Of a stretch of DNA of 64,000 nucleotides, positions 1 through 64,000 are shown piece by piece. Origin of the DNA: Bacillus rhizoplanae. Its GTDB lineage: Bacteria; Bacillota; Bacilli; Bacillales; Bacillaceae_G. Both the position numbers and the translations under genes were made by a program. Each line of letters begins with the position of its first letter. Position 1 is the stretch's first letter. The stretch covers positions 124,001 to 188,000 of the forward strand of contig NZ_CAKJTI010000001.1 of NCBI RefSeq assembly GCF_917563915.1, read 5' to 3'. The notes beneath the pieces are model-generated. The model was given only the letters and a program-made list of their open reading frames with translations, searched no databases and was not told where the DNA came from.

Positions 1-9
1 GGGAGCGAA

Positions 10-108
10 ATGACAGGAGAAAGTTTATTATTTTGGGGAATTCTTATTTTTATTGGTCTAGTTTTTGATCAGTATAATAGTAAGAAAAAAGGGAAAATTC
101 GAAAGTAA
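10..108 (+). CDS. Small hydrophobic peptide (32 aa), unknown function
   Basis: An ATG at position 10 opens a 32-codon frame ending at TAA 106-108. It has one hydrophobic segment (about residues 6-19, LLFWGILIFIGLVF) followed by a very basic tail (SKKKGKIRK), so it looks like a single-pass membrane micro-protein. A purine-rich GGGAGCG precedes the ATG, but the window starts there, so an upstream in-frame extension cannot be excluded. I do not recognise the family. Confidence 0.4.
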   Translation: MTGESLLFWGILIFIGLVFDQYNSKKKGKIRK

Positions 109-207
109 GCGATTATATTATATGTATCTATCTTTTCCTGCTTGCGGATGCTTCGAAAAAAGGAGTATACTGTATGACGGTAAGACTAACCAGAAGGAGT
201 AATGACG

Positions 208-684
208 ATGAAGCTAGCAGGAAAGGTTGTCGTTGTAACAGGTGGAGGCATCGGCATTGGCCGTAACACGGCTCTTTTGTTGGCACAACAAGGTGCAAAG
301 GTAATTGTGACAGATATTGATGAGGAAAACGGACAAGCAACAGTGGAGGAAATTGTAGATTTAGGTGGAGATGCACTTTTTGTTACTCATGATATGAGTA
401 GGCAAAGTGATTGGCGACATGTTTTAGAAGTTGCAATTGAAGCCTACAACAGAATCGATATGTTGTTTAATAATGCCGGATTATATAAAATAGGTCCAAT
501 TTTTTCTCATGAAAAAGAGAACGATTCCAATGCGCTTTGCATAAATGACGTCTGGATAGAAATAAAACAGTTGAGGTCATCTTTTATGGAACAGCAAGAA
601 GAAGTGAGATTGAGTGATCTACCTATTTTTGGTGTTATCAGTACAAAGGAACAGTCACTTCATACAGTAGAATCATTAGTATAA
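208..684 (+). pseudogene. Decayed short-chain dehydrogenase/reductase
   Basis: The N-terminal half is a normal SDR Rossmann fold: a glycine-rich nucleotide site GGGIGIG near residue 12, an adenine-binding acidic residue after beta-2 (TDID), and the NNAG motif near residue 89. Family members run to about 250 residues; this frame stops at 158. After NNAGLYKIGP the sequence is not SDR-like until a short tail (IFGVISTKEQSLHTV) that resembles the region around the catalytic YxxxK, but the Tyr and Lys are missing. I infer internal deletion or frameshift and loss of activity. The ATG at 208 is preferred over 202 because GGAG at 196-199 sits 8 bases upstream of it. A terminator follows. Confidence 0.6.
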
Positions 685-691
685 TAAGTTG

Positions 692-729
692 AAAACCGTC
701 CTCAATTTGTATGTGGACGGTTTTTTTTT
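692..729. terminator. Intrinsic terminator between SDR remnant and msmX
   Basis: Perfect stem AAAACCGTCC/GGACGGTTTT with a 13-base loop, followed on the + strand by a run of T. It lies between convergent genes and can also serve msmX on the - strand. Confidence 0.85.
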
Positions 730-731
730 AT

Positions 732-1832
732 TTAGCGAATACGTTTTTCAGTTTTTATATCAAAGAAGTGCGCTTTGTTCATATCAAAAGCAAGCTTGAT
801 CTGGTCACCGTGTGTAAAAGTATGTCTTGCGTCAACACGAGCTGCAAAATCTTGATTTCCAAGTTTCATATATAAAATAGATTCTGCACCTAATAGTTCA
901 GCAACATCGATTTGTGTTGTAAATGTTGTGTCTTGTGAAGCTTCCAAAAATAAGAGTTCATCATGAATATCTTCTGGGCGAATGCCTAAAATAATTTCTT
1001 GGTTCATGTAGCCATGCTTGTCTAGTAGTTTCATTTTTCCTTCGGATACTTTCATTTTTACTTTATTGTCTATTACAAAGTGATTTTTTGTTAACTGACC
1101 ACGAAAAAAGTTCATCGCAGGAGAGCCAATAAATCCGCCAACGAAAACATTTTCTGGTGTTTCATATACTTCTTTTGGTGTTCCAATCTGTTGTATCTTT
1201 CCATCTTTCATAACAACAAGACGCGATGCCATTGTCATAGCTTCTGTTTGATCGTGTGTTACATAAATAGTTGTTGTTCCCAGTTTTTGATGTAGCTTAG
1301 AAATCTCTGAGCGCATTGTTACCCGTAATTTTGCATCTAGGTTTGATAACGGTTCGTCCATTAAGAAGACTTTTGCATCACGAACAATGGCACGTCCTAA
1401 TGCGACACGTTGCCGTTGTCCCCCAGATAAGGCTTTCGGTTTTCGATTTAAATATTCTTCAAGGCCTAAAATACGAGCTGCATCCTTTACGCGGCGATCA
1501 ATTTCGTCTTTTGGTATTTTGCGAAGTTTTAAGCCGAATGCCATATTATCGTAAACACTCATATGTGGGTAGAGAGCATAGTTTTGAAAGACCATTGCAA
1601 TGTCGCGATCTTTTGGAGGAACATCATTCATTACCTTGCCATCAATTGAGAATTCCCCTTTGGAAATATCCTCTAAACCAGCAACCATTCGTAATGTCGT
1701 TGATTTTCCGCATCCAGATGGACCGACAAATACAATAAATTCTTTATCTTGTATGTGTAAATTGAAGTCTGTAACTGCAGTTACATTGTTATCATATATT
1801 TTATAAATGTTTTCTAATTTTAGTTCTGCCAT
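732..1832 (-). CDS. msmX: Sugar ABC transporter ATPase MsmX
   Basis: This 366-residue protein is the nucleotide-binding subunit that energises carbohydrate ABC importers, here most likely MdxEFG. Walker A is GPSGCGKST (residues 37-45), the signature is LSGGQRQR, Walker B ends in FLMDEPLSNLD and the H-loop is THDQ. The last third is the MalK/UgpC-type TOBE/OB regulatory domain (GIRPEDIH). The start at 1832 is chosen because GGGAGG lies just upstream; the longer frame to 1862 lacks this. Family knowledge: MsmX serves several sugar importers in Bacillus, so its role may be wider than maltodextrin. It is divergent from malL across a region with three operators. Confidence 0.9.
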   Translation of the reverse strand: MAELKLENIYKIYDNNVTAVTDFNLHIQDKEFIVFVGPSGCGKSTTLRMVAGLEDISKGEFSIDGKVMNDVPPKDRDIAMVFQNYALYPHMSVYDNMAFGLKLRKIPKDEIDRRVKDAARILGLEEYLNRKPKALSGGQRQRVALGRAIVRDAKVFLMDEPLSNLDAKLRVTMRSEISKLHQKLGTTTIYVTHDQTEAMTMASRLVVMKDGKIQQIGTPKEVYETPENVFVGGFIGSPAMNFFRGQLTKNHFVIDNKVKMKVSEGKMKLLDKHGYMNQEIILGIRPEDIHDELLFLEASQDTTFTTQIDVAELLGAESILYMKLGNQDFAARVDARHTFTHGDQIKLAFDMNKAHFFDIKTEKRIR

Positions 1833-1857
1833 GACTTTTCCTCCCAGCAAAAAAGTA

Positions 1858-1871
1858 TGCAAACGTTTTCT
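1858..1871. promoter_or_regulatory. LacI/CcpA-type operator, msmX side
   Basis: TGCAAACGTTTTCT, matching the cre/LacI-type core (A)AACGTTT with central CG. It lies 26 bases upstream of the msmX start, on the msmX leader side of the divergent region. Confidence 0.6.
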
Positions 1872-1915
1872 TTGATTTTATTATAAATGAATGCATAATA
1901 AAAAGAAATAAAAAA

Positions 1916-1929
1916 TTAAAACGTTTTCA
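1916..1929. promoter_or_regulatory. LacI/CcpA-type operator, msmX-malL middle
   Basis: TTAAAACGTTTTCA, a near-perfect palindrome around AAAACGTTTT, positioned between the divergent genes where it could block either promoter. Confidence 0.55.
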
Positions 1930-2020
1930 TAAATTTAAGAAAATATACACAAAAATAGTGTGTTTTTAATATTAAAAGAGCTCTAACTATATTTTTTAGA
2001 TCATACAAAAAATGTAAGCA

Positions 2021-2049
2021 TTGTTTTCATTTTATTTAAAATCTGTTAT
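2021..2049 (+). promoter_or_regulatory. Probable malL promoter
   Basis: TTGTTT (2021-2026), a 17-base spacer and TGTTAT (2044-2049) resemble a SigA promoter. The predicted start near 2056 is immediately followed by the operator at 2060-2073. Confidence 0.4.
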
Positions 2050-2059
2050 CATTCACTAA

Positions 2060-2073
2060 TGAAAACGTTTGCG
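2060..2073. promoter_or_regulatory. LacI/CcpA-type operator, malL leader
   Basis: TGAAAACGTTTGCG, the same operator type as the five other sites in this cluster, placed just downstream of the predicted malL transcription start. Confidence 0.6.
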
Positions 2074-2110
2074 CCTGTTTTGCGATTAAATAATGAAATG
2101 GGGTAGCATG

Positions 2111-3787
2111 ATGGAGAAACAATGGTGGAAAGAAAGTGTTGTATATCAAATTTATCCGCGTAGCTTTATGGATAGTAATGGTGATGGAGTTGGTGATCTT
2201 CGCGGAATTATTTCAAAGCTTGATTATTTACAAGAACTAGGGATAGATGTAATTTGGTTATCACCAGTTTATGAATCTCCAAACGATGATAACGGTTATG
2301 ATATTAGTAATTATCGTAAGATTATGGATGAGTTTGGGACGATGAATGATTGGGATGAATTGTTGGATGAAATGCATAAACGTAATATGAAATTAATGAT
2401 GGACTTAGTTGTCAATCATACTTCAGATGAACATAATTGGTTTGTTGAATCCCGGAAGTCAAAGGATAATCCATATCGAGATTACTATATTTGGCGTAAA
2501 GGAAAAAGTGGAAAAGAGCCAAATAACTGGGGAGCTGCTTTTAGTGGATCTGCTTGGGAGTATGATGACACAACAGATGAATATTACTTACATTTATTTT
2601 CAAAAAAGCAACCAGATTTAAATTGGGATAATGAACATGTGCGCAAAGGGATTTATGAGATGATGAAATTTTGGCTGGACAAAGGGATTGACGGCTTTCG
2701 AATGGATGTCATTAACTTTATTTCAAAAGTAGAGGGATTACCAGCTGTGAATACAGAAGCAGAGGGATATGTATCGGGTCATCAATATTTTATGAATGGA
2801 CCTAATATTCATACGTATTTACATGAAATGAATCAAGAAGTGTTATCTCAATATGATATTATGACAGTTGGTGAAATGCCTGGTGTAACAACGGAAGAGG
2901 CGAAGCTTTATACAGCTGAAGATCGTCAGGAATTACAGATGGTATTTCAGTTTGAACATATGGATTTAGATTCTGGAGAGAATGGTAAATGGGATGTAAA
3001 GCCATGTTCGCTTGTTGTATTAAAGGAGAACTTAACAAAGTGGCAAAAAGCATTAGAACATACAGGATGGAATAGTTTGTATTGGAACAATCATGATCAA
3101 CCGCGTGTTGTCTCTCGCTTTGGTAACGATAAAACTTATCGTATTCCGTCAGCGAAAATGTTAGCGACGGTACTTCATATGATGAAAGGAACTCCTTACA
3201 TTTATCAAGGAGAAGAGATTGGAATGACAAATGTCCAATTTGCTTCAATTGATGAATACCGTGATATTGAAACGTTGAATATGTACCATGAAAAAGTAAG
3301 TGAGCGTGGTGAAAATCACGAAATGGTGATGCAATCTATTTATGCTAAAGGACGCGATAATGCTCGGACACCGATGCAATGGGAAGACAGTGAACATGCT
3401 GGATTTACATCAGGGAAGCCGTGGGTCCAAGTAAATCCTAATTATAAAGAAATTAATGCGAAGCAGGCATTACATGATTCAAATTCTATTTTTCATTATT
3501 ATAAGAAATTGATTGAACTTCGTAAAAAGCACGAAATAATTGTGTATGGTACATATGATTTAATTTTAGAAGACCATCCATCTATTTTTGCTTACGTAAG
3601 AACATGGAAAGATGAGAAATTACTTGTCATTGCAAACTTTACTGAGGATTCATGTGTATTTGAATTATCGGAGGAGATAGCGTACAGTAATGTAGATTTA
3701 TTGATACACAATTATGATGTGCAGGATGAATCAATTGAAAATATTATTTTACAGCCTTATGAAACGCGGGCGTATAAATTGAAATGA
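2111..3787 (+). CDS. malL: Oligo-1,6-glucosidase (GH13)
   Basis: This cytoplasmic glycoside hydrolase releases glucose from the non-reducing end of isomaltose-type and short malto-oligosaccharides. Starting at MEKQWW it is 558 residues, the length I recall for the B. cereus enzyme. The three catalytic residues fall at the known places: Asp199 (GFRMDV), Glu255 (TVGEMPG) and Asp329 (NNHDQPR). The (beta/alpha)8 barrel motif DLVVNHTSD is also present. The start at 2111 is preferred over ATGs at 2093 and 2108 because GGGG at 2100-2103 gives normal spacing. It is divergent from msmX and likely controlled by the operators between them. Confidence 0.95.
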   Translation: MEKQWWKESVVYQIYPRSFMDSNGDGVGDLRGIISKLDYLQELGIDVIWLSPVYESPNDDNGYDISNYRKIMDEFGTMNDWDELLDEMHKRNMKLMMDLVVNHTSDEHNWFVESRKSKDNPYRDYYIWRKGKSGKEPNNWGAAFSGSAWEYDDTTDEYYLHLFSKKQPDLNWDNEHVRKGIYEMMKFWLDKGIDGFRMDVINFISKVEGLPAVNTEAEGYVSGHQYFMNGPNIHTYLHEMNQEVLSQYDIMTVGEMPGVTTEEAKLYTAEDRQELQMVFQFEHMDLDSGENGKWDVKPCSLVVLKENLTKWQKALEHTGWNSLYWNNHDQPRVVSRFGNDKTYRIPSAKMLATVLHMMKGTPYIYQGEEIGMTNVQFASIDEYRDIETLNMYHEKVSERGENHEMVMQSIYAKGRDNARTPMQWEDSEHAGFTSGKPWVQVNPNYKEINAKQALHDSNSIFHYYKKLIELRKKHEIIVYGTYDLILEDHPSIFAYVRTWKDEKLLVIANFTEDSCVFELSEEIAYSNVDLLIHNYDVQDESIENIILQPYETRAYKLK

Positions 3788-3807
3788 GAAATATGTAAGT
3801 AGACATT

Positions 3808-3840
3808 AGAGAGGCTTGGAGACAGGTCTCTCTTGTTTTT
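3808..3840 (+). terminator. Terminator after malL
   Basis: Imperfect hairpin AGAGAGGC/GGTCTCTCT followed by TTGTTTTT. Confidence 0.6.
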
Positions 3841-3886
3841 CAATTAGAATGACAAGTAACGATGAGGGATATGTTGGTATAAAGTA

Positions 3887-3914
3887 AAAGCCTTGTTTTC
3901 TATACAAGGCTTTT
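3887..3914. terminator. Bidirectional terminator malL/cyclomaltodextrinase
   Basis: Perfect stem AAAAGCCTTGT/ACAAGGCTTTT between convergent genes. Confidence 0.8.
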
Positions 3915-3919
3915 AAGCT

Positions 3920-5758
<1,839 letters not shown>

Positions 5759-5876
5759 TTATAAGAGTAGTACGCATTCCATATAAAGTCAATGAATATA
5801 AAGAATAAATGCATGAATTTTTTGAAAAATAATATTTGCAAAATATATAAAAGTATGTATAATAATAGATAAATAG

Positions 5877-5890
5877 CGCAAACGTTTTCA
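5877..5890. promoter_or_regulatory. LacI/CcpA-type operator upstream of mdxE promoter
   Basis: CGCAAACGTTTTCA, lying just upstream of a TTGAAA (5895-5900) that could be the mdxE -35 box. Confidence 0.6.
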
Positions 5891-5930
5891 TAGATTGAAA
5901 AGTTGTTTGTGCTTCTTTTAAACTATTATT

Positions 5931-5944
5931 TGCAAACGTTTTCA
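5931..5944. promoter_or_regulatory. LacI/CcpA-type operator in mdxE leader
   Basis: TGCAAACGTTTTCA, 54 bases after the previous operator, giving a pair that flanks the likely promoter (TTGAAA 5895-5900, TAAACT 5919-5924). Confidence 0.6.
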
Positions 5945-5987
5945 TTGATTAGAGTACTATATACATAATTTGGGGAGGTATTAAGGG

Positions 5988-7250
5988 ATGAAGAAAAAAG
6001 CGTTATCTTTATTAACGGTTTCAGCTTTGGCAATTGGTATGTTATCGGCATGCGGACCGAAAGATTCAGGGAAAAAGGAAGCGAGCAAGGAGAAGAAAGA
6101 TTATGATCTTCTTGTTTGGGAAGATCAGAAAAAAGGTGTTGGTTTAGATCCAGCCGTAAAAAGTTTTGAAAAGAAATATAATGTAAAAGTAAAAGTTGTC
6201 GAGATTCAGATGACAGAACAATTAAAAAAACTTCGTCTTGATGGTCCAGCTGGTACAGGGCCGGATGTTGTAACATTACCGCATGATCAAATTGGGGATG
6301 CAGCGACAGAGGGGTTACTTTCTGAGATGAAAGTGGATGATTCTGTTAAAAATAAGTTTACTGATTTGTCACTGAAAGCGCAAACATATGATGGGAAATT
6401 ATATGGTTTACCGAAAGCGATTGAAACACCTGTATTCATTTACAATAAAAAATTAATGCCAAAAGCACCAGAAACGATGGATGAACTATTTAATTTTTCA
6501 AAAGGATTTACGAAGGACGGAAAATATGGATTTTTAGCATTAGGAGATAACTTCTATTTTGCGAATGCATTTATGGCTGGTATGGGCGGTTATGTATTTG
6601 GTGAGAAAGACGGACAACCAAATGTAGCTGATATTGGATTAAATAATAGCGGTGCAGTACAAGGTGCAGAATATATTCAAAAATGGTATAAAGAAAAACT
6701 ATTTCCAGAAGGAATTATCGGTGAGTCTGGCGGACCAGCTGCAGATGGATTATTTAATGAAGGAAAAGCTGCTTCTATTATGAATGGTCCATGGGCATTC
6801 CAGGCAATGGAAAAAGCAGGAATTGATTATGGTGTAGCTCCAATGCCAAAATTACCAAATGGCCAGCCGATGAAAACATTTGTTGGTGTAAAAGGATGGC
6901 ATGTAACAAGCTTCTCAAAAAACAAAGATTTGGCAACAAAATTCACTGATTGGGTGACAAATGAAGAAAATGCAAAAATTCGTTTTGAAAAAACAAAAGA
7001 AATTCCGCCAGTGAAATCAGTTATGGAAGATCCAATTATTAAAAATAACGAAGCTGCAAAAGCAGTAGTGACACAAGCCGAAAATGGTATTCCAATGCCG
7101 AATATTCCAGAAATGCAAGAAGTTTGGAAGCCAGCTGGTGATGCGCTGCAATTAGTTGTAACAGGCAAACAAGAACCAAAAGCGGCACTTGATGAGGCTG
7201 TGAAACAAATTAAAGGAAACATTGAAGCAAATCATAGTAAGAAAAAATAA
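5988..7250 (+). CDS. mdxE: Maltodextrin-binding lipoprotein MdxE
   Basis: This is the extracellular substrate-binding protein of a maltose/maltodextrin ABC importer. It has a lipoprotein signal peptide with lipobox LSAC, so Cys22 is lipidated. The mature part is a cluster B binding protein with the order usual for MalE, from the start (DLLVWEDQKKGVGLDPAVKSF), through GPAGTGPDVV, to FNEGKAASIMNGPWA. It is 420 residues, usual for Bacillus. GGGGAGG precedes the ATG. It is the first gene of mdxEFG and is followed by a strong hairpin that may hold its transcript level above that of the permeases. Confidence 0.93.
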   Translation: MKKKALSLLTVSALAIGMLSACGPKDSGKKEASKEKKDYDLLVWEDQKKGVGLDPAVKSFEKKYNVKVKVVEIQMTEQLKKLRLDGPAGTGPDVVTLPHDQIGDAATEGLLSEMKVDDSVKNKFTDLSLKAQTYDGKLYGLPKAIETPVFIYNKKLMPKAPETMDELFNFSKGFTKDGKYGFLALGDNFYFANAFMAGMGGYVFGEKDGQPNVADIGLNNSGAVQGAEYIQKWYKEKLFPEGIIGESGGPAADGLFNEGKAASIMNGPWAFQAMEKAGIDYGVAPMPKLPNGQPMKTFVGVKGWHVTSFSKNKDLATKFTDWVTNEENAKIRFEKTKEIPPVKSVMEDPIIKNNEAAKAVVTQAENGIPMPNIPEMQEVWKPAGDALQLVVTGKQEPKAALDEAVKQIKGNIEANHSKKK

Positions 7251-7254
7251 TATA

Positions 7255-7291
7255 GAATTCGTGTCTTTTGTAAAACAAGAGGCACGAATTC
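7255..7291 (+). other. Intercistronic hairpin mdxE/mdxF
   Basis: GAATTCGTGTCTTTTG pairs with ACAAGAGGCACGAATTC (one or two mismatches). No T run follows, so it looks like an mRNA-stabilising or processing stem, as known after malE-type genes, rather than a full terminator. Confidence 0.6.
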
Positions 7292-7328
7292 TCCTCCTTC
7301 CAAGGGGAAGAAAAAAGGGGGAAGAACT

Positions 7329-8630
7329 ATGCAAACATCCTTTGAACCAACACATGCAGTAAACGGTTCAAAACACCGAAAAACAGCGGCAGCGTTGTCT
7401 ATTATTCCAGGTATTGGTCAACTGTACAATAAACAATATGTAAAAGGTATCATTTTTCTAGTATTAACTTGTTCGTTTTTTGTAGCATTTGCTGATTTGT
7501 TAAATATCGGGTTGTGGGGAATTGTAACGCTCGGTGCAGAAGTTCCTCGTGATCACTCTATTTTTCTATTAGTAAAAGGTATTTTAGCAATTATCGTTAT
7601 TGCATTTGGACTAGGTGTATATGCCTTTAATTTATATGATGCGTATCAAAACGGGAAAAAGCGTGATGTAGGAATACCACTAAATTCTGTGAAAGAACAA
7701 TACCATCATTTATTAGATCAAGGTTTTCCCTATTTGATGGTTTCACCAGGTTTTCTTCTATTAATTTTTGTTGTTGTACTTCCGATTATTTTCGTCCTAT
7801 TAATTGGATTTACAAATTATGACTTATATCATTCGCCTCCTGCAAAACTTGTAGAGTGGGCTGGGTTTAAAAACTTTGTTGATATTTTTACATTGCCAAT
7901 GTGGCGAGACACATTTGTAAGTGTATTTTCTTGGACTGTGATTTGGACCTTCGTCGCAACGACATTACAAGTTGCGCTTGGTATTTTCTTAGCAATTTTA
8001 GTAAATCAACCGAGTATTAAAGGAAAAGCGGTAATTCGTACAATCTTTATTTTACCATGGGCTGTTCCAGCGTTTGTATCTATTCTCGTATTTGCTGGCA
8101 TGTTTAATGAATCATTTGGAGCAATTAATAATCAAGTGTTAACTCTATTTGGAATCGAAAACATTGCTTGGATGACAGATCCATTTTGGTCGAAAATCGC
8201 TTTAATTTTTATTCAAACATGGCTCGGATTTCCCTTTATTTTTGCGATGACGACAGGTATACTGCAATCGATTCCAGGTGAATTGTATGAAGCTGCTACG
8301 GTAGACGGTGCGACAGCTTGGCAACAATTTCGTAAAATTACATTGCCACTCGTTTTATATGCGACTGCTCCTATTTTAATTACGCAATATACATTCAACT
8401 TTAATAATTTCAGTATTATTTATCTGTTTAATGGTGGTGGTCCAGCTGTAGCGGGACAAAATGCAGGTGGAACGGATATTTTAATTTCTTGGATTTATAA
8501 ATTAACGATGACATCAGCTCAATATGGAAAAGCAGCAGCACTAACGATGATTTTATCGGTAATAGTTATTTCAGTTGCTTTATGGCAATTTAAAAGAACA
8601 AAATCATTCCAAGAAGAGGATATGATGTAA
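7329..8630 (+). CDS. mdxF: Maltodextrin ABC permease MdxF
   Basis: This is a membrane subunit of the maltodextrin importer. The 433-residue protein has two extra N-terminal membrane segments (IPGIGQLYNKQYVKG and following), then six MalF-type transmembrane helices. The cytoplasmic EAA loop that contacts the ATPase reads EAATVDGATAWQQFRKITLPL in outline, with the conserved Gly. The Shine-Dalgarno GGGGGAAG precedes the ATG. The stop codon abuts the ATG of mdxG. No ATPase gene follows, consistent with use of MsmX. Confidence 0.92.
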   Translation: MQTSFEPTHAVNGSKHRKTAAALSIIPGIGQLYNKQYVKGIIFLVLTCSFFVAFADLLNIGLWGIVTLGAEVPRDHSIFLLVKGILAIIVIAFGLGVYAFNLYDAYQNGKKRDVGIPLNSVKEQYHHLLDQGFPYLMVSPGFLLLIFVVVLPIIFVLLIGFTNYDLYHSPPAKLVEWAGFKNFVDIFTLPMWRDTFVSVFSWTVIWTFVATTLQVALGIFLAILVNQPSIKGKAVIRTIFILPWAVPAFVSILVFAGMFNESFGAINNQVLTLFGIENIAWMTDPFWSKIALIFIQTWLGFPFIFAMTTGILQSIPGELYEAATVDGATAWQQFRKITLPLVLYATAPILITQYTFNFNNFSIIYLFNGGGPAVAGQNAGGTDILISWIYKLTMTSAQYGKAAALTMILSVIVISVALWQFKRTKSFQEEDMM

Positions 8631-9473
8631 ATGAATATAAAACGACAGAAGATGTTACGTCTTTCATTAAGTTATTTCGTAATTTTCATTATGTGTATTA
8701 TTATTTTCTATCCATTATTATGGATTATAGGCTCCTCGTTTAACCCTGGAGATAGTTTGTCGGGATCAAGTATAATTCCTAAAAACGCAACGCTGGATCA
8801 TTACAGAAAACTATTGGATCTTTCACAAAGTAACTATGTACTTTGGTATAAAAATACGTTGAAAGTTAGTGTTTTGACAATGATTTTCTCTGTATTGTCA
8901 ATTAGTTTTACAGCATATGCTTTTTCGAGATATCGTTTTGTCGGAAGAAAGAATGGGTTACTAACGTTTTTAATTCTTCAAATGGTTCCAAACTTTTCAG
9001 CATTAATTGCATTGTATATATTAGCACAGCTGACAGGATTAATTGATACACATCTAGCATTAATTTTAATTTATGTTGGCGGTGCAATTCCAATGAATAC
9101 GTGGCTTATGAAAGGATACTTTGATACAATTCCAAAAGAATTAGACGAGTCAGCCCGTATGGACGGAGCAGGGCATTTTCGTATCTTTTGGCAAATTATT
9201 ATGCCCTTGGCAAAGCCAATTATTGCGGTTGTAGCGCTGTTTACCTTTATCGGTCCATTTACTGATTTTATTTTAGCGAGTATTATTTTGCGTACACCAG
9301 AAAATTATACATTAGCCGTTGGATTATACGAAATGGTAGCGAAAAAATTCGGTAATGAGTTTACAACCTTTGCAGCAGGGTCGGTATTGATTGCGATACC
9401 AATTTCAATTTTATTTTTATCTTTGCAAAAATACTTTATTTCTGGTTTAACAGCTGGGGGAACGAAGGGATAA
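8631..9473 (+). CDS. mdxG: Maltodextrin ABC permease MdxG
   Basis: This is the second permease subunit, 280 residues with six predicted membrane helices. The EAA loop is present (ESARMDGAGHFRIF, then IIMPL). The ATG follows the mdxF TAA without a gap and there is only a weak Shine-Dalgarno (GAGG about 12 bases upstream), which suggests translational coupling to mdxF. The operon ends at a terminator right after the stop. Confidence 0.92.
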   Translation: MNIKRQKMLRLSLSYFVIFIMCIIIFYPLLWIIGSSFNPGDSLSGSSIIPKNATLDHYRKLLDLSQSNYVLWYKNTLKVSVLTMIFSVLSISFTAYAFSRYRFVGRKNGLLTFLILQMVPNFSALIALYILAQLTGLIDTHLALILIYVGGAIPMNTWLMKGYFDTIPKELDESARMDGAGHFRIFWQIIMPLAKPIIAVVALFTFIGPFTDFILASIILRTPENYTLAVGLYEMVAKKFGNEFTTFAAGSVLIAIPISILFLSLQKYFISGLTAGGTKG

Positions 9474-9504
9474 ATGGGACTTTATGTCCCATTTATCTTT
9501 TTTA
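9470..9504 (+). terminator. Terminator of mdxEFG
   Basis: ATAAATGGGAC/GTCCCATTTAT stem followed by a T run. The left arm includes the mdxG stop codon. Confidence 0.85.
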
Positions 9505-9653
9505 ATTGGAATATCGGTTTATGTAACATAAGAACAGGGTAATTTTTAAAAAAATAGTATATAGTATAGGAAAATAAGGTTCTATCCCTTACAATACATG
9601 AAGAGGGAGAATATAGATATAGATTTACATTAATAGAAATTTTTATGAATGGA

Positions 9654-9707
9654 ATAAAGTGAAACTTCCATTAGTGGGGGGCTTACTGTCGCCAATAGCG
9701 GGATAAA
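9654..9707 (+). repeat. bcr1-like repeat, short form (54 bp)
   Basis: Begins ATAAAGTGAAACTTCC, then the inner ends fused (GTGGGGG GCTTACTGTC), and closes with GCGGGATAAA. It lies between the mdxG terminator and malR. Strand is given in the direction ATAAAGTGAAAC to GCGGGATAAA. The rest of the 9.5-9.76 kb gap shows nothing else I can support. Confidence 0.75.
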
Positions 9708-9762
9708 AATAGAGGTAACTTGTATAAATCATGTAGATAAAAAAGAGAGGAGGAACAAATTT

Positions 9763-10788
9763 ATGACAGTTACAATTAAAGACGTGGCAAAAAAAGCAAA
9801 TGTTGCTCCTTCTACGGTTTCACGTGTAATTGCTGATAACCCGAGCATTAGTGAGAAAACAAAACGACGCGTTCGTAAAGTGATGGCTGAATTAGGATAT
9901 CACCCGAATTTAAATGCGAGAAGTCTTGCAAATCAAACAACAAAAACGATTGGACTTGTTATGCCAAGCTCTGCGAGTAAAGCGTTTCAAAATCCATTTT
10001 TCCCAGAAGTTATTCGAGGAATTAGCTCATTTGCACATGGAGAAGAATATTCATTGTATATGTCAACTGGAGAAACGGAAGAAGAGATTTTTAATGGTGT
10101 TGTGAAAATGGTGCAAGGAAGGCAAATCGGTGGCATTATTCTTTTATATTCCCGTATGAATGACCGTATTTTAGAATATTTACACAGTCAAAATTTCCCA
10201 TTTGTTCTCATTGGGAAACCATATGAACGAAAAGAAGAGATTACATATATCGATAATGATAACTATGCAGCCGCACGAGAAGTAACAGAATATTTAATTT
10301 CACTTGGACATAAACGAATTGCTTTTATCGGTGGTGATTCGGATCTACTCGTTACAAAAGATCGCCTCGCTGGAATGGCAGACGCATTAAAATTAGCTGA
10401 TATTTCTTTGCCAGCTGAGTATGTTTTAAATCTTAGTTTTTTACGAGAAAGTGGTCAAAAAGCGGTAGAAGAACTTATGACACTTGATGCACAGCCAACA
10501 GCTATTATTGCAACGGATGATTTAATTGGATTAGGTGTATTAAGTACTTTATCAGAAAAGGGAATTTCCGTGCCAAAAGATATCTCTATTGTTAGTTTTA
10601 ATAACGTATTATTATCTGAAATAGCAAATCCACCATTAACAACAGTCGATGTAAATATTTTTCAGTTGGGCTACGAAGCAGCGAGATATTTAGTTGATAA
10701 AGTTGAACATTGTGAAACTTCACCAAAGTGTATTATCATTCCTCATAAATTGATGAAACGTCAAACATGCAATGAAATATTGAAGTAG
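9763..10788 (+). CDS. malR: LacI-family maltodextrin regulator (MalR-like)
   Basis: The 341-residue protein starts with a LacI helix-turn-helix (IKDVAKKANVAPSTVSRVI) and hinge (YHPNLNARSL), followed by a periplasmic-binding-type effector domain with the usual HKRIAFIGG and PTAIIATDD motifs. I infer it binds the six TGNAAACG-type operators in the msmX-malL and amylase-mdxE regions and responds to maltodextrin. CcpA would recognise very similar sites, so both may act there. AGAGAGGAGG precedes the ATG. It closes the maltodextrin cluster. Confidence 0.85.
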   Translation: MTVTIKDVAKKANVAPSTVSRVIADNPSISEKTKRRVRKVMAELGYHPNLNARSLANQTTKTIGLVMPSSASKAFQNPFFPEVIRGISSFAHGEEYSLYMSTGETEEEIFNGVVKMVQGRQIGGIILLYSRMNDRILEYLHSQNFPFVLIGKPYERKEEITYIDNDNYAAAREVTEYLISLGHKRIAFIGGDSDLLVTKDRLAGMADALKLADISLPAEYVLNLSFLRESGQKAVEELMTLDAQPTAIIATDDLIGLGVLSTLSEKGISVPKDISIVSFNNVLLSEIANPPLTTVDVNIFQLGYEAARYLVDKVEHCETSPKCIIIPHKLMKRQTCNEILK

Positions 10789-10919
10789 AATCTAAGATTG
10801 TATTGTATAGATAAGATTAATTTAAACAAATTATAAAATGAAATATTTATAAAGGTAGTCTTCTCACCCAGAGCTAAGTTGTATGGTAAACATACAATAA
10901 TATATAGGAGGTGAAGAAG

Positions 10920-11150
10920 ATGGATAAATCAATGAAGTATTTCTTTGCGGTTATTGTTGGTTGGTTATGGACAGTACTTGCTGGGGTAATGGACCAATCA
11001 TTAACAACAGGTTTTCATTATTTCTCTATTTATGCATTAGATGGACTAATCAATTTCATTCAATATGTGGTGACATTAGTTGGCTGGATAACAGTTGGAT
11101 TATTTGGTTTTTTTATCATAAGAGATGGTTGGAAAGAGAAAAAAAGATAG
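10920..11150 (+). CDS. Small two-helix membrane protein, unknown
   Basis: A 76-residue protein with two hydrophobic helices (about 5-23 and 41-66) and a basic C-terminus (RDGWKEKKR). The ATG at 10920 is chosen because AGGAGG (10906-10911) lies 8 bases upstream; the GTG at 10911 overlaps that site. I do not recognise the family. It is a single-gene unit ending at a terminator shared with patA. Confidence 0.65.
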   Translation: MDKSMKYFFAVIVGWLWTVLAGVMDQSLTTGFHYFSIYALDGLINFIQYVVTLVGWITVGLFGFFIIRDGWKEKKR

Positions 11151-11160
11151 TATAAATGCA

Positions 11161-11199
11161 AAAAAACTAAGGGGAAAGGGTATTCCTCTTAGTTTTTTT
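11161..11199. terminator. Bidirectional terminator
   Basis: AAAAAACTAAGGGGAA pairs with TTCCTCTTAGTTTTTTT, with T runs on both sides. It overlaps the patA stop region. Confidence 0.8.
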
Positions 11200-12346
11200 G
11201 TTGTATAAACGTTTCTAAACGGTCACAGCCTTCTTTCAGCATTTCCATACTATAAGCATAAGAAATACGAATGTACCCTTCACCGTACTCGGAAAATGCT
11301 GAACCTGGAACAACTGCAAGTTTAGCTTCTTTCACAAGTTCAATTGCGAAATCAAAAGAAGAGGAGTTTAAATTCCCGATATAAGGGAATAGATAAAACG
11401 CTCCTGTTGGCTTTTCAACAGTTAATCCCATTTGTACAAGACGGTTGTATACATAATCGAGACGCTTTTTGTATTGATGACGCATCATACGGGGGGCGTC
11501 CTTTGCTGCTGTTAATGCTTCAATTGCTGCATACTGAGCAATTGAAGTTGCACATGTAACATTGTATTGATGGACTTTTAAAATTTGACTAGCTAAAAAG
11601 TTTGGTGCAAATAAAAAACCAATGCGCCATCCTGTCATAGAGTGAGATTTTGATAAACCGTTAATTACAATCGTTTTATTTCGCATTTCTGGAAAATTTG
11701 CAATAGATATATGTTTATTCTCGTATACAAGTTCGCTGTAAATTTCGTCGGAAAGAACAAAAATATTTTTATCCTTTAATACTGAAACGATCTCTTTGAG
11801 TTCTTCTTCTGATAATGTTACACCAGTTGGATTTGATGGATATGGTAATACGATGCAACGGGTTTTGTTTGTAATTGCGTTTTCGATTGCTTTTGCTGTT
11901 AAGCGGAATCCTGTGTCACGGACGTCTACAAAAACAGGTTTTGCACCGCATAGACGAATAATAGGTTCATAACCTGGGTAGACAGGGGCGGGTAAGATTA
12001 CTTCAGTTCCTTCTTCCAAAATCGTACGAAAGGCAATATCGATTGCTTCACTTGCCCCGATGGTTACAATTGTTTCATCTTCCGGAGAATATACTAAATC
12101 ATAGCGTTCTTTTAAAAAATCACAAGCAGCTTGTCGAAGCTGTAACAAACCCGCATTATGCGTATAACTTGTAAAATTTTCTACAATAGCACGCTTAGCA
12201 GCTTCTTTCACTAAAGAAGGAGTTGGGAAATCAGGTTGTCCAATGGTTAATGAAATAAGATCATCATAATTTTGAATCATGTTAGAAAATTGTCGGATTC
12301 CAGAAATTTGAATATCCTTTACACGTGGATTAATAAATTGTTCCAT
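11189..12346 (-). CDS. patA: Class I aminotransferase PatA
   Basis: The 385-residue fold-type I PLP enzyme carries the family motifs GQPDFPTP, YPSNPTG, SDEIYSEL and INGLSKSHSMTGWR with Schiff-base Lys233. In Bacillus, PatA is an acetyl-diaminopimelate aminotransferase of the lysine pathway. The other acetyl-branch genes dapH and dapL lie 27 kb away in this window, which fits. A run of GGGAGACAAC precedes the ATG. It is beside a sporulation-type histidine kinase; B. subtilis patA also neighbours a kinase gene (kinA). Confidence 0.85.
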   Translation of the reverse strand: MEQFINPRVKDIQISGIRQFSNMIQNYDDLISLTIGQPDFPTPSLVKEAAKRAIVENFTSYTHNAGLLQLRQAACDFLKERYDLVYSPEDETIVTIGASEAIDIAFRTILEEGTEVILPAPVYPGYEPIIRLCGAKPVFVDVRDTGFRLTAKAIENAITNKTRCIVLPYPSNPTGVTLSEEELKEIVSVLKDKNIFVLSDEIYSELVYENKHISIANFPEMRNKTIVINGLSKSHSMTGWRIGFLFAPNFLASQILKVHQYNVTCATSIAQYAAIEALTAAKDAPRMMRHQYKKRLDYVYNRLVQMGLTVEKPTGAFYLFPYIGNLNSSSFDFAIELVKEAKLAVVPGSAFSEYGEGYIRISYAYSMEMLKEGCDRLETFIQQKN

Positions 12347-12427
12347 GTTGTCTCCCTTTCTTCCGTTGCAAAATTTCTTTTTATTGTATCATATTTATCA
12401 TACAATCGCTTTGAAAAGCTACAAATA

Positions 12428-12455
12428 AAAAAGGTCGCTTAAAAAGCGACCTTTT
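12428..12455. terminator. Terminator of the 66-aa gene
   Basis: AAAAAGGTCGCTT/AAGCGACCTTTT stem with T-rich flank, just after the stop on the - strand. Confidence 0.8.
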
Positions 12456-12457
12456 GT

Positions 12458-12658
12458 TTAATAACCGTATTCCCAATCGATTTCGTCTTCACTCCAAAGA
12501 ACGGAAGAAACTTTTCCTAGATGTATTACTGAGTTGTTTATAGAGCATGCACAATTGTTTGTACCTGTTTGCTCTTGTAATGTTTTATACACCGATTTCT
12601 CAACATTTTCTAGTACAACAAGATTTTCCTCGTTTAAGACGAGCGCAGTTCCTGTCAT
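12458..12658 (-). CDS. Conserved small acidic protein, unknown (66 aa)
   Basis: Starts MTGTALVLNEENLVVLENVE and contains an NNCACSINN segment with two cysteines, then an acidic end (SEDEIDWEYGY). The ATG at 12658 is favoured because GGGGG lies about 9 bases upstream. The same frame runs further upstream to 12775 without a plausible ribosome site. No membrane segment. I do not recognise the family; it has its own terminator. Confidence 0.6.
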   Translation of the reverse strand: MTGTALVLNEENLVVLENVEKSVYKTLQEQTGTNNCACSINNSVIHLGKVSSVLWSEDEIDWEYGY

Positions 12659-12873
12659 TTTATTTTCCCCCAATCGATTTCTTAACCTGTATTTATTGTA
12701 TCTTGTACAGAGACAATTTGATACATGGTTTACAATCATTTTGAAAAGTTGTAACATTTGTGAATTAATTTCCACAAAATGTTTACAGAAATATTAAGAA
12801 TAATCTAAAAAATAAAACAAATTTGCCAATAAAATGGTATAATCGTATCAAAATGAATATAGGGGATGAGGGG

Positions 12874-14160
12874 ATGGGACTTATCCGTGATTTAATAATT
12901 CAAGTTGCTATCATCATTTTGCCGTTATTTTTGTATGAAGCAATTCGTTTAAATCGCTATCAAAGCATGCTTCAAAAGCCCAATCGCTACTTTATTGTAT
13001 TATTATCAACAATTACGCTTATCCTTTCAATGACATATCCAATTTGTGTTGGGGAAACCTGTAATTACGATTTCCATCAAATTCCAATAATTAGTGCATT
13101 TTTGTATGGTGGTTCAGTTGGTATGATTCCGGCTGTAATGGCTATTTTATACGATGGATTTCTGAATGGTTTAAGCTGGTTTCGGTTATTAGAAATTATT
13201 TGTATCTCTGTTATCCCTTTTTTATTGTCTAAAAAATGGAGTGCGTTTCCGAAAAATAAAAAAATTGTTTTATCTTTTATGTTGGCATCTTTTTATACAC
13301 TCATTTCTTTAGGATTTGAAATATTTGGTTTGTTGTTAGGAAAGGGCTTTACGCCAATGATGTCTTATTTGTATAGCGAATACATATTTGCCTCTTTTAT
13401 TATGATTATGACGATGACATTCCAAGTGTATTTAACAGAGTATTTATATGAAAATGCAATGTTACGAACAGAAATGCAAAAGTCTGAGAAATTAAATATT
13501 GTCAGCGAGTTAGCAGCAAGCGTGGCCCATGAAGTTCGTAATCCACTTACAGTTGTGCGTGGATTTATTCAATTGTTAGAAGGTACAGAAGATTTTAAGA
13601 ATAAAGAATACATGCGTCTTGTTTTGGCCGAATTAGACCGGGCAGAACAGATTATTTCAGACTATTTAAATTTAGCTCGGCCGCAAATCGATAAGAAAGA
13701 ACATATTTGTTTATCAGCACAGCTTATTGAAATGACGACGTTAATGTCTTCCTTTGCTGCAATGCGAGGTGTATATCTACAGGTTGAAATTGCAGAGAAT
13801 TTATATACGATAGGTGACAAAACAAAATTAAAACAAGCGATTATGAATGTTGTAAAAAATGGCATTGAAGCAATTCAAGAAAATAAAGGGTATTTAAAAG
13901 TGACTGCATTGCAAAAAGATGAATCTATTGTTATTCGTGTCAAAGATAGCGGTGTTGGGATGACAAAAGAGCAGTTAGAGAGACTTGGACAACCCTATTA
14001 TTCATTGAAAGAAAAGGGGACAGGACTTGGATTAATGGTTACATTTAGTATCTTACAAGCTCATAATGGTACACTTGTATATAAAAGTGAAATAGGTAAA
14101 GGAACGGAAGCAATTATTACTTTACCAGCTGCGGTGCAAAACATAGTACATAAAAAGTAA
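12874..14160 (+). CDS. Membrane sensor histidine kinase, sporulation-kinase type
   Basis: A 428-residue kinase with six hydrophobic segments over about residues 5-190, of the 5TM/LytS-like sensor class found in KinB. HisKA follows with phospho-acceptor His219 (SVAHEVRNPLTVVRGF). The HATPase has N box NVVKNGIEAI, G1 DSGVGM and G2 GTGLGLMV. There is no receiver and no adjacent response regulator, as is typical of kinases feeding the Spo0F/Spo0A phosphorelay. I infer this role but cannot assign KinB, KinD or KinE. The start at 12874 has AGGGG at 12862-12867. Confidence 0.85.
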   Translation: MGLIRDLIIQVAIIILPLFLYEAIRLNRYQSMLQKPNRYFIVLLSTITLILSMTYPICVGETCNYDFHQIPIISAFLYGGSVGMIPAVMAILYDGFLNGLSWFRLLEIICISVIPFLLSKKWSAFPKNKKIVLSFMLASFYTLISLGFEIFGLLLGKGFTPMMSYLYSEYIFASFIMIMTMTFQVYLTEYLYENAMLRTEMQKSEKLNIVSELAASVAHEVRNPLTVVRGFIQLLEGTEDFKNKEYMRLVLAELDRAEQIISDYLNLARPQIDKKEHICLSAQLIEMTTLMSSFAAMRGVYLQVEIAENLYTIGDKTKLKQAIMNVVKNGIEAIQENKGYLKVTALQKDESIVIRVKDSGVGMTKEQLERLGQPYYSLKEKGTGLGLMVTFSILQAHNGTLVYKSEIGKGTEAIITLPAAVQNIVHKK

Positions 14161-14187
14161 AAGTTACCGAGGTACGGTAACTTTTAT
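14160..14187. terminator. Bidirectional terminator
   Basis: AAAGTTACCG/CGGTAACTTT stem between convergent genes; it overlaps the stop codon of the downstream - strand gene. Confidence 0.8.
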
Positions 14188-14942
14188 TTGTTCATTTCTC
14201 CCGTTTTTTCAGATTTAAATCGAATGAATAGACTTTTAAACGATTTAAATAAACTTTGTTCTTGTGAAGCAGCAACTAATCGTTTTGTTTCTTGAATTTC
14301 TCGAATAACTTGCATAAGCTGAGCATCGCGATTGCTTTCTTTATTATAAACTTGGTTCATAAGTTTGTTCATTTTTTCTTCTTGTTTGGATTCACGTTTA
14401 TACATATGATTCATAAGTAAATCCATTTTTTCTTTTTGCAGCGCATCAGTTTCTGCTGCGTGATCTACAAGATTTTGTAGCATTTCCTCTTGTTTTGATT
14501 CTTTTACATATACTTGGTGCATTAATTCATTTAGCTTTTCGTCTTTTAAACGATTCTGTGTAATAAGGGTAGAATTTTGATGAATAATTGCTTCGTTTAA
14601 TTGAGCAAGCATATCTAACTTGTGCATAAATTCTTCAAATTTCAGGCTTTGCTCTTTGAGTTGCAGGTCTTTATTTTCTTTTACAATAGTAGGAGAATCG
14701 GGTGGAGACTCTTCTTCTTTTAGTATAAATGAAATCGTTTCCATAATATCTTCTTCCAATGTAGCAGCTCGTTCGTGAATCATTTTTAATAGTCGTAAAT
14801 CATCCATTTTATACGTGCGAGATTCAGCAGTTTTATCAATAAAATAGCCATGTTGTTCTAAAAGTTGGCTATATTTACGAACCATATTTTTGGGGATTCC
14901 CGTTTTATTTGTGACATCTTTTGTTTTATATGTTCCGCTCAT
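14184..14942 (-). CDS. MerR-like DNA-binding coiled-coil protein with 18-residue repeats
   Basis: A 252-residue protein. Residues 1-70 form a MerR-like winged HTH (YKTKDVTNKTGIPKNMVRKY, SRTYKMDDLRLLKMI). From about 95 to 230 it is predicted helical coiled coil, with four consecutive 18-residue units at 140-157, 158-175, 176-193 and 194-211 (pattern LMxxxYxxESxxEEKxxx). The tail is basic. The layout resembles RacA-type proteins and the DUF3967 proteins of the B. cereus group. Function is unknown; an architectural or segregation role is possible. GGGAGG precedes the ATG. Confidence 0.7.
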   Translation of the reverse strand: MSGTYKTKDVTNKTGIPKNMVRKYSQLLEQHGYFIDKTAESRTYKMDDLRLLKMIHERAATLEEDIMETISFILKEEESPPDSPTIVKENKDLQLKEQSLKFEEFMHKLDMLAQLNEAIIHQNSTLITQNRLKDEKLNELMHQVYVKESKQEEMLQNLVDHAAETDALQKEKMDLLMNHMYKRESKQEEKMNKLMNQVYNKESNRDAQLMQVIREIQETKRLVAASQEQSLFKSFKSLFIRFKSEKTGEMNK

Positions 14943-15161
14943 GACATTTCCTCCCTAAAAAGTATCATGTATACCAATTCCATTTTTTGTTTTATACTTC
15001 CTTTGAAAAAAAATGTCGGAAGGTTGAAAGTTTTCTACATGTTTAGTGAAAAGTTGCACAAAATGGCATGTTATTGATGGAAAAGAAGCTAGGAATATAG
15101 AATAATGTCTGAAAACATAAGAATATGAAGTTTGTTATAATGAAAGAAAGAGAGGAAGAAA

Positions 15162-15614
15162 ATGGAGGATGTAAGCTGGATGAAACAAGTAAAAGGCATT
15201 TTGATTACAATCATTGCAATTCTGTCTGTATTAATTGGAGTATACAAAGTTCTGATAACACCAGCATCAGAGAACAAGAAAGAGGTATCGTACGACCAAA
15301 TTCTTGAGTTTCCGAAAGAACGATATCCAGAAACAGGAAAACATATTGCAAACGCAATACAAGAAGGGCATTCTAACATTTGTACAATTGATCGAAATGG
15401 AGCTGCGGATAGAAGGAAACAATCGCTAGCTCCATACCCGCCCAAAAAAGGCTATGACCGTGATGAATGGCCGATGGCGATGTGTAAAGAAGGTGGAAAA
15501 GGAGCGCACATTGAATATATTAATCCCGCAGATAATCGAGGTGCTGGTTCATGGGTTGGTAATAAGTTAGATCAATACCCAGATGGAACACGTGTGAAAT
15601 TTGTTGTGAAATAA
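15162..15614 (+). CDS. nucA: DNA-entry nuclease NucA (ComI)
   Basis: A membrane-anchored endonuclease that cuts bound DNA during competence. One N-terminal membrane segment (about 8-32) is followed by a NucA/NucB domain with [25 protein letters not shown] (residues 97-112) and [13 protein letters not shown]. Similarity to B. subtilis NucA extends along the whole domain, including the FPKERYPET start. It forms an operon with the inhibitor gene downstream, the arrangement known for nucA-nin. Two starts are possible (15162 with AGAGAGG, 15180 with GGAGG); the longer is given. Confidence 0.9.
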
Positions 15615-15656
15615 TATATTGCTTCGCATCACTTAATAGAAAAAGGAGTGAAAAGA

Positions 15657-16043
15657 GTGGAGTTAACAATTTCTTATGCACAATTGATAGTAATGAATCA
15701 AGGTATGACATCTCCGCATGTAGATTGGACGGATAAAGATTTTGAAAGAGGCTATGCTGAGGCTGAAGGAACAATTATATTTGAGGCCTTATCTGATTAT
15801 ACGTGTGAAGTAATGGTATTTACTCAGAAATTTGTAGAAAAAAAAGAAGCAATACGAACGGTATCAGCTCCATTCACAGTGTTACAAGAAGGTGTGTTTA
15901 TAAGCAGCGTGCTAGCAAATCAACTTCATTTTCTTGTTCCGTCAGGAGAGTATATAGTGACTGTGCAAGCAATTCCCCTAGAAGAACCTTCAGTAGATGC
16001 CTTGTATAAGATAAGATATGAATTGTTTTTTGAAGAGAACTAG
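15657..16043 (+). CDS. nin: DNA-entry nuclease inhibitor Nin (ComJ)
   Basis: A 128-residue ComJ-family protein that binds and inhibits NucA. Recognisable segments are the N-terminal ELTISYAQL, the DWTDKDFERGYAEAEGTIIFEAL core and the PSGEYIVTVQAIP end. The GTG at 15657 is preferred because AAAGGAG (15642-15648) is 8 bases upstream; the GTG at 15648 overlaps that site. The 42-base gap from nucA and the shared strand support co-transcription. The unit ends at the terminator at 16149-16193. Confidence 0.88.
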   Translation: MELTISYAQLIVMNQGMTSPHVDWTDKDFERGYAEAEGTIIFEALSDYTCEVMVFTQKFVEKKEAIRTVSAPFTVLQEGVFISSVLANQLHFLVPSGEYIVTVQAIPLEEPSVDALYKIRYELFFEEN

Positions 16044-16148
16044 TTATTACGTTGGTGTAGTGGTTTTTTTGTGCACAAGTATATGATTAATTATGAATGC
16101 AGAGTAGGTTTTCCAGTGTTCTATGAAGTAGGTTAGTGTTCTTTTAAT

Positions 16149-16193
16149 AAAATTAGAAAACTACTGTCCAAAGGGCAGTAGTTTTCTAATTTT
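16149..16193. terminator. Strong terminator after nin
   Basis: AAATTAGAAAACTACTG pairs with CAGTAGTTTTCTAATTT over about 17 pairs, then T run. It directly abuts the bcr1-like repeat. Confidence 0.88.
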
Positions 16194-16337
16194 TATCCCG
16201 TATTAACGGGCAGTAAGCCCCCCCTCACCGAAATTCAGAGAAAATCGAGGGGGCTTACTGCTAGCATGTACCCGATTGGTTCAACTAACCATCAGTGGGG
16301 GATGAAGAAAACCCCACTGATGAAAGTTTCACTTTAT
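16192..16337 (-). repeat. bcr1-like repeat, long form, fused to metE stop
   Basis: On the + strand it runs from TTTATCCCG to GTTTCACTTTAT. Internal arms include CCGATTGGTTCAACTAACC and the pair CATCAGTGGGG/CCCCACTGATG. Its last T (16337) is the first base of the metE stop complement, so metE ends TAA immediately before ATAAAGTGAAAC. Confidence 0.85.
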
Positions 16338-18628
16338 TATCGTGCATTTGTTTGCAAAAGTTGGCGAGCTTTTACAGCCGCCTTTACCATATGTTCTAAT
16401 GCAGGAATAACTTCTTCTGTTTTTCTTGTTTTTAAGCCGCAATCTGGATTAATCCAGAAATATTTTGGATCGCACACCTTTAATGATTGTTCTACAATTA
16501 CATACATTTCATCTATACTTGGAACACGTGGACTATGAATATCATATACACCAAGGCCAATTCCCTTTTCATATGGATTTTCTCTTAATGTATTGATAAA
16601 CTCCCCATGACTTCTTGATGTTTCAATAGAGATAACATCTGCATCAAGCTGACGGATTGCTTCAACGATATCTTCAAAGTTACTATAACACATATGAGTA
16701 TGAATTTGTGTTTCGTTTTCTACTGAAGAAGTAGAAAGGCGGAATGCTTGGACGGCCCATGTTAAATATGTGTCCCAATCTTTCTCTTTTAACGGCATTC
16801 CTTCGCGCAGTGCAGGTTCATCAACTTGAATAACACGAATACCAGATGATTCAAGTAAGTTAATTTCATGACGAAGTGCCAGTGCGATTTGATAAGCAAC
16901 TTCTTTTCTTGGAATATCGTTACGAACGAAAGACCAATTTAAAATTGTCACAGGACCAGTTAGCATACCTTTGACAACTTTATTGGTACAACTTTGTGCA
17001 AATACTGTTTCTTTTACTGTCATACCATCAATAAACGCAACGTCACCATAAATAACAGGAGGTTTCACACAGCGAGAACCGTATGATTGTACCCAGCCAT
17101 TTTTCGTAAAGGAGAAACCAGCAAGTTTTTCGCCGAAATATTCTACCATATCTGTTCGCTCAAATTCGCCATGAACGAGAACATCAAGACCAATTTCTTC
17201 TTGATATTGAATCCATTTTTTTGTTTCTTCTTCAATAAATCGTTCGTACTGCTCATTTGAGATGTCACCGCTACGCCATTGTTTTCTAGTTTGACGAACT
17301 TCTTGCGTTTGCGGGAAGCTACCGATTGTTGTTGTTGGAAGTAATGGTAGATTCAGAGCTTTTTGTTGTAAATTGTAGCGATCTTCAAATGAAAGAGGAC
17401 GAGAAAAGTCTTCTTCTTGTAATGCTGATAGTGTAGAGTGTACATCTTTGCGATTACGAGCTGCTGAAGTGCGAATTGTTTCGTGAACACTTCGGTATGT
17501 TTGTAATTCATCAGAAATACTTTCTGTTCCATGAACGAGAGCTTTTTGTAAAATAGTAAGTTCTTCTAATTTTTGATTTGCAAAAGCAAGCACATCGTAT
17601 AATTCGCTTACAAGGTGCGTTTCAGTTGTCTTGTCAACAGGTGTATGAAGTAAACTACAAGACGGTTGTACAATCCATTCTTTTGGTTGTATAGTTTCTT
17701 GTAATGTATGGAAAAGAGAAAGGATTTCATCCAGGTTTGCTCTCCAAATGTTACGGCCATCTATACAGCCAACACCTAATACTTTATTGGAAGGGAATCC
17801 ATGTTGTAGCAGGGCGCGCAAATTACCTTCTTTACCGTGTACAAAATCAAGTCCAATACCAGTGACCGGGAATGAAATAATCTCTTCATAGTTTTCTTCT
17901 ATACTATCAAAATACGTTTGCAGCATAATAGATATATTTGGAACAGCTTTACGAATCGTTTCATATAATTCTTTTGCTATACCAATTTCTTGTTTTGATA
18001 GGGATGTAAAGATTGGTTCATCAATTTGAACCCAGCGTACGCCAGCGTCTTGTAATTCTTGTAGCAATTGAATGTATGGCTGTATTAATTTTTGTAAAAT
18101 GTTTGTAAAATGTTCTTTTTTATAACCCTTTGCTAAGCTTAAAAACGTATATGGCCCTAATATTACAGGTTTACCATCAACGCCTAGTTCTTGTTTTGCT
18201 TCTTCATATAAACGAAGTGGACGATTCTCTTTAAGAGAAATATGTAAACCTTCCTCATATTCTGGAACGATATAATGATAATTTGTATTAAACCATTTCG
18301 TCATTTCACAAGCAACGTGATCTTTTGAACCGCGTGCCATACCAAAGTATACGTCAAGCTCCGATGTATACTTTGAAAAACGTGATGGGATAAATCCGAG
18401 CATACATGCTGTATCAAGGACATGATCATAATATGTAAAATCACCAATTGGGATGAGATCGATTCCCTTTTCTTGTTGTACTTTTACATGTTGAAGGCGA
18501 ATCTCTTTCATTTGTTTCAAAAATTGTTGTTCATCCACTTTGTTTGCCCAAAAAGCTTCTAAAGCTTTTTTCCATTCGCGATGTGATTCAATTCGCGGAT
18601 ACCCTAAGTTACTTGTTTGAATTGTCAT
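16337..18628 (-). CDS. metE: Cobalamin-independent methionine synthase MetE
   Basis: Transfers the methyl group of 5-methyltetrahydropteroyl-triglutamate to homocysteine. The 763-residue length is normal for the two-barrel enzyme. The zinc ligands are all present: His645 and Cys647 (THMCYS), Glu669 (IETSRS) and Cys730 (NPDCGLKTR). The N-terminal substrate region reads [18 protein letters not shown] in outline. GGGAGG precedes the ATG. Upstream lies a cobalamin riboswitch, so the gene is expected to be shut off when B12 is available for the B12-dependent enzyme MetH. Confidence 0.97.
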
Positions 18629-18769
18629 TGTGATTTCCTCCCTAAATATAAGTAAGCATTTCCGTTTACTCGGAAATGCCTTTAACGAAAAGTAGACATA
18701 GAAGAAGAAAATGCTCCTCTTTCGTTAAAAACACCTCCTCATCATCCGTGAGTCTATCAGTGCCGTTAA

Positions 18770-18932
18770 AATAGGCAGGTCTCCTGGCTCATGCATCAGC
18801 GATTTCTATCACCTTCCCGTTTTCACAGTGGTATATCGAAAGAAATCTCTGCACTTACAGTGGCGGGACCGCGCTGGATTTTCACCAAACTTCCCTTTTA
18901 AACACGAAATAAATCTTTTCGTGTACCTATCT
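18770..18932 (-). ncRNA. Cobalamin (B12) riboswitch controlling metE
   Basis: Read on the - strand the region contains the class I cobalamin aptamer signatures in order: GGGAAGTTTGGTGAAAATCC, GCGGTCCCGCCACTGT, and the B12 box AGCCAGGAGACCTGCC. P1 can form between ATAGG (18926-18930) and CCTAT (18771-18775). The expression platform would be the 140 bases to metE. These hold an AACGAAAG/CTTTTCGTT pairing and a GCATTTCCG/CGGAAATGC hairpin directly before the metE ribosome site. Confidence 0.93.
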
Positions 18933-19057
18933 CCTTTTGGAAAGGAATGTAACTAGCGTATATGATATTGAAACAAATTCTAACATAATATTTTAAATTT
19001 TGTCTACTATTTTAAAAAATGAATATTTCAAAAATTTAAAACCACCATTTAATTGCA

Positions 19058-19333
19058 CTAACATGAAAAATTTTCTAAATGCCACCACCAATGTGATGAT
19101 GGGTATGTATGGGAGAGGTTATAGTAGTGAGACTGTATACGGTTATATATATCGTGAGCATGATGAAAGAGTAAGCGGTCATAGGAGAGTAGTTCTAGTT
19201 GTTCATTTGGATGTAATGTATGAGATTGAAAAGCAATTTCACTGCGAAGAATTAGTATGTATAAGATTTGTTTTTGTAAATAAGAATGGTAGTATACAGA
19301 AAATCCATATTGTTTAATTAAATTATCCTTCAT
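19058..19333 (-). CDS. Hypothetical His/Tyr-rich small protein (91 aa)
   Basis: A frame starting MKDNLIKQYGFSVYYHSYL and ending in a His/Trp cluster (SSHWWWHLENFSC). It is chosen over the overlapping + strand frame because AAAGGAGGTG stands 11 bases before the ATG. I recognise no family. The AAA of its Shine-Dalgarno is the end of a short bcr1-like repeat. No terminator is obvious before the riboswitch region downstream. Confidence 0.5.
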   Translation of the reverse strand: MKDNLIKQYGFSVYYHSYLQKQILYILILRSEIAFQSHTLHPNEQLELLSYDRLLFHHAHDIYNRIQSHYYNLSHTYPSSHWWWHLENFSC

Positions 19334-19347
19334 AAGGTGTCACCTCC

Positions 19348-19402
19348 TTTATCCCGCTATTTGCGGGCAGTAAGACCCCCACTGATGGAAGTTTCACTTT
19401 AT
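19348..19402 (-). repeat. bcr1-like repeat, short form, abutting a Shine-Dalgarno
   Basis: + strand TTTATCCCGCTATTTGCGGGCAGTAAGACC ... GTTTCACTTTAT in outline, 55 bp with both ends intact. On the - strand its terminal ATAAA merges into AAAGGAGG of the 91-aa gene. Confidence 0.85.
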
Positions 19403-19487
19403 ATATTCGTATTGTAATGAAAAGGGGAAGAGGTTACAAAAAAGAAAAAAGGAAAAAAACGCTTAAGAAAATCCATTTTCATGAATA

Positions 19488-19516
19488 CAAAAAACAGTCA
19501 CTCCTGGGTGACTGTT
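19488..19516 (-). terminator. Terminator of the padR gene
   Basis: AACAGTCACC/GGGTGACTGTT-type stem; on the - strand it is followed by TTTTTTG. Confidence 0.8.
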
Positions 19517-19523
19517 TCGATGT

Positions 19524-20084
19524 TTAATTATCTAACCCTGTATGGATTTCTGAAAGTTTTCCTTCTAGTGCGTCTTTATAAAGTTGTTTCAGCCAACGAA
19601 ATTCAACAGAAGCATGATCAATAACATTTTCCAAAATATAAAGCTGTGCACGAGGAATGCTAGTTTTATTATTTATATATATGCTTTGCATCGTTGTTAT
19701 AAATGTCTGTGTTTCTTCAATTTTCTTTTTAAGAATCGGCACAATGCATTGATTGCCACCGAAATGACTGAAAGAAAGCCCGGTATAGATTGGTTTATAT
19801 ATATGATTTTTCGCTTGAAATTGTTCGAGTAAAAGAGTATGAAAAAGTCCTTTTCCTTTTTCTGTAATATGATAAATTGTTTTATCCGGACGATTTGTAT
19901 CACGTATGATATGCGTAACAGCGATAGCTTCCTGTTTTTCTAGCTGCTCGAAGGCGTAATATAAAGACCCCTTTGCATATTTAATATAACAATCCATTTG
20001 TCTTTCTTTCATAATGTGTTGCACTTCGTAAGGGTGTTTCTCTCCTTCAAGAAGTAAACCAAGAATGACTAATTTCATGCTCAT
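19524..20084 (-). CDS. PadR-family transcriptional regulator
   Basis: The 186-residue protein opens with a PadR winged helix (LVILGLLLEGEKHPYEVQHIMKE; GSLYYAFEQLEKQEAI) and has the C-terminal helical dimerisation part of the PadR/Vir_act_alpha_C type. It sits 78 bases downstream of an MFS exporter on the same strand, a common pairing in which the regulator represses the pump. GGAG about 10 bases upstream supports this start. The exporter promoter carries a 12-base palindrome that could be its operator. Confidence 0.8.
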   Translation of the reverse strand: MSMKLVILGLLLEGEKHPYEVQHIMKERQMDCYIKYAKGSLYYAFEQLEKQEAIAVTHIIRDTNRPDKTIYHITEKGKGLFHTLLLEQFQAKNHIYKPIYTGLSFSHFGGNQCIVPILKKKIEETQTFITTMQSIYINNKTSIPRAQLYILENVIDHASVEFRWLKQLYKDALEGKLSEIHTGLDN

Positions 20085-20162
20085 CTTGCTTCAACTCCAA
20101 TAGCATTAAACTACTAAAATAAGTATATTCTCCTCTTCATCAAGGAGAGGGAGAGAAGAATG

Positions 20163-21698
20163 TTAACTAACTTGTTTTTGTTTCTTGTTTGTTGGTACAA
20201 TTAGTCGCTCTTTTCCCATTAATAAGATGCATATAATGCTAAGGGCTGCAGGAATAAGTGCCCATAAAAATGTGTCAGCGATAGAGGTTGCTAGTGCATG
20301 TTTAATACCATCTAAAATTTGTGGCGGTATTTTCTCAGTCGCATTTGGAGATAATAAGAAACTTGTATCGCCGCCTTTTGGAGCCATCTTTGCTAGTTCT
20401 GGCGGGAAAACAGATTTTAGTTGATCTGTAAATACATGATTTTGAATCGTACCAAAAATTGTTACACCAAGTGTCATACCAAGTGAACGGAAGAAAGAAT
20501 TTGTTGATGTCGCAGAACCTCGTTCTCTTATACTTAAATTATGAATAGAAGCCATACTTAAGACAGAGAAGGAAAACCCGACGCCAAATCCAGCTAAAAT
20601 CATAAAGACTGTAATCATTGTACGTGACGTATCGACTGTTAAAGTACTTAATAAATACATACCAAGAATAAAGAAAATACCAGAGATCATCATAATGTTA
20701 CGGTAACTTGTACGAGTTGATAACTGTCCACCTATTTGGCTTCCAATAACAGACCCTACCATCATCGGTGTTAAAATTAATCCAGCATTTGCTGCGGATC
20801 CACCAAGAACGCCTTGGATGAAAAGTGGAATGTACACTGTACAAATAATAAATGTTGCACCGTATAAGAAGGCAACGCCTTGACTTGCTGCAAATAAACG
20901 TTTTCTGAATAAATGGAAAGAAATAATAGGTTCTTCCACTTTTCGTTCAATAAAGAAAAAGATAATCATCATAATAGCAAACGTAGCAAATAAGCTCACA
21001 ATTACATTTGAATCCCAAGCATACTGTTTACCTCCGAGTTCTAAAGCAAACATGAGGCAAACAATACCAATAATTAAAGTAACAGCACCTGCCCAATCAA
21101 TTTTTTGTTTACTATATTGTAAAGATTCTTTATAGTATTTTGTAATTAAAAAGAGCGAGATAATCCCTAATGGAATATTAATATAAAATACCCAGTGCCA
21201 GTTAATATAGTCAGTAATATAAGCACCTAACAGCGGTCCAAACACACTTGACGTTCCAAAAACAGCTCCAAATAGTCCTGTCATTTTACCGCGTTTTTCT
21301 GCTGGGAAAATATCATACATAATTGTAAATGCGATTGGCATAAGAGCACCGCCGCCAATTCCTTGAATTGCACGGTATACACTTAATTGTTCAATGCTAG
21401 ATGCAGTGCCGCAAAGTATTGAACCAGTTAGAAAGAGAAGTAATCCTCCTATGTAAAAACGTTTACGTCCGTACATATCTGATAGTTTTCCGAAGATAGG
21501 CATTCCGGCCATTGTAGCTACCATATAGGCAGAAGTGACCCATACAAATTTATCAAAGCCGCCTAAATCACCTACAATAGTAGGCATTGCAGTAGCAACA
21601 ATTGTGTTATCCATTGCTGCCAGTAGTATTCCCAGTAGCAATCCTGTTACAACCAATTTTGTGTTACTTGCTTGCTTTTGAGTTATTTGTTCCTCCAA
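20163..21698 (-). CDS. MFS drug:H+ antiporter, DHA2 (14-TM) family
   Basis: A 511-residue EmrB/QacA-type exporter. Family motifs include MDNTIVATAMPTIVGDLGG after helix 1, GKLSDMYGRKR between helices 2 and 3, and GAVFGTSSVFGPLLGA (motif C, antiporter). Helices extend to a short basic C-terminus. The start is TTG at 21698 because AAAGGAGG sits 7 bases before it; the ATG three bases further upstream is out of frame. Substrate cannot be told from sequence. It is paired with the PadR regulator. Confidence 0.85.
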   Translation of the reverse strand: MEEQITQKQASNTKLVVTGLLLGILLAAMDNTIVATAMPTIVGDLGGFDKFVWVTSAYMVATMAGMPIFGKLSDMYGRKRFYIGGLLLFLTGSILCGTASSIEQLSVYRAIQGIGGGALMPIAFTIMYDIFPAEKRGKMTGLFGAVFGTSSVFGPLLGAYITDYINWHWVFYINIPLGIISLFLITKYYKESLQYSKQKIDWAGAVTLIIGIVCLMFALELGGKQYAWDSNVIVSLFATFAIMMIIFFFIERKVEEPIISFHLFRKRLFAASQGVAFLYGATFIICTVYIPLFIQGVLGGSAANAGLILTPMMVGSVIGSQIGGQLSTRTSYRNIMMISGIFFILGMYLLSTLTVDTSRTMITVFMILAGFGVGFSFSVLSMASIHNLSIRERGSATSTNSFFRSLGMTLGVTIFGTIQNHVFTDQLKSVFPPELAKMAPKGGDTSFLLSPNATEKIPPQILDGIKHALATSIADTFLWALIPAALSIICILLMGKERLIVPTNKKQKQVS

Positions 21699-21733
21699 GC
21701 ATAACCCTCCTTTGTATATCAACAATAAATTAT

Positions 21734-21762
21734 ATTATAGTCAAATTTGACCAAATGATAAA
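21734..21762 (-). promoter_or_regulatory. Exporter promoter with palindromic operator
   Basis: On the - strand a perfect -10 TATAAT (21734-21739) is preceded directly by the palindrome GTCAAATTTGAC (21740-21751) within a 17-base spacer; the -35 (TTTATC) is poor. Repressor control is inferred. The remaining sequence to 22,158 shows no gene I can support. Confidence 0.5.
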
Positions 21763-22158
21763 TAAATTTTTTTCGGCAAAATTATTTTGTCGTACATATG
21801 TACTTTTTAGTCAAAGATCACAAACATATACATATAAATTATTTAGTGGGTATATATGTGAAAAAATATGCTATTGGTTACTTATTATAAAAACTGTAGA
21901 AATGCAGAAATGTAAAATATTTTTTTAAAACATATTATTGAAAATGATTCATAATATAGGAAGTGACGAAAGGACATGGAGCTTACTTATAAGAATTAGA
22001 GAGGACAGAGAACTGTTTATGTGTTGTTATACAATATAAAGCAAATTAAAAAATACTAGAATGAGAAACAATATATAAAGTGAAAATTTTATCAATAGGA
22101 AAGTTTTTCATATGCCACTGTTAGTATAAGATAAAAGAATACATGAAACTTTATCAGT

Positions 22159-22186
22159 AAAGCTGTACATGATGTGCAGCTTTTTT
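22159..22186 (+). terminator. Orphan terminator
   Basis: AGCTGTACAT/ATGTGCAGCT stem followed by TTTTTT. No coding region precedes it on the + strand within 400 bases. Confidence 0.7.
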
Positions 22187-22324
22187 AGAATGATTTTTTC
22201 TTTCGTTTATCGAATACTATATAAAGTAAAGGATATAAAAAGGCTAAGTTTTTGTCGGAGGCCGCGAAGAAAAAGTAGAGAGTGTGAAAATTATATATTT
22301 AATATTAGAGTGGGGTGAATTTGT

Positions 22325-22846
22325 ATGGTGAAATACTGGGGGGAATTAGAAAATCGAGATAAGTTTTCTTTGTGTATACAACCTTCTTTATGGTCAGGGG
22401 GCAATGACAAGGATTTAGCTTATAAGCAATACACTCCTCAAATAGAAGTAACGCTTACGGTGTGTAATATGAAACAACAGTCTTCGTTTTCAGACACTAT
22501 TTATTATGAACTTCAAGATATAATTGTGATTCAAATTGAAGTGGATAATAAAGGGAAAGAAGCTGTTTCTCGTATATGCGTAAGTCATATGATTAGAGAT
22601 CAATTATCATATATACCAAATACATTAACGTCTAATAATGGGGAAAACGAATTTCTTTTTCAACTTGTTCGTTGGCGCATTGATAATTTGTCGCCCAAAG
22701 AAAAGGCATGTTTAGTATTGCAAGTAAAGGCTGAGCGTAACAATATATCACCTTCTTTACCTCTTCGCGCTACGTATACATTTCAACATAACCAACAAGT
22801 GTATGGACCGTTGCAAACAAAGCAGGCCCTGCTGATAAAACGATAA
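22325..22846 (+). CDS. Hypothetical DUF11-like beta domain protein (173 aa)
   Basis: The frame begins MVKYWGELENRDKFSL with GGGGTGA upstream. Its middle (DIIVIQIEVDNKGKEAVSRI; QLSYIPNTLT; LVRWRIDNLSPKEKACLVLQVKA) follows the pattern of DUF11-type repeat domains, in which a beta sandwich contains YVPGT and NLAPGE-like segments. There is no signal peptide or membrane helix. Function unknown. It is a monocistronic unit ending at the terminator at 22922-22975. Confidence 0.65.
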   Translation: MVKYWGELENRDKFSLCIQPSLWSGGNDKDLAYKQYTPQIEVTLTVCNMKQQSSFSDTIYYELQDIIVIQIEVDNKGKEAVSRICVSHMIRDQLSYIPNTLTSNNGENEFLFQLVRWRIDNLSPKEKACLVLQVKAERNNISPSLPLRATYTFQHNQQVYGPLQTKQALLIKR

Positions 22847-22921
22847 AAAGAAATTATGGAATAGGAGACTACCAAAAAGAATTTATTTTAAGTAATTGAA
22901 TATCGCTTTATATAAGTAAAG

Positions 22922-22975
22922 ACAAAAGAAGAAGGAAATCATCCATATATAATGGATAATTTCCTTCTTCTTTTG
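22922..22975 (+). terminator. Long terminator hairpin
   Basis: ACAAAAGAAGAAGGAAAT pairs with ATTTCCTTCTTCTTTTGT with an inner ATCCAT/ATGGAT stem. One of the longest perfect stems in the window. Confidence 0.85.
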
Positions 22976-22994
22976 TTGAAATAGCTTTTTTAAT

Positions 22995-23127
22995 TTTATC
23001 CCACCTCAAGATTTAGAGAGAAACAAAGAAGATAGGTGGGGGATAACTGCTGGCATGCGCCCGATTGGTTCAATTAACCATTAGTGGGGGATGAAAAAGA
23101 CCCCCACTGATGGAAGTTTCATTTTAT
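22995..23127 (-). repeat. bcr1-like repeat, long form, fused to a stop codon
   Basis: + strand TTTATCCCACCTCAAG to GTTTCATTTTAT, with arms CCCACCT/AGGTGGG, TTGGTTCAATTAACCA and CCCCCACTGATGG. The CGGGCAGTAAG segment at the TTTATCCC end is missing. The final T is part of the stop codon of the holin-like gene. Confidence 0.85.
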
Positions 23128-23357
23128 TAGTGAAGGTTATGCTTTTTAAGAAGTTCTTTTTGTTCAATTCCTTTTTTTCCTAAATAGTTATTTTTGTATC
23201 CGAAGTATAAGATAAATAAAAAAGAGGAAACATTGATAATTGCATCGATTTGTTCATTTGAAATGAAGCTTAAGCCAAATGATTCAAATAATAATTTTAA
23301 TGATAAGAGAAAGCCAGTAAGAAAACGGAGAATATCTGATATATTCCCTGGTTTCAT
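23127..23357 (-). CDS. Small holin-like membrane protein
   Basis: A 76-residue protein with two hydrophobic helices (about 9-29 and 40-57) separated by a NEQIDAIIN turn, and a basic tail (GKKGIEQKELLKKHN). The layout resembles phage holins of the SPP1 type, but no lysin or phage gene is nearby, so it may be a solitary holin-like protein. GAAGGAGAG precedes the ATG. The stop codon directly abuts a bcr1-like repeat. Confidence 0.55.
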   Translation of the reverse strand: MKPGNISDILRFLTGFLLSLKLLFESFGLSFISNEQIDAIINVSSFLFILYFGYKNNYLGKKGIEQKELLKKHNLH

Positions 23358-23514
23358 GATAAATCTCTCCTTCTGTTATATGTTTTATATAATATTTATA
23401 TGAAAATAGGAAGAAAAGGAATACAAGCTTATTGGAAAATTGTGCATATATTTTTTATTGAATAAAAAAACATCAGCTATGTAGAAACATATAATAATAG
23501 AAAGGAGGTAATAG

Positions 23515-24163
23515 ATGGAATATAAAGGGAAAATTAGCGGTTTATTGTTTGGTAACACTATGGCAATTACAGAATGGATTGCCATGCAAAATATATTAAC
23601 AAAATTAGATACGAAAGCATTATATGTTACAGCTGGAATTTATGTTGTGCAGATGATACTAAGTTACTATGTCGGTCATCGTTATGATAAAAAACAAGAA
23701 GTGAAAAATAGAATACAAGGTTTAAAAAGTAGAGAATTTTCGGGGAGTTTTTTGAAAAATTAGTAGCTTTATCACAAAGAGAAGTAGGTAAAGTTAGTAT
23801 ATATTTGTTTTCTATTAGAAATTGGGAGGAACTAAAGGTTAGTGTTTTAGAACCAAAACTAGAACAAATAGTTCTAAAAGTAGAACAAACATTGGTGTAG
23901 ACAGTTCGAAAAAGTGATGTTATAACATGCTGGGAAGAAAATAAATATGTAATTACTGCAGCAGATAAAGGGCACGAACAATCAACACTAATGAATCGAA
24001 TAACTAAAAATTTAACAAAAGTGTTGCAATATGATATTGTACACATCACATTTATATTTGGTGGAGCAACATATCCATTAGAGGAGACTCATTTGAAGTG
24101 CTATTAGAACTAGCACAAATGCGATTATTTCAAAATAGAGATATGCAGCAAGTGGAATTATAA
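23515..24163 (+). pseudogene. Decayed GGDEF-like membrane protein
   Basis: The first 80 codons are open: two membrane segments (about 30-55), then KKQEVKNRIQGLKSREF. Coding sense then continues in another frame from about 23,738 (RIFGEFFEKLVALSQREVG), is interrupted by TAG at 23898-23900, resumes with TVRKSDVITCWEENKYVITA, and shifts frame again near 24,087 to end at TAA 24161-24163 (SFEVLLELAQMRLFQNRD). The order matches the end of a diguanylate-cyclase-like domain (SDVI-W--NKYVI, then a YPLE-type tail). At least three lesions show it is dead. AAAGGAGG precedes the start. Confidence 0.7.
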
Positions 24164-24237
24164 CATTATTATTTCGAAACATTTTTTTCATTTTTGTTAC
24201 AATATTTGTGTGTTTTGTAACAAATCCCTTTAAAAAT

Positions 24238-24303
24238 ATGGTTAATCATCATATAATTAACGATGGATGTGTCAGTACATTTTGCACAATGATTTCTCAT
24301 TAA
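24238..24303 (+). CDS. Candidate 21-aa peptide, weak evidence
   Basis: ATG at 24238 opens 21 codons (MVNHHIINDGCVSTFCTMIS then His) ending at TAA exactly one base before a terminator stem. It contains two cysteines and three histidines. There is no Shine-Dalgarno, so translation is doubtful; the transcript may instead be a small RNA. Apart from this and the terminator, the 24.16-24.45 kb gap shows nothing supportable. Confidence 0.2.
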   Translation: MVNHHIINDGCVSTFCTMISH

Positions 24304-24341
24304 AAGTGTAGAGTTGGAAAGATCTCTACACTTTTCCTTTT
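24303..24341 (+). terminator. Terminator upstream of the deacetylase gene
   Basis: AAAAGTGTAGAG/CTCTACACTTTT perfect stem with a 10-base loop, then CCTTTT. Confidence 0.8.
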
Positions 24342-24448
24342 GAAGACAATTAGAGAATAATCGGAAAATATTGCATCGATTCCTTTGTACTGTGTAAAAT
24401 GGAACAAATAGAGATAGAGAGATAGAAAGATAGAAAGGGAATGATAGA

Positions 24449-25267
24449 ATGGTAGACGTTACGAACCACCGCTCTACAATAATTAAGCGGTTGGTTATTG
24501 TTGTTATAGCAATTTGTGCTGTGGCAGCAGGATTTTTTCTGTTTCAATCAATTACCTCTCCTGCAAAAGCAGTTGCAAATCAAGAAAATTCCGTTCAGTT
24601 TGCAAGTGAACAGACAAAAGTAGAAATGAAAAAAGTAGCGCCTGAAAAATATAATGGTCAAGTGCGTAAAGTAGTATATTTAACATTTGATGATGGACCA
24701 AGTGAATTTCAAAAGGAAATTTTAGATATTTTAAAGAAAAATGATATAAAAGGAACATTCTTTATGATTGGTGGAAATATTCCAGCCTATAAAGAGAGTG
24801 TGAAGCGCTTAGTAAAAGAGGGACATTATCCGGGTGTTCATAGTATGACGCATAATTATACAAAGCTGTATAAAGAAGGCAAATTTGTCGAAGAAATGAA
24901 ACAAGCACAAGATATTATGAAAGAAGTAACTGGTATTCATCCAAACCTTGTTCGCTGTCCATATGGAAGTATGCCGGGACTTACTCAAGCGTTGCGTGAT
25001 CAAATGACATCTGCTGGCATGAAAGAATGGGATTGGACTGTAGATTCTTTAGACTGGAAATTACCAGGAAATCCAAATGGAGTAACCCAAAATGTTGTCT
25101 CACACGTTAATAAAGAACGAGAAGTTGTTTTAATGCATGAGAAAAAGCAAACCGTGCAAGCTTTACAAACAATCATTGATGAACTTCGTAAAAAGGGGTA
25201 TGAATTCGAAGTATACGATGAAGCAGAGCATTTTCCATTAAATTTCTGGCATGATAATCGCATATAA
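24449..25267 (+). CDS. Polysaccharide deacetylase (NodB, peptidoglycan type)
   Basis: A 272-residue membrane-anchored carbohydrate esterase family 4 protein: one helix at about 14-34, an extracytoplasmic linker, and a NodB domain. Catalytic motif 1 is TFDDGP (Asp81, Asp82), the zinc histidines are in GVHSMTH (131 and 135), and motif 3 is RCPYGS. The expected Trp motif is WDWTVDSLDW and the C-terminal catalytic His is in LMHE. It probably removes acetyl groups from cell-wall GlcNAc or MurNAc. It lies 17 bases upstream of the YkyA lipoprotein gene, suggesting an operon. Confidence 0.85.
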   Translation: MVDVTNHRSTIIKRLVIVVIAICAVAAGFFLFQSITSPAKAVANQENSVQFASEQTKVEMKKVAPEKYNGQVRKVVYLTFDDGPSEFQKEILDILKKNDIKGTFFMIGGNIPAYKESVKRLVKEGHYPGVHSMTHNYTKLYKEGKFVEEMKQAQDIMKEVTGIHPNLVRCPYGSMPGLTQALRDQMTSAGMKEWDWTVDSLDWKLPGNPNGVTQNVVSHVNKEREVVLMHEKKQTVQALQTIIDELRKKGYEFEVYDEAEHFPLNFWHDNRI

Positions 25268-25284
25268 AATAGGAGGAATTGAAG

Positions 25285-25944
25285 TTGAAATATAAAAAGG
25301 TGGCACTAGTAGCAGTTATATCAATGAGTTTACTTGCAGGTTGCTTCGGACCTAAACCGGAAGAAGAGCTATACGTAGCATTTGAGAATGCTGCAAAACA
25401 GGAAAAAACAATGTTTGAAGATGCGAAAACATTGGAGACATTAGAAAAGCAAGGACAAGAACTGTACAACCAGATTGTAAAGGATGGAAAAGATAACAAT
25501 CAAGTGGTAAAAGAGAAATTAGATCAAGCTATAAAAAATGATGCAGATCGTGAAAAAGTATTAGATAAAGAGAAAGAAGTATTAGATAAAGCGCAAGAAG
25601 AAACAAAAGATGTTGATAAATACATAAAAGAACTTGAAGATAAAAAACTGCAAGAACAAGCAAAGAAAGTACAAGATGCGTATAAAGGCCGTTATGATGC
25701 TTTTAACAAGATGTATGATAGCTATAAAAAATCATTAAAATTAGAAAAAGAATTGTATACGATGCTGCAAGCACAAGATGAAAAATTAAAAGCGATTAGT
25801 GAGAAAGTAAAAGCGGTAAATCAATCTTATCAAGATATCGAGTCTCCAAAAAATAAATTTAATGAATATACAAAACAATATAATCAAGAAAAATTGTCAT
25901 TTTATAAGCAAGCAAACATTAAAATAAAAGAAGACAAAAAATAA
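25285..25944 (+). CDS. ykyA: YkyA-type cell-wall-binding lipoprotein
   Basis: A 219-residue lipoprotein: signal peptide with lipobox LLAGC, then an almost wholly helical, charged coiled-coil body (EKVLDKEKEVLDKAQEETKD and similar). The family is YkyA. Two in-frame TTG codons are available; the one at 25285 is 8 bases from AGGAGG and is chosen, while that at 25279 is too close. It follows the deacetylase with a short gap and ends at a strong terminator. Confidence 0.8.
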   Translation: MKYKKVALVAVISMSLLAGCFGPKPEEELYVAFENAAKQEKTMFEDAKTLETLEKQGQELYNQIVKDGKDNNQVVKEKLDQAIKNDADREKVLDKEKEVLDKAQEETKDVDKYIKELEDKKLQEQAKKVQDAYKGRYDAFNKMYDSYKKSLKLEKELYTMLQAQDEKLKAISEKVKAVNQSYQDIESPKNKFNEYTKQYNQEKLSFYKQANIKIKEDKK

Positions 25945-25986
25945 AGAAGCTTTGGCCGTTTTGGCCAAAGCTTCTTTATTTTTTTG
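25943..25986. terminator. Bidirectional terminator ykyA/ykyB
   Basis: AAAGAAGCTTTGGCC/GGCCAAAGCTTCTTT perfect stem with loop GTTT, followed by a T run. Confidence 0.9.
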
Positions 25987-26434
25987 TGTAAGTACGACGA
26001 TACCAAGGAATGGATTCGTTTAATTTTTTTTCTTGTTGAAATGCTTCTTCCCCAATATACTGCTGGAGCATTTTTTTAGCAGATGTTAAGGATAGATATG
26101 TTTTTGGATTTCGATATGCACAATCAAGGCTACCGAGATGTGGAAGGTTACGAAAATCATCTTTCGTAGGAGGAATATGGAAGTAATAATTACCTGCTCG
26201 TACAAGAACGTCAGATTGTTGCTGACTAAAGCGTGGGTTTTTGGAAAAGTGTAAACCTTCTTTCGTAGCTTGCTTTTCTGAAATTAATCGTTCTAAAGCT
26301 GTCTTTTTTAACCAATATAAATATTTCGGATTTGTAGCTGATTTTGCATGGCGGTTGACACTGAAAATTGCTTCAGCAAGTTGATGGACCGAAAATTGAT
26401 TGTAGGAACGAGACTGGGATTGTGAAGATTTCAT
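25976..26434 (-). CDS. ykyB: YkyB-like protein
   Basis: A 152-residue soluble basic protein with the YkyB pattern: QLAEAIFSVNRHAKSATNPKYLY, then LHFSKNPRFSQQQSDVLVRAGNYYFH, HLGSLDCAYRNPKTYLSLTSA. Function is unknown. GGAAAGGAG precedes the ATG. Its stop region is inside the ykyA terminator. The 280 bases upstream to ppx contain nothing I can support. Confidence 0.85.
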   Translation of the reverse strand: MKSSQSQSRSYNQFSVHQLAEAIFSVNRHAKSATNPKYLYWLKKTALERLISEKQATKEGLHFSKNPRFSQQQSDVLVRAGNYYFHIPPTKDDFRNLPHLGSLDCAYRNPKTYLSLTSAKKMLQQYIGEEAFQQEKKLNESIPWYRRTYTKK

Positions 26435-26718
26435 CTTAGCACTCCTTTCCTGTCTACAGTATCATAATTTAATAAAAGCTAGCAATTCTTCTATATAGAA
26501 AGCTATTATATGTATTTTCAATATTAAAGCAATGTTGTGAAAAAAAACAACTATTTTGTATAATAGTTATATCTTTCTTTAGAAGTAAGTTAATACTTTA
26601 TTTCATGTAGAGGAAAATATCTAGAAGAACCTCTTATTCATGAACTTAAGTGCTCTTGCGCTATGTTGGACAGGTTTTTATAACTTTAAATAATGATATA
26701 AATGATACGGAGAAAAGG

Positions 26719-28257
26719 ATGACGAGAGTGTTGAAACAACAATATGGGATTATTGATATTGGATCAAATACGATGAGATTAGTTATTTATGAAAAACAAA
26801 ATGGCGGCTTTTACAAAGAAATTGAAAATACGAAGGTAGTTGCTCGCTTACGCAACTATTTAGTAGATGGTGTCCTAACTGAAGAAGGAATCCATGTATT
26901 GTTACATACTTTGCTACAGTTTCAAGAAAGCACGCGGTTTCATCAGTTACATAAAGTATTGTGCGTAGCAACTGCAACAGTTCGGCAAGCTAAAAATCAA
27001 ATGGAAATTAAACGTCTTGTTGAAGAACACACTGATTTTCAGATTCGGGTATTGTCTGAGTATGAAGAAGCACGTTATGGATATATAGCAGTTATGAACT
27101 CCACCTCTTTCACAGAAGGAATTACTGTTGATATTGGAGGCGGAAGTACAGAAATTACTTATTTCCAAAATCGAGAAATTATCGAATATTATAGTTTTCC
27201 ATTTGGAGCGCTGTCATTAAAGCAACAATTCATTCGTCATGATACACCAACTTCAGAAGAACTTGAGGAATTAAGAAATTATTTATGGTATCAGTTTCAA
27301 TCGCTTCCATGGCTTAAAGGTAAGAAATTACCGTTAATTGCAATTGGAGGTAGTGCACGAAATATGGTGAAAATTCATCAAAATTTAATTTCTTACCCGA
27401 TTTCTGGACTACATTTATATAAGATGAAGCGAACAGATATTGAACATGTGCACGAACATTTATTAACACTTTCATTTACAGAACTGCAAAAGTTAGAGGG
27501 ACTTGCTAAAGATCGAGCTGATACCATTATTTCGGCAGCAGAAGTGTTTAGAACGTTAACAACTATTATAGAAGCATCATCTTTTGTGTTGAGTAGAAAA
27601 GGACTACGAGAAGGTGTTTTTTATGAAGAATTAACAAATTCGTTTGGGATTACTTATTATCCCAATGTTGTGGAAGAAAGCTTACACTTACTTTCTCATG
27701 AATATGAGATGGATATGAGTGTTGTGATGCAACTTATGAAAAATGCCATGACTATTTGCAAAGAATTAGAAAAAAGAGAGGTTATCTCCTTTACGCAAGA
27801 AGATTGGACTGTGCTTCATAGAGCAGCAAAAGTATTTAATATTGGAAAATATATTGATGAAGAGTCAAGCAGCCAGCATACATTTTATTTATTAGCAAAT
27901 AAAACGATAGATGGCATGATGCATAAAGAACGAATTAAGTTAGCATTAATTGCTTCTTATAAATCGAAATTGTTGTTTAAACAATGTATCGAACCATTTA
28001 CAGATTGGTTTGAAAAAGACGAACAAAGAAAAATACGGTTATTAGGGTCTATTTTGCAATTTTCTGCAGCATTAAATGTGACAAATCGTAATCTTGTCGA
28101 ATCCATTCATATAGTAAAAAACGAAGATGGTCTTGCTTTTTATATTTGCTGTAAGCAATCAGCATTATCTGAAAAAGTACAGGCGGAAAAACAGAAAAAA
28201 CAGATAGAAAAGGTTTTAAAGACGAACATTGAATTGTATTTTCATGAAAAATGTTAA
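26719..28257 (+). CDS. ppx: Exopolyphosphatase (Ppx/GppA)
   Basis: A 512-residue ASKHA-fold enzyme that hydrolyses terminal phosphate from polyphosphate (and possibly pppGpp). The nucleotide/phosphate-1 motif is IDIGSNTMRLVIYE, the second is VDIGGGSTEITYF, and IAIGGSARN is the adenosine-like motif. The C-terminal part has the HD-like helical domain of long Ppx. The ATG at 26719 with GGAG at 26709 is used; the frame is open further upstream. ppx-ppk adjacency is typical and suggests control of cellular polyphosphate. Confidence 0.9.
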   Translation: MTRVLKQQYGIIDIGSNTMRLVIYEKQNGGFYKEIENTKVVARLRNYLVDGVLTEEGIHVLLHTLLQFQESTRFHQLHKVLCVATATVRQAKNQMEIKRLVEEHTDFQIRVLSEYEEARYGYIAVMNSTSFTEGITVDIGGGSTEITYFQNREIIEYYSFPFGALSLKQQFIRHDTPTSEELEELRNYLWYQFQSLPWLKGKKLPLIAIGGSARNMVKIHQNLISYPISGLHLYKMKRTDIEHVHEHLLTLSFTELQKLEGLAKDRADTIISAAEVFRTLTTIIEASSFVLSRKGLREGVFYEELTNSFGITYYPNVVEESLHLLSHEYEMDMSVVMQLMKNAMTICKELEKREVISFTQEDWTVLHRAAKVFNIGKYIDEESSSQHTFYLLANKTIDGMMHKERIKLALIASYKSKLLFKQCIEPFTDWFEKDEQRKIRLLGSILQFSAALNVTNRNLVESIHIVKNEDGLAFYICCKQSALSEKVQAEKQKKQIEKVLKTNIELYFHEKC

Positions 28258-28260
28258 TTT

Positions 28261-28299
28261 GTTCGAACTTCTTTACAAAAAATTTACACTTCTTTCAAT
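28261..28299 (+). promoter_or_regulatory. Possible PhoP box upstream of ppk
   Basis: Two perfect TTTACA hexamers (28272-28277, 28283-28288) have an 11-base period. Imperfect hexamers GTTCGA and TTCAAT stand at the same period on either side. Known PhoP boxes are TT(A/C/T)ACA repeats separated by about 5 bases. Confidence 0.4.
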
Positions 28300-28367
28300 G
28301 AATATTTGTTAAAATGAATATAATAAAATTATATTGAAAAAGTTTTAGAGGGAAGTGTGATGGGGGT

Positions 28368-30476
28368 ATGGAAACGGTGAAGAGTAGTCTTATAAACTTG
28401 AATGATACTGCTTATTATAACAATCGTGAATTAAGTTGGCTTGCTTTTAATGAGCGAGTGTTACAAGAAGCGCAAGATGACTGTAATCCATTATTAGAGA
28501 GATTAAAGTTTATCAGTATCTTCAGCTCAAATTTAGATGAGTTTTTCATGGTGCGTGTTGCAGGATTGAAAGATCAGGTAAGAGTTGGGTTTAATCAACC
28601 AGAAAATAAAGCTGGACTAACGCCGAAACAACAATTGGGGAAAATTTCAACTAAGGCACATGAATTAATGAAAGTACAGTATGATACTTATCAAAACATT
28701 GTACTTCCTGCGTTGAAGGAAGAAGGAATAGAATTGTTGTCTTTTCACGATTTAACGAAAGAACAACGAGAATTTATTGAAGAATATTTTGATGAGCAGA
28801 TTTTTCCGGTGTTAACACCTGTGGCAATTGATGCGTATCGACCGTTTCCTATGTTATTGAATAAAAGCTTAAATTTAGCTGCTATTTTATATGATGAAAG
28901 ACAAACAGAAGAAGAAAATCGGACTAAGCTTGGCATCGTTCAAGTTCCATCATTATTAGAACGTTTTATTTTTTTACCAAATGAAGATAATAGGCAAAAA
29001 TTCATTTCTTTAGAAGATGTGATTAGTAACTTTACTCATAAATTATTTACAGGATATATGGTATCTTCTGTTACGCGTTTTCGCATTACACGTAATGCGG
29101 ATTTGACTATTCATGAAGAAGGTGCACGTGATTTATTAAAAGTAATTGAGAAAGAATTAAAAAAACGAAAATGGGGCGCAGCGGTTCGTTTAGAGGTAGG
29201 AACAGATAACTTGGATGAAAGAGTATTATCTCTATTATATGAAGCGTTAGAAGTAAAAGATGAAGATGTATATATGATTGATGGCCCGCTTGATTTAACA
29301 TGTTTATTTGCGCTTTATAAGAAGTTAGCATCTGTATATGACAATTTAATCTATCCAGCACTTATTCCACAGCCACCTCAAGATTTAGGTGATGAAGAAG
29401 ATGTGTTTGAAAAAACTCTAGAACAAGATATTCTATTGCATCATCCATTTGAATCATTTCAACCTGTCATTGATTTTGTAGCAGACGCAGCAGAAGATCC
29501 TGATGTGTTAGCAATTAAACAAACATTATACCGTGTAAGTGGAGATTCACCTGTTATTAAAGCTTTAAAAACAGCAGCAGAAAATGGGAAGCAAGTGACA
29601 GTACTTGTGGAATTAAAAGCTCGTTTTGATGAAGAAAATAACGTTCACTGGGCAAAAGAATTAGAAAAAGCAGGTTGTCATGTTATTTATGGTGTTAGCC
29701 ATTTGAAAACACATAGTAAAATTACGCTTGTTGTAAGACGAAAATACGGGAAGATTGAACGCTTTGTCCATTTAGGTACAGGTAATTATAATGATGCAAC
29801 AGCGAAATTATATACTGATTTTGGATACATTACATCACGTAAAGATTTTGGTATTGATGCGACAAACTTTTTTAATTATTTAAGTGGATATACAATGAAA
29901 CCTCATTTTCATCAATTGTCCGTTGCCCCGTTCGATATTCGTCAGCAATTTATTGAACTCATTGATGAAGAGATTCGTTATCATAAACAATATGGAAATG
30001 GTTATATTATTGCGAAAATGAATTCGTTAACAGATAAGCCGCTTATTCAAAAGTTATATGAAGCATCGCAAGCCGGTGTGAAAGTTGATCTCATTGTAAG
30101 GGGAACTTGCTGTTTACGTCCAAAAATTTTAGGTGTAAGTGAAAATATTCGTGTCATTAGCGTGGTAGGCCGTTATTTAGAACATAGCCGCATTTATTAT
30201 TTTCACCATAATGGAGAAGAAAAATTATTTTTATCGTCAGCCGATTGGATGACGCGCAATATGGAAAAACGTGTAGAAATTTCATTTCCAATTTTAGGGT
30301 TTGATATGAAAACACGAATTAAAGATATATTGCAACTTATTTTAGATGATAATGTAAAAGCACGTGAACAAAATGAGTATGGAGAATATTACTATGTAGC
30401 AAGTGATGATGCGCAAAAAATTGAAAGTCAAATGAAACTCTTTCAAATGGCATATACAAGCACAGAGGAAGAATAA
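28368..30476 (+). CDS. ppk: Polyphosphate kinase 1
   Basis: A 702-residue Ppk1 that polymerises the gamma phosphate of ATP into polyphosphate. N domain (ELSWLAFNERVLQEAQD), head domain, then two phospholipase-D-like halves. The histidine motif KTHSKITLVVRR and the VHLGTGNYND, LSSADWMTRN motifs are present. GGGGG precedes the ATG. The stop codon TAA (30474-30476) lies within the ATAAAGTGAAAC start of a bcr1-like repeat, and no other terminator follows, so the repeat forms the 3 prime end of the mRNA. Confidence 0.95.
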   Translation: METVKSSLINLNDTAYYNNRELSWLAFNERVLQEAQDDCNPLLERLKFISIFSSNLDEFFMVRVAGLKDQVRVGFNQPENKAGLTPKQQLGKISTKAHELMKVQYDTYQNIVLPALKEEGIELLSFHDLTKEQREFIEEYFDEQIFPVLTPVAIDAYRPFPMLLNKSLNLAAILYDERQTEEENRTKLGIVQVPSLLERFIFLPNEDNRQKFISLEDVISNFTHKLFTGYMVSSVTRFRITRNADLTIHEEGARDLLKVIEKELKKRKWGAAVRLEVGTDNLDERVLSLLYEALEVKDEDVYMIDGPLDLTCLFALYKKLASVYDNLIYPALIPQPPQDLGDEEDVFEKTLEQDILLHHPFESFQPVIDFVADAAEDPDVLAIKQTLYRVSGDSPVIKALKTAAENGKQVTVLVELKARFDEENNVHWAKELEKAGCHVIYGVSHLKTHSKITLVVRRKYGKIERFVHLGTGNYNDATAKLYTDFGYITSRKDFGIDATNFFNYLSGYTMKPHFHQLSVAPFDIRQQFIELIDEEIRYHKQYGNGYIIAKMNSLTDKPLIQKLYEASQAGVKVDLIVRGTCCLRPKILGVSENIRVISVVGRYLEHSRIYYFHHNGEEKLFLSSADWMTRNMEKRVEISFPILGFDMKTRIKDILQLILDDNVKAREQNEYGEYYYVASDDAQKIESQMKLFQMAYTSTEEE

Positions 30477-30627
30477 AGTGAAACTCTCATCAGTGGATGT
30501 TTCATTCTTTATTGTATGGAAAATTCTCATCAATTGGGCACATATTAGCAATTAACTCCTACCTATCTTTTGGGATTTCTTAAAGTCTCGAGATGGGAGT
30601 TTTACTGTTCAAAAGTAGCGGGATAAG
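30473..30627 (+). repeat. bcr1-like repeat, long degenerate form, contains ppk stop
   Basis: Begins ATAAAGTGAAACTCTCATCAGTGG and ends AGCGGGATAAG; the middle is diverged but keeps CTACCTATCTT and CTCGAGATGGGAG. It begins one base before the ppk TAA. Confidence 0.75.
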
Positions 30628-30678
30628 AGATAGGTATACTCATTTTCTGATGTTTTACAGTTATTTATATAATATAGA

Positions 30679-30704
30679 GAAAAGGCCTCGATATGAGGCC
30701 TTTT
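30679..30704 (-). terminator. Terminator of the Pro/Tyr-rich small gene
   Basis: AAAAGGCCTCG/CGAGGCCTTTT-type stem (AAAAGGCCTCgatatGAGGCCTTTT) with flanking T on the - strand. Confidence 0.8.
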
Positions 30705-30726
30705 CCCATAGTTGTTTCTATTTACA

Positions 30727-30933
30727 TTAGTAATAATACGGTGTTGGAAAAGGATAGCCGAAGTAAGGATATGGTGGATAACATGGTCTAGGGCCAAATG
30801 CCAATGCTCCGCCAATTAAACCTCCTGCAAGACCAGCTAAAAAGGGGAATCCGAAAAATGGTAGAAATCGTGAGTCTCCGACTGGACCAACTGGTGCTGA
30901 GCGGAACGGAATCGGCTGGTATAGTGGATACAT
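30727..30933 (-). CDS. Small Pro/Tyr/Gly-rich membrane protein
   Basis: A 68-residue protein with one glycine-rich hydrophobic segment (FPFLAGLAGGLIGGALAFG, about 30-47) and a Pro/Tyr tail (PCYPPYPYFGYP). Such composition is common in spore-associated small proteins, but I do not recognise the family and the spore link is only inference. GAAGGAGG precedes the ATG. Confidence 0.7.
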   Translation of the reverse strand: MYPLYQPIPFRSAPVGPVGDSRFLPFFGFPFLAGLAGGLIGGALAFGPRPCYPPYPYFGYPFPTPYYY

Positions 30934-31040
30934 GTTTAAACCTCCTTCATTAAACTCATTGTTATCATATGGAAAAGATGATGTGGATGAGCGAGTACAA
31001 GAGAGAATGGTGCAGAAAATAGGCGAAATAAATTTGTATA

Positions 31041-31907
31041 TTATGTCGATTGTAATGTAAAGATTGTAATTTCTGGTTTTGCTAAAAAACGAAATGGTAC
31101 ACGGGTTGTTCCAAGACCTCGATTAACATACAATAACAAATCATAGTTTTGCTTAATATGATAAAAACCTTCAATATAATGTTTCGCAAATGCAGGAGTA
31201 ATAATGGCGCCAAAGAAAGGGAGTTGTACTTGTCCGCCATGACTATGTCCAGAAAGTAGTAAATTGACAGGGAAATTTGCAATATGCGGTGCGATATCAG
31301 GTTCATGCACAAGAGCAATCGTATACAGATTATTTTGTGCTTGTTGCAAGGTTCCGTGTATGTCTGGTTTTCCAAGCATGATATCGTCAATACCAAAAAT
31401 GGAAATTTCACTTCCATCTAATAGGCGAATGCGTTTTTCGATATTTTGTAATATCTCAAAGCCAGATTGTGTCATGATGTGACTATAGTATTCTGTCCCG
31501 TATCCACCATGATCATGATTGCCGAAAATTGCAAATTTACCAAGTGGAGCAATGATATTTTGTAAAATTGATGCAACAAGTGGAGTATCTGCGTATGTTT
31601 GATAATTATCAATTAAATCTCCAGTAAAAATCACGATGTCAGGTTTTTTTTCATTTATTTTTGTTACTACTTTAGAAAGTTGTTGAAGCGAGTAATAATA
31701 TCCTAAATGTAAATCACTAAATTGAACCATTTTAACACCGTTAAATCCACGTGGGATGAGTGGAGAATGAATCGTATGATACGTAAAAGAGAGAAGGCGT
31801 GGTTCTATATATTTTGCATAATAGTAACCCGTGCCGGTCGTTATACAAGTATACAATAGTGTATGAATACCTTTTTTGATAAAGTTTCTTCTTGTTATAT
31901 GATTCAT
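31041..31907 (-). CDS. ykuE: Metallophosphoesterase, YkuE family, Tat signal
   Basis: A 288-residue calcineurin-like phosphoesterase. The N-terminus carries a twin-arginine motif (TRRNFIKKG, residues 5-13) followed by a modest hydrophobic stretch; B. subtilis YkuE is a known Tat substrate. Metal motifs are FSDLHLG, GDLID, GNHDHGG and LSGHSHGGQ. It probably acts at the cell wall. The Shine-Dalgarno is weak. It is divergent from the ykuF/fadH gene, as in B. subtilis where ykuE and ykuF are neighbours. Confidence 0.85.
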   Translation of the reverse strand: MNHITRRNFIKKGIHTLLYTCITTGTGYYYAKYIEPRLLSFTYHTIHSPLIPRGFNGVKMVQFSDLHLGYYYSLQQLSKVVTKINEKKPDIVIFTGDLIDNYQTYADTPLVASILQNIIAPLGKFAIFGNHDHGGYGTEYYSHIMTQSGFEILQNIEKRIRLLDGSEISIFGIDDIMLGKPDIHGTLQQAQNNLYTIALVHEPDIAPHIANFPVNLLLSGHSHGGQVQLPFFGAIITPAFAKHYIEGFYHIKQNYDLLLYVNRGLGTTRVPFRFLAKPEITIFTLQST

Positions 31908-32114
31908 ATTTATATGAGCGAGATGATAGGAAATAATTATAGTAGAAGGGTGTGATTTGTTGGGATGAGTCGCTACTTATCTTCTCTCCTTTCATTGTTA
32001 GCGATAGAATATAGTATATTTTATTAAAAGATATCAGAAAAATTAAAACTTATAAAGAATTCTGATGAATAAAGTGATAAAATGAATATGTATTCATTTT
32101 TGGGAGGGGATATT

Positions 32115-32879
32115 GTGAAAGAAAAAGTAGTTGTAATTACAGGTGGTTCAAGTGGAATGGGAAAAGGAATGGCAACTCGTTTTGCGAAAGAAGGAGCGCG
32201 TGTGGTTATTACAGGACGTACAATAGAACGATTAGAAGAGGCAAAGAAAGAAATTGAGCAATTTGAAGGTCAAGTATTACCTGTACAAATGGATGTGCGT
32301 AATACTGAGGATATAAAAAGAATGATTGAAAAAATCGATGAAGAATTTGGACGCATCGATGTACTTGTAAATAATGCAGCGGGAAACTTTCTTTGTCCGG
32401 CTGAAGATTTATCGCCAAATGGTTGGAATACTGTTATTAATATTGTGTTAAATGGTACATTTTATTGTAGTCAAGCAATTGGAAAGTATTGGATTGAAAA
32501 AGGAATAAAAGGAACAATTATTAATATGGTTGCAACTTACGCATGGGATGCAGGTCCTGGTGTTATTCATTCTGCATCAGCTAAAGCAGGTGTATTAGCA
32601 ATGACAAGAACGCTTGCTGTTGAGTGGGGACGCAAATATGGAATTCGTGTTAATGCAATTGCTCCAGGGCCAATTGAGCGTACAGGCGGGGCTGATAAGC
32701 TGTGGATATCTGAAGAAGCAGCAAAGCGAACACTACAAAGTGTGCCGCTTGGAAGACTTGGAACACCAGAAGAAATTGCTGGTCTAGCTTTTTATTTATG
32801 CTCTGAAGAAGCTGCGTACATAAATGGAGCTTGCATCACAATGGATGGTGGCCAACATTTACATCAATATCCGTTTTAA
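32115..32879 (+). CDS. fadH: 2,4-dienoyl-CoA reductase-type SDR (YkuF/FadH)
   Basis: A 254-residue SDR that would reduce 2,4-dienoyl-CoA during breakdown of unsaturated fatty acids. Motifs: TGGSSGMGKGMA (cofactor), NNAAGNF, a catalytic region with HSASAKAGV instead of the common YxxxK, and IAPGPIERTGG. The Ser/Lys variant is usual for dienoyl reductases. The GTG at 32115 is favoured because GGGAGGGG precedes it at 6 bases; the ATG at 32082 has none. Confidence 0.85.
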   Translation: MKEKVVVITGGSSGMGKGMATRFAKEGARVVITGRTIERLEEAKKEIEQFEGQVLPVQMDVRNTEDIKRMIEKIDEEFGRIDVLVNNAAGNFLCPAEDLSPNGWNTVINIVLNGTFYCSQAIGKYWIEKGIKGTIINMVATYAWDAGPGVIHSASAKAGVLAMTRTLAVEWGRKYGIRVNAIAPGPIERTGGADKLWISEEAAKRTLQSVPLGRLGTPEEIAGLAFYLCSEEAAYINGACITMDGGQHLHQYPF

Positions 32880-33014
32880 GGGATGGGATTTTTGTGACAA
32901 ATTTGTGACAGATAGAAAGAGGGCCTTTACAAGGAACTTGTTTATGGGGTATATTTAAGACCTCTTTTTTCTTCATAGTAGAATTGCTAATTCCCCTTAG
33001 CATTTTACCCCTCT

Positions 33015-33047
33015 AATCCCTTCAGGAGAACTGAAGGGATTTTTTTA
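33015..33047 (+). terminator. Terminator before ykuI
   Basis: ATCCCTTCAG/CTGAAGGGAT with loop GAGAA, followed by seven T. Confidence 0.9.
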
Positions 33048-33102
33048 TTATTTTTTTTACATAACGTGTTATAATTTTTGAAAAGTAAAAGGAGGGAGTA
33101 CT

Positions 33103-34320
33103 ATGGTAGATGCATTAGATGTGATGAGTAATTTGGATCAAGTCCTTCCTTATTATCAAGCTATTTTTAGTGCAGATGAACATACTGTAATTGGATATGA
33201 AGTAGTAGGACGCATACAAACAGAAGAAGGAATTCACAGTCTTGCCTCCTTCTTTCATGATGATTCGATTCCAGATGAGTTTCAACTTGAAGTAGATAAT
33301 ATTATTTCAGGAAAAGCATTAGATCGATATTTAGAAACGGATCAATCATTTTTATTATTTTTGCATCGTAATGCAAATATACTGATGAGCGATGAAAATG
33401 AAAGTTTACTACACTTATTATTAACGTATGAAAAGAAAGGGTTACGTTTAAATCGTATTGTACTAGAAATAACAGAACATGACTTTAAAGAAGATATTGA
33501 ACAATTTAATCATTTACTTATGTATTATCGTACATATGGCATTCAGGTTGCAATTAACAAAGTAGGAACAGGAACAAGTAACCTTGAAAGAATTAGTGTG
33601 CTAGCTCCTGATATTTTAAAAGTAGATTTAACAAATTTACGTCAAACGGCACTGTTACAATCGTATCAGGATATTTTATATTCATTATCACTCCTAGCGA
33701 GGCGTATTGGTGCAACATTATTGTATGAAGATATTGATGCGTTCTATCAGTTGCAATACGCTTGGAAAAATGGTGGGAGATACTATCAAGGGGATTATTT
33801 AAAGGAATTTTCAGAAAATTTCATCGATAAAGACATCTTGAAAGAACGTCTTGGTAATGAGTGTCATCAGTTTATTCAGCATGAAAAACGAAAATTGCAA
33901 AAAGTTTATAAACTGACTGAAACGCTTCGAGAATATGTTGGAAATGTATTAGCAAAACAGAGAAAAATAGAAGATTTTAATAAATGGCTAGTGAATTTTA
34001 GTCAACAAGTAACACATTGTAGCTTCCGTATCTATATTTGTAATGAAGATGGCTTTCAACAGTCAGGAAACGTCATGAAAAAAGACGGAGAATGGGTGTT
34101 AATGCCAGAATATTATATGAAGAATTGGAGTTGGCGTCCATACTTTTTAGAAAACATTATGAAGCTGCGCTTTGAGCAAAAAGGAAGATTGTCTGATTTA
34201 TACGGGGATCTTGAAACGGGTGAGTTGGTTCGGACATTCTCGTTTCCTATTGATGATGAGCATTATTTATTTATTGATTTGTCTTATGAATTTTTATATG
34301 AAGAAGATGTTTTATTATAA
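33103..34320 (+). CDS. ykuI: YkuI, EAL-domain c-di-GMP binding protein
   Basis: A 405-residue protein: EAL domain (about 15-255; GYEVVGRIQ, EITEHDFKEDIEQF, LKVDLTNLR) and the C-terminal PAS-like YkuI_C domain (about 265-400; NFSQQVTHCSFRIYIC). The EAL signature is EVV rather than EAL or EVL. From the literature, YkuI binds c-di-GMP but shows little or no hydrolysis. AAAGGAGGG precedes the ATG. It is monocistronic between two terminators. Confidence 0.92.
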   Translation: MVDALDVMSNLDQVLPYYQAIFSADEHTVIGYEVVGRIQTEEGIHSLASFFHDDSIPDEFQLEVDNIISGKALDRYLETDQSFLLFLHRNANILMSDENESLLHLLLTYEKKGLRLNRIVLEITEHDFKEDIEQFNHLLMYYRTYGIQVAINKVGTGTSNLERISVLAPDILKVDLTNLRQTALLQSYQDILYSLSLLARRIGATLLYEDIDAFYQLQYAWKNGGRYYQGDYLKEFSENFIDKDILKERLGNECHQFIQHEKRKLQKVYKLTETLREYVGNVLAKQRKIEDFNKWLVNFSQQVTHCSFRIYICNEDGFQQSGNVMKKDGEWVLMPEYYMKNWSWRPYFLENIMKLRFEQKGRLSDLYGDLETGELVRTFSFPIDDEHYLFIDLSYEFLYEEDVLL

Positions 34321-34347
34321 TGCGCGAAATATTTCGTGCATTTTTTG
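34321..34347 (+). terminator. Terminator of ykuI
   Basis: TGCGCGAAATATTTCGTGCA followed by TTTTTT, immediately after the stop. Confidence 0.85.
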
Positions 34348-34503
34348 TTTGTTTTTATCATAAATTGGTAATAGTGACAACTATGATAAGAATGCTGTCT
34401 ATCGTTGTAAAGATTTTACGAACGAAAGGCACTCTGTCATTATATAATCATTGCTACAATGAATATTAGAAGGACAAGCTCTTTTTACAAGGAGGGTGCG
34501 AGA

Positions 34504-34995
34504 ATGAGAAAGTATGGGATTTGGATTGTGCTATTTCTTTTTGCTGCATTTGTAATTGGACAAAGTGTAACAACTGTTCTTGGAAAAGAAGAAACAAAAA
34601 TTGATCAAAATGAAATATTTGAAACGATTCGAAAGGGATATGAAGCACAATTTTCTATTCGTGGTAAGCGACTTTCAATGGATAAAATGATTGATACATT
34701 ATCCCCTTATTTCACAGATAATTTCCTTCAAGTTTTTACGGATGAAAATGGTCAGGATGTAAAACGAAGTGCTCAATATTTATTGCCTACAAATGAAGCG
34801 CCATTTACTTTTTCATCAAAAACAAAAATTGTATACAATCAAGAGCATGATTTGTTATATGTGTATGAACATAATATTACAAATGACAAATATCAAATTA
34901 TCACATTGCAAAAAGATGGTTATAAATGGAAACTAGCAGGGTATCACGAAAATAAACAGCTTTTATCTGAGATTAGACAATTTGAAAAAGAATAA
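34504..34995 (+). CDS. Exported or anchored protein, DUF3993-like
   Basis: A 163-residue protein with an uncleaved or signal-type N-terminal helix (about 4-22) and a mixed alpha/beta body (SIRGKRLSMDKMIDTLSPYFT; YVYEHNITNDKYQIITLQKDGYKWKLAGYH). I associate it with DUF3993 proteins, with moderate confidence; function unknown. AAGGAGGG precedes the ATG at 34504. Its stop TAA (34993-34995) is the start of a bcr1-like repeat. Confidence 0.7.
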   Translation: MRKYGIWIVLFLFAAFVIGQSVTTVLGKEETKIDQNEIFETIRKGYEAQFSIRGKRLSMDKMIDTLSPYFTDNFLQVFTDENGQDVKRSAQYLLPTNEAPFTFSSKTKIVYNQEHDLLYVYEHNITNDKYQIITLQKDGYKWKLAGYHENKQLLSEIRQFEKE

Positions 34996-35045
34996 AATGA
35001 AATTTCCATCAGTGGGGGTCTTATTGTCCGTTAATGCGGGATAAA
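34992..35045 (+). repeat. bcr1-like repeat, short form, contains a stop codon
   Basis: ATAAAATGAAATTTCCATCAGTGG to GCGGGATAAA, 54 bp. Its first TAA is the stop of the preceding gene. Its last ATAAA is the first ATAAA of the next copy. Confidence 0.85.
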
Positions 35046-35095
35046 GTAAAACTTTCATTAATGCGAGCTTACTGTCCGCGGGTAACGTGGGAAAA
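35041..35095 (+). repeat. bcr1-like repeat, short form, tandem copy
   Basis: ATAAAGTAAAACTTTCATTAATG to GTAACGTGGGAAAAG, a more diverged copy directly joined to the previous one. It runs into the terminator at 35092. Confidence 0.75.
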
Positions 35096-35120
35096 GGCGA
35101 CTCATGCAGTCGCCTTTTTA
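35092..35120. terminator. Terminator of the glutaredoxin-like gene
   Basis: AAAAGGCGACT/AGTCGCCTTTT perfect stem with loop CATGC, between convergent genes. Confidence 0.88.
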
Positions 35121-35357
35121 TTGTTCTAGTTCTAAAAGTTGTTGTAATTTTTCAATTTGAAAGCCGGCCACAACTTCTCCATCAACAACAACAGTAGGGG
35201 TAGAATAGGAATCATAATCATATAGAAGACGATTACGAGCGGAAGCATCTTTTTTGACGTCATATTCTGTAAATGTAATATGATTATGTTTTAAAAATTC
35301 TTTTATAATTTGGCATGGTGGACAATCTGGTTGTGTATATACATCTACTTTCTTCAT
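35118..35357 (-). CDS. Glutaredoxin/NrdH-type small redoxin
   Basis: A 79-residue thioredoxin-fold protein with active site CPPC (TQPDCPPCQIIKEFL, near residue 12), the cis-Pro STPTVVVDGEVV, and a terminal GFQIEKLQQLLEL helix. It would act as a cytoplasmic dithiol donor or disulfide reductase. GAGGAGG precedes the ATG. The 356 bases upstream to ykuJ hold a small hairpin (AAAAAACTTCAATGAAGTGAAGTTTT, near 35402) but no gene I can support. Confidence 0.85.
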   Translation of the reverse strand: MKKVDVYTQPDCPPCQIIKEFLKHNHITFTEYDVKKDASARNRLLYDYDSYSTPTVVVDGEVVAGFQIEKLQQLLELEQ

Positions 35358-35713
35358 GTAAATCCTCCTCTTTAATTCATCTCAATTATAGTCTTGTATG
35401 TAAAAAACTTCAATGAAGTGAAGTTTTCATTAACACGGATGTACTTTCTATTGAAGGCTAGATCAATTCGTCTTTGTTTATCTTATCTGCTTTTGCAGAA
35501 CATGAAGATAAAGTTTTTTACACTGTTAAGTGCGGAAGAAAGGGCGTAGAGGTATTTATTTCGGCTTTTTATATGTTTTTTCGACAAATTTTAGTTGAGT
35601 TTCTTGCTCATAACCATTATCCTAAGGTGTGTGACATTTTTTCAGTTATGACGGATAGAATGAGTACTGCTGCAAAACCTATTCGTAGGAAGATTAGAGA
35701 AAGGGGAGATTTC

Positions 35714-35950
35714 ATGTCTCTGCTCCAAGGAATTTTAACTCGTCTTGTTAGTCTAAAAGAACAAGCTGAAAGCGGCGAAGTAGCACAACGCTATTTTGAA
35801 GTGAACGGTGAACGCAAATGTAGCGTAAAATATTTTGATAAAAGCGATATGTACGAGCTAGAAGTGTATCAACAAGGAGAAAAACCACAAGTATATCAAT
35901 TCGATAATATTGATATGGTTGCAATCGAGATTTACGATATTCTTTCTTGA
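35714..35950 (+). CDS. ykuJ: YkuJ family protein
   Basis: A 78-residue protein matching the YkuJ family (SLLQGILTRLVSLKEQ; YFEVNGERKCSVKYF; DNIDMVAIEIYDIL). Function is unknown; structures show a small alpha/beta fold. The ATG at 35714 is preferred because AAGGGGAG lies just upstream, whereas the open frame back to 35474 has no ribosome site and unusual composition. A terminator follows at once. Confidence 0.85.
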   Translation: MSLLQGILTRLVSLKEQAESGEVAQRYFEVNGERKCSVKYFDKSDMYELEVYQQGEKPQVYQFDNIDMVAIEIYDILS

Positions 35951-35955
35951 TACAT

Positions 35956-35998
35956 AAAAAGAAGGTGCCTAAGAAGAAAAAGGCACCTTCTTTTTTTA
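35956..35998 (+). terminator. Terminator of ykuJ
   Basis: AAAAAGAAGGTGCCT/AGGCACCTTCTTTTT stem with T run. Confidence 0.9.
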
Positions 35999-36048
35999 TG
36001 TAAGGTGAATAACATTCGTTCCTTGTTCCTACACTGATAACATATTCT

Positions 36049-36199
36049 ATAAAGTGAAACTCCCATCAATTATCCCCCACTTATCTTCTTCAAATTCTTT
36101 ACTTATGGTTAGTTGAAGCAACTGGAATCTTACGGGGAGTTATTTTCCGAATATATAATCTTGAGATGGGAATTTTACTGCCCACAAATAGCGGATAAA
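36049..36199 (+). repeat. bcr1-like repeat, long form, abutting a Shine-Dalgarno
   Basis: ATAAAGTGAAACTCCCATCAATT to ATAGCGGATAAA, 151 bp; internal TCCCCCACTTATCTTC and GGTTAGTTGAAG are recognisable. Its final AAA is part of AAAGAGGTGAG before the zinc-ribbon gene. Confidence 0.82.
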
Positions 36200-36211
36200 G
36201 AGGTGAGAAAA

Positions 36212-36361
36212 TTGGAAAAAATGCCTGTTGTTGTATGTCCAAAATGTCATAGACAATCAGAAATTACACATGTGTTAACAGCGCAATCTAATCAAAATGT
36301 TATTTTCAAATGTCCATTTTGTGCATATTTAATCCGGAATATCGAAACGAGTAAAGGATAA
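36212..36361 (+). CDS. Small zinc-ribbon protein (49 aa)
   Basis: Starts at TTG 36212 (MEKMPVVVCPKCHRQSEIT). It has two CxxC pairs, CPKC near residue 9 and CPFC near 36, the pattern of a zinc ribbon. AAAGAGGTGAG ends 5 bases before the TTG; an ATG nine bases later is possible but badly spaced. Function unknown. The ribosome site overlaps the end of a bcr1-like repeat, so the repeat lies in the leader of this gene. It is followed by ykuK. Confidence 0.7.
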   Translation: MEKMPVVVCPKCHRQSEITHVLTAQSNQNVIFKCPFCAYLIRNIETSKG

Positions 36362-36435
36362 GTAAGACATATTTTGTTATTCTGTCCCATACAATGAGAA
36401 TACGAAAGTCTGTCTATGAGAAGGGACGTGACTGT

Positions 36436-36954
36436 ATGGACGGAAAATATCAATTTTACAATTTATCAGAGCGACATATGAGCTTTGAAACTGTATTCTC
36501 ACGAATTTGTTACTTTATTCAAAGTGCACCGCGTAATATGTATCGATTGTCAATTGGAACAGATTCACAAGTGCATCAAAATGATACTCGTTTTATTACA
36601 GCAATTCATCTGCATCGTGTTGGAAAGGGAGCATGGGGTTGCTTATATCATCAGACAATAAGGGGAAAGCCACCGAGTTTGCGAGAAAAAATCTACTTAG
36701 AAACACAGTTTAGCCAAGAGATTGCCTGTTTATTTACGCCTGAGCGAATACAACAGTTGTGGGAGCTTCTTTATCCGTACTGCGAAGAAGGTGCTGAATT
36801 CGTTATGGAAATTCATTTGGATATCGGGAAATACGGTTTGACGAGAGAGTTTATTTTAGATATGACAAATAAAATTACAGCGATGGGGTTAACGCCTAAA
36901 ATTAAGCCAGATGCCTATGCGGCGTTTAGCTATGCAAATCGGTATACGAAATAA
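36436..36954 (+). CDS. ykuK: YkuK, RNase H-like fold protein
   Basis: A 172-residue protein of the YkuK/DUF458 family: SIGTDSQVHQNDTRFITAIHLHR gives the acidic beta-strand start, with VMEIHLDIGKYG and later KPDAYAAFSYANRYTK. The fold is RNase H-like; the activity is unproven. The ATG at 36436 has AAGGGA 12 bases upstream. Between ykuJ and abbA, as in B. subtilis. Confidence 0.85.
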   Translation: MDGKYQFYNLSERHMSFETVFSRICYFIQSAPRNMYRLSIGTDSQVHQNDTRFITAIHLHRVGKGAWGCLYHQTIRGKPPSLREKIYLETQFSQEIACLFTPERIQQLWELLYPYCEEGAEFVMEIHLDIGKYGLTREFILDMTNKITAMGLTPKIKPDAYAAFSYANRYTK

Positions 36955-37041
36955 TTATTGTATTGAATTTTCAATCTATTAAATAGGGGAAATCTTTTAT
37001 ATAATAAAGAATAAGGACAGTTGAATAAGGAGAGGAGAAAA

Positions 37042-37233
37042 ATGAGTAGAGGAATTGATTTAACAAAGGAGGAACAAAACTTATTGCTAGATGTTTTGTT
37101 TCGGCAAAATTATGCGAGTGAAATACTTGCCGTTGAACTTTCTGATATCGAAACTGGGCGAAAGAAAACAGACATATCTCATTATAAACAAATCACAAAC
37201 TTATTCGCTCGTCTGAAAAACGAAGGATATTAA
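37042..37233 (+). CDS. abbA: AbbA, AbrB antirepressor
   Basis: A 63-residue helical protein matching AbbA (SRGIDLTKEEQNLLLDVLFRQNYASEILAVELSDIE). In B. subtilis AbbA binds the DNA-binding domain of AbrB and relieves its repression, under Spo0A control. AAGGAGAGGAG precedes the ATG at 37042. The position after ykuK and before ykuL is conserved. Confidence 0.9.
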   Translation: MSRGIDLTKEEQNLLLDVLFRQNYASEILAVELSDIETGRKKTDISHYKQITNLFARLKNEGY

Positions 37234-37439
37234 GGCTGCCAGAACGGTAGTCTTTTCTTTTGTTTCTATGGTAAAATGAACTGTGGTTATTTATTTTGTA
37301 TGAGAAACAAAAGGACTAATAATAATATGTAACCGTTGTCATAAACTAAAAATAGAAGTGAGAAAATAGAAAATTACTTGAACGAATTAGTTTTTACAAT
37401 TGCTATTTGTTAGAATGGGTTAAAGTGGGGGATAACAAT

Positions 37440-37883
37440 ATGATTAGTATTCCGAAAGAAGAATTTCAGCAAGTTTTTGTAAAAGACTTAATGATTTCAT
37501 CTGAAAAAGTAGCACATGTTCAAATTGGAAATAGTTTGGAGCATGCTTTACTTGTTTTGGTGAAATCTGGTTATTCTGCTATTCCAGTACTAGATCCGAT
37601 GTACAAACTGCATGGATTAGTAAGTACGGCAATGATTTTGGACGGTATTTTAGGACTAGAGCGTATTGAGTTTGAAAAATTAGAGGATATGAAAGTAGAA
37701 AGTGTGATGAAAGGTGATGTTCCATGCCTGAAGTTACAAGATTCATTTGCAAAAGCATTAGAGATGACGATTGATCATCCGTTTGTATGTGTTGAAAACG
37801 AGGAAGGGTATTTTGAAGGAATTTTAACGCGTCGTGCAATCTTAAAATTACTAAATAAAACGGTAAGACGGTTTAATCGATAA
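37440..37883 (+). CDS. ykuL: YkuL, CBS-domain protein
   Basis: A 147-residue protein made of two CBS motifs (SLEHALLVLVKSGYSAIPVLDPMYKLHGLVS and SFAKALEMTIDHPFVCVENEEGYFEGILTRRAIL). Such pairs bind adenine nucleotides; YkuL-type DarB proteins bind c-di-AMP and signal to Rel and pyruvate carboxylase in B. subtilis. Here ktrC, another c-di-AMP target, is also in the window. GTGGGGG precedes the ATG. Confidence 0.88.
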   Translation: MISIPKEEFQQVFVKDLMISSEKVAHVQIGNSLEHALLVLVKSGYSAIPVLDPMYKLHGLVSTAMILDGILGLERIEFEKLEDMKVESVMKGDVPCLKLQDSFAKALEMTIDHPFVCVENEEGYFEGILTRRAILKLLNKTVRRFNR

Positions 37884-37888
37884 TGTTG

Positions 37889-37926
37889 AAAAAGGCGACT
37901 TCAAGTGAAAGAAGAAGTCGCTTTTA
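37889..37926 (+). terminator. Terminator of ykuL
   Basis: AAAAAGGCGACTTC/GAAGTCGCTTTT stem with T run. Confidence 0.85.
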
Positions 37927-37958
37927 TCGTTCAGTTGTAACGAAGGAAGGAGAGAACA

Positions 37959-38816
37959 TTGCAAATTGATGATTTTCAAATGATGGTTATCTTAGCACAA
38001 GAGTTAAATATGCGAAAAGCTTCTGAGCGCTTATTTGTGTCACAACCAGCGCTTAGTCAAAGACTTCAATCGATGGAAAAACAATGGGGGATGAAATTTT
38101 TTATCCGCTCGCAAAAAGGATTAACGATTACACCGGAAGGCGAGAAAGTAGCAAATTATGCTAAAGATATGTTACAGAGAGAAGAAGCAATTAAGAGCGA
38201 ATTAGCAACATTTCAGACGGAAACATATGGTACTTTAAAGATTGCTGTGGCCTCTGTTATTGGCCAATACTGGTTACCGCCAGTTTTAAAGATGTTTGTA
38301 CAAAGGTATCCATTTGTGAAAATTTCTCTTTTTACAGGCTGGAGTAGTGAGGTGCAAAATCATTTTTACGAAGGTGATGTTCACGTTGCAATTTTGCGGG
38401 GGACGCAAGAATATAAAGGATATAAGCAGCAATTATTTGAAGATGAGTTGTATTTAGTTGATACGGAGATTGAAGATATTTCCATGTTAAAAGACACTAA
38501 TAGACCATTCATTCAATTTAAAAGTGATTCTACATATTATGGACAAATACAGAATTGGTGGTATGGTTTATTTTCTAATCCGCCTAAACGTACAATTGTT
38601 GTCGATCAAATTGAAACGTGTAAGCAGCTTGTTTTAAACGGTATTGGTTATGCACTTTTGCCCTCTACTGTTTTAAAAGAAGTAAAACAAAAAACATATA
38701 AAACTCCAGTACAACTGACGAGAGAAACGTGGCTATTAACAAGTGAATCGGCTAGACAGTTAAAACAAGTGCAGGCATTTTTAGAAATTATTGAAGAAAT
38801 TCAAGAGGGAAAATAA
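37959..38816 (+). CDS. ccpC: CcpC, LysR-type regulator of TCA genes
   Basis: A 285-residue LysR regulator: N-terminal HTH (MVILAQELNMRKASERLFVSQPALSQRLQSME) and a substrate-binding domain (GTLKIAVASVIGQYWLPPVL). Gene order between ykuL and dapH identifies it as CcpC (YkuM), which represses citB and citZ and responds to citrate. The start is TTG at 37959 with GAAGGAAGGAG just upstream. Confidence 0.85.
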   Translation: MQIDDFQMMVILAQELNMRKASERLFVSQPALSQRLQSMEKQWGMKFFIRSQKGLTITPEGEKVANYAKDMLQREEAIKSELATFQTETYGTLKIAVASVIGQYWLPPVLKMFVQRYPFVKISLFTGWSSEVQNHFYEGDVHVAILRGTQEYKGYKQQLFEDELYLVDTEIEDISMLKDTNRPFIQFKSDSTYYGQIQNWWYGLFSNPPKRTIVVDQIETCKQLVLNGIGYALLPSTVLKEVKQKTYKTPVQLTRETWLLTSESARQLKQVQAFLEIIEEIQEGK

Positions 38817-38887
38817 GATTATTATCTTGCGAGGAGCCTTTTCGTTTGGTAGAGTAACATTATAAATGGATTTAGGAGGCAACAAGC

Positions 38888-39610
38888 ATGAAAATGATGG
38901 ATGCAAACGAGATTATTTCGTTTATTCAAAAAAGCGAGAAGAAAACTCCTGTAAAGGTATACATAAAAGGGGATTTAAAAGAAATTACATTCCCAGAAAC
39001 AGTACAAGCATTTGTAAATAAAAAATCAGGTGTATTATTTGGAGAATGGTCTGACATTAAGGCAATTCTTGATGAAAATAAAAAGCATGTTGTAGATTAT
39101 GTTGTAGAAAATGATCGTCGTAACTCTGCAATTCCAATGCTTGACTTAAAAGGTATTAAAGCGCGTATTGAACCAGGTGCAATTATTCGCGATCATGTCG
39201 AAATTGGTGATAATGCAGTTATTATGATGAATGCAACAATCAACATTGGTGCCGTAATTGGTGAAGGTTCAATGATTGATATGAATGTAGTGCTTGGTGG
39301 ACGTGCAACAGTAGGTAAAAATTGTCACGTTGGAGCTGGAGCTGTACTTGCAGGCGTTATCGAGCCACCTTCTGCAAAACCGGTTATCGTTGAAGACGAT
39401 GTTGTAATTGGTGCAAATGTAGTTGTTTTAGAAGGCGTTACAGTAGGTAAAGGTGCAGTTGTTGCGGCGGGTGCAGTTGTAACAGAAGATGTACCGCCAT
39501 ACACAGTTGTTGCTGGAACACCAGCACGCGTTATTAAAGAAATTGACGAAAAAACAAAAGCGAAAACAGAAATTAAACAAGAGCTTCGTCAACTGAATCC
39601 AGAAAAATAA
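38888..39610 (+). CDS. dapH: Tetrahydrodipicolinate N-acetyltransferase DapH
   Basis: A 240-residue acyltransferase of the acetyl branch of diaminopimelate/lysine synthesis. The N-terminal DapH domain is followed by left-handed beta-helix hexapeptide repeats ([20 protein letters not shown] through [26 protein letters not shown]). TAGGAGG lies 8 bases from the ATG. It is followed by dapL after a strong hairpin. Confidence 0.95.
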
Positions 39611-39616
39611 AAAAAG

Positions 39617-39650
39617 AAAGCGTAAGAGCTTGCAAGCTCTTACGCTTTTT
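39617..39650 (+). terminator. Terminator/attenuator between dapH and dapL
   Basis: AGCGTAAGAGCTTGCAAGCTCTTACGCT is an almost uninterrupted palindrome followed by TTTT. It ends about 20 bases before dapL, so it can reduce dapL expression relative to dapH. Confidence 0.85.
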
Positions 39651-39668
39651 ATCAATGGTGGTGAAAAG

Positions 39669-40799
39669 ATGATGATAAATAAATTTATACAAATGCGCAG
39701 AGATTTGCATCAAATTCCAGAGCTTGGCTTTCAAGAATGGAAAACACAGCAATATATTTTAAATTATATAAATACCCTTCCAAGTGAATATATGGAAGTA
39801 AAAACGTGGAAAACGGGTGTCATTGTAAAAGTGCATGGTCGAAATCCGGAAAAAACAATTGGCTACCGTGCTGATATTGATGGGCTTCCGATTACGGAGG
39901 AGACGGGTTATGATTTTACTTCATTACATGAAGGTATGATGCACGCATGCGGACACGATATTCATACAACAATCGGCCTTGGATTATTAACAGCTTTTGT
40001 TACAGAGCGAATTGACGATCATCTTGTTTTTATTTTCCAACCAGCTGAGGAAGGACCGGGAGGTGCCCTTCCGTTATTACAAAGTGAAGAATTTCAAGCA
40101 TGGAAACCGGATATGATTCTTGGGCTTCATATTGCACCTGAATATCCAGTCGGATCAATTGCAACAAAAGAGGGATTGCTTTTTGCAAATACATCGGAGT
40201 TATACATTGATTTGAAAGGGAAAGGTGGGCATGCAGCATATCCACATACAGCTAACGATATGATTGTTGCGGCAAGCCACCTTGTCACACAGCTGCAATC
40301 TGTTATTAGTCGAAATGTGAATCCGTTAGATAGCGCAGTTATTACAATTGGAAAAATTACTAGTGGAACAGTACAAAATATTATTGCAGAAAAAGCTCGT
40401 TTAGAAGGGACGATTCGTACATTATCTGTTGAATCTATGAAACGAGTAAAGGAACGTATTGAAGCAATCGTTGCAGGAATTGAAGCGTCTTTTCAATGTA
40501 CAGCCCATATTGATTATGGAGCGATGTATCACCAAGTATATAATCATGAAACGTTAACACAGGAATTTATGAAATTTACGGCCGAACATACAGATATGAA
40601 TGTTATCACCTGCACAGAAGCAATGACAGGAGAAGATTTTGGGTACATGCTTCGCGATATTCCAGGTTTTATGTTTTGGCTCGGTGTAGAATCTGAATAT
40701 GGTCTACATCATGCAAAATTACAGCCGAATGAATCGGCAATTGAAAAAGCGATTACTTTTTTAACAACATACGTAAAATGGAAAGGGAACAGAGCTTGA
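39669..40799 (+). CDS. dapL: N-acetyl-diaminopimelate deacetylase DapL
   Basis: A 376-residue M20 metallopeptidase. It removes the acetyl group from N-acetyl-LL-diaminopimelate, the step after PatA. Motifs: [24 protein letters not shown] (metal His and Asp), [10 protein letters not shown] and a closing [11 protein letters not shown]. The ATG at 39669 has GGTGG upstream; the frame further up overlaps the hairpin. Confidence 0.93.
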
Positions 40800-40815
40800 T
40801 GCTTGTTCCTTTTTT
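40783..40815 (+). terminator. Terminator of dapL
   Basis: AGGGAACA/TTGTTCCT stem overlapping the stop codon, followed by TTTTTTG. Confidence 0.75.
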
Positions 40816-41014
40816 GTATAAGAAAATTTTTATGGTCTATCGTGCATTTTTTTTGTAATTCTAGCACAATACTTTATAATGGTAGGTGGAGGGAAAAGTT
40901 AATAGTTAGTTATTTTATAATAATTATTAAATAATATTGACTAAAAACTATTTCTTCTTATATAATACAAGAGTAGATAACATATAATTAAAAAATTAAC
41001 GGAGGTTGATACAT

Positions 41015-41563
41015 ATGGCAGAACGTATGGTAGCAAAACAGGCTCCACGCTTTGAAATGGACGCTGTTATGTCAAACAAAGAATTTGGTAAAGTAAGCCT
41101 TGAAGAGGTTATGAAGCAAGATAAATGGACAGTACTTTTCTTCTATCCAATGGACTTCACTTTCGTATGTCCAACAGAAATCATCGCACTTTCTGAGCGT
41201 TATGATGAGTTTGAAGACTTAGATGCAGAAGTAATTGGTGTATCAACTGACACAATCCATACTCACTTAGCATGGATTAACACTGACCGCGCGAAAAACG
41301 GCTTAGGTGAATTAAAATACCCATTAGCTGCTGATACAAATCATGTAGTATCTCGTGACTATGGCGTATTACTTGAAGAAGAAGGTATCGCACTTCGCGG
41401 TCTATTCATCATTAGCCCAGAAGGCGAATTAATGTATCAAGTTGTACATCATAATAACATTGGACGTGAAGTTGACGAAGTAATTCGCGTTCTTCAAGCT
41501 CTTCAAACTGGTGGACTTTGCCCAGCGAACTGGAAACCAGGTCAAGCAACTTTAAACGTTTAA
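41015..41563 (+). CDS. ykuU: 2-Cys peroxiredoxin YkuU
   Basis: A 182-residue AhpC/Prx1-type peroxidase. The peroxidatic Cys is in DFTFVCPTEI and the resolving Cys in GGLCPANW; it reduces peroxides with electrons from a thioredoxin, plausibly YkuV next door. GGAGG is 9 bases before the ATG at 41015. Confidence 0.92.
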   Translation: MAERMVAKQAPRFEMDAVMSNKEFGKVSLEEVMKQDKWTVLFFYPMDFTFVCPTEIIALSERYDEFEDLDAEVIGVSTDTIHTHLAWINTDRAKNGLGELKYPLAADTNHVVSRDYGVLLEEEGIALRGLFIISPEGELMYQVVHHNNIGREVDEVIRVLQALQTGGLCPANWKPGQATLNV

Positions 41564-41580
41564 TTTTTTGACTGAGTGAA

Positions 41581-41614
41581 AAAAGGTCTAACAAATTGTT
41601 GTTAGGCCTTTCTC
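41581..41614 (+). terminator. Hairpin between ykuU and ykuV
   Basis: AAAGGTCTAACAA/TTGTTAGGCCTTT stem with loop ATTG and weak T run; probably partial termination within the operon. Confidence 0.75.
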
Positions 41615-41637
41615 TACATATATAAGGAGGAAATGTT

Positions 41638-42096
41638 ATGAAGTTACGTGAACCAATGCCTTCCTTAGAAGGAGCAACAGCTGTACTAAATGGAGAAGTA
41701 GTAAGGGAAGCGCTAATTGGCGATAAACCAACATTGATTCATTTCTGGTCTATTAGTTGTCATTTATGCAAAGAAGCGATGCCAAGCATTAACGAATTCC
41801 GCGATGACTATAAAAATAAATTAAATGTAATTGCTGTGCATATGCCGCGTTCAGAAGAAGATTTAGATCTTGAAAAAGTGAAAGAAGTGGCAGAGGAGCA
41901 CGGTATTGTACAGCCGATTTTAGTAGACAATAAGCATACGATTACAGATTCCTTTGAAAATCAATATGTGCCAGCATATTATGTGTTTGATAAAAACGGT
42001 GTGCTGCGTCATTTCCAAGCTGGTGGTAGTGGTATGCAAATGCTAACAAAACGAGTAAATCGTGTTCTTGATGAAGCTGAAAAAGCAGCTGAATAA
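41638..42096 (+). CDS. ykuV: Thiol-disulfide oxidoreductase YkuV
   Basis: A 152-residue thioredoxin-fold protein with active site CHLC (HFWSISCHLCKEAMPS) and cis-Pro region VPAYYVFDKNGVLRHFQAGG. There is no signal peptide, so it is cytoplasmic as shown for B. subtilis YkuV. AAGGAGG precedes the ATG. Adjacent to the peroxiredoxin ykuU, a probable partner. Confidence 0.92.
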   Translation: MKLREPMPSLEGATAVLNGEVVREALIGDKPTLIHFWSISCHLCKEAMPSINEFRDDYKNKLNVIAVHMPRSEEDLDLEKVKEVAEEHGIVQPILVDNKHTITDSFENQYVPAYYVFDKNGVLRHFQAGGSGMQMLTKRVNRVLDEAEKAAE

Positions 42097-42100
42097 TGGA

Positions 42101-42128
42101 AAACCTCCCTCGTGATAGGGAGGTTTTT
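42101..42128 (+). terminator. Terminator of ykuV
   Basis: AAACCTCCCT/AGGGAGGTTT stem and T run. Confidence 0.88.
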
Positions 42129-42196
42129 AGTTTACATTTCACATAAGAAATGTGTAAAATCAATGTGTTACATAGAGAAAAAAGGTAGGGGATAGC

Positions 42197-43063
42197 GTGC
42201 AAATCGGAAGTACTATACTATGTTTCTTTTTATATACATATGTAATCGTAGCTGCAATATATTTTGGTGTTAGTTTCTATACATATTGTTTAGCAAAAAA
42301 AGAAAGCTATGCGAACACATATGAGTGGGTGAGAGGGTATTTATCACCTGTTGCAGAAATTATGAATGCGTTTGTACTATTCTTATTTGTGGGGTTAATT
42401 GCTTTTTCCACGAGCTTAGTTGGAAATAAAACGACTTTATTTATCCTTGGTGCCATTATTTTTATGTTATTAGGAATTCGAATTGGTAATATGGTGTTTT
42501 GGAACAAAGGTCTAGTTGAAGGATATACTGGCATATGTATTCCAGGTTTGATAGCTGCAATTGTTACAAATATAGAAAATGAGTATTATCAGCTTCATTT
42601 TTGGTTAATTATTGTTCTGACAATTGTATCACTTTTATATATAAGTGCGACTTTTTTAACGTATTGCGCATATAAACGAGAAGACAGGCAAGCGGTATTA
42701 CTTTTTCGAAAGTGGGCTTTATTTTGGAGTGTTCCAACGATGTTTGTCATAGGAGCAATTGCTATTATTGTGAACGGATATGAACTAGTAGGGTGGCAAA
42801 AGATGATTGAAATATGGTGGGTATTTATTGTTTCTTTTGTTGGTTTTTTAGGAGCTACTCATTATTTATTTCATCAGCAGCACTATCAATTTGCATTGTT
42901 ATTTGCTTTTATACAGTTACTATTTGCTTTTTTTGGACAAGAAACTTTAGTGTTTGTATTTCAGACGTTCAGTTCATTTGGAAATATATTCATCTTCGGT
43001 ATGTTAATATGTATGCTTGCATTCTATTTACAACAATTTTTCTATATTCAAAAACAGAAATAA
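42197..43063 (+). CDS. Orphan CydB-like membrane protein
   Basis: A 288-residue protein with eight or nine membrane helices. The first helix FLYTYVIVAAIYFGVSFYTY and the following RGYLSPVAEIMNAFVLFLFVG match the pattern of cytochrome bd oxidase subunit II (CydB/YthB). CydB is usually about 340 residues and encoded after cydA; here no cydA is adjacent and the protein is shorter. I infer a CydB-related protein with an altered role. GTG start with AGGTAGGGG upstream. Confidence 0.6.
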   Translation: MQIGSTILCFFLYTYVIVAAIYFGVSFYTYCLAKKESYANTYEWVRGYLSPVAEIMNAFVLFLFVGLIAFSTSLVGNKTTLFILGAIIFMLLGIRIGNMVFWNKGLVEGYTGICIPGLIAAIVTNIENEYYQLHFWLIIVLTIVSLLYISATFLTYCAYKREDRQAVLLFRKWALFWSVPTMFVIGAIAIIVNGYELVGWQKMIEIWWVFIVSFVGFLGATHYLFHQQHYQFALLFAFIQLLFAFFGQETLVFVFQTFSSFGNIFIFGMLICMLAFYLQQFFYIQKQK

Positions 43064-43088
43064 GAGTAGAGAGGAAATTATTGTAACA

Positions 43089-43242
43089 TTTATCCAGCAT
43101 TAACGTGCAGTAAGCCCCACACCTCAAGATTCAGAGAGAAGCGAGAAAGATAGGTGAGGATAACTGCTAGCATGTGCCCGATTGGTTCAACTTATCATCA
43201 GTGGGATATGAAAAAAAATCACTGATGGAAGTTTCACTTTAT
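43089..43242 (-). repeat. bcr1-like repeat, long form
   Basis: + strand TTTATCCAGCATTAACGTGCAG to GTTTCACTTTAT, 154 bp; both internal hairpins (CACCTCAAG...AGGTGAGG and CCGATTGGTTCAAC) retained. Confidence 0.85.
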
Positions 43243-43262
43243 AAAATATGCTACAATGATAG

Positions 43263-43413
43263 TTGATCCTAATCAAACGGCAGTAAAGCCTTTACATCCA
43301 GTTTTTGAAGAGGCAAAGAATTGATAAGAGAATAACTGCTCATAAGAGCTTGATTCGTTCAACTAACCATCACTGGAGGGATGAAAAAACCACTGATGGA
43401 AGTTTCACTTTAT
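43263..43413 (-). repeat. bcr1-like repeat, second long copy upstream of ktrC
   Basis: + strand from AAACGGCAGTAAAGCC to GTTTCACTTTAT; the start is degenerate but AACTGCTCATAAGAGCTTGATT and CAACTAACCATCACTGG are kept. It ends about 29 bases before ktrC. Confidence 0.75.
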
Positions 43414-43441
43414 ACGATTCAATATTATTGGAGGAATTTGT

Positions 43442-44110
43442 GTGAGTACGAAGGAAAAAGAGTTTGCTGTTATTGGTCTCGGCCGATTTGGCGGCAGCAT
43501 TTGCCGGGAATTAGCGCAGCTAGGAATGGAAGTTATGGCAATTGATATGGATGAAGATCGTGTAAATGAATTTGCAAATATTGCATCCCATGCTGTAATT
43601 GCCGATTCTACAGATGAAATGGTATTAAAAAGTCTAGGAATCCGTAATTTTGATCATGTTGTGGTAGCGATTGGGGATAATCTTAACGCAAGTATTTTAA
43701 CGACTCTTATTTTAAAAGAATTAGGCGTGAAAAATATTACTGTGAAAGCACAAAATGATTACCATGAAAAAGTTTTAACTAAAATCGGCGCTGACCATAT
43801 TGTTCATCCTGAGCGCGATATGGGGAAACGAATTGCGAATAATATTGCTTCAAGTAGTGTCTTAGACTATTTAGAACTCTCAGATGAACATAGCATCGTT
43901 GAGATTATTGCGAATGAAAAGATTGATGGCCATTCGTTAATTGAATTAGATATTCGTGCGAAGTTTGGATTAAACATTGTGGCAATTAAACGCGGAAAAG
44001 AAGTTCTCGTTTCACCGCGTGCGACAGAAAATATTCAAATCGGAGATATTTTGATAGTCATTGGTCATGATAATGATGTGGATCGATTCGAAATATTTTT
44101 AGCGAAATAA
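43442..44110 (+). CDS. ktrC: KtrC, potassium channel gating subunit
   Basis: A 222-residue RCK protein: nucleotide-binding RCK_N (VIGLGRFGGSICRELAQLGMEVMAID) and RCK_C domain (VEIIANEKIDGHSLIEL). It forms the cytoplasmic ring that gates a Ktr K+ transporter such as KtrD; in related bacteria the C-domain binds c-di-AMP. Gene order before rnjA favours KtrC over KtrA. GTG start with TGGAGG upstream; two bcr1-like copies lie in its promoter region. Confidence 0.88.
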   Translation: MSTKEKEFAVIGLGRFGGSICRELAQLGMEVMAIDMDEDRVNEFANIASHAVIADSTDEMVLKSLGIRNFDHVVVAIGDNLNASILTTLILKELGVKNITVKAQNDYHEKVLTKIGADHIVHPERDMGKRIANNIASSSVLDYLELSDEHSIVEIIANEKIDGHSLIELDIRAKFGLNIVAIKRGKEVLVSPRATENIQIGDILIVIGHDNDVDRFEIFLAK

Positions 44111-44150
44111 TAAAAAGGACAATGCCAATATAGCTGCATTGTCCTTTTTA
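44111..44150. terminator. Bidirectional terminator ktrC/rnjA
   Basis: AAAAAGGACAATGC/GCATTGTCCTTTTT stem between convergent genes. Confidence 0.9.
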
Positions 44151-44151
44151 T

Positions 44152-45819
44152 TTAAATTTCCATAATGATTGGTAAAATCATTGGACGGCGTTTCGTTTTT
44201 TCGTATAAGAATGGAGCCAATGTATCTGTAATTTCATTCTTGATCTCAGACCATTGTGTCGTTTTGCGTTCCATTACTTTTTCTAAATGATTTGTAATTA
44301 ATGTCTGTGCATCGTTGATTAAATCGCTGCTTTCACGCATATAAACGAACCCACGAGAAATAATATCTGGTCCGGCTGCCACTTTGAATTCCTTCATATC
44401 GATGCTAACAACAACGATAACAAGTCCTTCTTCCGAAAGAATACGGCGGTCGCGAAGTACAATATTACCGATATCACCAATGCCGTTTCCATCAATATAA
44501 ACAGAACCAGAAGGAATCTTTCCTGCGATTGTTGCTTCATCTTCACGAAGCGCTAGTATATCGCCGTTATCAATTATGAAGCAATTTTCTTCTGGAATGC
44601 CACAATCATTTGCTAATTTTGCATGCATACGTTGCATACGGTATTCACCGTGAATTGGCATGAAATATTTTGGTTTAATGAGACGCAGCATTAGCTTCTG
44701 TTCTTCTTGTCCACCGTGTCCGCTTGTATGAATGTCAGTCAATGGTCCGTGAATTACATCAGCACCTGCTCGATATAACATGTTAATTGTACGGCTTACA
44801 CTTACTGTGTTTCCAGGTATTGGAGAAGACGAGAATACAACAGTATCACCAGGAATAATTTGAATTTGACGGTGTGTACCGTTAGCGATACGAGATAATG
44901 CAGCCATTGGTTCACCTTGACTTCCAGTACATAAAATCACAACTTTATTTGCTGGTATGCGATTTAGTTGTGCTGGTTCAATAATTGTATCTTTTGGACA
45001 GCGAATATAGCCAAGATTTTGTCCGATTTCCATTGCTGCTTCCATGCTTCGACCAAAAACAGCAATCTTTCGATTGTTTGCTACTGCAGCTTCTACAACT
45101 TGTTGCAGTCGATGAATATTAGAAGCAAATGTTGCGAATATAATGCGTCCTTCTACTTTACGGAAAATATCCTGGATGCTGTCACCTACGCGTCGTTCAG
45201 ACATCGTAAAGTGAGGAACTTCGCTATTCGTGCTATCAGATAGTAAGCAAAGGACACCTTCTTTTCCAATTTCAGCCATCTTTGTTAAATTTGCTGGCTC
45301 ACCAACCGGTGTGAAATCAAATTTGAAATCTCCTGTATGAACAACCTGTCCTTGTGGCGTTTTTACAACAATACCGTATGAATCAGGAATGCTGTGCGTT
45401 GTGCGGAAGAAGGAAACGGATGTTTTTTTGAATTTAATCACATCGTCTTCTTTAATTTCATACAATTGTGCTTTTCGCAGTAATCCGTGCTCTTCTAATT
45501 TGTTTTTAATCAGCCCGAGCGCTAGTTTCCCACCGTAAATTGGAATATTTACTTGGCGCAATAAATAAGGGATTCCACCGATATGATCTTCGTGACCATG
45601 TGTAATAAAGAGTCCTTTAATTTTTTCTTCGTTACGTACGAGATACGTGTAGTCAGGGATGACATAATCAATCCCAAGAAGTTCGTCTTCTGGGAATTTA
45701 ATCCCAGCGTCAATAATAATAATTTCATCTTGAAATTGAACAGCATATGTATTTTTGCCGATTTCACCGAGTCCGCCAAGCGCGAAAACAGCAGTTTGAT
45801 CATTTTTTAAGAATTTCAT
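44152..45819 (-). CDS. rnjA: Ribonuclease J1
   Basis: A 555-residue metallo-beta-lactamase/beta-CASP RNase with endonuclease and 5 prime exonuclease activities, central to mRNA decay. Motifs: [10 protein letters not shown] (zinc), HTGDFKFD, the beta-CASP region and the C-terminal [20 protein letters not shown]. Length is normal. It is the second gene after rpoY, 3 bases away, forming the conserved rpoY-rnjA operon. Confidence 0.96.
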
Positions 45820-45822
45820 AAA

Positions 45823-46035
45823 TTAAACGTTCTCCGCTAATTTAAAATCTGCATATTGCTTTTCATATTCAAGATGAGCACCAGTAACAGACTGGATAAA
45901 CTCAATATTATATGCGAACTTGTGTAATTTTGTGCGAACTTCTCTTTCAGACTCAGCTTCTAGATATAGCACCTTAGTATTTTCACGTACAGGTACTTCT
46001 AGCATTTTTTCTTGATAAAACACTTTAAAAATCAT
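45823..46035 (-). CDS. rpoY: RNA polymerase epsilon subunit RpoY
   Basis: A 70-residue YkzG/RpoY protein ([39 protein letters not shown]), a small auxiliary subunit of Firmicute RNA polymerase. Upstream of rnjA, as expected. AAGGAGAG precedes the ATG. Confidence 0.92.
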
Positions 46036-46154
46036 TAAAACAATCTCTCCTTGTCTATGTTTTAGGCTATCTTTTACCTATTATAAAGCAAACGGTTATG
46101 ATTTTCATGTTTTTTCGAATAAGAATGAAGAAAAAAGCCCGAAAGGGGCACGAT

Positions 46155-46226
46155 TTAAGCAATTGTTTTTTTACGAAGCAAATCGTTCCAATATACTTTT
46201 AACTTTTTCTTCAGTTTCTTTAGCAC
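46155..46226 (-). CDS. Candidate basic micro-protein (23 aa)
   Basis: GTG at 46226 opens 23 codons (MLKKLKKKLKVYWNDLLRKK then TIA), ending at TAA 46155-46157. GGAAAGGAAGGGA stands just upstream, and a small GCCC/GGGC stem with a T run follows, so it has the parts of an independent gene. The sequence is a strongly basic amphipathic helix. No family recognised. Outside it, the 46.0-46.5 kb gap contains nothing I can support. Confidence 0.4.
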   Translation of the reverse strand: MLKKLKKKLKVYWNDLLRKKTIA

Positions 46227-46538
46227 GATTGTCCCTTCCTTTCCTAGCTCAAAACATGCAAATAATCTTATTGGGATGTGCAATAAGAATTAAGTTTTAA
46301 AAAATGAACTACTTATAAGAAAATATTTCGTTCAACTTATAGTATGAGATAGAATAGAAAAGAAAATTCATGTGTTGAACCGTAGTACTGTTTTTATTTC
46401 AGTATATGCCTGGTTAGGTAGGAAGATTAGATGAGAAGCGCTTTATTCATCAATATGTTATACTTTTTTAGTATTTAAAAAGATATTCAGATCATAAAGC
46501 GATACGTTTGAATCGATGAAGTAGAAAGGGTTATGGAA

Positions 46539-47312
46539 ATGAACGATAAAATTGTCTTTTTTGATATTGACGGAACATTGTTAGATCATAACAAAGAAAT
46601 ACCACAATCTACAAAAGAAGCTGTACGTCGCCTTCAAGAAAATGGGGTACATGTAGCAATTGCGACAGGACGTGCACCATTTATGTTTGAAGATATTCGT
46701 CAAGAGCTAAATATTCATAATTACGTAAGTTTCAATGGGCAGTATGTTGTATTTGAAGATGAAGTTATATATAAAAATCCTTTACATCCAGAGGCATTAC
46801 ATGCCTTCACAAAATTTTCAGAAGAGGCAGGCTATCCTCTTGTTTATTTGGATCATAAAGATATGAAAGCAACGGTGGCATCACATAATTATGTAACAGA
46901 AAGCTTTGCTAGTCTTCGCATGAGCCATCCTGTGTTTGAACCTAATTTTTATGAAAAGCGTGATATTTATCAGACGCTTTTATTTTGTAAAGCAGGAGAA
47001 GAAGAAAAGTTTATCAGCGACTATCCGCAATTTCATTTTATTCGCTGGCATGCATATTCCATGGATATTATTCCAATGGGAGGATCGAAAGCGAACGGAA
47101 TTGAAAAATTTATTGAAAAGCTTGGATTCACTCGAGAACAAGTTTATGCATTTGGGGACGGGTTAAATGATTTAGAAATGATTGAAACCGTAGGGACAGG
47201 AATTGCTATGGGAAATGGACATGAAGATTTGAAGAAACTTGCGAATTATGTAACGAAAGATGTTGCAGAAGATGGTATTCTGCATGGATTGCAGTGGGCA
47301 GAATTATTATAA
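46539..47312 (+). CDS. ykrA: YkrA, HAD (Cof-type) phosphatase
   Basis: A 257-residue Cof-like HAD phosphatase: FFDIDGTLLDHN (nucleophile Asp), IATGRAP, a type IIB cap, and FGDGLNDLEMIETVG. Substrate unknown, probably a small phosphate ester. The ATG at 46539 is 8 bases from GAAAGGG and preferred over 46533. A terminator and a short bcr1-like repeat follow. Confidence 0.85.
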   Translation: MNDKIVFFDIDGTLLDHNKEIPQSTKEAVRRLQENGVHVAIATGRAPFMFEDIRQELNIHNYVSFNGQYVVFEDEVIYKNPLHPEALHAFTKFSEEAGYPLVYLDHKDMKATVASHNYVTESFASLRMSHPVFEPNFYEKRDIYQTLLFCKAGEEEKFISDYPQFHFIRWHAYSMDIIPMGGSKANGIEKFIEKLGFTREQVYAFGDGLNDLEMIETVGTGIAMGNGHEDLKKLANYVTKDVAEDGILHGLQWAELL

Positions 47313-47341
47313 AGGATTAGTATGAAAACTATTCCATTTAA

Positions 47342-47389
47342 AAATTAGTCTGTTTTCATCAATTTCAGTGAAAACAGACTAATTTTTTA
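47342..47389 (+). terminator. Terminator of ykrA
   Basis: AAATTAGTCTGTTTTCA/TGAAAACAGACTAATTT perfect stem with T run that merges into the repeat TTTAT. Confidence 0.9.
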
Positions 47390-47441
47390 TCCCGCTATTA
47401 GCGGGCAGTAAAGGTTCTCACTGATAGAAGTTTCATTTTAT
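47386..47441 (-). repeat. bcr1-like repeat, short form, fused to def stop
   Basis: + strand TTTATCCCGCTATTAGCGGG to GTTTCATTTTAT, 56 bp. The def stop codon (complement of TTA 47438-47440) lies within its terminal TTTAT. Confidence 0.87.
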
Positions 47442-47992
47442 CTTTCTAAAGGTGTTGCATTTTCTGGAATGATAAATGGATTTTCCTTATTAATATGGTC
47501 ATAAAACATGACACCGTTTAAGTGATCAATTTCATGCTGGAAAACAATTGATGGTAAACCTTTTAAACGTAGTTTCACTTCTTCACCGTCTATTGTTGTT
47601 CCTTTTACAGTAATGCGAGTGTAACGAGGCACATAGCCAGGAATTTCACGATCCACTGACAGACAACCTTCGCCACCTGATAAGAATGTGCGTTCTACAG
47701 AATGACTGATAATTTTCGGGTTAAACAAAGCGTAGCTATATAATGTCCCATCTCTATCCGTTACATGAACAGCAATCATTCTTTTAGAAACACCGATTTG
47801 AGGGGCTGCTAAACCAATTCCAGGACGTAAATTATATTTTTCAACCATTTCGGGGTTTTGACTGTTAATAACAAATTCAATCATCTTTCGTAATATATGT
47901 ACATCTTCTTCGCTTGCTGGTAGAGCTATCTCTTCAGCCACTGCTTGTAAAATAGGATCTCCTTCACGAATCACATCATTCATTGTAAGCAT
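47438..47992 (-). CDS. def: Peptide deformylase
   Basis: A 184-residue class II deformylase that removes the formyl group from nascent peptides. Motifs GIGLAAPQIG, EGCLSV (metal Cys) and HEIDHLNGVMF (catalytic Glu and metal His) are intact. The length equals the B. cereus enzyme. The ATG at 47992 is 9 bases from AAAGGAG; an in-frame TTG two codons upstream is less likely. The stop codon is inside the repeat end. Confidence 0.95.
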   Translation of the reverse strand: MLTMNDVIREGDPILQAVAEEIALPASEEDVHILRKMIEFVINSQNPEMVEKYNLRPGIGLAAPQIGVSKRMIAVHVTDRDGTLYSYALFNPKIISHSVERTFLSGGEGCLSVDREIPGYVPRYTRITVKGTTIDGEEVKLRLKGLPSIVFQHEIDHLNGVMFYDHINKENPFIIPENATPLER

Positions 47993-48047
47993 ATGCAATC
48001 GCTCCTTTCATCTTTAGTCTACCAAAGGTTATGAAAAAAGTCATGAC

Positions 48048-48079
48048 AAAGAACAAGGCGAAACCGCCTTGTTCTTTTA
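48048..48079. terminator. Terminator between yjcZ-like gene and def
   Basis: AAAGAACAAGGCG/CGCCTTGTTCTTT perfect stem with loop AAAC. Confidence 0.85.
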
Positions 48080-48097
48080 TGGTTGTTTCATTTTACA

Positions 48098-48262
48098 TTA
48101 ACGGATGCAAGCAGCACCGACGATAATTAAAAGAATGAACAATACAACGATTAAAGCAAAGCCGCTTCCAAATCCACCGCAACCACCATATCCACCATAT
48201 CCATACGTAGGATATGGGCAAGCTGTTGGGTATGCTGGGTAACATTGAGTGTATCCGTACAT
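48098..48262 (-). CDS. YjcZ-type sporulation micro-protein (54 aa)
   Basis: A 54-residue protein: a Tyr/Pro/Gly-rich N-terminus ([33 protein letters not shown]) and a C-terminal hydrophobic helix with the [15 protein letters not shown] signature of the YjcZ family. These are small membrane proteins often expressed in sporulation, function unknown. AAAGGAGG precedes the ATG. The 500 bases upstream to pdhA hold an AATTTTCGAAAAAAATTTCGAAAT repeat near 48,530 and a likely TTGACA (48562). Confidence 0.8.
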
Positions 48263-48741
48263 GGTGTGACCTCCTTTACCATTTCCGCGAATGCTGCGGT
48301 TAGTATAATGTATGGAAGAAAGAAGAAAAATGTTATAGTTATTTGCCTAAAAGGTGGTAGATGCTGAATATTTTTATTAGCATGGGACAAAAAATAAGAG
48401 TGAAGTAAATCGTTTACATATTATTCTATGATCAAAATATGTGTGAAAAGGGAATAATATAACAGGAGGTTTTTGTTCACTAATACAGATAGTATTTTGG
48501 AAACTTGTATTTGTTAAGAAAATCTCGTTAATTTTCGAAAAAAATTTCGAAATCAAAGTGATTGACAGGGTGATTAGAATAGTTGTAAACTAAAAAACGT
48601 GATCAAGATTGTATTAATTTGTTTAAATGAAAACATTAGTACAGATTGTTAGGTGCACAAATTATTCAATAACTGATGAATGGTGCGTCAGTTTTCGCGC
48701 TTATGCTTTCATTTTAGCGAAGTGCTAGTGAAAGCGTTTAA

Positions 48742-49890
<1,149 letters not shown>

Positions 49891-49893
49891 GCC

Positions 49894-50871
49894 ATGGCTC
49901 AAATGACAATGATTCAAGCAATCACTGATGCTTTACGCGTTGAAATGAAAAATGACCCTAACGTACTTGTGTTTGGTGAAGACGTTGGTGTAAACGGCGG
50001 TGTATTCCGTGCTACTGAAGGCTTGCAAGCTGAATTCGGTGAAGATCGTGTAATGGATACCCCACTTGCAGAGTCTGGTATCGGCGGACTTGCAGTTGGT
50101 TTAGCACTTGAAGGCTTCCGTCCAGTTCCTGAAATTCAATTCTTCGGTTTCGTTTTCGAAGTAATGGATTCTATTTCTGGTCAAATGGCTCGTATGCGTT
50201 ACCGTTCTGGTGGACGTTGGACTGCTCCAATTACAGTTCGTTCTCCATTCGGTGGCGGTGTTCATACGCCAGAATTACACGCTGATAGCTTAGAGGGATT
50301 AGTGGCACAACAACCAGGTTTAAAAGTTGTAATTCCATCTACTCCATACGATGCGAAAGGTCTTTTAATCTCTGCAATTCGTGATAACGATCCAGTTATT
50401 TACTTAGAGCACATGAAATTATACCGTTCTTTCCGTCAAGAAGTACCAGAAGGTGAATACACAATTGAACTTGGTAAAGCTGATGTAAAACGTGAAGGTA
50501 CAGATGTATCTGTTATCACATATGGTGCAATGGTACATGCTGCATTAAAGGCTGCTGAAGAATTAGAAAAAGAAGGTATCTCTTTAGAGGTTGTTGACTT
50601 ACGTACAGTTCAACCATTAGATATCGAAACAATTATTGCTTCTGTTGAAAAAACAGGTCGCGTTGTTGTAGTTCAAGAAGCTCAAAAACAAGCTGGTATT
50701 GCAGCTAACGTTGTAGCGGAAATCAATGACCGTGCAATCTTAAACTTAGAAGCTCCAGTTGTACGTGTTGCAGCTGCTGATACAGTATTCCCATTCTCTC
50801 AAGCAGAGAGCGTATGGTTACCAAACCATAAAGATATTGTTGAAGCTGTTAATAAAGTAATGAACTTCTAA
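49894..50871 (+). CDS. pdhB: Pyruvate dehydrogenase E1 beta
   Basis: A 325-residue transketolase-like E1 beta subunit that forms the active heterotetramer with PdhA. Recognisable parts: [49 protein letters not shown], and a C-terminal domain with [11 protein letters not shown]. The gap from pdhA is 3 bases, and AAAGGAGTCG lies in the end of pdhA. Confidence 0.96.
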
Positions 50872-50891
50872 TTTTAATTTTAATTTTATGT

Positions 50892-50925
50892 GCAAAAGAA
50901 GTCAGCACATGCTGATTTCTTTTGC
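50892..50925 (+). other. Hairpin between pdhB and pdhC
   Basis: GCAAAAGAA-GTCAGC pairs with GCTGAT-TTCTTTTGC around loop ACAT. No T run follows, so it is probably a processing or stabilising stem or a weak attenuator. Confidence 0.65.
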
Positions 50926-50966
50926 GATACTTAACAATAATGATATGAATCAGGGGGCTGAATTCC

Positions 50967-52256
50967 GTGGCATTTGAATTTAAATTACCAGATATTGGTG
51001 AAGGTATCCACGAAGGTGAAATCGTAAAATGGTTTATTAAACCAGGCGATGAAGTAAACGAAGATGATGTACTTCTTGAAGTACAAAATGATAAAGCAGT
51101 TGTAGAAATTCCTTCTCCAGTTAAAGGTAAAGTACTTGACATTCTTGTAGAAGAAGGTACAGTAGCAGTAGTAGGAGATGTTCTTGTTAAATTTGACGCT
51201 CCTGGTTATGAAAACCTTAAGTTTAAAGGTGACGATCATGACGAAGCTCCAAAAGCTGAAGAAGTAAAAGAAGAAGCTCCAGCAGCGGCAGCTACTCCAG
51301 CAGCAACTGCAGAGGTAGTTAACGAGCGCGTAATTGCTATGCCATCTGTTCGTAAATATGCACGCGAAAAAGGTGTAGACATTCGTCTAGTAGCTGGTAC
51401 TGGTAAAAACGGCCGTGTTGCAAAAGCTGACATCGATGCATTTGCAAATGGCGGACAAGTAGTAGCAGCAACTGAAGCTCCAGTAGCGGCAGAAGCTCCA
51501 GCAGCAGCTGCGAAAGAAGAAGCTCCAAAAGCACAACCAATTCCAGCTGGTGAATATCCAGAAACTCGTGAGAAAATGAGCGGTATCCGTAAAGCAATTG
51601 CAAAAGCAATGGTAAACTCTAAACATACAGCTCCTCACGTAACATTAATGGACGAAGTAGATGTAACAGAGCTTGTTGCTCACCGTAAGAAGTTCAAAGC
51701 TGTTGCAGCTGAAAAAGGTATTAAATTAACTTACCTTCCATACGTTGTAAAAGCATTAACATCTGCATTACGTGAATACCCAATGATGAACACTTCTTTA
51801 GATGATGCATCTCAAGAAATCGTTCACAAACATTACTTCAACATCGGTATCGCTGCTGATACAGACAAAGGTCTTTTAGTACCAGTTGTAAAAGATACAG
51901 ATCGTAAATCTATCTTCACTATCTCTAACGAAATCAATGAACTTGCTGGAAAAGCTCGTGACGGTCGTTTAGCTCCAGCAGAAATGAAGGGTGCTTCTTG
52001 CACAATTACAAACATTGGTTCTGCAGGTGGACAATGGTTTACTCCAGTTATCAACCACCCAGAAGTAGCAATCCTTGGTATTGGCCGTATTGCTGAGAAA
52101 CCAGTTGTGAAAAACGGTGAAATCGTTGCAGCTCCAGTATTAGCATTATCTTTAAGCTTTGACCATCGCTTAATCGACGGTGCAACTGCTCAAAAAGCAT
52201 TAAACCAAATTAAACGTTTATTAAACGACCCACAATTATTAGTAATGGAGGCGTAA
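50967..52256 (+). CDS. pdhC: Pyruvate dehydrogenase E2 (dihydrolipoyl acetyltransferase)
   Basis: A 429-residue E2 core. One lipoyl domain (about 1-80; lipoylated Lys43 in QNDKAVVEI), Ala/Pro-rich linkers rich in AAPAA, a peripheral-subunit-binding domain ([19 protein letters not shown], about 115-155), and the catalytic domain ending with [14 protein letters not shown] (catalytic His). The GTG at 50967 follows AGGGGG. A second linker separates the binding and catalytic domains. Confidence 0.95.
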
Positions 52257-52261
52257 TAACA

Positions 52262-53674
52262 ATGGTAGTAGGAGATTTCCCAATTGAATTAGATACAGTC
52301 GTTGTTGGTGCAGGTCCTGGTGGATATGTTGCAGCAATTCGTGCAGCACAATTAGGACAAAAAGTAGCTATTATTGAAAAAGCTAACCTTGGTGGTGTAT
52401 GCTTAAACGTTGGATGTATTCCTTCTAAAGCGTTAATCAATGCAGGACATCGTTATGAGAATGCAAAACATTCTGATGACATGGGTATTATTGCAGAAAA
52501 CGTAACAGTTGACTTCACAAAAGTTCAAGAATGGAAAAACGGCGTAGTTAAGAAATTAACTGGCGGTGTTGAAGGCCTTCTAAAAGGTAACAAAGTTGAA
52601 ATCATTCGCGGTGAAGCTTACTTCGTAGATGCAAACACATTACGTGTAATGACTGAAGAAGCAGCTCAAACGTATACGTTTAAAAATGCTGTTCTTGCAA
52701 CAGGTTCTACGCCAATTGAAATTCCTGGATTCAAATATTCTAAACGTGTTCTTAACTCAACTGGTGCTTTAAGCTTACCTGAGGTTCCTAAAAAACTTGT
52801 TGTAATCGGCGGCGGTTATATCGGTATGGAATTAGGTACTGCATATGCAAACTTTGGTACAGAAGTTACTGTATTAGAAGCTGGCGACGAAATTTTAGCT
52901 GGTTTCGAAAAAGCAATGAGCACAGTTGTAAAACGTGCGCTTCAGAAAAAAGGCAACGTAACAATCCATACAAAAGCTATGGCTAAAGGCGTTGAAGAAA
53001 CTGAAAATGGCGTAACAGTTAGCTTCGAAGTAAAAGGCGAAGTACAAACTGTTGAAGCTGATTATGTATTAGTAACTGTAGGTCGTCGTCCAAATACTCA
53101 AGAAATCGGTCTTGAGCAAGTTGGAGTTAAAATGACTGATCGCGGTCTAATTGAAATCGATGAGCAATGCCGTACAAACGTACCAAATATCTATGCAATT
53201 GGTGATATCGTTCCTGGACCACCATTAGCTCACAAAGCTTCTTACGAAGGTAAAGTAGCTGTTGAAGCAATTAGCGGCCATGCAGCAGCAATTGATTACA
53301 TCGGAATTCCAGCAGTATGCTTCACTGATCCAGAATTAGCATCTGTTGGTTATACGAAAAAGCAAGCAGAAGAAGCTGGAATGACAGTAGCAGTGTCTAA
53401 ATTCCCATTCGCTGCTAACGGTCGTGCATTATCTTTAAACAGCACAGACGGTTTCGTACAGCTTGTAACTCGTAAAGAAGATGGTCTTCTTGTAGGTGCA
53501 CAAGTTGCAGGTGCAGGCGCTTCTGATATTATCTCTGAGATTGGTTTAGCTATCGAAGCTGGAATGACAGCTGAAGATATCGCTCAAACAATCCACGCTC
53601 ACCCAACATTAGGTGAAATCACAATGGAAGCAGCTGAAGTTGCTCTTGGAATGCCAATTCACATTGTAAAATAA
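52262..53674 (+). CDS. pdhD: Dihydrolipoamide dehydrogenase E3
   Basis: A 470-residue flavoprotein shared by the 2-oxoacid dehydrogenases. FAD site [12 protein letters not shown], redox disulfide [13 protein letters not shown] (Cys47 and Cys52), NAD site [19 protein letters not shown], and the C-terminal catalytic HAHPTLGE. The gap from pdhC is 5 bases. A strong terminator closes the operon. Confidence 0.96.
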
Positions 53675-53687
53675 TATAAGATAAATA

Positions 53688-53728
53688 AAACAACCGCCTC
53701 CTAGATACTAGGAGGCGGTTGTTTCATT
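53688..53728 (+). terminator. Terminator of the pdh operon
   Basis: AAACAACCGCCTCCT/AGGAGGCGGTTGTTT perfect 15-base stem. Confidence 0.92.
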
Positions 53729-53897
53729 TAGAAAAAATGAACCTAAATCTAATTTCAGATTTAGGCACTAACACTCTTTTTAATTTCCCTTTTAGTTTTT
53801 CAAAAGGGCTTTAATAAGTACTTTGTAATTGTATCATGCCTCTTTTTTACTCAATAAATTGGATAAGAATGTAGAATTAAAGAAATTTCATTATAAA

Positions 53898-53931
53898 AAT
53901 AAGAGGTGACTTAGAGTCCCTCTTATTTCTT
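53898..53931 (+). terminator. Second hairpin downstream of pdhD
   Basis: AATAAGAGG/CCTCTTATT with T-rich tail. A further CCTAAATC/GATTTAGG stem lies at about 53,742-53,765. No gene lies between these and pdhD. Confidence 0.6.
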
Positions 53932-53937
53932 ATGTGT

Positions 53938-54080
53938 TTTATCCCGCATTAACGGGCAGTAAGACCCACCTCAAGATCCAGAGAGAAGTGAGGAAGATAG
54001 GTGGGAGAAACTGCCCGTAAAAGCCCGATTGCTTCAACTAACCATGAGCAGAAAACGTACTGATGGAAGTTTTGTTTTAT
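53938..54080 (-). repeat. bcr1-like repeat, long form
   Basis: + strand TTTATCCCGCATTAACGGGCAG to GTTTTGTTTTAT, 143 bp, with CCCACCTCAAG/AGATAGGTGGG and TTGCTTCAACTAACCAT parts. Confidence 0.87.
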
Positions 54081-54254
54081 TTCAGTTCTGTATATACTGT
54101 TAGTTACATATGATAGTTAGTTTAAAAAAAGTAAACACACCTTACTTATCCTCGTTTTTAGGATAGTTAAAGTGTGTTTCTTTAGATTATGTAATGATTT
54201 CTTATGACGCCCATATATTGTAATAAAATAGGACGTGCGAAAGGAGGCAATGCC

Positions 54255-54491
54255 ATGAGAATAACATTGGTTTCATTCCTCCATTTCATCATATGGAGCG
54301 GATTTTCAATTGTGTTATTATTATCAGACCGTGATAAGCTGCATTACAAAGTGTTGCTCTTTTTTGTATTTTTTTATTTAGCTTATATTATTGCTAATAT
54401 TATGTTGCACTCCAGAAAAGAGGCGTTTTTTTTCACTGTTGTAAATAGCGTGCTCTTTTTTATGAGTAAGCTATTATTTTTTACTGGTTAA
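54255..54491 (+). CDS. Small membrane protein, unknown (78 aa)
   Basis: A 78-residue protein with three hydrophobic helices (about 4-22, 31-49, 55-76). AAAGGAGG stands 7 bases before the ATG at 54255. No family recognised. Its stop overlaps the end of the convergent DUF1885-like gene by 4 bases, which suggests compact packing. Confidence 0.65.
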   Translation: MRITLVSFLHFIIWSGFSIVLLLSDRDKLHYKVLLFFVFFYLAYIIANIMLHSRKEAFFFTVVNSVLFFMSKLLFFTG

Positions 54492-54880
54492 CGTTTATAA
54501 AAGTACATTGTTCTTCCATTAAAAAGCTGTAATTCCCCTTCTAATTTTTTTGCTAAAAATCTACAAAATTCATTAGCTTTTCCTTTATCCCCAAATGTTG
54601 CAGAAGGCGGTAATGTAATTTGCACAAAAGATTGTTCGTTTTCTATACCTATTCCTACATAAATGGAATGATAGCGTTCATGATTAGATTTTAGATAGAG
54701 AGTTGTGTCAGATGTATCAACCATTTCGTATGGAAAGGCAGTACTTGAGTATGTAAAGCCGATTTGTTGGCCTGTTTGAGCTGTAATCGTTTTATAATAA
54801 TGAAAGAGTTGTTTTACATCGTCTAATGAGATAGATTGCTGCTTTGACTTTGGGACAAGTTTAATGAATGCATCCTGCAT
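54488..54880 (-). CDS. DUF1885-like protein
   Basis: A 130-residue soluble protein (QDAFIKLVPKSKQQSISLDDV; YLKSNHERYHSIYVGIGIENEQSFVQITLPPSATFGDKGKANEFCRFLAKK in outline). I associate it with the DUF1885 family, from memory and with moderate confidence; function unknown. TAGGAGG is 6 bases upstream of the ATG at 54880. Confidence 0.7.
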   Translation of the reverse strand: MQDAFIKLVPKSKQQSISLDDVKQLFHYYKTITAQTGQQIGFTYSSTAFPYEMVDTSDTTLYLKSNHERYHSIYVGIGIENEQSFVQITLPPSATFGDKGKANEFCRFLAKKLEGELQLFNGRTMYFYKR

Positions 54881-55016
54881 AATAAGCCTCCTAATGACAT
54901 AATATATCACTATTTTAACATTGTTATAAATTTTTTGACAATTGAAAAGGGATATAGCCTTTTTTGTTTAATATATACAATATGGAAAAACCAAGAAGAA
55001 AGGAGAGCAAGAGACG

Positions 55017-55313
55017 ATGTTTGAAAAATTATATGATGAACATGAAAAAACAAAAGTCCGCTTTCTTGGTTTCATGACAAATGAGACTCGGTATGATTTT
55101 GGTGTAGTGTATACGACTATGTTTTTTGGTAAACCGCTTGTCATTTGCATGCAGACTGGTCGAGCAACTCTCCTTGGACAGGATGATATTGAGGATGTGC
55201 AACATTTACAAGCTGTCTTTAAATTAAAAACGAGTGAAGAAGCAACAGATCTTGCGCAGTTTTTTAAGTTTCTGCTACCGCCTACATCCGTGCATGCTGA
55301 ATATGAGGAATAA
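55017..55313 (+). CDS. DUF3055 family protein
   Basis: A 98-residue protein (MFEKLYDEHEKTKVRFLGFM; DFGVVYTTMFFGKPLVICMQ) that I match to the conserved Bacillus family DUF3055. No signal or membrane segment; function unknown. AAAGGAGAG precedes the ATG. Confidence 0.75.
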   Translation: MFEKLYDEHEKTKVRFLGFMTNETRYDFGVVYTTMFFGKPLVICMQTGRATLLGQDDIEDVQHLQAVFKLKTSEEATDLAQFFKFLLPPTSVHAEYEE

Positions 55314-55420
55314 TTGTTCGAAAGCAGTCGTAATTATAAATTATACGGCTGCTTTTTACTTGTAAATGTTTCATACTAATAAAAAATAAAAAATAATTAA
55401 TATGTCATAATTAAAAACTA

Positions 55421-55449
55421 TTGACGAAAAAAGTATAACATATTAAAAT
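55421..55449 (+). promoter_or_regulatory. SigA promoter of the SR1-like RNA
   Basis: TTGACG (55421-55426), a 17-base spacer and TAAAAT (55444-55449). In B. subtilis the SR1 promoter is repressed by CcpN; no operator is assigned here. Confidence 0.7.
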
Positions 55450-55513
55450 AAAGACAGAAAGTTAAGCGGTTACAAAAGGTTTTGGGGATTACAATAATAG
55501 GGGGAATTTAAAA

Positions 55514-55645
55514 ATGGGAACTATCGTATGTCAAATTTGTGAGAGCACAATTGCACATTTTGAGGATGAAAAAGTAACGGTATTATACGGAAAATGCAGC
55601 TCTAAATGTGATTGTGAGCATAAAGAGCATACTAAAGCCCAATAA
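55514..55645 (+). CDS. sr1P: SR1P, GapA-binding peptide
   Basis: A 43-residue peptide (MGTIVCQICESTIAHFEDEK then VTVLYGKC) matching SR1P, which in B. subtilis binds GapA and promotes its interaction with RNase J1. Cysteines occur in CQIC and CSSKCDC, suggesting metal binding. The C-terminal extension (EHKEHTKAQ) is longer than the 39-residue B. subtilis peptide. GGGGGAA precedes the ATG. Its proposed partner RNase J1 is encoded 10 kb upstream. Confidence 0.88.
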   Translation: MGTIVCQICESTIAHFEDEKVTVLYGKCSSKCDCEHKEHTKAQ

Positions 55646-55650
55646 ATAAG

Positions 55651-55678
55651 AAAGCGCCTGCATATGCAGGCGCTTTTT
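55651..55678 (+). terminator. Terminator of the SR1-like RNA
   Basis: AAAGCGCCTGCATATGCAGGCGCTTTTT, a perfect palindrome with T run. It overlaps the tgl stop codon. Confidence 0.92.
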
Positions 55679-56507
55679 AGTGAATTGAAGTTGTATGACC
55701 AATTGTTGCAATAATGGCATCATCTCGAATTGGAATGAGATCAAGTTGTGTTTGTATTTTCTTCGCAGAAGCAAATTGACTCATCATACGGCTATCTATA
55801 CGTGTTAGAAAGTCTGTTAAGTATGCTGATAAAAAAGCGAAAGGAATACGTCGTTGATTAAGCAAATCAATAATTTGATTTTCTGTTTTTACACCGACTC
55901 CATGCCCATAATAAAAGAAATTTCCTAAGTAAATTGCATTTTCTCCTTGCCATTCAATTGTTGCTGGGTTTACTTGTGGGTTTTTAAAATAAACAAGGTC
56001 ACCAGGAACGATTTCTCCTCCGGTTTTTGTGATTAGTTTCAAATCCTTATCATAGTCCCACGTATATAAAAGTAAGTTTGCAAATAAGCGATTAAATGTT
56101 TCTTCATCGTATAGTGCTAATAGTGACTTATAGAAGATAATAATCATCGCAGTTGCACATTCTGTTCCGTATTTTTTACCATTTACAAAAATATCACGAA
56201 TTGCGAAAGAGGGTAACACATTAGGGCGAAGTTGAAATCCTCCTAAATGAGTGCGTTCCCAAAATTCAGGATTACAGTAAGATTGCCTAAATGTACGGAA
56301 TTGGAGTCCACTTTGAAATAACTCTAGAGCAGAAGTGATGATGTAAACACGAATGTTTATATCAAAATTTAACTCGTCTAATGTTTGAAAGTTATATACT
56401 TCTTGATTTCCTGTCATTATCTCTAAAATTTTTTGTTTTTCCGAAAAGAATGGCTCGGTTTCATTTTTTATATATGGATGTACAATGGAACGCCCAATTA
56501 CAATCAT
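55677..56507 (-). CDS. tgl: Spore coat transglutaminase Tgl
   Basis: A 276-residue protein-glutamine gamma-glutamyltransferase that cross-links spore coat proteins. The catalytic Cys117 is in [10 protein letters not shown], and the [15 protein letters not shown] and [17 protein letters not shown] segments are typical. It is expected to be expressed late in sporulation from the mother cell (SigK). The Shine-Dalgarno GTGGGATC is moderate. The stop overlaps the terminator of the convergent SR1-like RNA. Confidence 0.9.
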
Positions 56508-56549
56508 AAGATCCCACCTATACGTTTACATTCTTTTTCTTTTGTATTC

Positions 56550-56681
56550 ACATACAGTAAGACTCCCGCCTCAAAATATTAATGCGATAAAGAGGTTAGG
56601 TGGGAGAGACATTGCCTGTACGAGTCCCATTGGTAGGGCTAACCATCAGTAAAAAGTAAACTGATGGAAGCTTCACCTTAT
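56550..56681 (-). repeat. bcr1-like repeat, degenerate long form
   Basis: + strand from CAGTAAGACTCCCGCCTC to GATGGAAGCTTCACCTTAT; GGTGGGAGAGACATTGCC and GGCTAACCATCAGT are recognisable. The TTTATCCCGC end is lost. Confidence 0.65.
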
Positions 56682-56751
56682 ATCGTATGAATAGGCGGAT
56701 AAAGGGTGCATAAGAAAAATACTGTAGAAATAAAGAGGCATATGATTGGAA

Positions 56752-56785
56752 AGAAAAAATCCCACTTCAAAGATATGAAGTGGGA
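56752..56785 (-). terminator. Terminator of speA
   Basis: TCCCACTTCA/TGAAGTGGGA stem; on the - strand it is followed by TTTTTTC. Confidence 0.9.
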
Positions 56786-56791
56786 AGAGCG

Positions 56792-58267
56792 TTATTCGCT
56801 AATTGGTTTATATTCTTTAATGACACGTAATGTTTGTAATGTCATATCTTCAGGTCCTTGCACTGGTAATCCTGCCGCTAAATTTTTTTGAATATAGTTT
56901 AAGTTTTCTTGTGTAATAATTTCACCAGGTGTAAAAATTGGAATGCCTGGTGGATAGACCATAACGAAATCTGCTATAATGCGGCCGGCCGCTTCTGCAA
57001 AAGGAACAACTTCTGTTTCAGAATAAAAGGCATCACGCGGAGATAGCGCAAGTACAGGAATTGCTGGAATTTCGACTTGTACTTGTACGCCTTTTTCTGC
57101 CATATGTTTAAATGTAGTTGACAAATCGTGTAGAGCGTGTGCCAATAGATTTGTTTCTTCTTCTGTATCTCCAAGTGTAACAAGGCACAAGATATTATAT
57201 AAATCAGAAAGCTCTACCTCTATATTATACTGCTCTCTTAACCATAGCTCGGCATCGTGTCCTGTAATTCCTAATTCTTTTACAGAAATGATGAGTTTTG
57301 TTGGATCATAATTAAAGGTTGCATCTGTTCCTAGTAATTCTTTACCAGGGCAATATAGATGTTCAATATCATTTACTTGTTTTCGAACTTTTTCTGCTAA
57401 TTGAATTGTTTTCGTAATAATCTCTCGTCCTTCTGTTGCAAGACGCTTTCTTGCGACATCCAGCGAAGCTAGTAAAATGTAAGACGTTGAAGTTGTTGTA
57501 AGCATACTAATAATAGATTGAACATGCTTCACATTTACAAGCCCCTCTTTTACATTCAAAATGGAGCTTTGTGTTAATGAGCCGCCTAATTTATGAACAC
57601 TTGTTGCTGCCATATCGGCACCAGCTTGCATTGCTGACATCGGTAGTTCATCATGAAAATGAATATGAACACCATGAGCTTCGTCCACTAAAACTGGTAT
57701 ATTATAGGAATGAACTAAGTCGACAATTTGTTGCAGGTCTGCTGCAAAACCAAAATATGTTGGATTAATGACAAGTAATCCTTTTGCATCGGGATGTTCT
57801 TCAAGTGCTTTTTTTACAGAAGGAATTGTAATTCCATGTGAAATTCCTAATGTTGGATCAATTTCTGGATGAATAAAAATCGGCTTTGCACCTGAAAAAA
57901 TAATCGCTGACATAACAGATTTATGAACGTTACGTGGTACAAGAATTTTATCCCCAGGACCACAAACACTCATCACCATTGTCATAATTGCTCCACTTGT
58001 TCCTTGTACAGAAAAAAATGTATGATCAGCGCCGAATGCTTTTGCTGCTAAATCTTGCGCTTGTTTAATCATACCTTTTGGGTGATGTAAATCATCGAGC
58101 GGTGCAATATTAATTAAATCAATTGATAATGCATTATGCCCAATAAATTCGCGGAATTCAGGATCCATTCCTTGACCTTTTTTATGGCCTGGGATATGGA
58201 ATTGGATTGGATTGCGCTTGCTGTGCTCTATTAAAGCAGTAAACAATGGTGTTTCGTATTGGGACAA
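56792..58267 (-). CDS. speA: Orn/Lys/Arg decarboxylase SpeA
   Basis: A 491-residue fold-type I decarboxylase; B. subtilis SpeA (arginine decarboxylase, 490 residues) starts polyamine synthesis. FHIPGHKKGQG, the PLP-phosphate region VQGTSGAI, Asp in VDEAHGVH and the Schiff-base Lys226 in TSVHKLGGSLTQSS are present. The start is TTG at 58267, 8 bases from GAAGGGG; the longer open frame to 58333 has no ribosome site. Substrate (Arg or Lys) is inferred from synteny. Confidence 0.9.
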   Translation of the reverse strand: MSQYETPLFTALIEHSKRNPIQFHIPGHKKGQGMDPEFREFIGHNALSIDLINIAPLDDLHHPKGMIKQAQDLAAKAFGADHTFFSVQGTSGAIMTMVMSVCGPGDKILVPRNVHKSVMSAIIFSGAKPIFIHPEIDPTLGISHGITIPSVKKALEEHPDAKGLLVINPTYFGFAADLQQIVDLVHSYNIPVLVDEAHGVHIHFHDELPMSAMQAGADMAATSVHKLGGSLTQSSILNVKEGLVNVKHVQSIISMLTTTSTSYILLASLDVARKRLATEGREIITKTIQLAEKVRKQVNDIEHLYCPGKELLGTDATFNYDPTKLIISVKELGITGHDAELWLREQYNIEVELSDLYNILCLVTLGDTEEETNLLAHALHDLSTTFKHMAEKGVQVQVEIPAIPVLALSPRDAFYSETEVVPFAEAAGRIIADFVMVYPPGIPIFTPGEIITQENLNYIQKNLAAGLPVQGPEDMTLQTLRVIKEYKPISE

Positions 58268-58556
58268 CTTATACACCCCTTCTTCATTATTATTAATATT
58301 TATTAGTTTTGTTTTATGTTTATCCTGTTTCACTAAACAATAGTAGAGAGAAGGTCTACGCTACTAATTGAATGATCACTTTATGTTCTACAAAACAAAA
58401 GCATTATATCACCTATATTGGAAGATGTATAGAAAAATAATAATGGTAATTATCATTTTTTTTACGCAGGAAGGTCAATGCGTAAAAAATAAGAAATAGT
58501 GTATAATGCAAAGAGTGGGGCAAGTAAGAACGAAATGGAATAAATGAGGTGTTATC

Positions 58557-58826
58557 ATGGAATATCAATATCCAATTGACTATGATTGGTCAACGGAAGA
58601 AATGGTTGCAGTAATTAAATTTTATGAAGCAATTGAGCAAGCTTATGAGAAAGGGTTGAAGAGAGAAAATCTTATGAGTTTGTATCGCCATTTTAAAGAG
58701 ATTGTACCAGGGAAAGCAGAAGAAAAGAAAATCGACAAAGAATTTCAAGAAGTGAGTGGTTATTCCATTTATCGAACAATTCAAAAGGCGAAAAATTTAG
58801 AAGAAGAAGATATCGTTAAAATGTAA
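58557..58826 (+). CDS. yktA: YktA, UPF0223 family
   Basis: An 89-residue helical protein ([46 protein letters not shown]) of the UPF0223 family, function unknown. GAGGTG is 6 bases upstream of the ATG. Confidence 0.88.
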
Positions 58827-58872
58827 AAAAATTTTGAAAAATAGAACATGAAGTGTTATAATGGGATAACAA

Positions 58873-58908
58873 CAAAAAACGGACAATACATGTATTGTCC
58901 GTTTTGCT
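58873..58908. terminator. Bidirectional terminator yktA/yktB
   Basis: CAAAAAACGGACAATACATGTATTGTCCGTTTTG, a perfect palindrome with A/T runs on both sides. Confidence 0.93.
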
Positions 58909-59535
58909 TTATCGATTACAAATTTTATATAAAGGAAGGAGTGAGTATAACGTCGCTTCGACTTTTTTGATAAATTGTTCATCAGTAAGATTTGTAAACT
59001 CTTCTGGGGACATATGAACTCCTACTAATAACTCTGCTTTTTTTACGGTAGATAACCGCTCGATCATTTTCTGTAACTCTTCTAATTGAAGGGTATCATG
59101 TGATTTTACCTCAGGCTTAGTATGGTCAATGGACCAAACGAAATCATTTGGTATATTTGCTTTTAAATCATTTAAATGTTTTAAAAAGGCATGAGCCGTT
59201 TCCATTTTTTGTGGGCACTCATAAATTAAACCAAAGTATATAAAAGCATGTGTACCCCATAATCCAATTTGAAAATGTGGCAACATTTTATATCCGCGTT
59301 TATTTGTTGAAAATGCAACCCAAGTATCGTTTGGTGGATTGACTTTACGACGTGCGTGTTTTGCTACATGATAGAAAAAGGATTCACCAGTTTCTTTCGT
59401 TAAGAAATGAGCAAATTGTTCGCCGAGAGCTTCTAACTTCGGATGAATATTCATTTTAATTGCAGTCATTCTTTCTTCCAGGCCATCCACAGAGAATACT
59501 GTAAAATCTTTTTCTTTGAAAGTTTTTGATGTCAT
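58909..59535 (-). CDS. yktB: YktB, UPF0637 family
   Basis: A 208-residue protein of the UPF0637 family ([53 protein letters not shown] in outline). Function unknown. GTTGGAGGA precedes the ATG. Convergent with yktA. Confidence 0.9.
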
Positions 59536-59709
59536 GGTTGTTCCTCCAACTCCTAGTTTGTTTCTATTCTAGCATAGCTTGTACAATTCATAAAAAAGAT
59601 GCTTATAAAAAAATTTCAGATAAAAATACAAATTAGTTGCATAGATGATTTATCCCACATAATATAGTATAAAACAAAAAATCAGAAAATTAAGTAAATT
59701 TCAGGTTGA

Positions 59710-59744
59710 GGGCAAACGAATATTGGGAGGGGGCAAACGAATAT
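59710..59744 (+). repeat. 21-bp direct duplication at ykzI start
   Basis: GGGCAAACGAATAT occurs at 59710-59723 and 59731-59744 with a 21-base period; the second copy ends in the ykzI ATG. It looks like a small tandem duplication of the ribosome-site region. Confidence 0.7.
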
Positions 59745-59931
59745 GAGACAGGTAATTAATGCGTTAAAAAGAACAGATGCGGAGAAGAGAATTCCGGTGT
59801 TACGTTTAGAGTTAGATTATGAATTAGCAACTTTATATGATGCGATGATGGAAAATGATGATATGAAAAAAGAAGAGTGTATGAAAAAATTAGAAGTGTT
59901 AAGACTTGAAATGATTCGGTTAGAGGCGTAA
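59743..59931 (+). CDS. ykzI: YkzI-like small protein
   Basis: A 62-residue helical, charged protein (RQVINALKRTDAEKRIPVLRL; KKEECMKKLEVLRLEMIRLEA). The position between yktB and yktC matches ykzI. Function unknown. GGGAGGGGG is 9 bases before the ATG. Confidence 0.75.
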   Translation: MRQVINALKRTDAEKRIPVLRLELDYELATLYDAMMENDDMKKEECMKKLEVLRLEMIRLEA

Positions 59932-59960
59932 TAATAGTGTATGTATAAAAATTTAGTTGG

Positions 59961-59990
59961 TGCGAACCTTATAAAGGGTTCGTTTTTTCT
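59961..59990 (+). terminator. Terminator of ykzI
   Basis: GCGAACC/GGGTTCG stem followed by TTTTTT. Confidence 0.85.
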
Positions 59991-60019
59991 GTGAACTGTA
60001 CAGATCGGAGTGTTTAAAT

Positions 60020-60808
60020 ATGCAAGAGGTATGGAAAGAAATTGATGCGTATGCAAAACAATGGATAAAAGAAGCTGGACAGCACCTGGTTTCATCGTTG
60101 AAGCAATCTCTTATTATCGAAACGAAGTCAAATGCCTCGGATTTAGTAACGAATATGGATCGGGAAATTGAACAGTTTTTTATTGGGAAAATTAAAGATA
60201 CCTTTCCGGAACATTATATTCTTGGAGAAGAAGGATATGGAGATGAGTTAGCTTCATCAGATGGGATTGTGTGGTTAATTGATCCGATTGATGGTACGAT
60301 GAATTTTGTTCATCAAAAGCGAAATTTTGCAATTTCAATCGGCATCTATGAGAACGGTATCGGAAAAATTGGTCTCGTATATGATCCAGTTCATGATGAG
60401 TTATATCATGCGCAAAAGGGTGCAGGAGCATTTTGTAATGATATAGAAATTCCGTTGTTACAGCCGAATCAAGTGTCCTTAGGAGTTATTGCTGTAAATG
60501 CAACGTGGCTTACTGATAATCCTCGTCTTGATATGAGAAAGATGGCACAGCTTGTAAAAAAGGCAAGAGGAACACGTTCGTATGGTTGTGCAGCACTTGA
60601 AATGGTATATGTAGCGACAGGACGATTGGATGCATATGTGACGCCGCGTTTGTCTCCGTGGGATTTTGGCGGAGGAATGATTATTGTAGAAGAAGTTGGA
60701 GGCAAAGTAACAACCTTTACTGGAGAGTCGCTTCGAATTATTGAGAAGAGTAGCGTTTTGGTTGCAAGGCCGGGTGTGTACGAAGAGATATTACAATATG
60801 TACAATAA
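60020..60808 (+). CDS. yktC: Inositol monophosphatase family protein YktC
   Basis: A 262-residue SuhB-type phosphatase. Metal motifs: GEEGYG (Glu), WLIDPIDGTMNFVH and SPWDFGGGMIIVEEVGG. It hydrolyses inositol-1-phosphate and related sugar phosphates. CGGAG is 9 bases before the ATG. Confidence 0.92.
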   Translation: MQEVWKEIDAYAKQWIKEAGQHLVSSLKQSLIIETKSNASDLVTNMDREIEQFFIGKIKDTFPEHYILGEEGYGDELASSDGIVWLIDPIDGTMNFVHQKRNFAISIGIYENGIGKIGLVYDPVHDELYHAQKGAGAFCNDIEIPLLQPNQVSLGVIAVNATWLTDNPRLDMRKMAQLVKKARGTRSYGCAALEMVYVATGRLDAYVTPRLSPWDFGGGMIIVEEVGGKVTTFTGESLRIIEKSSVLVARPGVYEEILQYVQ

Positions 60809-60831
60809 GAGTATAAAATCTATAGAAAAAA

Positions 60832-60872
60832 CAAAAAAGTAAGAGGCATAGAAAATCGCTTCTTACTTTTTG
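60832..60872. terminator. Terminator yktC/ylaF
   Basis: AAAAAGTAAGAGGC/GCTTCTTACTTTTT stem between convergent genes. Confidence 0.85.
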
Positions 60873-60875
60873 CTG

Positions 60876-61055
60876 TTATTGTAGTTTACGCATTTTTCTT
60901 TTTGTCATAAATCCGTATCCGATTGTAAAGATTGTACCGAGAATACAAATCATCACACCGATTGGACTTTTCTCAGCAATCATAATCCCGATACCAATCA
61001 TAAAAATAACGCCAATGATAGCTGTTAATAAAAAGCGATATTGAATCTGTTCCAT
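60876..61055 (-). CDS. ylaF: YlaF-like two-helix membrane protein
   Basis: A 59-residue protein with two hydrophobic helices (FLLTAIIGVIFMIGIGIMI; IGVMICILGTIFTIGYGFM) and a basic tail, matching DUF5325/YlaF. GGAGGG is 8 bases from the ATG at 61055. Upstream of typA and divergent from it. Confidence 0.8.
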   Translation of the reverse strand: MEQIQYRFLLTAIIGVIFMIGIGIMIAEKSPIGVMICILGTIFTIGYGFMTKRKMRKLQ

Positions 61056-61195
61056 ATATTTCACCCTCCAGTTTCATTGTACTTTCACAAAAGTGAGAAT
61101 ACAACTATATTTTCATTCTTGATCTTATTTTGATTGCCATTGTATCCCTTCGCTCTTATAATAGAGAAGGATTAAAAAGACACTAGGAGTTGGAC

Positions 61196-63040
61196 ATGTT
61201 GAAAAAACGAGAAGATTTACGAAATATAGCAATTATCGCCCACGTTGACCATGGTAAAACAACACTTGTTGACCAATTATTACGTCAAGCGGGGACGTTC
61301 CGTGCAAATGAGCACGTAGAAGAACGTGCAATGGATTCAAATGATTTAGAAAGAGAACGCGGTATTACAATTTTAGCGAAAAATACAGCGATTCATTATG
61401 AAGATAAAAGAATTAACATTTTAGATACACCAGGACACGCTGACTTCGGTGGTGAAGTAGAGCGTATCATGAAAATGGTTGACGGTGTTTTACTTGTTGT
61501 TGATGCATATGAAGGCTGTATGCCACAAACACGATTCGTTTTAAAGAAAGCGTTAGAGCAAAACTTAACTCCAATCGTAGTTGTAAACAAAATTGACCGT
61601 GACTTTGCTCGCCCAGATGAAGTAGTTGACGAAGTAATCGACTTATTCATTGAACTTGGTGCAAGCGAAGATCAATTAGAGTTCCCTGTTGTATTTGCAT
61701 CAGCAATGAACGGAACTGCAAGCTTGGACTCAAACCCAGCAAACCAAGAAGAAAATATGAAATCATTATTCGATACAATCGTTGACCATATTCCAGCGCC
61801 AATTGATAATAGCGAAGAGCCACTTCAATTCCAAGTAGCGCTTCTTGACTATAATGATTATGTTGGTCGTATTGGAGTTGGACGTGTATTCCGCGGTACA
61901 ATGAAAGTAGGACAACAAGTTGCTTTAATGAAAGTGGACGGTAGTGTAAAACAATTCCGTGTAACAAAATTATTTGGGTATATGGGATTAAAACGTCAAG
62001 AAATCGAAGAAGCAAAAGCTGGAGACTTAATTGCAGTTTCTGGTATGGAAGACATTAACGTTGGTGAAACTGTATGTCCAGTTGAACATCAAGATGCACT
62101 TCCATTATTACGTATCGATGAGCCAACACTACAAATGACATTCCTAGTAAATAACAGCCCATTTGCAGGTCGTGAAGGAAAATATATTACATCTCGTAAA
62201 ATTGAAGAACGTCTTCGTTCCCAGTTACAAACAGATGTTAGTTTACGTGTAGATAATACAGAATCTCCTGATGCTTGGATTGTATCTGGACGTGGAGAAT
62301 TACATTTATCTATCTTAATCGAGAATATGCGTCGTGAAGGATATGAATTACAAGTATCTAAACCAGAAGTAATTATTAAAGATATCGACGGCGTAAGATG
62401 TGAGCCGGTAGAACGTGTACAAATTGACGTGCCGGAAGAGTATACAGGTTCTATTATGGAATCAATGGGCGCACGTAAAGGTGAGATGCTTGATATGGTG
62501 AATAACGGAAACGGTCAAGTCCGTCTTACGTTTATGGTTCCAGCACGTGGCTTAATCGGTTATACAACAGAATTCTTAACATTAACACGTGGATATGGTA
62601 TCTTAAACCATACATTTGATAGCTATCAACCAGCACACGCTGGCCAAGTTGGCGGACGTCGTCAAGGTGTTCTTGTATCATTAGAAACAGGAAAAGCAAC
62701 ACAATACGGTATTAGTCAAGTAGAAGACCGTGGTGTTATTTTCGTAGAACCAGGTACAGAAGTGTATGCAGGTATGATTGTTGGAGAACATACACGTGAG
62801 AACGATTTAACAGTTAACGTTGTAAGAATGAAACAACAAACGAACATTCGTTCTGCGACAAAAGATCAAACGGCAACAATGAAAAAACCACGTCTTATGA
62901 CATTAGAAGAATCACTTGAGTACTTAAACGAAGATGAATTCTGTGAGGTAACACCAGAATCAATCCGTCTTCGCAAAAAGATTCTTGATAAGAGTGAGCG
63001 CGAAAGATCTGCTAAGAAAAAGAAATCTGTAGAAGCGTAA
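61196..63040 (+). CDS. typA: Ribosome-associated GTPase TypA (BipA)
   Basis: A 614-residue translational GTPase active in ribosome assembly and stress growth. G1 [10 protein letters not shown]2 and G3 ([13 protein letters not shown]), G4 NKID, then domains 2, 3 and the BipA C-terminal domain ([29 protein letters not shown]). The ATG at 61196 is 6 bases from AGGAG. Confidence 0.95.
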
Positions 63041-63047
63041 AAAATGT

Positions 63048-63082
63048 AAGCTGCCTTTTTATAAAAAGGCAGCTTTTTTTTT
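63048..63082 (+). terminator. Terminator of typA
   Basis: AAGCTGCCTTTTT/AAAAAGGCAGCTT stem with nine T. Confidence 0.92.
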
Positions 63083-63169
63083 GAAGTTATATTTTTCGAA
63101 AATTTAATCTTTTATCTAGACAGCACTTTTTTTGCAAGGTACTCTTATAGTAGGCGACATATTAAGTGA

Positions 63170-63300
63170 AACTCCCATAAGTAGGCATTGATGGTGAGTG
63201 GAATGAATTGGGCTCTTATGAGCAATTATCTTCCATCTATCTTCTTTGATTCTTTTGTGTGTTGAGATGGAGGACGTATTGTCCGTTCGCGCTAGATAAA
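63170..63300 (+). repeat. bcr1-like repeat, long form, abutting ylaH Shine-Dalgarno
   Basis: ATTAAGTGAAACTCCCATAAGTAG to CGCGCTAGATAAA, about 131 bp, diverged centre with GAATTGGGCTC and TTCCATCTATCTTC. Its final AAA starts AAAGGGGGGAAG, the ylaH ribosome site. Confidence 0.78.
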
Positions 63301-63313
63301 GGGGGGAAGTGTA

Positions 63314-63616
63314 GTGGTAGAGAGAATGTCATTTTTTGCAAAGTTATGCAATGTTGATGGGAATCCTGAAATAGGTATGTGGCTTCTTTACGGTACAATG
63401 ATCATATTAAGTGCTATCGTGTATAATTTAGGGTTTGCTAGAAAGCTACCCATATTAAAAAATGTCATAATTTATACAGTATTAGCAGCTGGTTGCACTG
63501 TTTTAACTTTTTTTGCAGTTTTTTTACCAGTAGGAGAAGGACTTGTTGTTGCAGCTATTGTGCTCGGTATTTATAAATTACGTTTACGTCAAGCAAAGCA
63601 ACAAAAAGTAAGCTAA
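63314..63616 (+). CDS. ylaH: YlaH-like membrane protein
   Basis: A 100-residue protein with three hydrophobic helices ([55 protein letters not shown]) and a basic end. Gene order after typA matches ylaH. GTG start with GGGGGGAAG upstream, joined to a bcr1-like repeat. It is followed within 14 bases by another gene. Confidence 0.82.
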
Positions 63617-63630
63617 AGGGGGAGTATTTG

Positions 63631-63906
63631 ATGCGATCTGTACAAGATGCATTATATAATTGGCTAACGATTAAAACTGTTGCGGAAGCTCGTCCACATG
63701 ATGAAGCTGCACAAGAAACATATTTGCTGTTTCGGAACATGTTACATGAAGATCATTATGTAAAAGATGTGGCAGTGGAAAAGAAAGAGGATATGTATTT
63801 TGTTACATACGAACAAGAAGGTGAAAAGAAATCTACAAGATTTCCACTGGAACTAATTGATTGTTTTTTAGATCAAATGAACCGTGAGCCAGAAAAATAC
63901 AAATAA
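63631..63906 (+). CDS. Conserved small acidic protein, unknown (91 aa)
   Basis: A 91-residue soluble protein (RSVQDALYNWLTIKTVAEARP; EDHYVKDVAVEKKEDMYFVTYEQEGEKK in outline). AAAGGGGGAG is about 7 bases from the ATG at 63631; a TTG one codon upstream is less likely. It probably forms an operon with ylaH and ends at the terminator at 63903-63940. Family not recognised with certainty. Confidence 0.75.
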   Translation: MRSVQDALYNWLTIKTVAEARPHDEAAQETYLLFRNMLHEDHYVKDVAVEKKEDMYFVTYEQEGEKKSTRFPLELIDCFLDQMNREPEKYK

Positions 63907-63940
63907 GCTCTTATCGTATTTGATAAGGGCTTATTTGTAT
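63903..63940 (+). terminator. Terminator after the 91-aa gene
   Basis: AAATAAGCTCTTATC/GATAAGGGCTTATTT stem overlapping the stop codon. Confidence 0.85.
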
Positions 63941-64000
63941 GGTACACGTAGTATTGCATCATATAGTAGATGGACGTCGGTCTACTATAGAGTGATGTTT

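Follow-up and report, generated by a model that had tools for sequence, protein, structure and literature searches.

bcr1-like repeats meet intact genes at their stop codons in a 64-kb window and in several related genera

Repeat ends at stop codons in the window

The window, a stretch of 64,000 nucleotides of DNA, carries 13 repeats resembling bcr1, and five of them begin at the stop codon of a gene. This raises the question of whether such repeats meet stop codons more often than insertion at ATAAA predicts, and what the cause of any excess might be. The five contacts reported in the initial annotation (metE, a holin-like ORF, ppk, a DUF3993 gene and def) were all found at the positions given there (Table 1). 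At metE, one A is common to the TAA and the element ATAAA (d=-1), and the holin-like ORF has the same offset; at ppk, DUF3993 and def, the TAA lies inside the element ATAAA (d=-4). The copy at DUF3993 reads ATAAAATGAAAT and differs by one letter from the end motif quoted for these elements.

Counted in sense, 5 of the 13 left ends in the window touch a stop; of the 147 remaining ATAAA sites in its non-coding DNA, 13 do (Fisher's exact test, one-sided, p=0.0075, or p=0.0051 without the tandem unit). The other eight copies touch no same-strand stop. The holin ORF was missed by the gene caller and was added by hand along with one other ORF; without the holin the numerator is 4. With the strict motif, as used for relatives, the window yields six copies, one of them touching, versus 16/157 (p=0.49). 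That bcr1-like ends lie on stop codons is confirmed.

All five elements also share one orientation relative to the gene, as had been described, but the argument built on this fails, as the orientation follows from the target sequence. Since just one strand of ATAAA reads TAA, the common orientation is not separate evidence: the control ATAAA sites in non-coding DNA of relatives, 8330 in number, make 417 same-strand versus 69 opposite-strand contacts.

The elements are small, hairpin-rich and mobile, have no transposase-sized reading frame and insert at ATAAA (TTTAT on the other strand). Seven window copies are 133-154 bp long, five are short forms of 52-56 bp and one has no clear right end; ATAAA is present at both ends in 9 of the 13, and in the remaining four one end is decayed or was not found. 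Terminal inverted repeats, which would mark a MITE of a DDE transposon, are absent, the left end GTGAAACTTCC being unlike the reverse complement of the right end CCCGC by inspection. In the consensus fold, both partners vary in 9 of 25 pairs, more than in any of 500 shuffles, with the structure predicted on the same alignment. The left end contains a second-frame stop, ATA AAG TGA, that closes some genes: the TGA in the element GTGAAAC serves as the stop of ten called genes, eight of them in this frame. The window repeats may be bcr1 itself, whose full form measures about 155 bp and has a known core sequence.

Table 1. bcr1-like elements of the window and the genes whose stops they touch
Feature	Coordinates	Strand	Remarks
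Short bcr1-like element	9654..9707	+	54 bp; off-stop (180 nt downstream)
bcr1-like element	16192..16337	-	146 bp; both ends ATAAA; one base of left end in common with metE stop
metE (B12-independent methionine synthase)	16337..18628	-	intact; stop 16339-16337
Short bcr1-like element	19348..19402	-	55 bp; off-stop (121 nt)
bcr1-like element	22995..23127	-	133 bp; right end shortened; at stop of holin-like ORF
SPP1-type holin ORF	23127..23357	-	76 aa; stop 23129-23127; Holin_SPP1 E=7e-13
ppk (polyphosphate kinase)	28368..30476	+	intact; stop 30474-30476
bcr1-like element	30473..30626	+	~154 bp; right end decayed (GGGATAAG); ppk stop within left ATAAA
DUF3993 gene	34459..34995	+	stop 34993-34995; PF13158 E=1.3e-31
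Short bcr1-like element	34992..35045	+	54 bp; DUF3993 stop within left ATAAA
Second, decayed bcr1-like unit of tandem behind DUF3993	35041-35092		not touching a same-strand stop
bcr1-like element	36049..36199	+	151 bp; off-stop (98 nt)
bcr1-like element	43089..43242	-	154 bp; antisense to neighbours
bcr1-like element	43319..43413	-	left end 43413; right end unclear, lower bound is repeat match
Short bcr1-like element	47386..47441	-	56 bp; def stop within left ATAAA; terminator-like hairpin comes after the element (by inspection)
def (peptide deformylase)	47438..47998	-	intact; stop 47440-47438
bcr1-like element	53938..54080	-	143 bp; off-stop (407 nt)
bcr1-like element, decayed (ATTAA left)	63161..63300	+	140 bp; off-stop (120 nt)

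Stop contact in related genomes

The comparison with random ATAAA sites that the initial annotation proposed was run in relatives, no B. cereus group genome having been found in the samples searched. There, 52 of the 308 copies in non-coding DNA are in contact with a stop, versus 415 of 8128 control ATAAA sites. Upon stratification by genome and replication strand, 52 contacts were seen versus 14.3 expected (odds ratio 4.9, p=3e-25). Contact of the repeats with stops of intact genes is about fivefold commoner than ATAAA predicts, and this recurs in several related genera; the touched genes that were scanned include intact housekeeping genes for MetE, PPK, Def, LpdA, RlmN, GreA, SerS and NrdR. 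Coding sequence holds 19 of 327 copies in relatives versus 16,520 of 24,850 control ATAAA sites, and these 19 were dropped from the contact counts together with flank duplicates, copies and control sites less than 200-300 nt from the end of a stretch, and control ATAAA sites resembling element right ends. The odds ratio rises with gene confidence, from 4.5 through 5.8 to 6.7. ATAAA is missing from 37 of 383 left ends, so that requiring it hides about one in ten of those that the rest of the motif picks up.

The enrichment is uneven. The odds ratio reaches 11.6 in Terrilactibacillus laevilacticus, while B. chungangensis has 4 contacts in 89 copies versus a control rate of 4.2% when strand is ignored, and strain Marseille-Q3522, covered like the mixed set 'others' by stretches of 8 kb or less, has none in 24 copies. 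Contact at the rate of random ATAAA sites, the outcome set against the original proposal, was found in Marseille-Q3522, and in B. chungangensis before strand was counted, but not in the pooled data.

The preference is also sharp. ATAAA sites containing the TAA are enriched 5.9-fold versus 1.5-fold for those that follow a stop at a distance of 3-40 nt (Fisher p=4e-6). An operon or RBS constraint was dropped as a cause because this spike remains where the next same-strand start is more than 60 nt away (p=3e-5). Sites 0-20 nt past opposite-strand stops hold 10 of 150 copies versus 149 of 5663 controls, an approximately 2.5-fold enrichment, right-end statistics covering those copies whose right end was recognised, which are 150 out of 195 in five sets.

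Readings of the stop preference

Empty sites in relatives have one ATAAA where filled sites have one at each end, as seen for four non-touching copies (L242, L252, L267 and L194). For one stop-touching copy (L268), whose right end is decayed, the stop in the sister species carries a single ATAAA. At a stop ATAAA, the left copy would preserve the UAA and the right copy everything downstream, so that protein, terminator and next gene would be unchanged. Landings at stops would be retained as harmless, while most other ATAAA sites, in genes and promoters, would be purged of insertions. In favour of this are the scarcity of copies in coding sequence, where insertion does harm, and the enrichment past opposite-strand stops. 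The enrichment itself is a direct count, and we infer, with about even confidence, that retention of such harmless landings causes it. Retention fits at least as well as the two readings offered in the initial annotation, target choice at stops and a 3'-end function; the pooled enrichment agrees with both of these, but the data do not separate them. The mere 1.5-fold enrichment at 3-40 nt, at sites nearly as harmless, is not easily explained by retention. Also counted against it are the 0/24 of Marseille-Q3522, the near-control rate of B. chungangensis with strand ignored and the age of the touching copies. By medians of best-hit identity, and where the right end was recognised, these are not older than others, and an age effect was dropped for this reason.

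A 3'-end function, by which a copy behind a stop would benefit the gene through mRNA stability, processing or termination and be selected, is possible but unlikely. The sharpness of the enrichment at the stop, its increase with gene confidence and the conserved element fold are consistent with such a function; however, sense copies at 3-40 nt also enter the 3' UTR and are hardly enriched, and in the portion consulted of PMC3446304 only bcr3 correlated with decay rate. The same genes can be hit in different genomes: metE and def are touched in both the window and T. laevilacticus, and greA in both T. tamarindi and Metabacillus fastidiosus, although in the latter the greA stop is the element TGA, another kind of contact. 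Orthologue recurrence across genera amounts to 3 pairs versus 0.47-0.65 expected (P=0.016-0.030), but the test is weak, the pairs having been noticed before testing. A first run with a stricter motif had also given 3 pairs, one of them an inherited insertion (P=0.026-0.037); in the rerun, the motif was widened to admit the window def copy and the Terrilactibacillus species pair was left out. We regard it as doubtful that bcr1-like elements have been repeatedly recruited as a structured 3'-end module that has to abut the stop, with separate insertions at metE, def and greA in different genera. Were selection for function to lie behind the sharp stop preference, the elements would form a mobile module that works precisely where translation ends. 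The recurrent gene of 157 aa is greA, not smpB.

Active choice of stop codons by the insertion machinery is improbable. It would accord with touching copies being as young as others, and with a stop preference that survives stratification by genome and strand, yet DNA enzymes do not read frames, and no contact was made by the 24 copies of Marseille-Q3522. An extended target motif within 12 nt was dropped as well, as base preferences in the 12-nt flanks of non-touching copies predict only 0.96-1.03-fold for stop sites.

It is very improbable that the target is instead the foot of a terminator hairpin, with stops touched since terminators begin right behind them. In the window, the copies at metE and def and the DUF3993 tandem do each have a hairpin at the start of the right flank (by inspection), and a fold below -8 kcal/mol comes after 57% of 35 touching copies that have a right end in five sets versus 41% of 310 control contacts, and after 28% of 94 non-touching copies of B. 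chungangensis and Marseille-Q3522 versus 16% of 800 sampled controls. In the five enriched sets, however, only 13% of 115 non-touching copies have such a fold versus 17% of 800 sampled controls, and because these copies show no hairpin excess, this form of targeting was dropped.

Chance, a gene-calling artefact or an artefact of requiring an intact ATAAA is hardly credible: the window count is small, includes two ORFs added by hand and falls to 1/6 with the strict motif, but the genome counts in relatives exclude chance as the main cause, the effect grows with confident genes and ATAAA is lacking in just the small fraction of left ends given above.

Movement, known systems and distribution

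In regions of confident strand assignment, 64 of 71 non-touching copies in B. chungangensis and 26 of 29 in Cytobacillus citreus lie in the lagging orientation; the bias is weak in Gottfriedia (21/30) and absent in two Terrilactibacillus genomes (9/18 and 14/22). Strand counts cover only stretches above 13 kb in which skew and gene direction agree. Because about 90% of non-touching copies in two genomes share their orientation relative to the fork, the elements may travel in single-stranded form, moved by an IS200/IS605-like enzyme that would be supplied in trans. They resemble non-autonomous IS200/IS605 elements in having asymmetric ends, a hairpin at one end and a short target beside that end, and the lagging-strand bias in two genomes is in line with the lagging-strand mechanism given for that family in part of PMC6006769. 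Hairpins are predicted in the elements; in the IS200/IS605 family, TnpA binds and cuts subterminal hairpins. Unlike that family, they show no strand bias in Terrilactibacillus, and among 30 loci drawn from the 44 Y1 matches listed no intact Y1 (TnpA) gene stands between bcr1-like left and right ends, within flanks of about 1.5 kb that longer elements would escape. Of these loci, 27 have no bcr1-like end, and three (L136, L144 and L149) have ends near broken Y1 fragments, the fragment at L136 being bordered by a lone left end on one side and a complete short element on the other. For the loci covered, Y1 or RAYT-like transposases were dropped as carriers of bcr1-like ends, in a check that included wider right-end patterns.

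A similar supply of stops is published for GTAG-tagged REP repeats. These have another end sequence and supply TAG, whereas bcr1-like elements supply TAA; by inspection, a GTAG at the palindrome foot is not seen, the element ends being ATAAAGTGAAAC and mostly CGGGATAAA.

For bcr1, the portions consulted of PMC6542083 and PMC3446304 describe a TTTAT motif and MITE-like status. The window elements share with it TTTAT/ATAAA at both ends, a form of about 150 bp, folding and a mobile-like spread, while stop-codon contact and replication-fork orientation go without mention in those portions. In the same portion, PMC6542083 gives the B. cereus group as the limit of bcr1. The wider family breaks this limit, as these ends and this core are present in other Bacillales as well. 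No B. cereus group genome was found among 19 genomes of a family (best def identity 77%) or among 397 genomes sampled from the order (best def identity 76% among the matches listed). The left-end motif is present in 19 of these 397 genomes, with 0 for a reversed-pattern control. At least 120 stretches carry the motif; among the matches listed, none is titled as a B. cereus group species and several are titled just Bacillus sp. A plasmid collection yielded three further records, all of them non-cereus, and viral contigs yielded one locus (L151).

Stop contact in the window and its relatives

The initial annotation had placed five bcr1-like copies at gene stop codons, and all five same-strand contacts were found. 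Among the 13 left ends counted in the window, those at metE, holin, ppk, DUF3993 and def touched a stop; of the 147 non-coding ATAAA sites elsewhere in the window, 13 did so (one-sided p=0.0075, odds ratio 6.4). The holin was entered by hand into the gene list used for this count. The TAA lies inside the ATAAA terminus at ppk, DUF3993 and def, and at metE and the 76-aa SPP1-type holin the stop has one base in common with it. Under the strict motif used for the relatives, only 6 window copies remained, 1 of them touching (p=0.49). The elements are putatively bcr1, and their host is a putative member of the Bacillus cereus group.

The annotation had also proposed a count against random ATAAA sites. 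We ran it in the relatives: genes were called with a simple purpose-written codon-score caller, and every remaining non-coding ATAAA site of that DNA served as a control for the element left ends. Contacts exceeded the control rate: stratified by genome and replication strand, there were 52 versus 14.3 expected (odds ratio 4.9, p=3e-25), and 11 versus 4.8 in B. chungangensis and C. citreus together (odds ratio 2.7, p=0.006). The pattern is genuine and extends beyond the window. The effect is uneven across genomes, with none seen in strain Marseille-Q3522.

Left ends and control ATAAA sites touching a stop codon
Set	Copies	Controls
B. chungangensis	4/89	86/2051
C. citreus	7/48	62/1000
Marseille-Q3522	0/24	19/414
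T. laevilacticus	11/28	46/870
T. tamarindi	11/39	75/1305
Gottfriedia	9/39	74/1532
Mixed others	10/41	53/956

Recurrence of contact at orthologous genes is suggestive only, the recurrent pairs having been spotted ahead of the test. The window and T. laevilacticus both have contacts at metE and at def; for greA, T. tamarindi has one and so has Metabacillus fastidiosus, there via the element TGA. Contacts on both sides occurred in 3 of 498 reciprocal-best pairs, which leave out T. laevilacticus with T. tamarindi, versus 0.47-0.65 expected (P=0.016-0.030). A stricter-motif run missed the window def copy and yielded 3 such pairs among 617, one of them inherited (P=0.026-0.037). Of 28 touched genes scanned, near end-to-end family matches were obtained for MetE, PPK, Def, LpdA, RlmN, GreA, SerS and NrdR.

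The nearest published parallel is that of GTAG REP termini, which supply stop codons (PMC3733652). No description of bcr1 stop contact was found in the literature searched; the three main bcr1 papers lie outside that search, so the contact may already be in print.

Position, orientation and cause of the excess

In the five enriched sets (C. citreus, both Terrilactibacillus, Gottfriedia and the others; 195 copies, 5663 controls), the position containing the TAA was over-represented 5.9-fold (38 copies versus 188 controls). The excess was about 3-fold at positions -1 to +2 (10 versus 92) and 1.5-fold at 3-40 nt downstream of the stop (17 versus 326). TAA-containing and 3-40 nt sites differed (p=4e-6), also where the next same-strand start was more than 60 nt away (p=3e-5); where it was within 60 nt, the few copies gave p=0.12. 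The odds ratio climbed with gene confidence from 4.5 through 5.8 to 6.7; in B. chungangensis and Q3522 it ran from 0.67 to 0.82, not significant.

The common orientation of element and gene, offered earlier as evidence for target choice or function, loses that force: ATAAA contains TAA on one strand only, so orientation follows from the target, and controls are skewed as well (among 8330 non-coding sites, 417 same-strand contacts and 69 on the opposite strand). No left end contacted an opposite-strand stop, and two right ends lay 0-2 nt from one. Right ends 0-20 nt from opposite-strand stops were 2.5 times commoner than controls (10/150 versus 149/5663), so the excess is partly a general tolerance around gene ends.

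The simplest cause is retention of harmless landings, in that insertions landing harmlessly at stops would be retained. Ten called genes instead have as their stop the TGA in the element's GTGAAAC, and for eight of them the reading frame is ATA AAG TGA; the element end thus supplies stops in two of the three frames. The weak enrichment directly downstream of stops fits retention least well. Hairpin marking of the insertion site was rejected in the enriched sets (hairpins beside 13% of 115 non-touching copies versus 17% of 800 controls); in B. chungangensis and Q3522, hairpins did mark such copies to some degree (28% of 94 versus 16% of 800). Local flank preference, learned on non-touching copies, predicted only 0.96-1.03-fold for stop sites. 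Touching copies were not older by median best-hit identity. ATAAA is missing from just 37 of the 383 left ends; a requirement for it therefore cannot produce the excess.

Element anatomy and empty sites

The element reads ATAAA-[A/G]TGAAACTTYCATCAGTGGGG ... CTTACTGCCCGTTAA..CGGG-ATAAA, with no inverted repeats at its ends by inspection. In the relatives, a recognised right end lay within 2.5 kb of 105 of 127 left ends (lengths 53-951), and 18 of these 105 elements held a complete inner frame of at least 50 aa. The longest, 129 aa, is in the minus-strand element at locus L080, 951 bases with a long insert that may be part of a group II intron; otherwise the maximum was 100 aa. Six helices are predicted from the fold of a 29-sequence alignment, with changes on both sides in 9 of 25 pairs; four of five measures exceeded all 500 shuffles, and the fifth (further pair types) was reached by 14. 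Elements in many Bacillales genera (L001-L120) carry interchangeable internal hairpin modules, and those of Marseille-Q3522, citreus and chungangensis combine a fixed left end with differing inserts.

Empty sites with a single ATAAA were seen for non-touching copies at L242 (versus L318), L252 (versus L267), L267 (versus L252) and L194 (versus L186). Opposite the stop-touching copy at L268, whose right end is decayed, sister-species locus L243 carries a single ATAAA at the stop; sister-species sites opposite the def copy in L244 and a copy in L274 have none. Two Terrilactibacillus species (L260, L265) have in common a stop-located element, probably an inherited insertion, behind an aminotransferase gene that is 97% identical between them.

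Host range and mobility

A left-end scan with a pattern omitting ATAAA matched at least 120 stretches; among the matches listed, no title names a B. cereus group species, and several say only Bacillus sp. Two left-end records, from a Modestobacter contig (L016) and a Clostridia MAG (L047, L116), may be contamination. Published work describes the first BCR element as confined to the B. cereus group (PMC6542083), whereas TGAAACTTYCATCAGTGGGG occurred in 19 of 397 genomes sampled from the order and the reversed pattern in 0. The Klebsiella stretch tabulated below reflects transfer or contamination.

Coordinates of further features
Record	Position	Strand	Feature
Window	18757-18945	-	Cobalamin riboswitch, 115.2 bits, upstream of metE, whose stop bears an element
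Window	55451-55683	+	SR1 antisense sRNA family match, 61.8 bits
CP079755.1	221561-221624		Klebsiella grimontii plasmid record, stretch 84% like bcr1 left half
L136, Marseille-Q3522	448-2935		Broken Y1 transposase fragment between lone bcr1-like left end and complete short element
L134, T. laevilacticus	~1467-1998		RAYT-like Y1 transposase gene, CAGG(C/T)ACCGCAAAAAGACATTTT repeats nearby

With the lagging side assigned by GC skew and gene direction, the ATAAAGTGAAAC strand lay on it in 64 of 71 non-touching copies in B. chungangensis and 26 of 29 in C. citreus; counts elsewhere were 9/18 (T. laevilacticus), 14/22 (T. tamarindi) and 21/30 (Gottfriedia). This places TTTAT on the lagging-strand template, a placement like that of IS200/IS605 elements, whose lagging-strand mechanism has been described (PMC6006769). 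In genomes G002 and G003, elements kept one orientation over long runs of a contig, a pattern that fits replication-fork polarity; it was absent in Terrilactibacillus.

Within about 1.5 kb flanks of 30 Y1 loci, a bcr1-like end was absent at 27 and no intact Y1 gene had a left end on one side and a right end on the other; at L136, L144 and L149, bcr1-like ends were close to broken Y1 fragments. The RAYT and repeats at L134 are apparently a REP-like system separate from bcr1.
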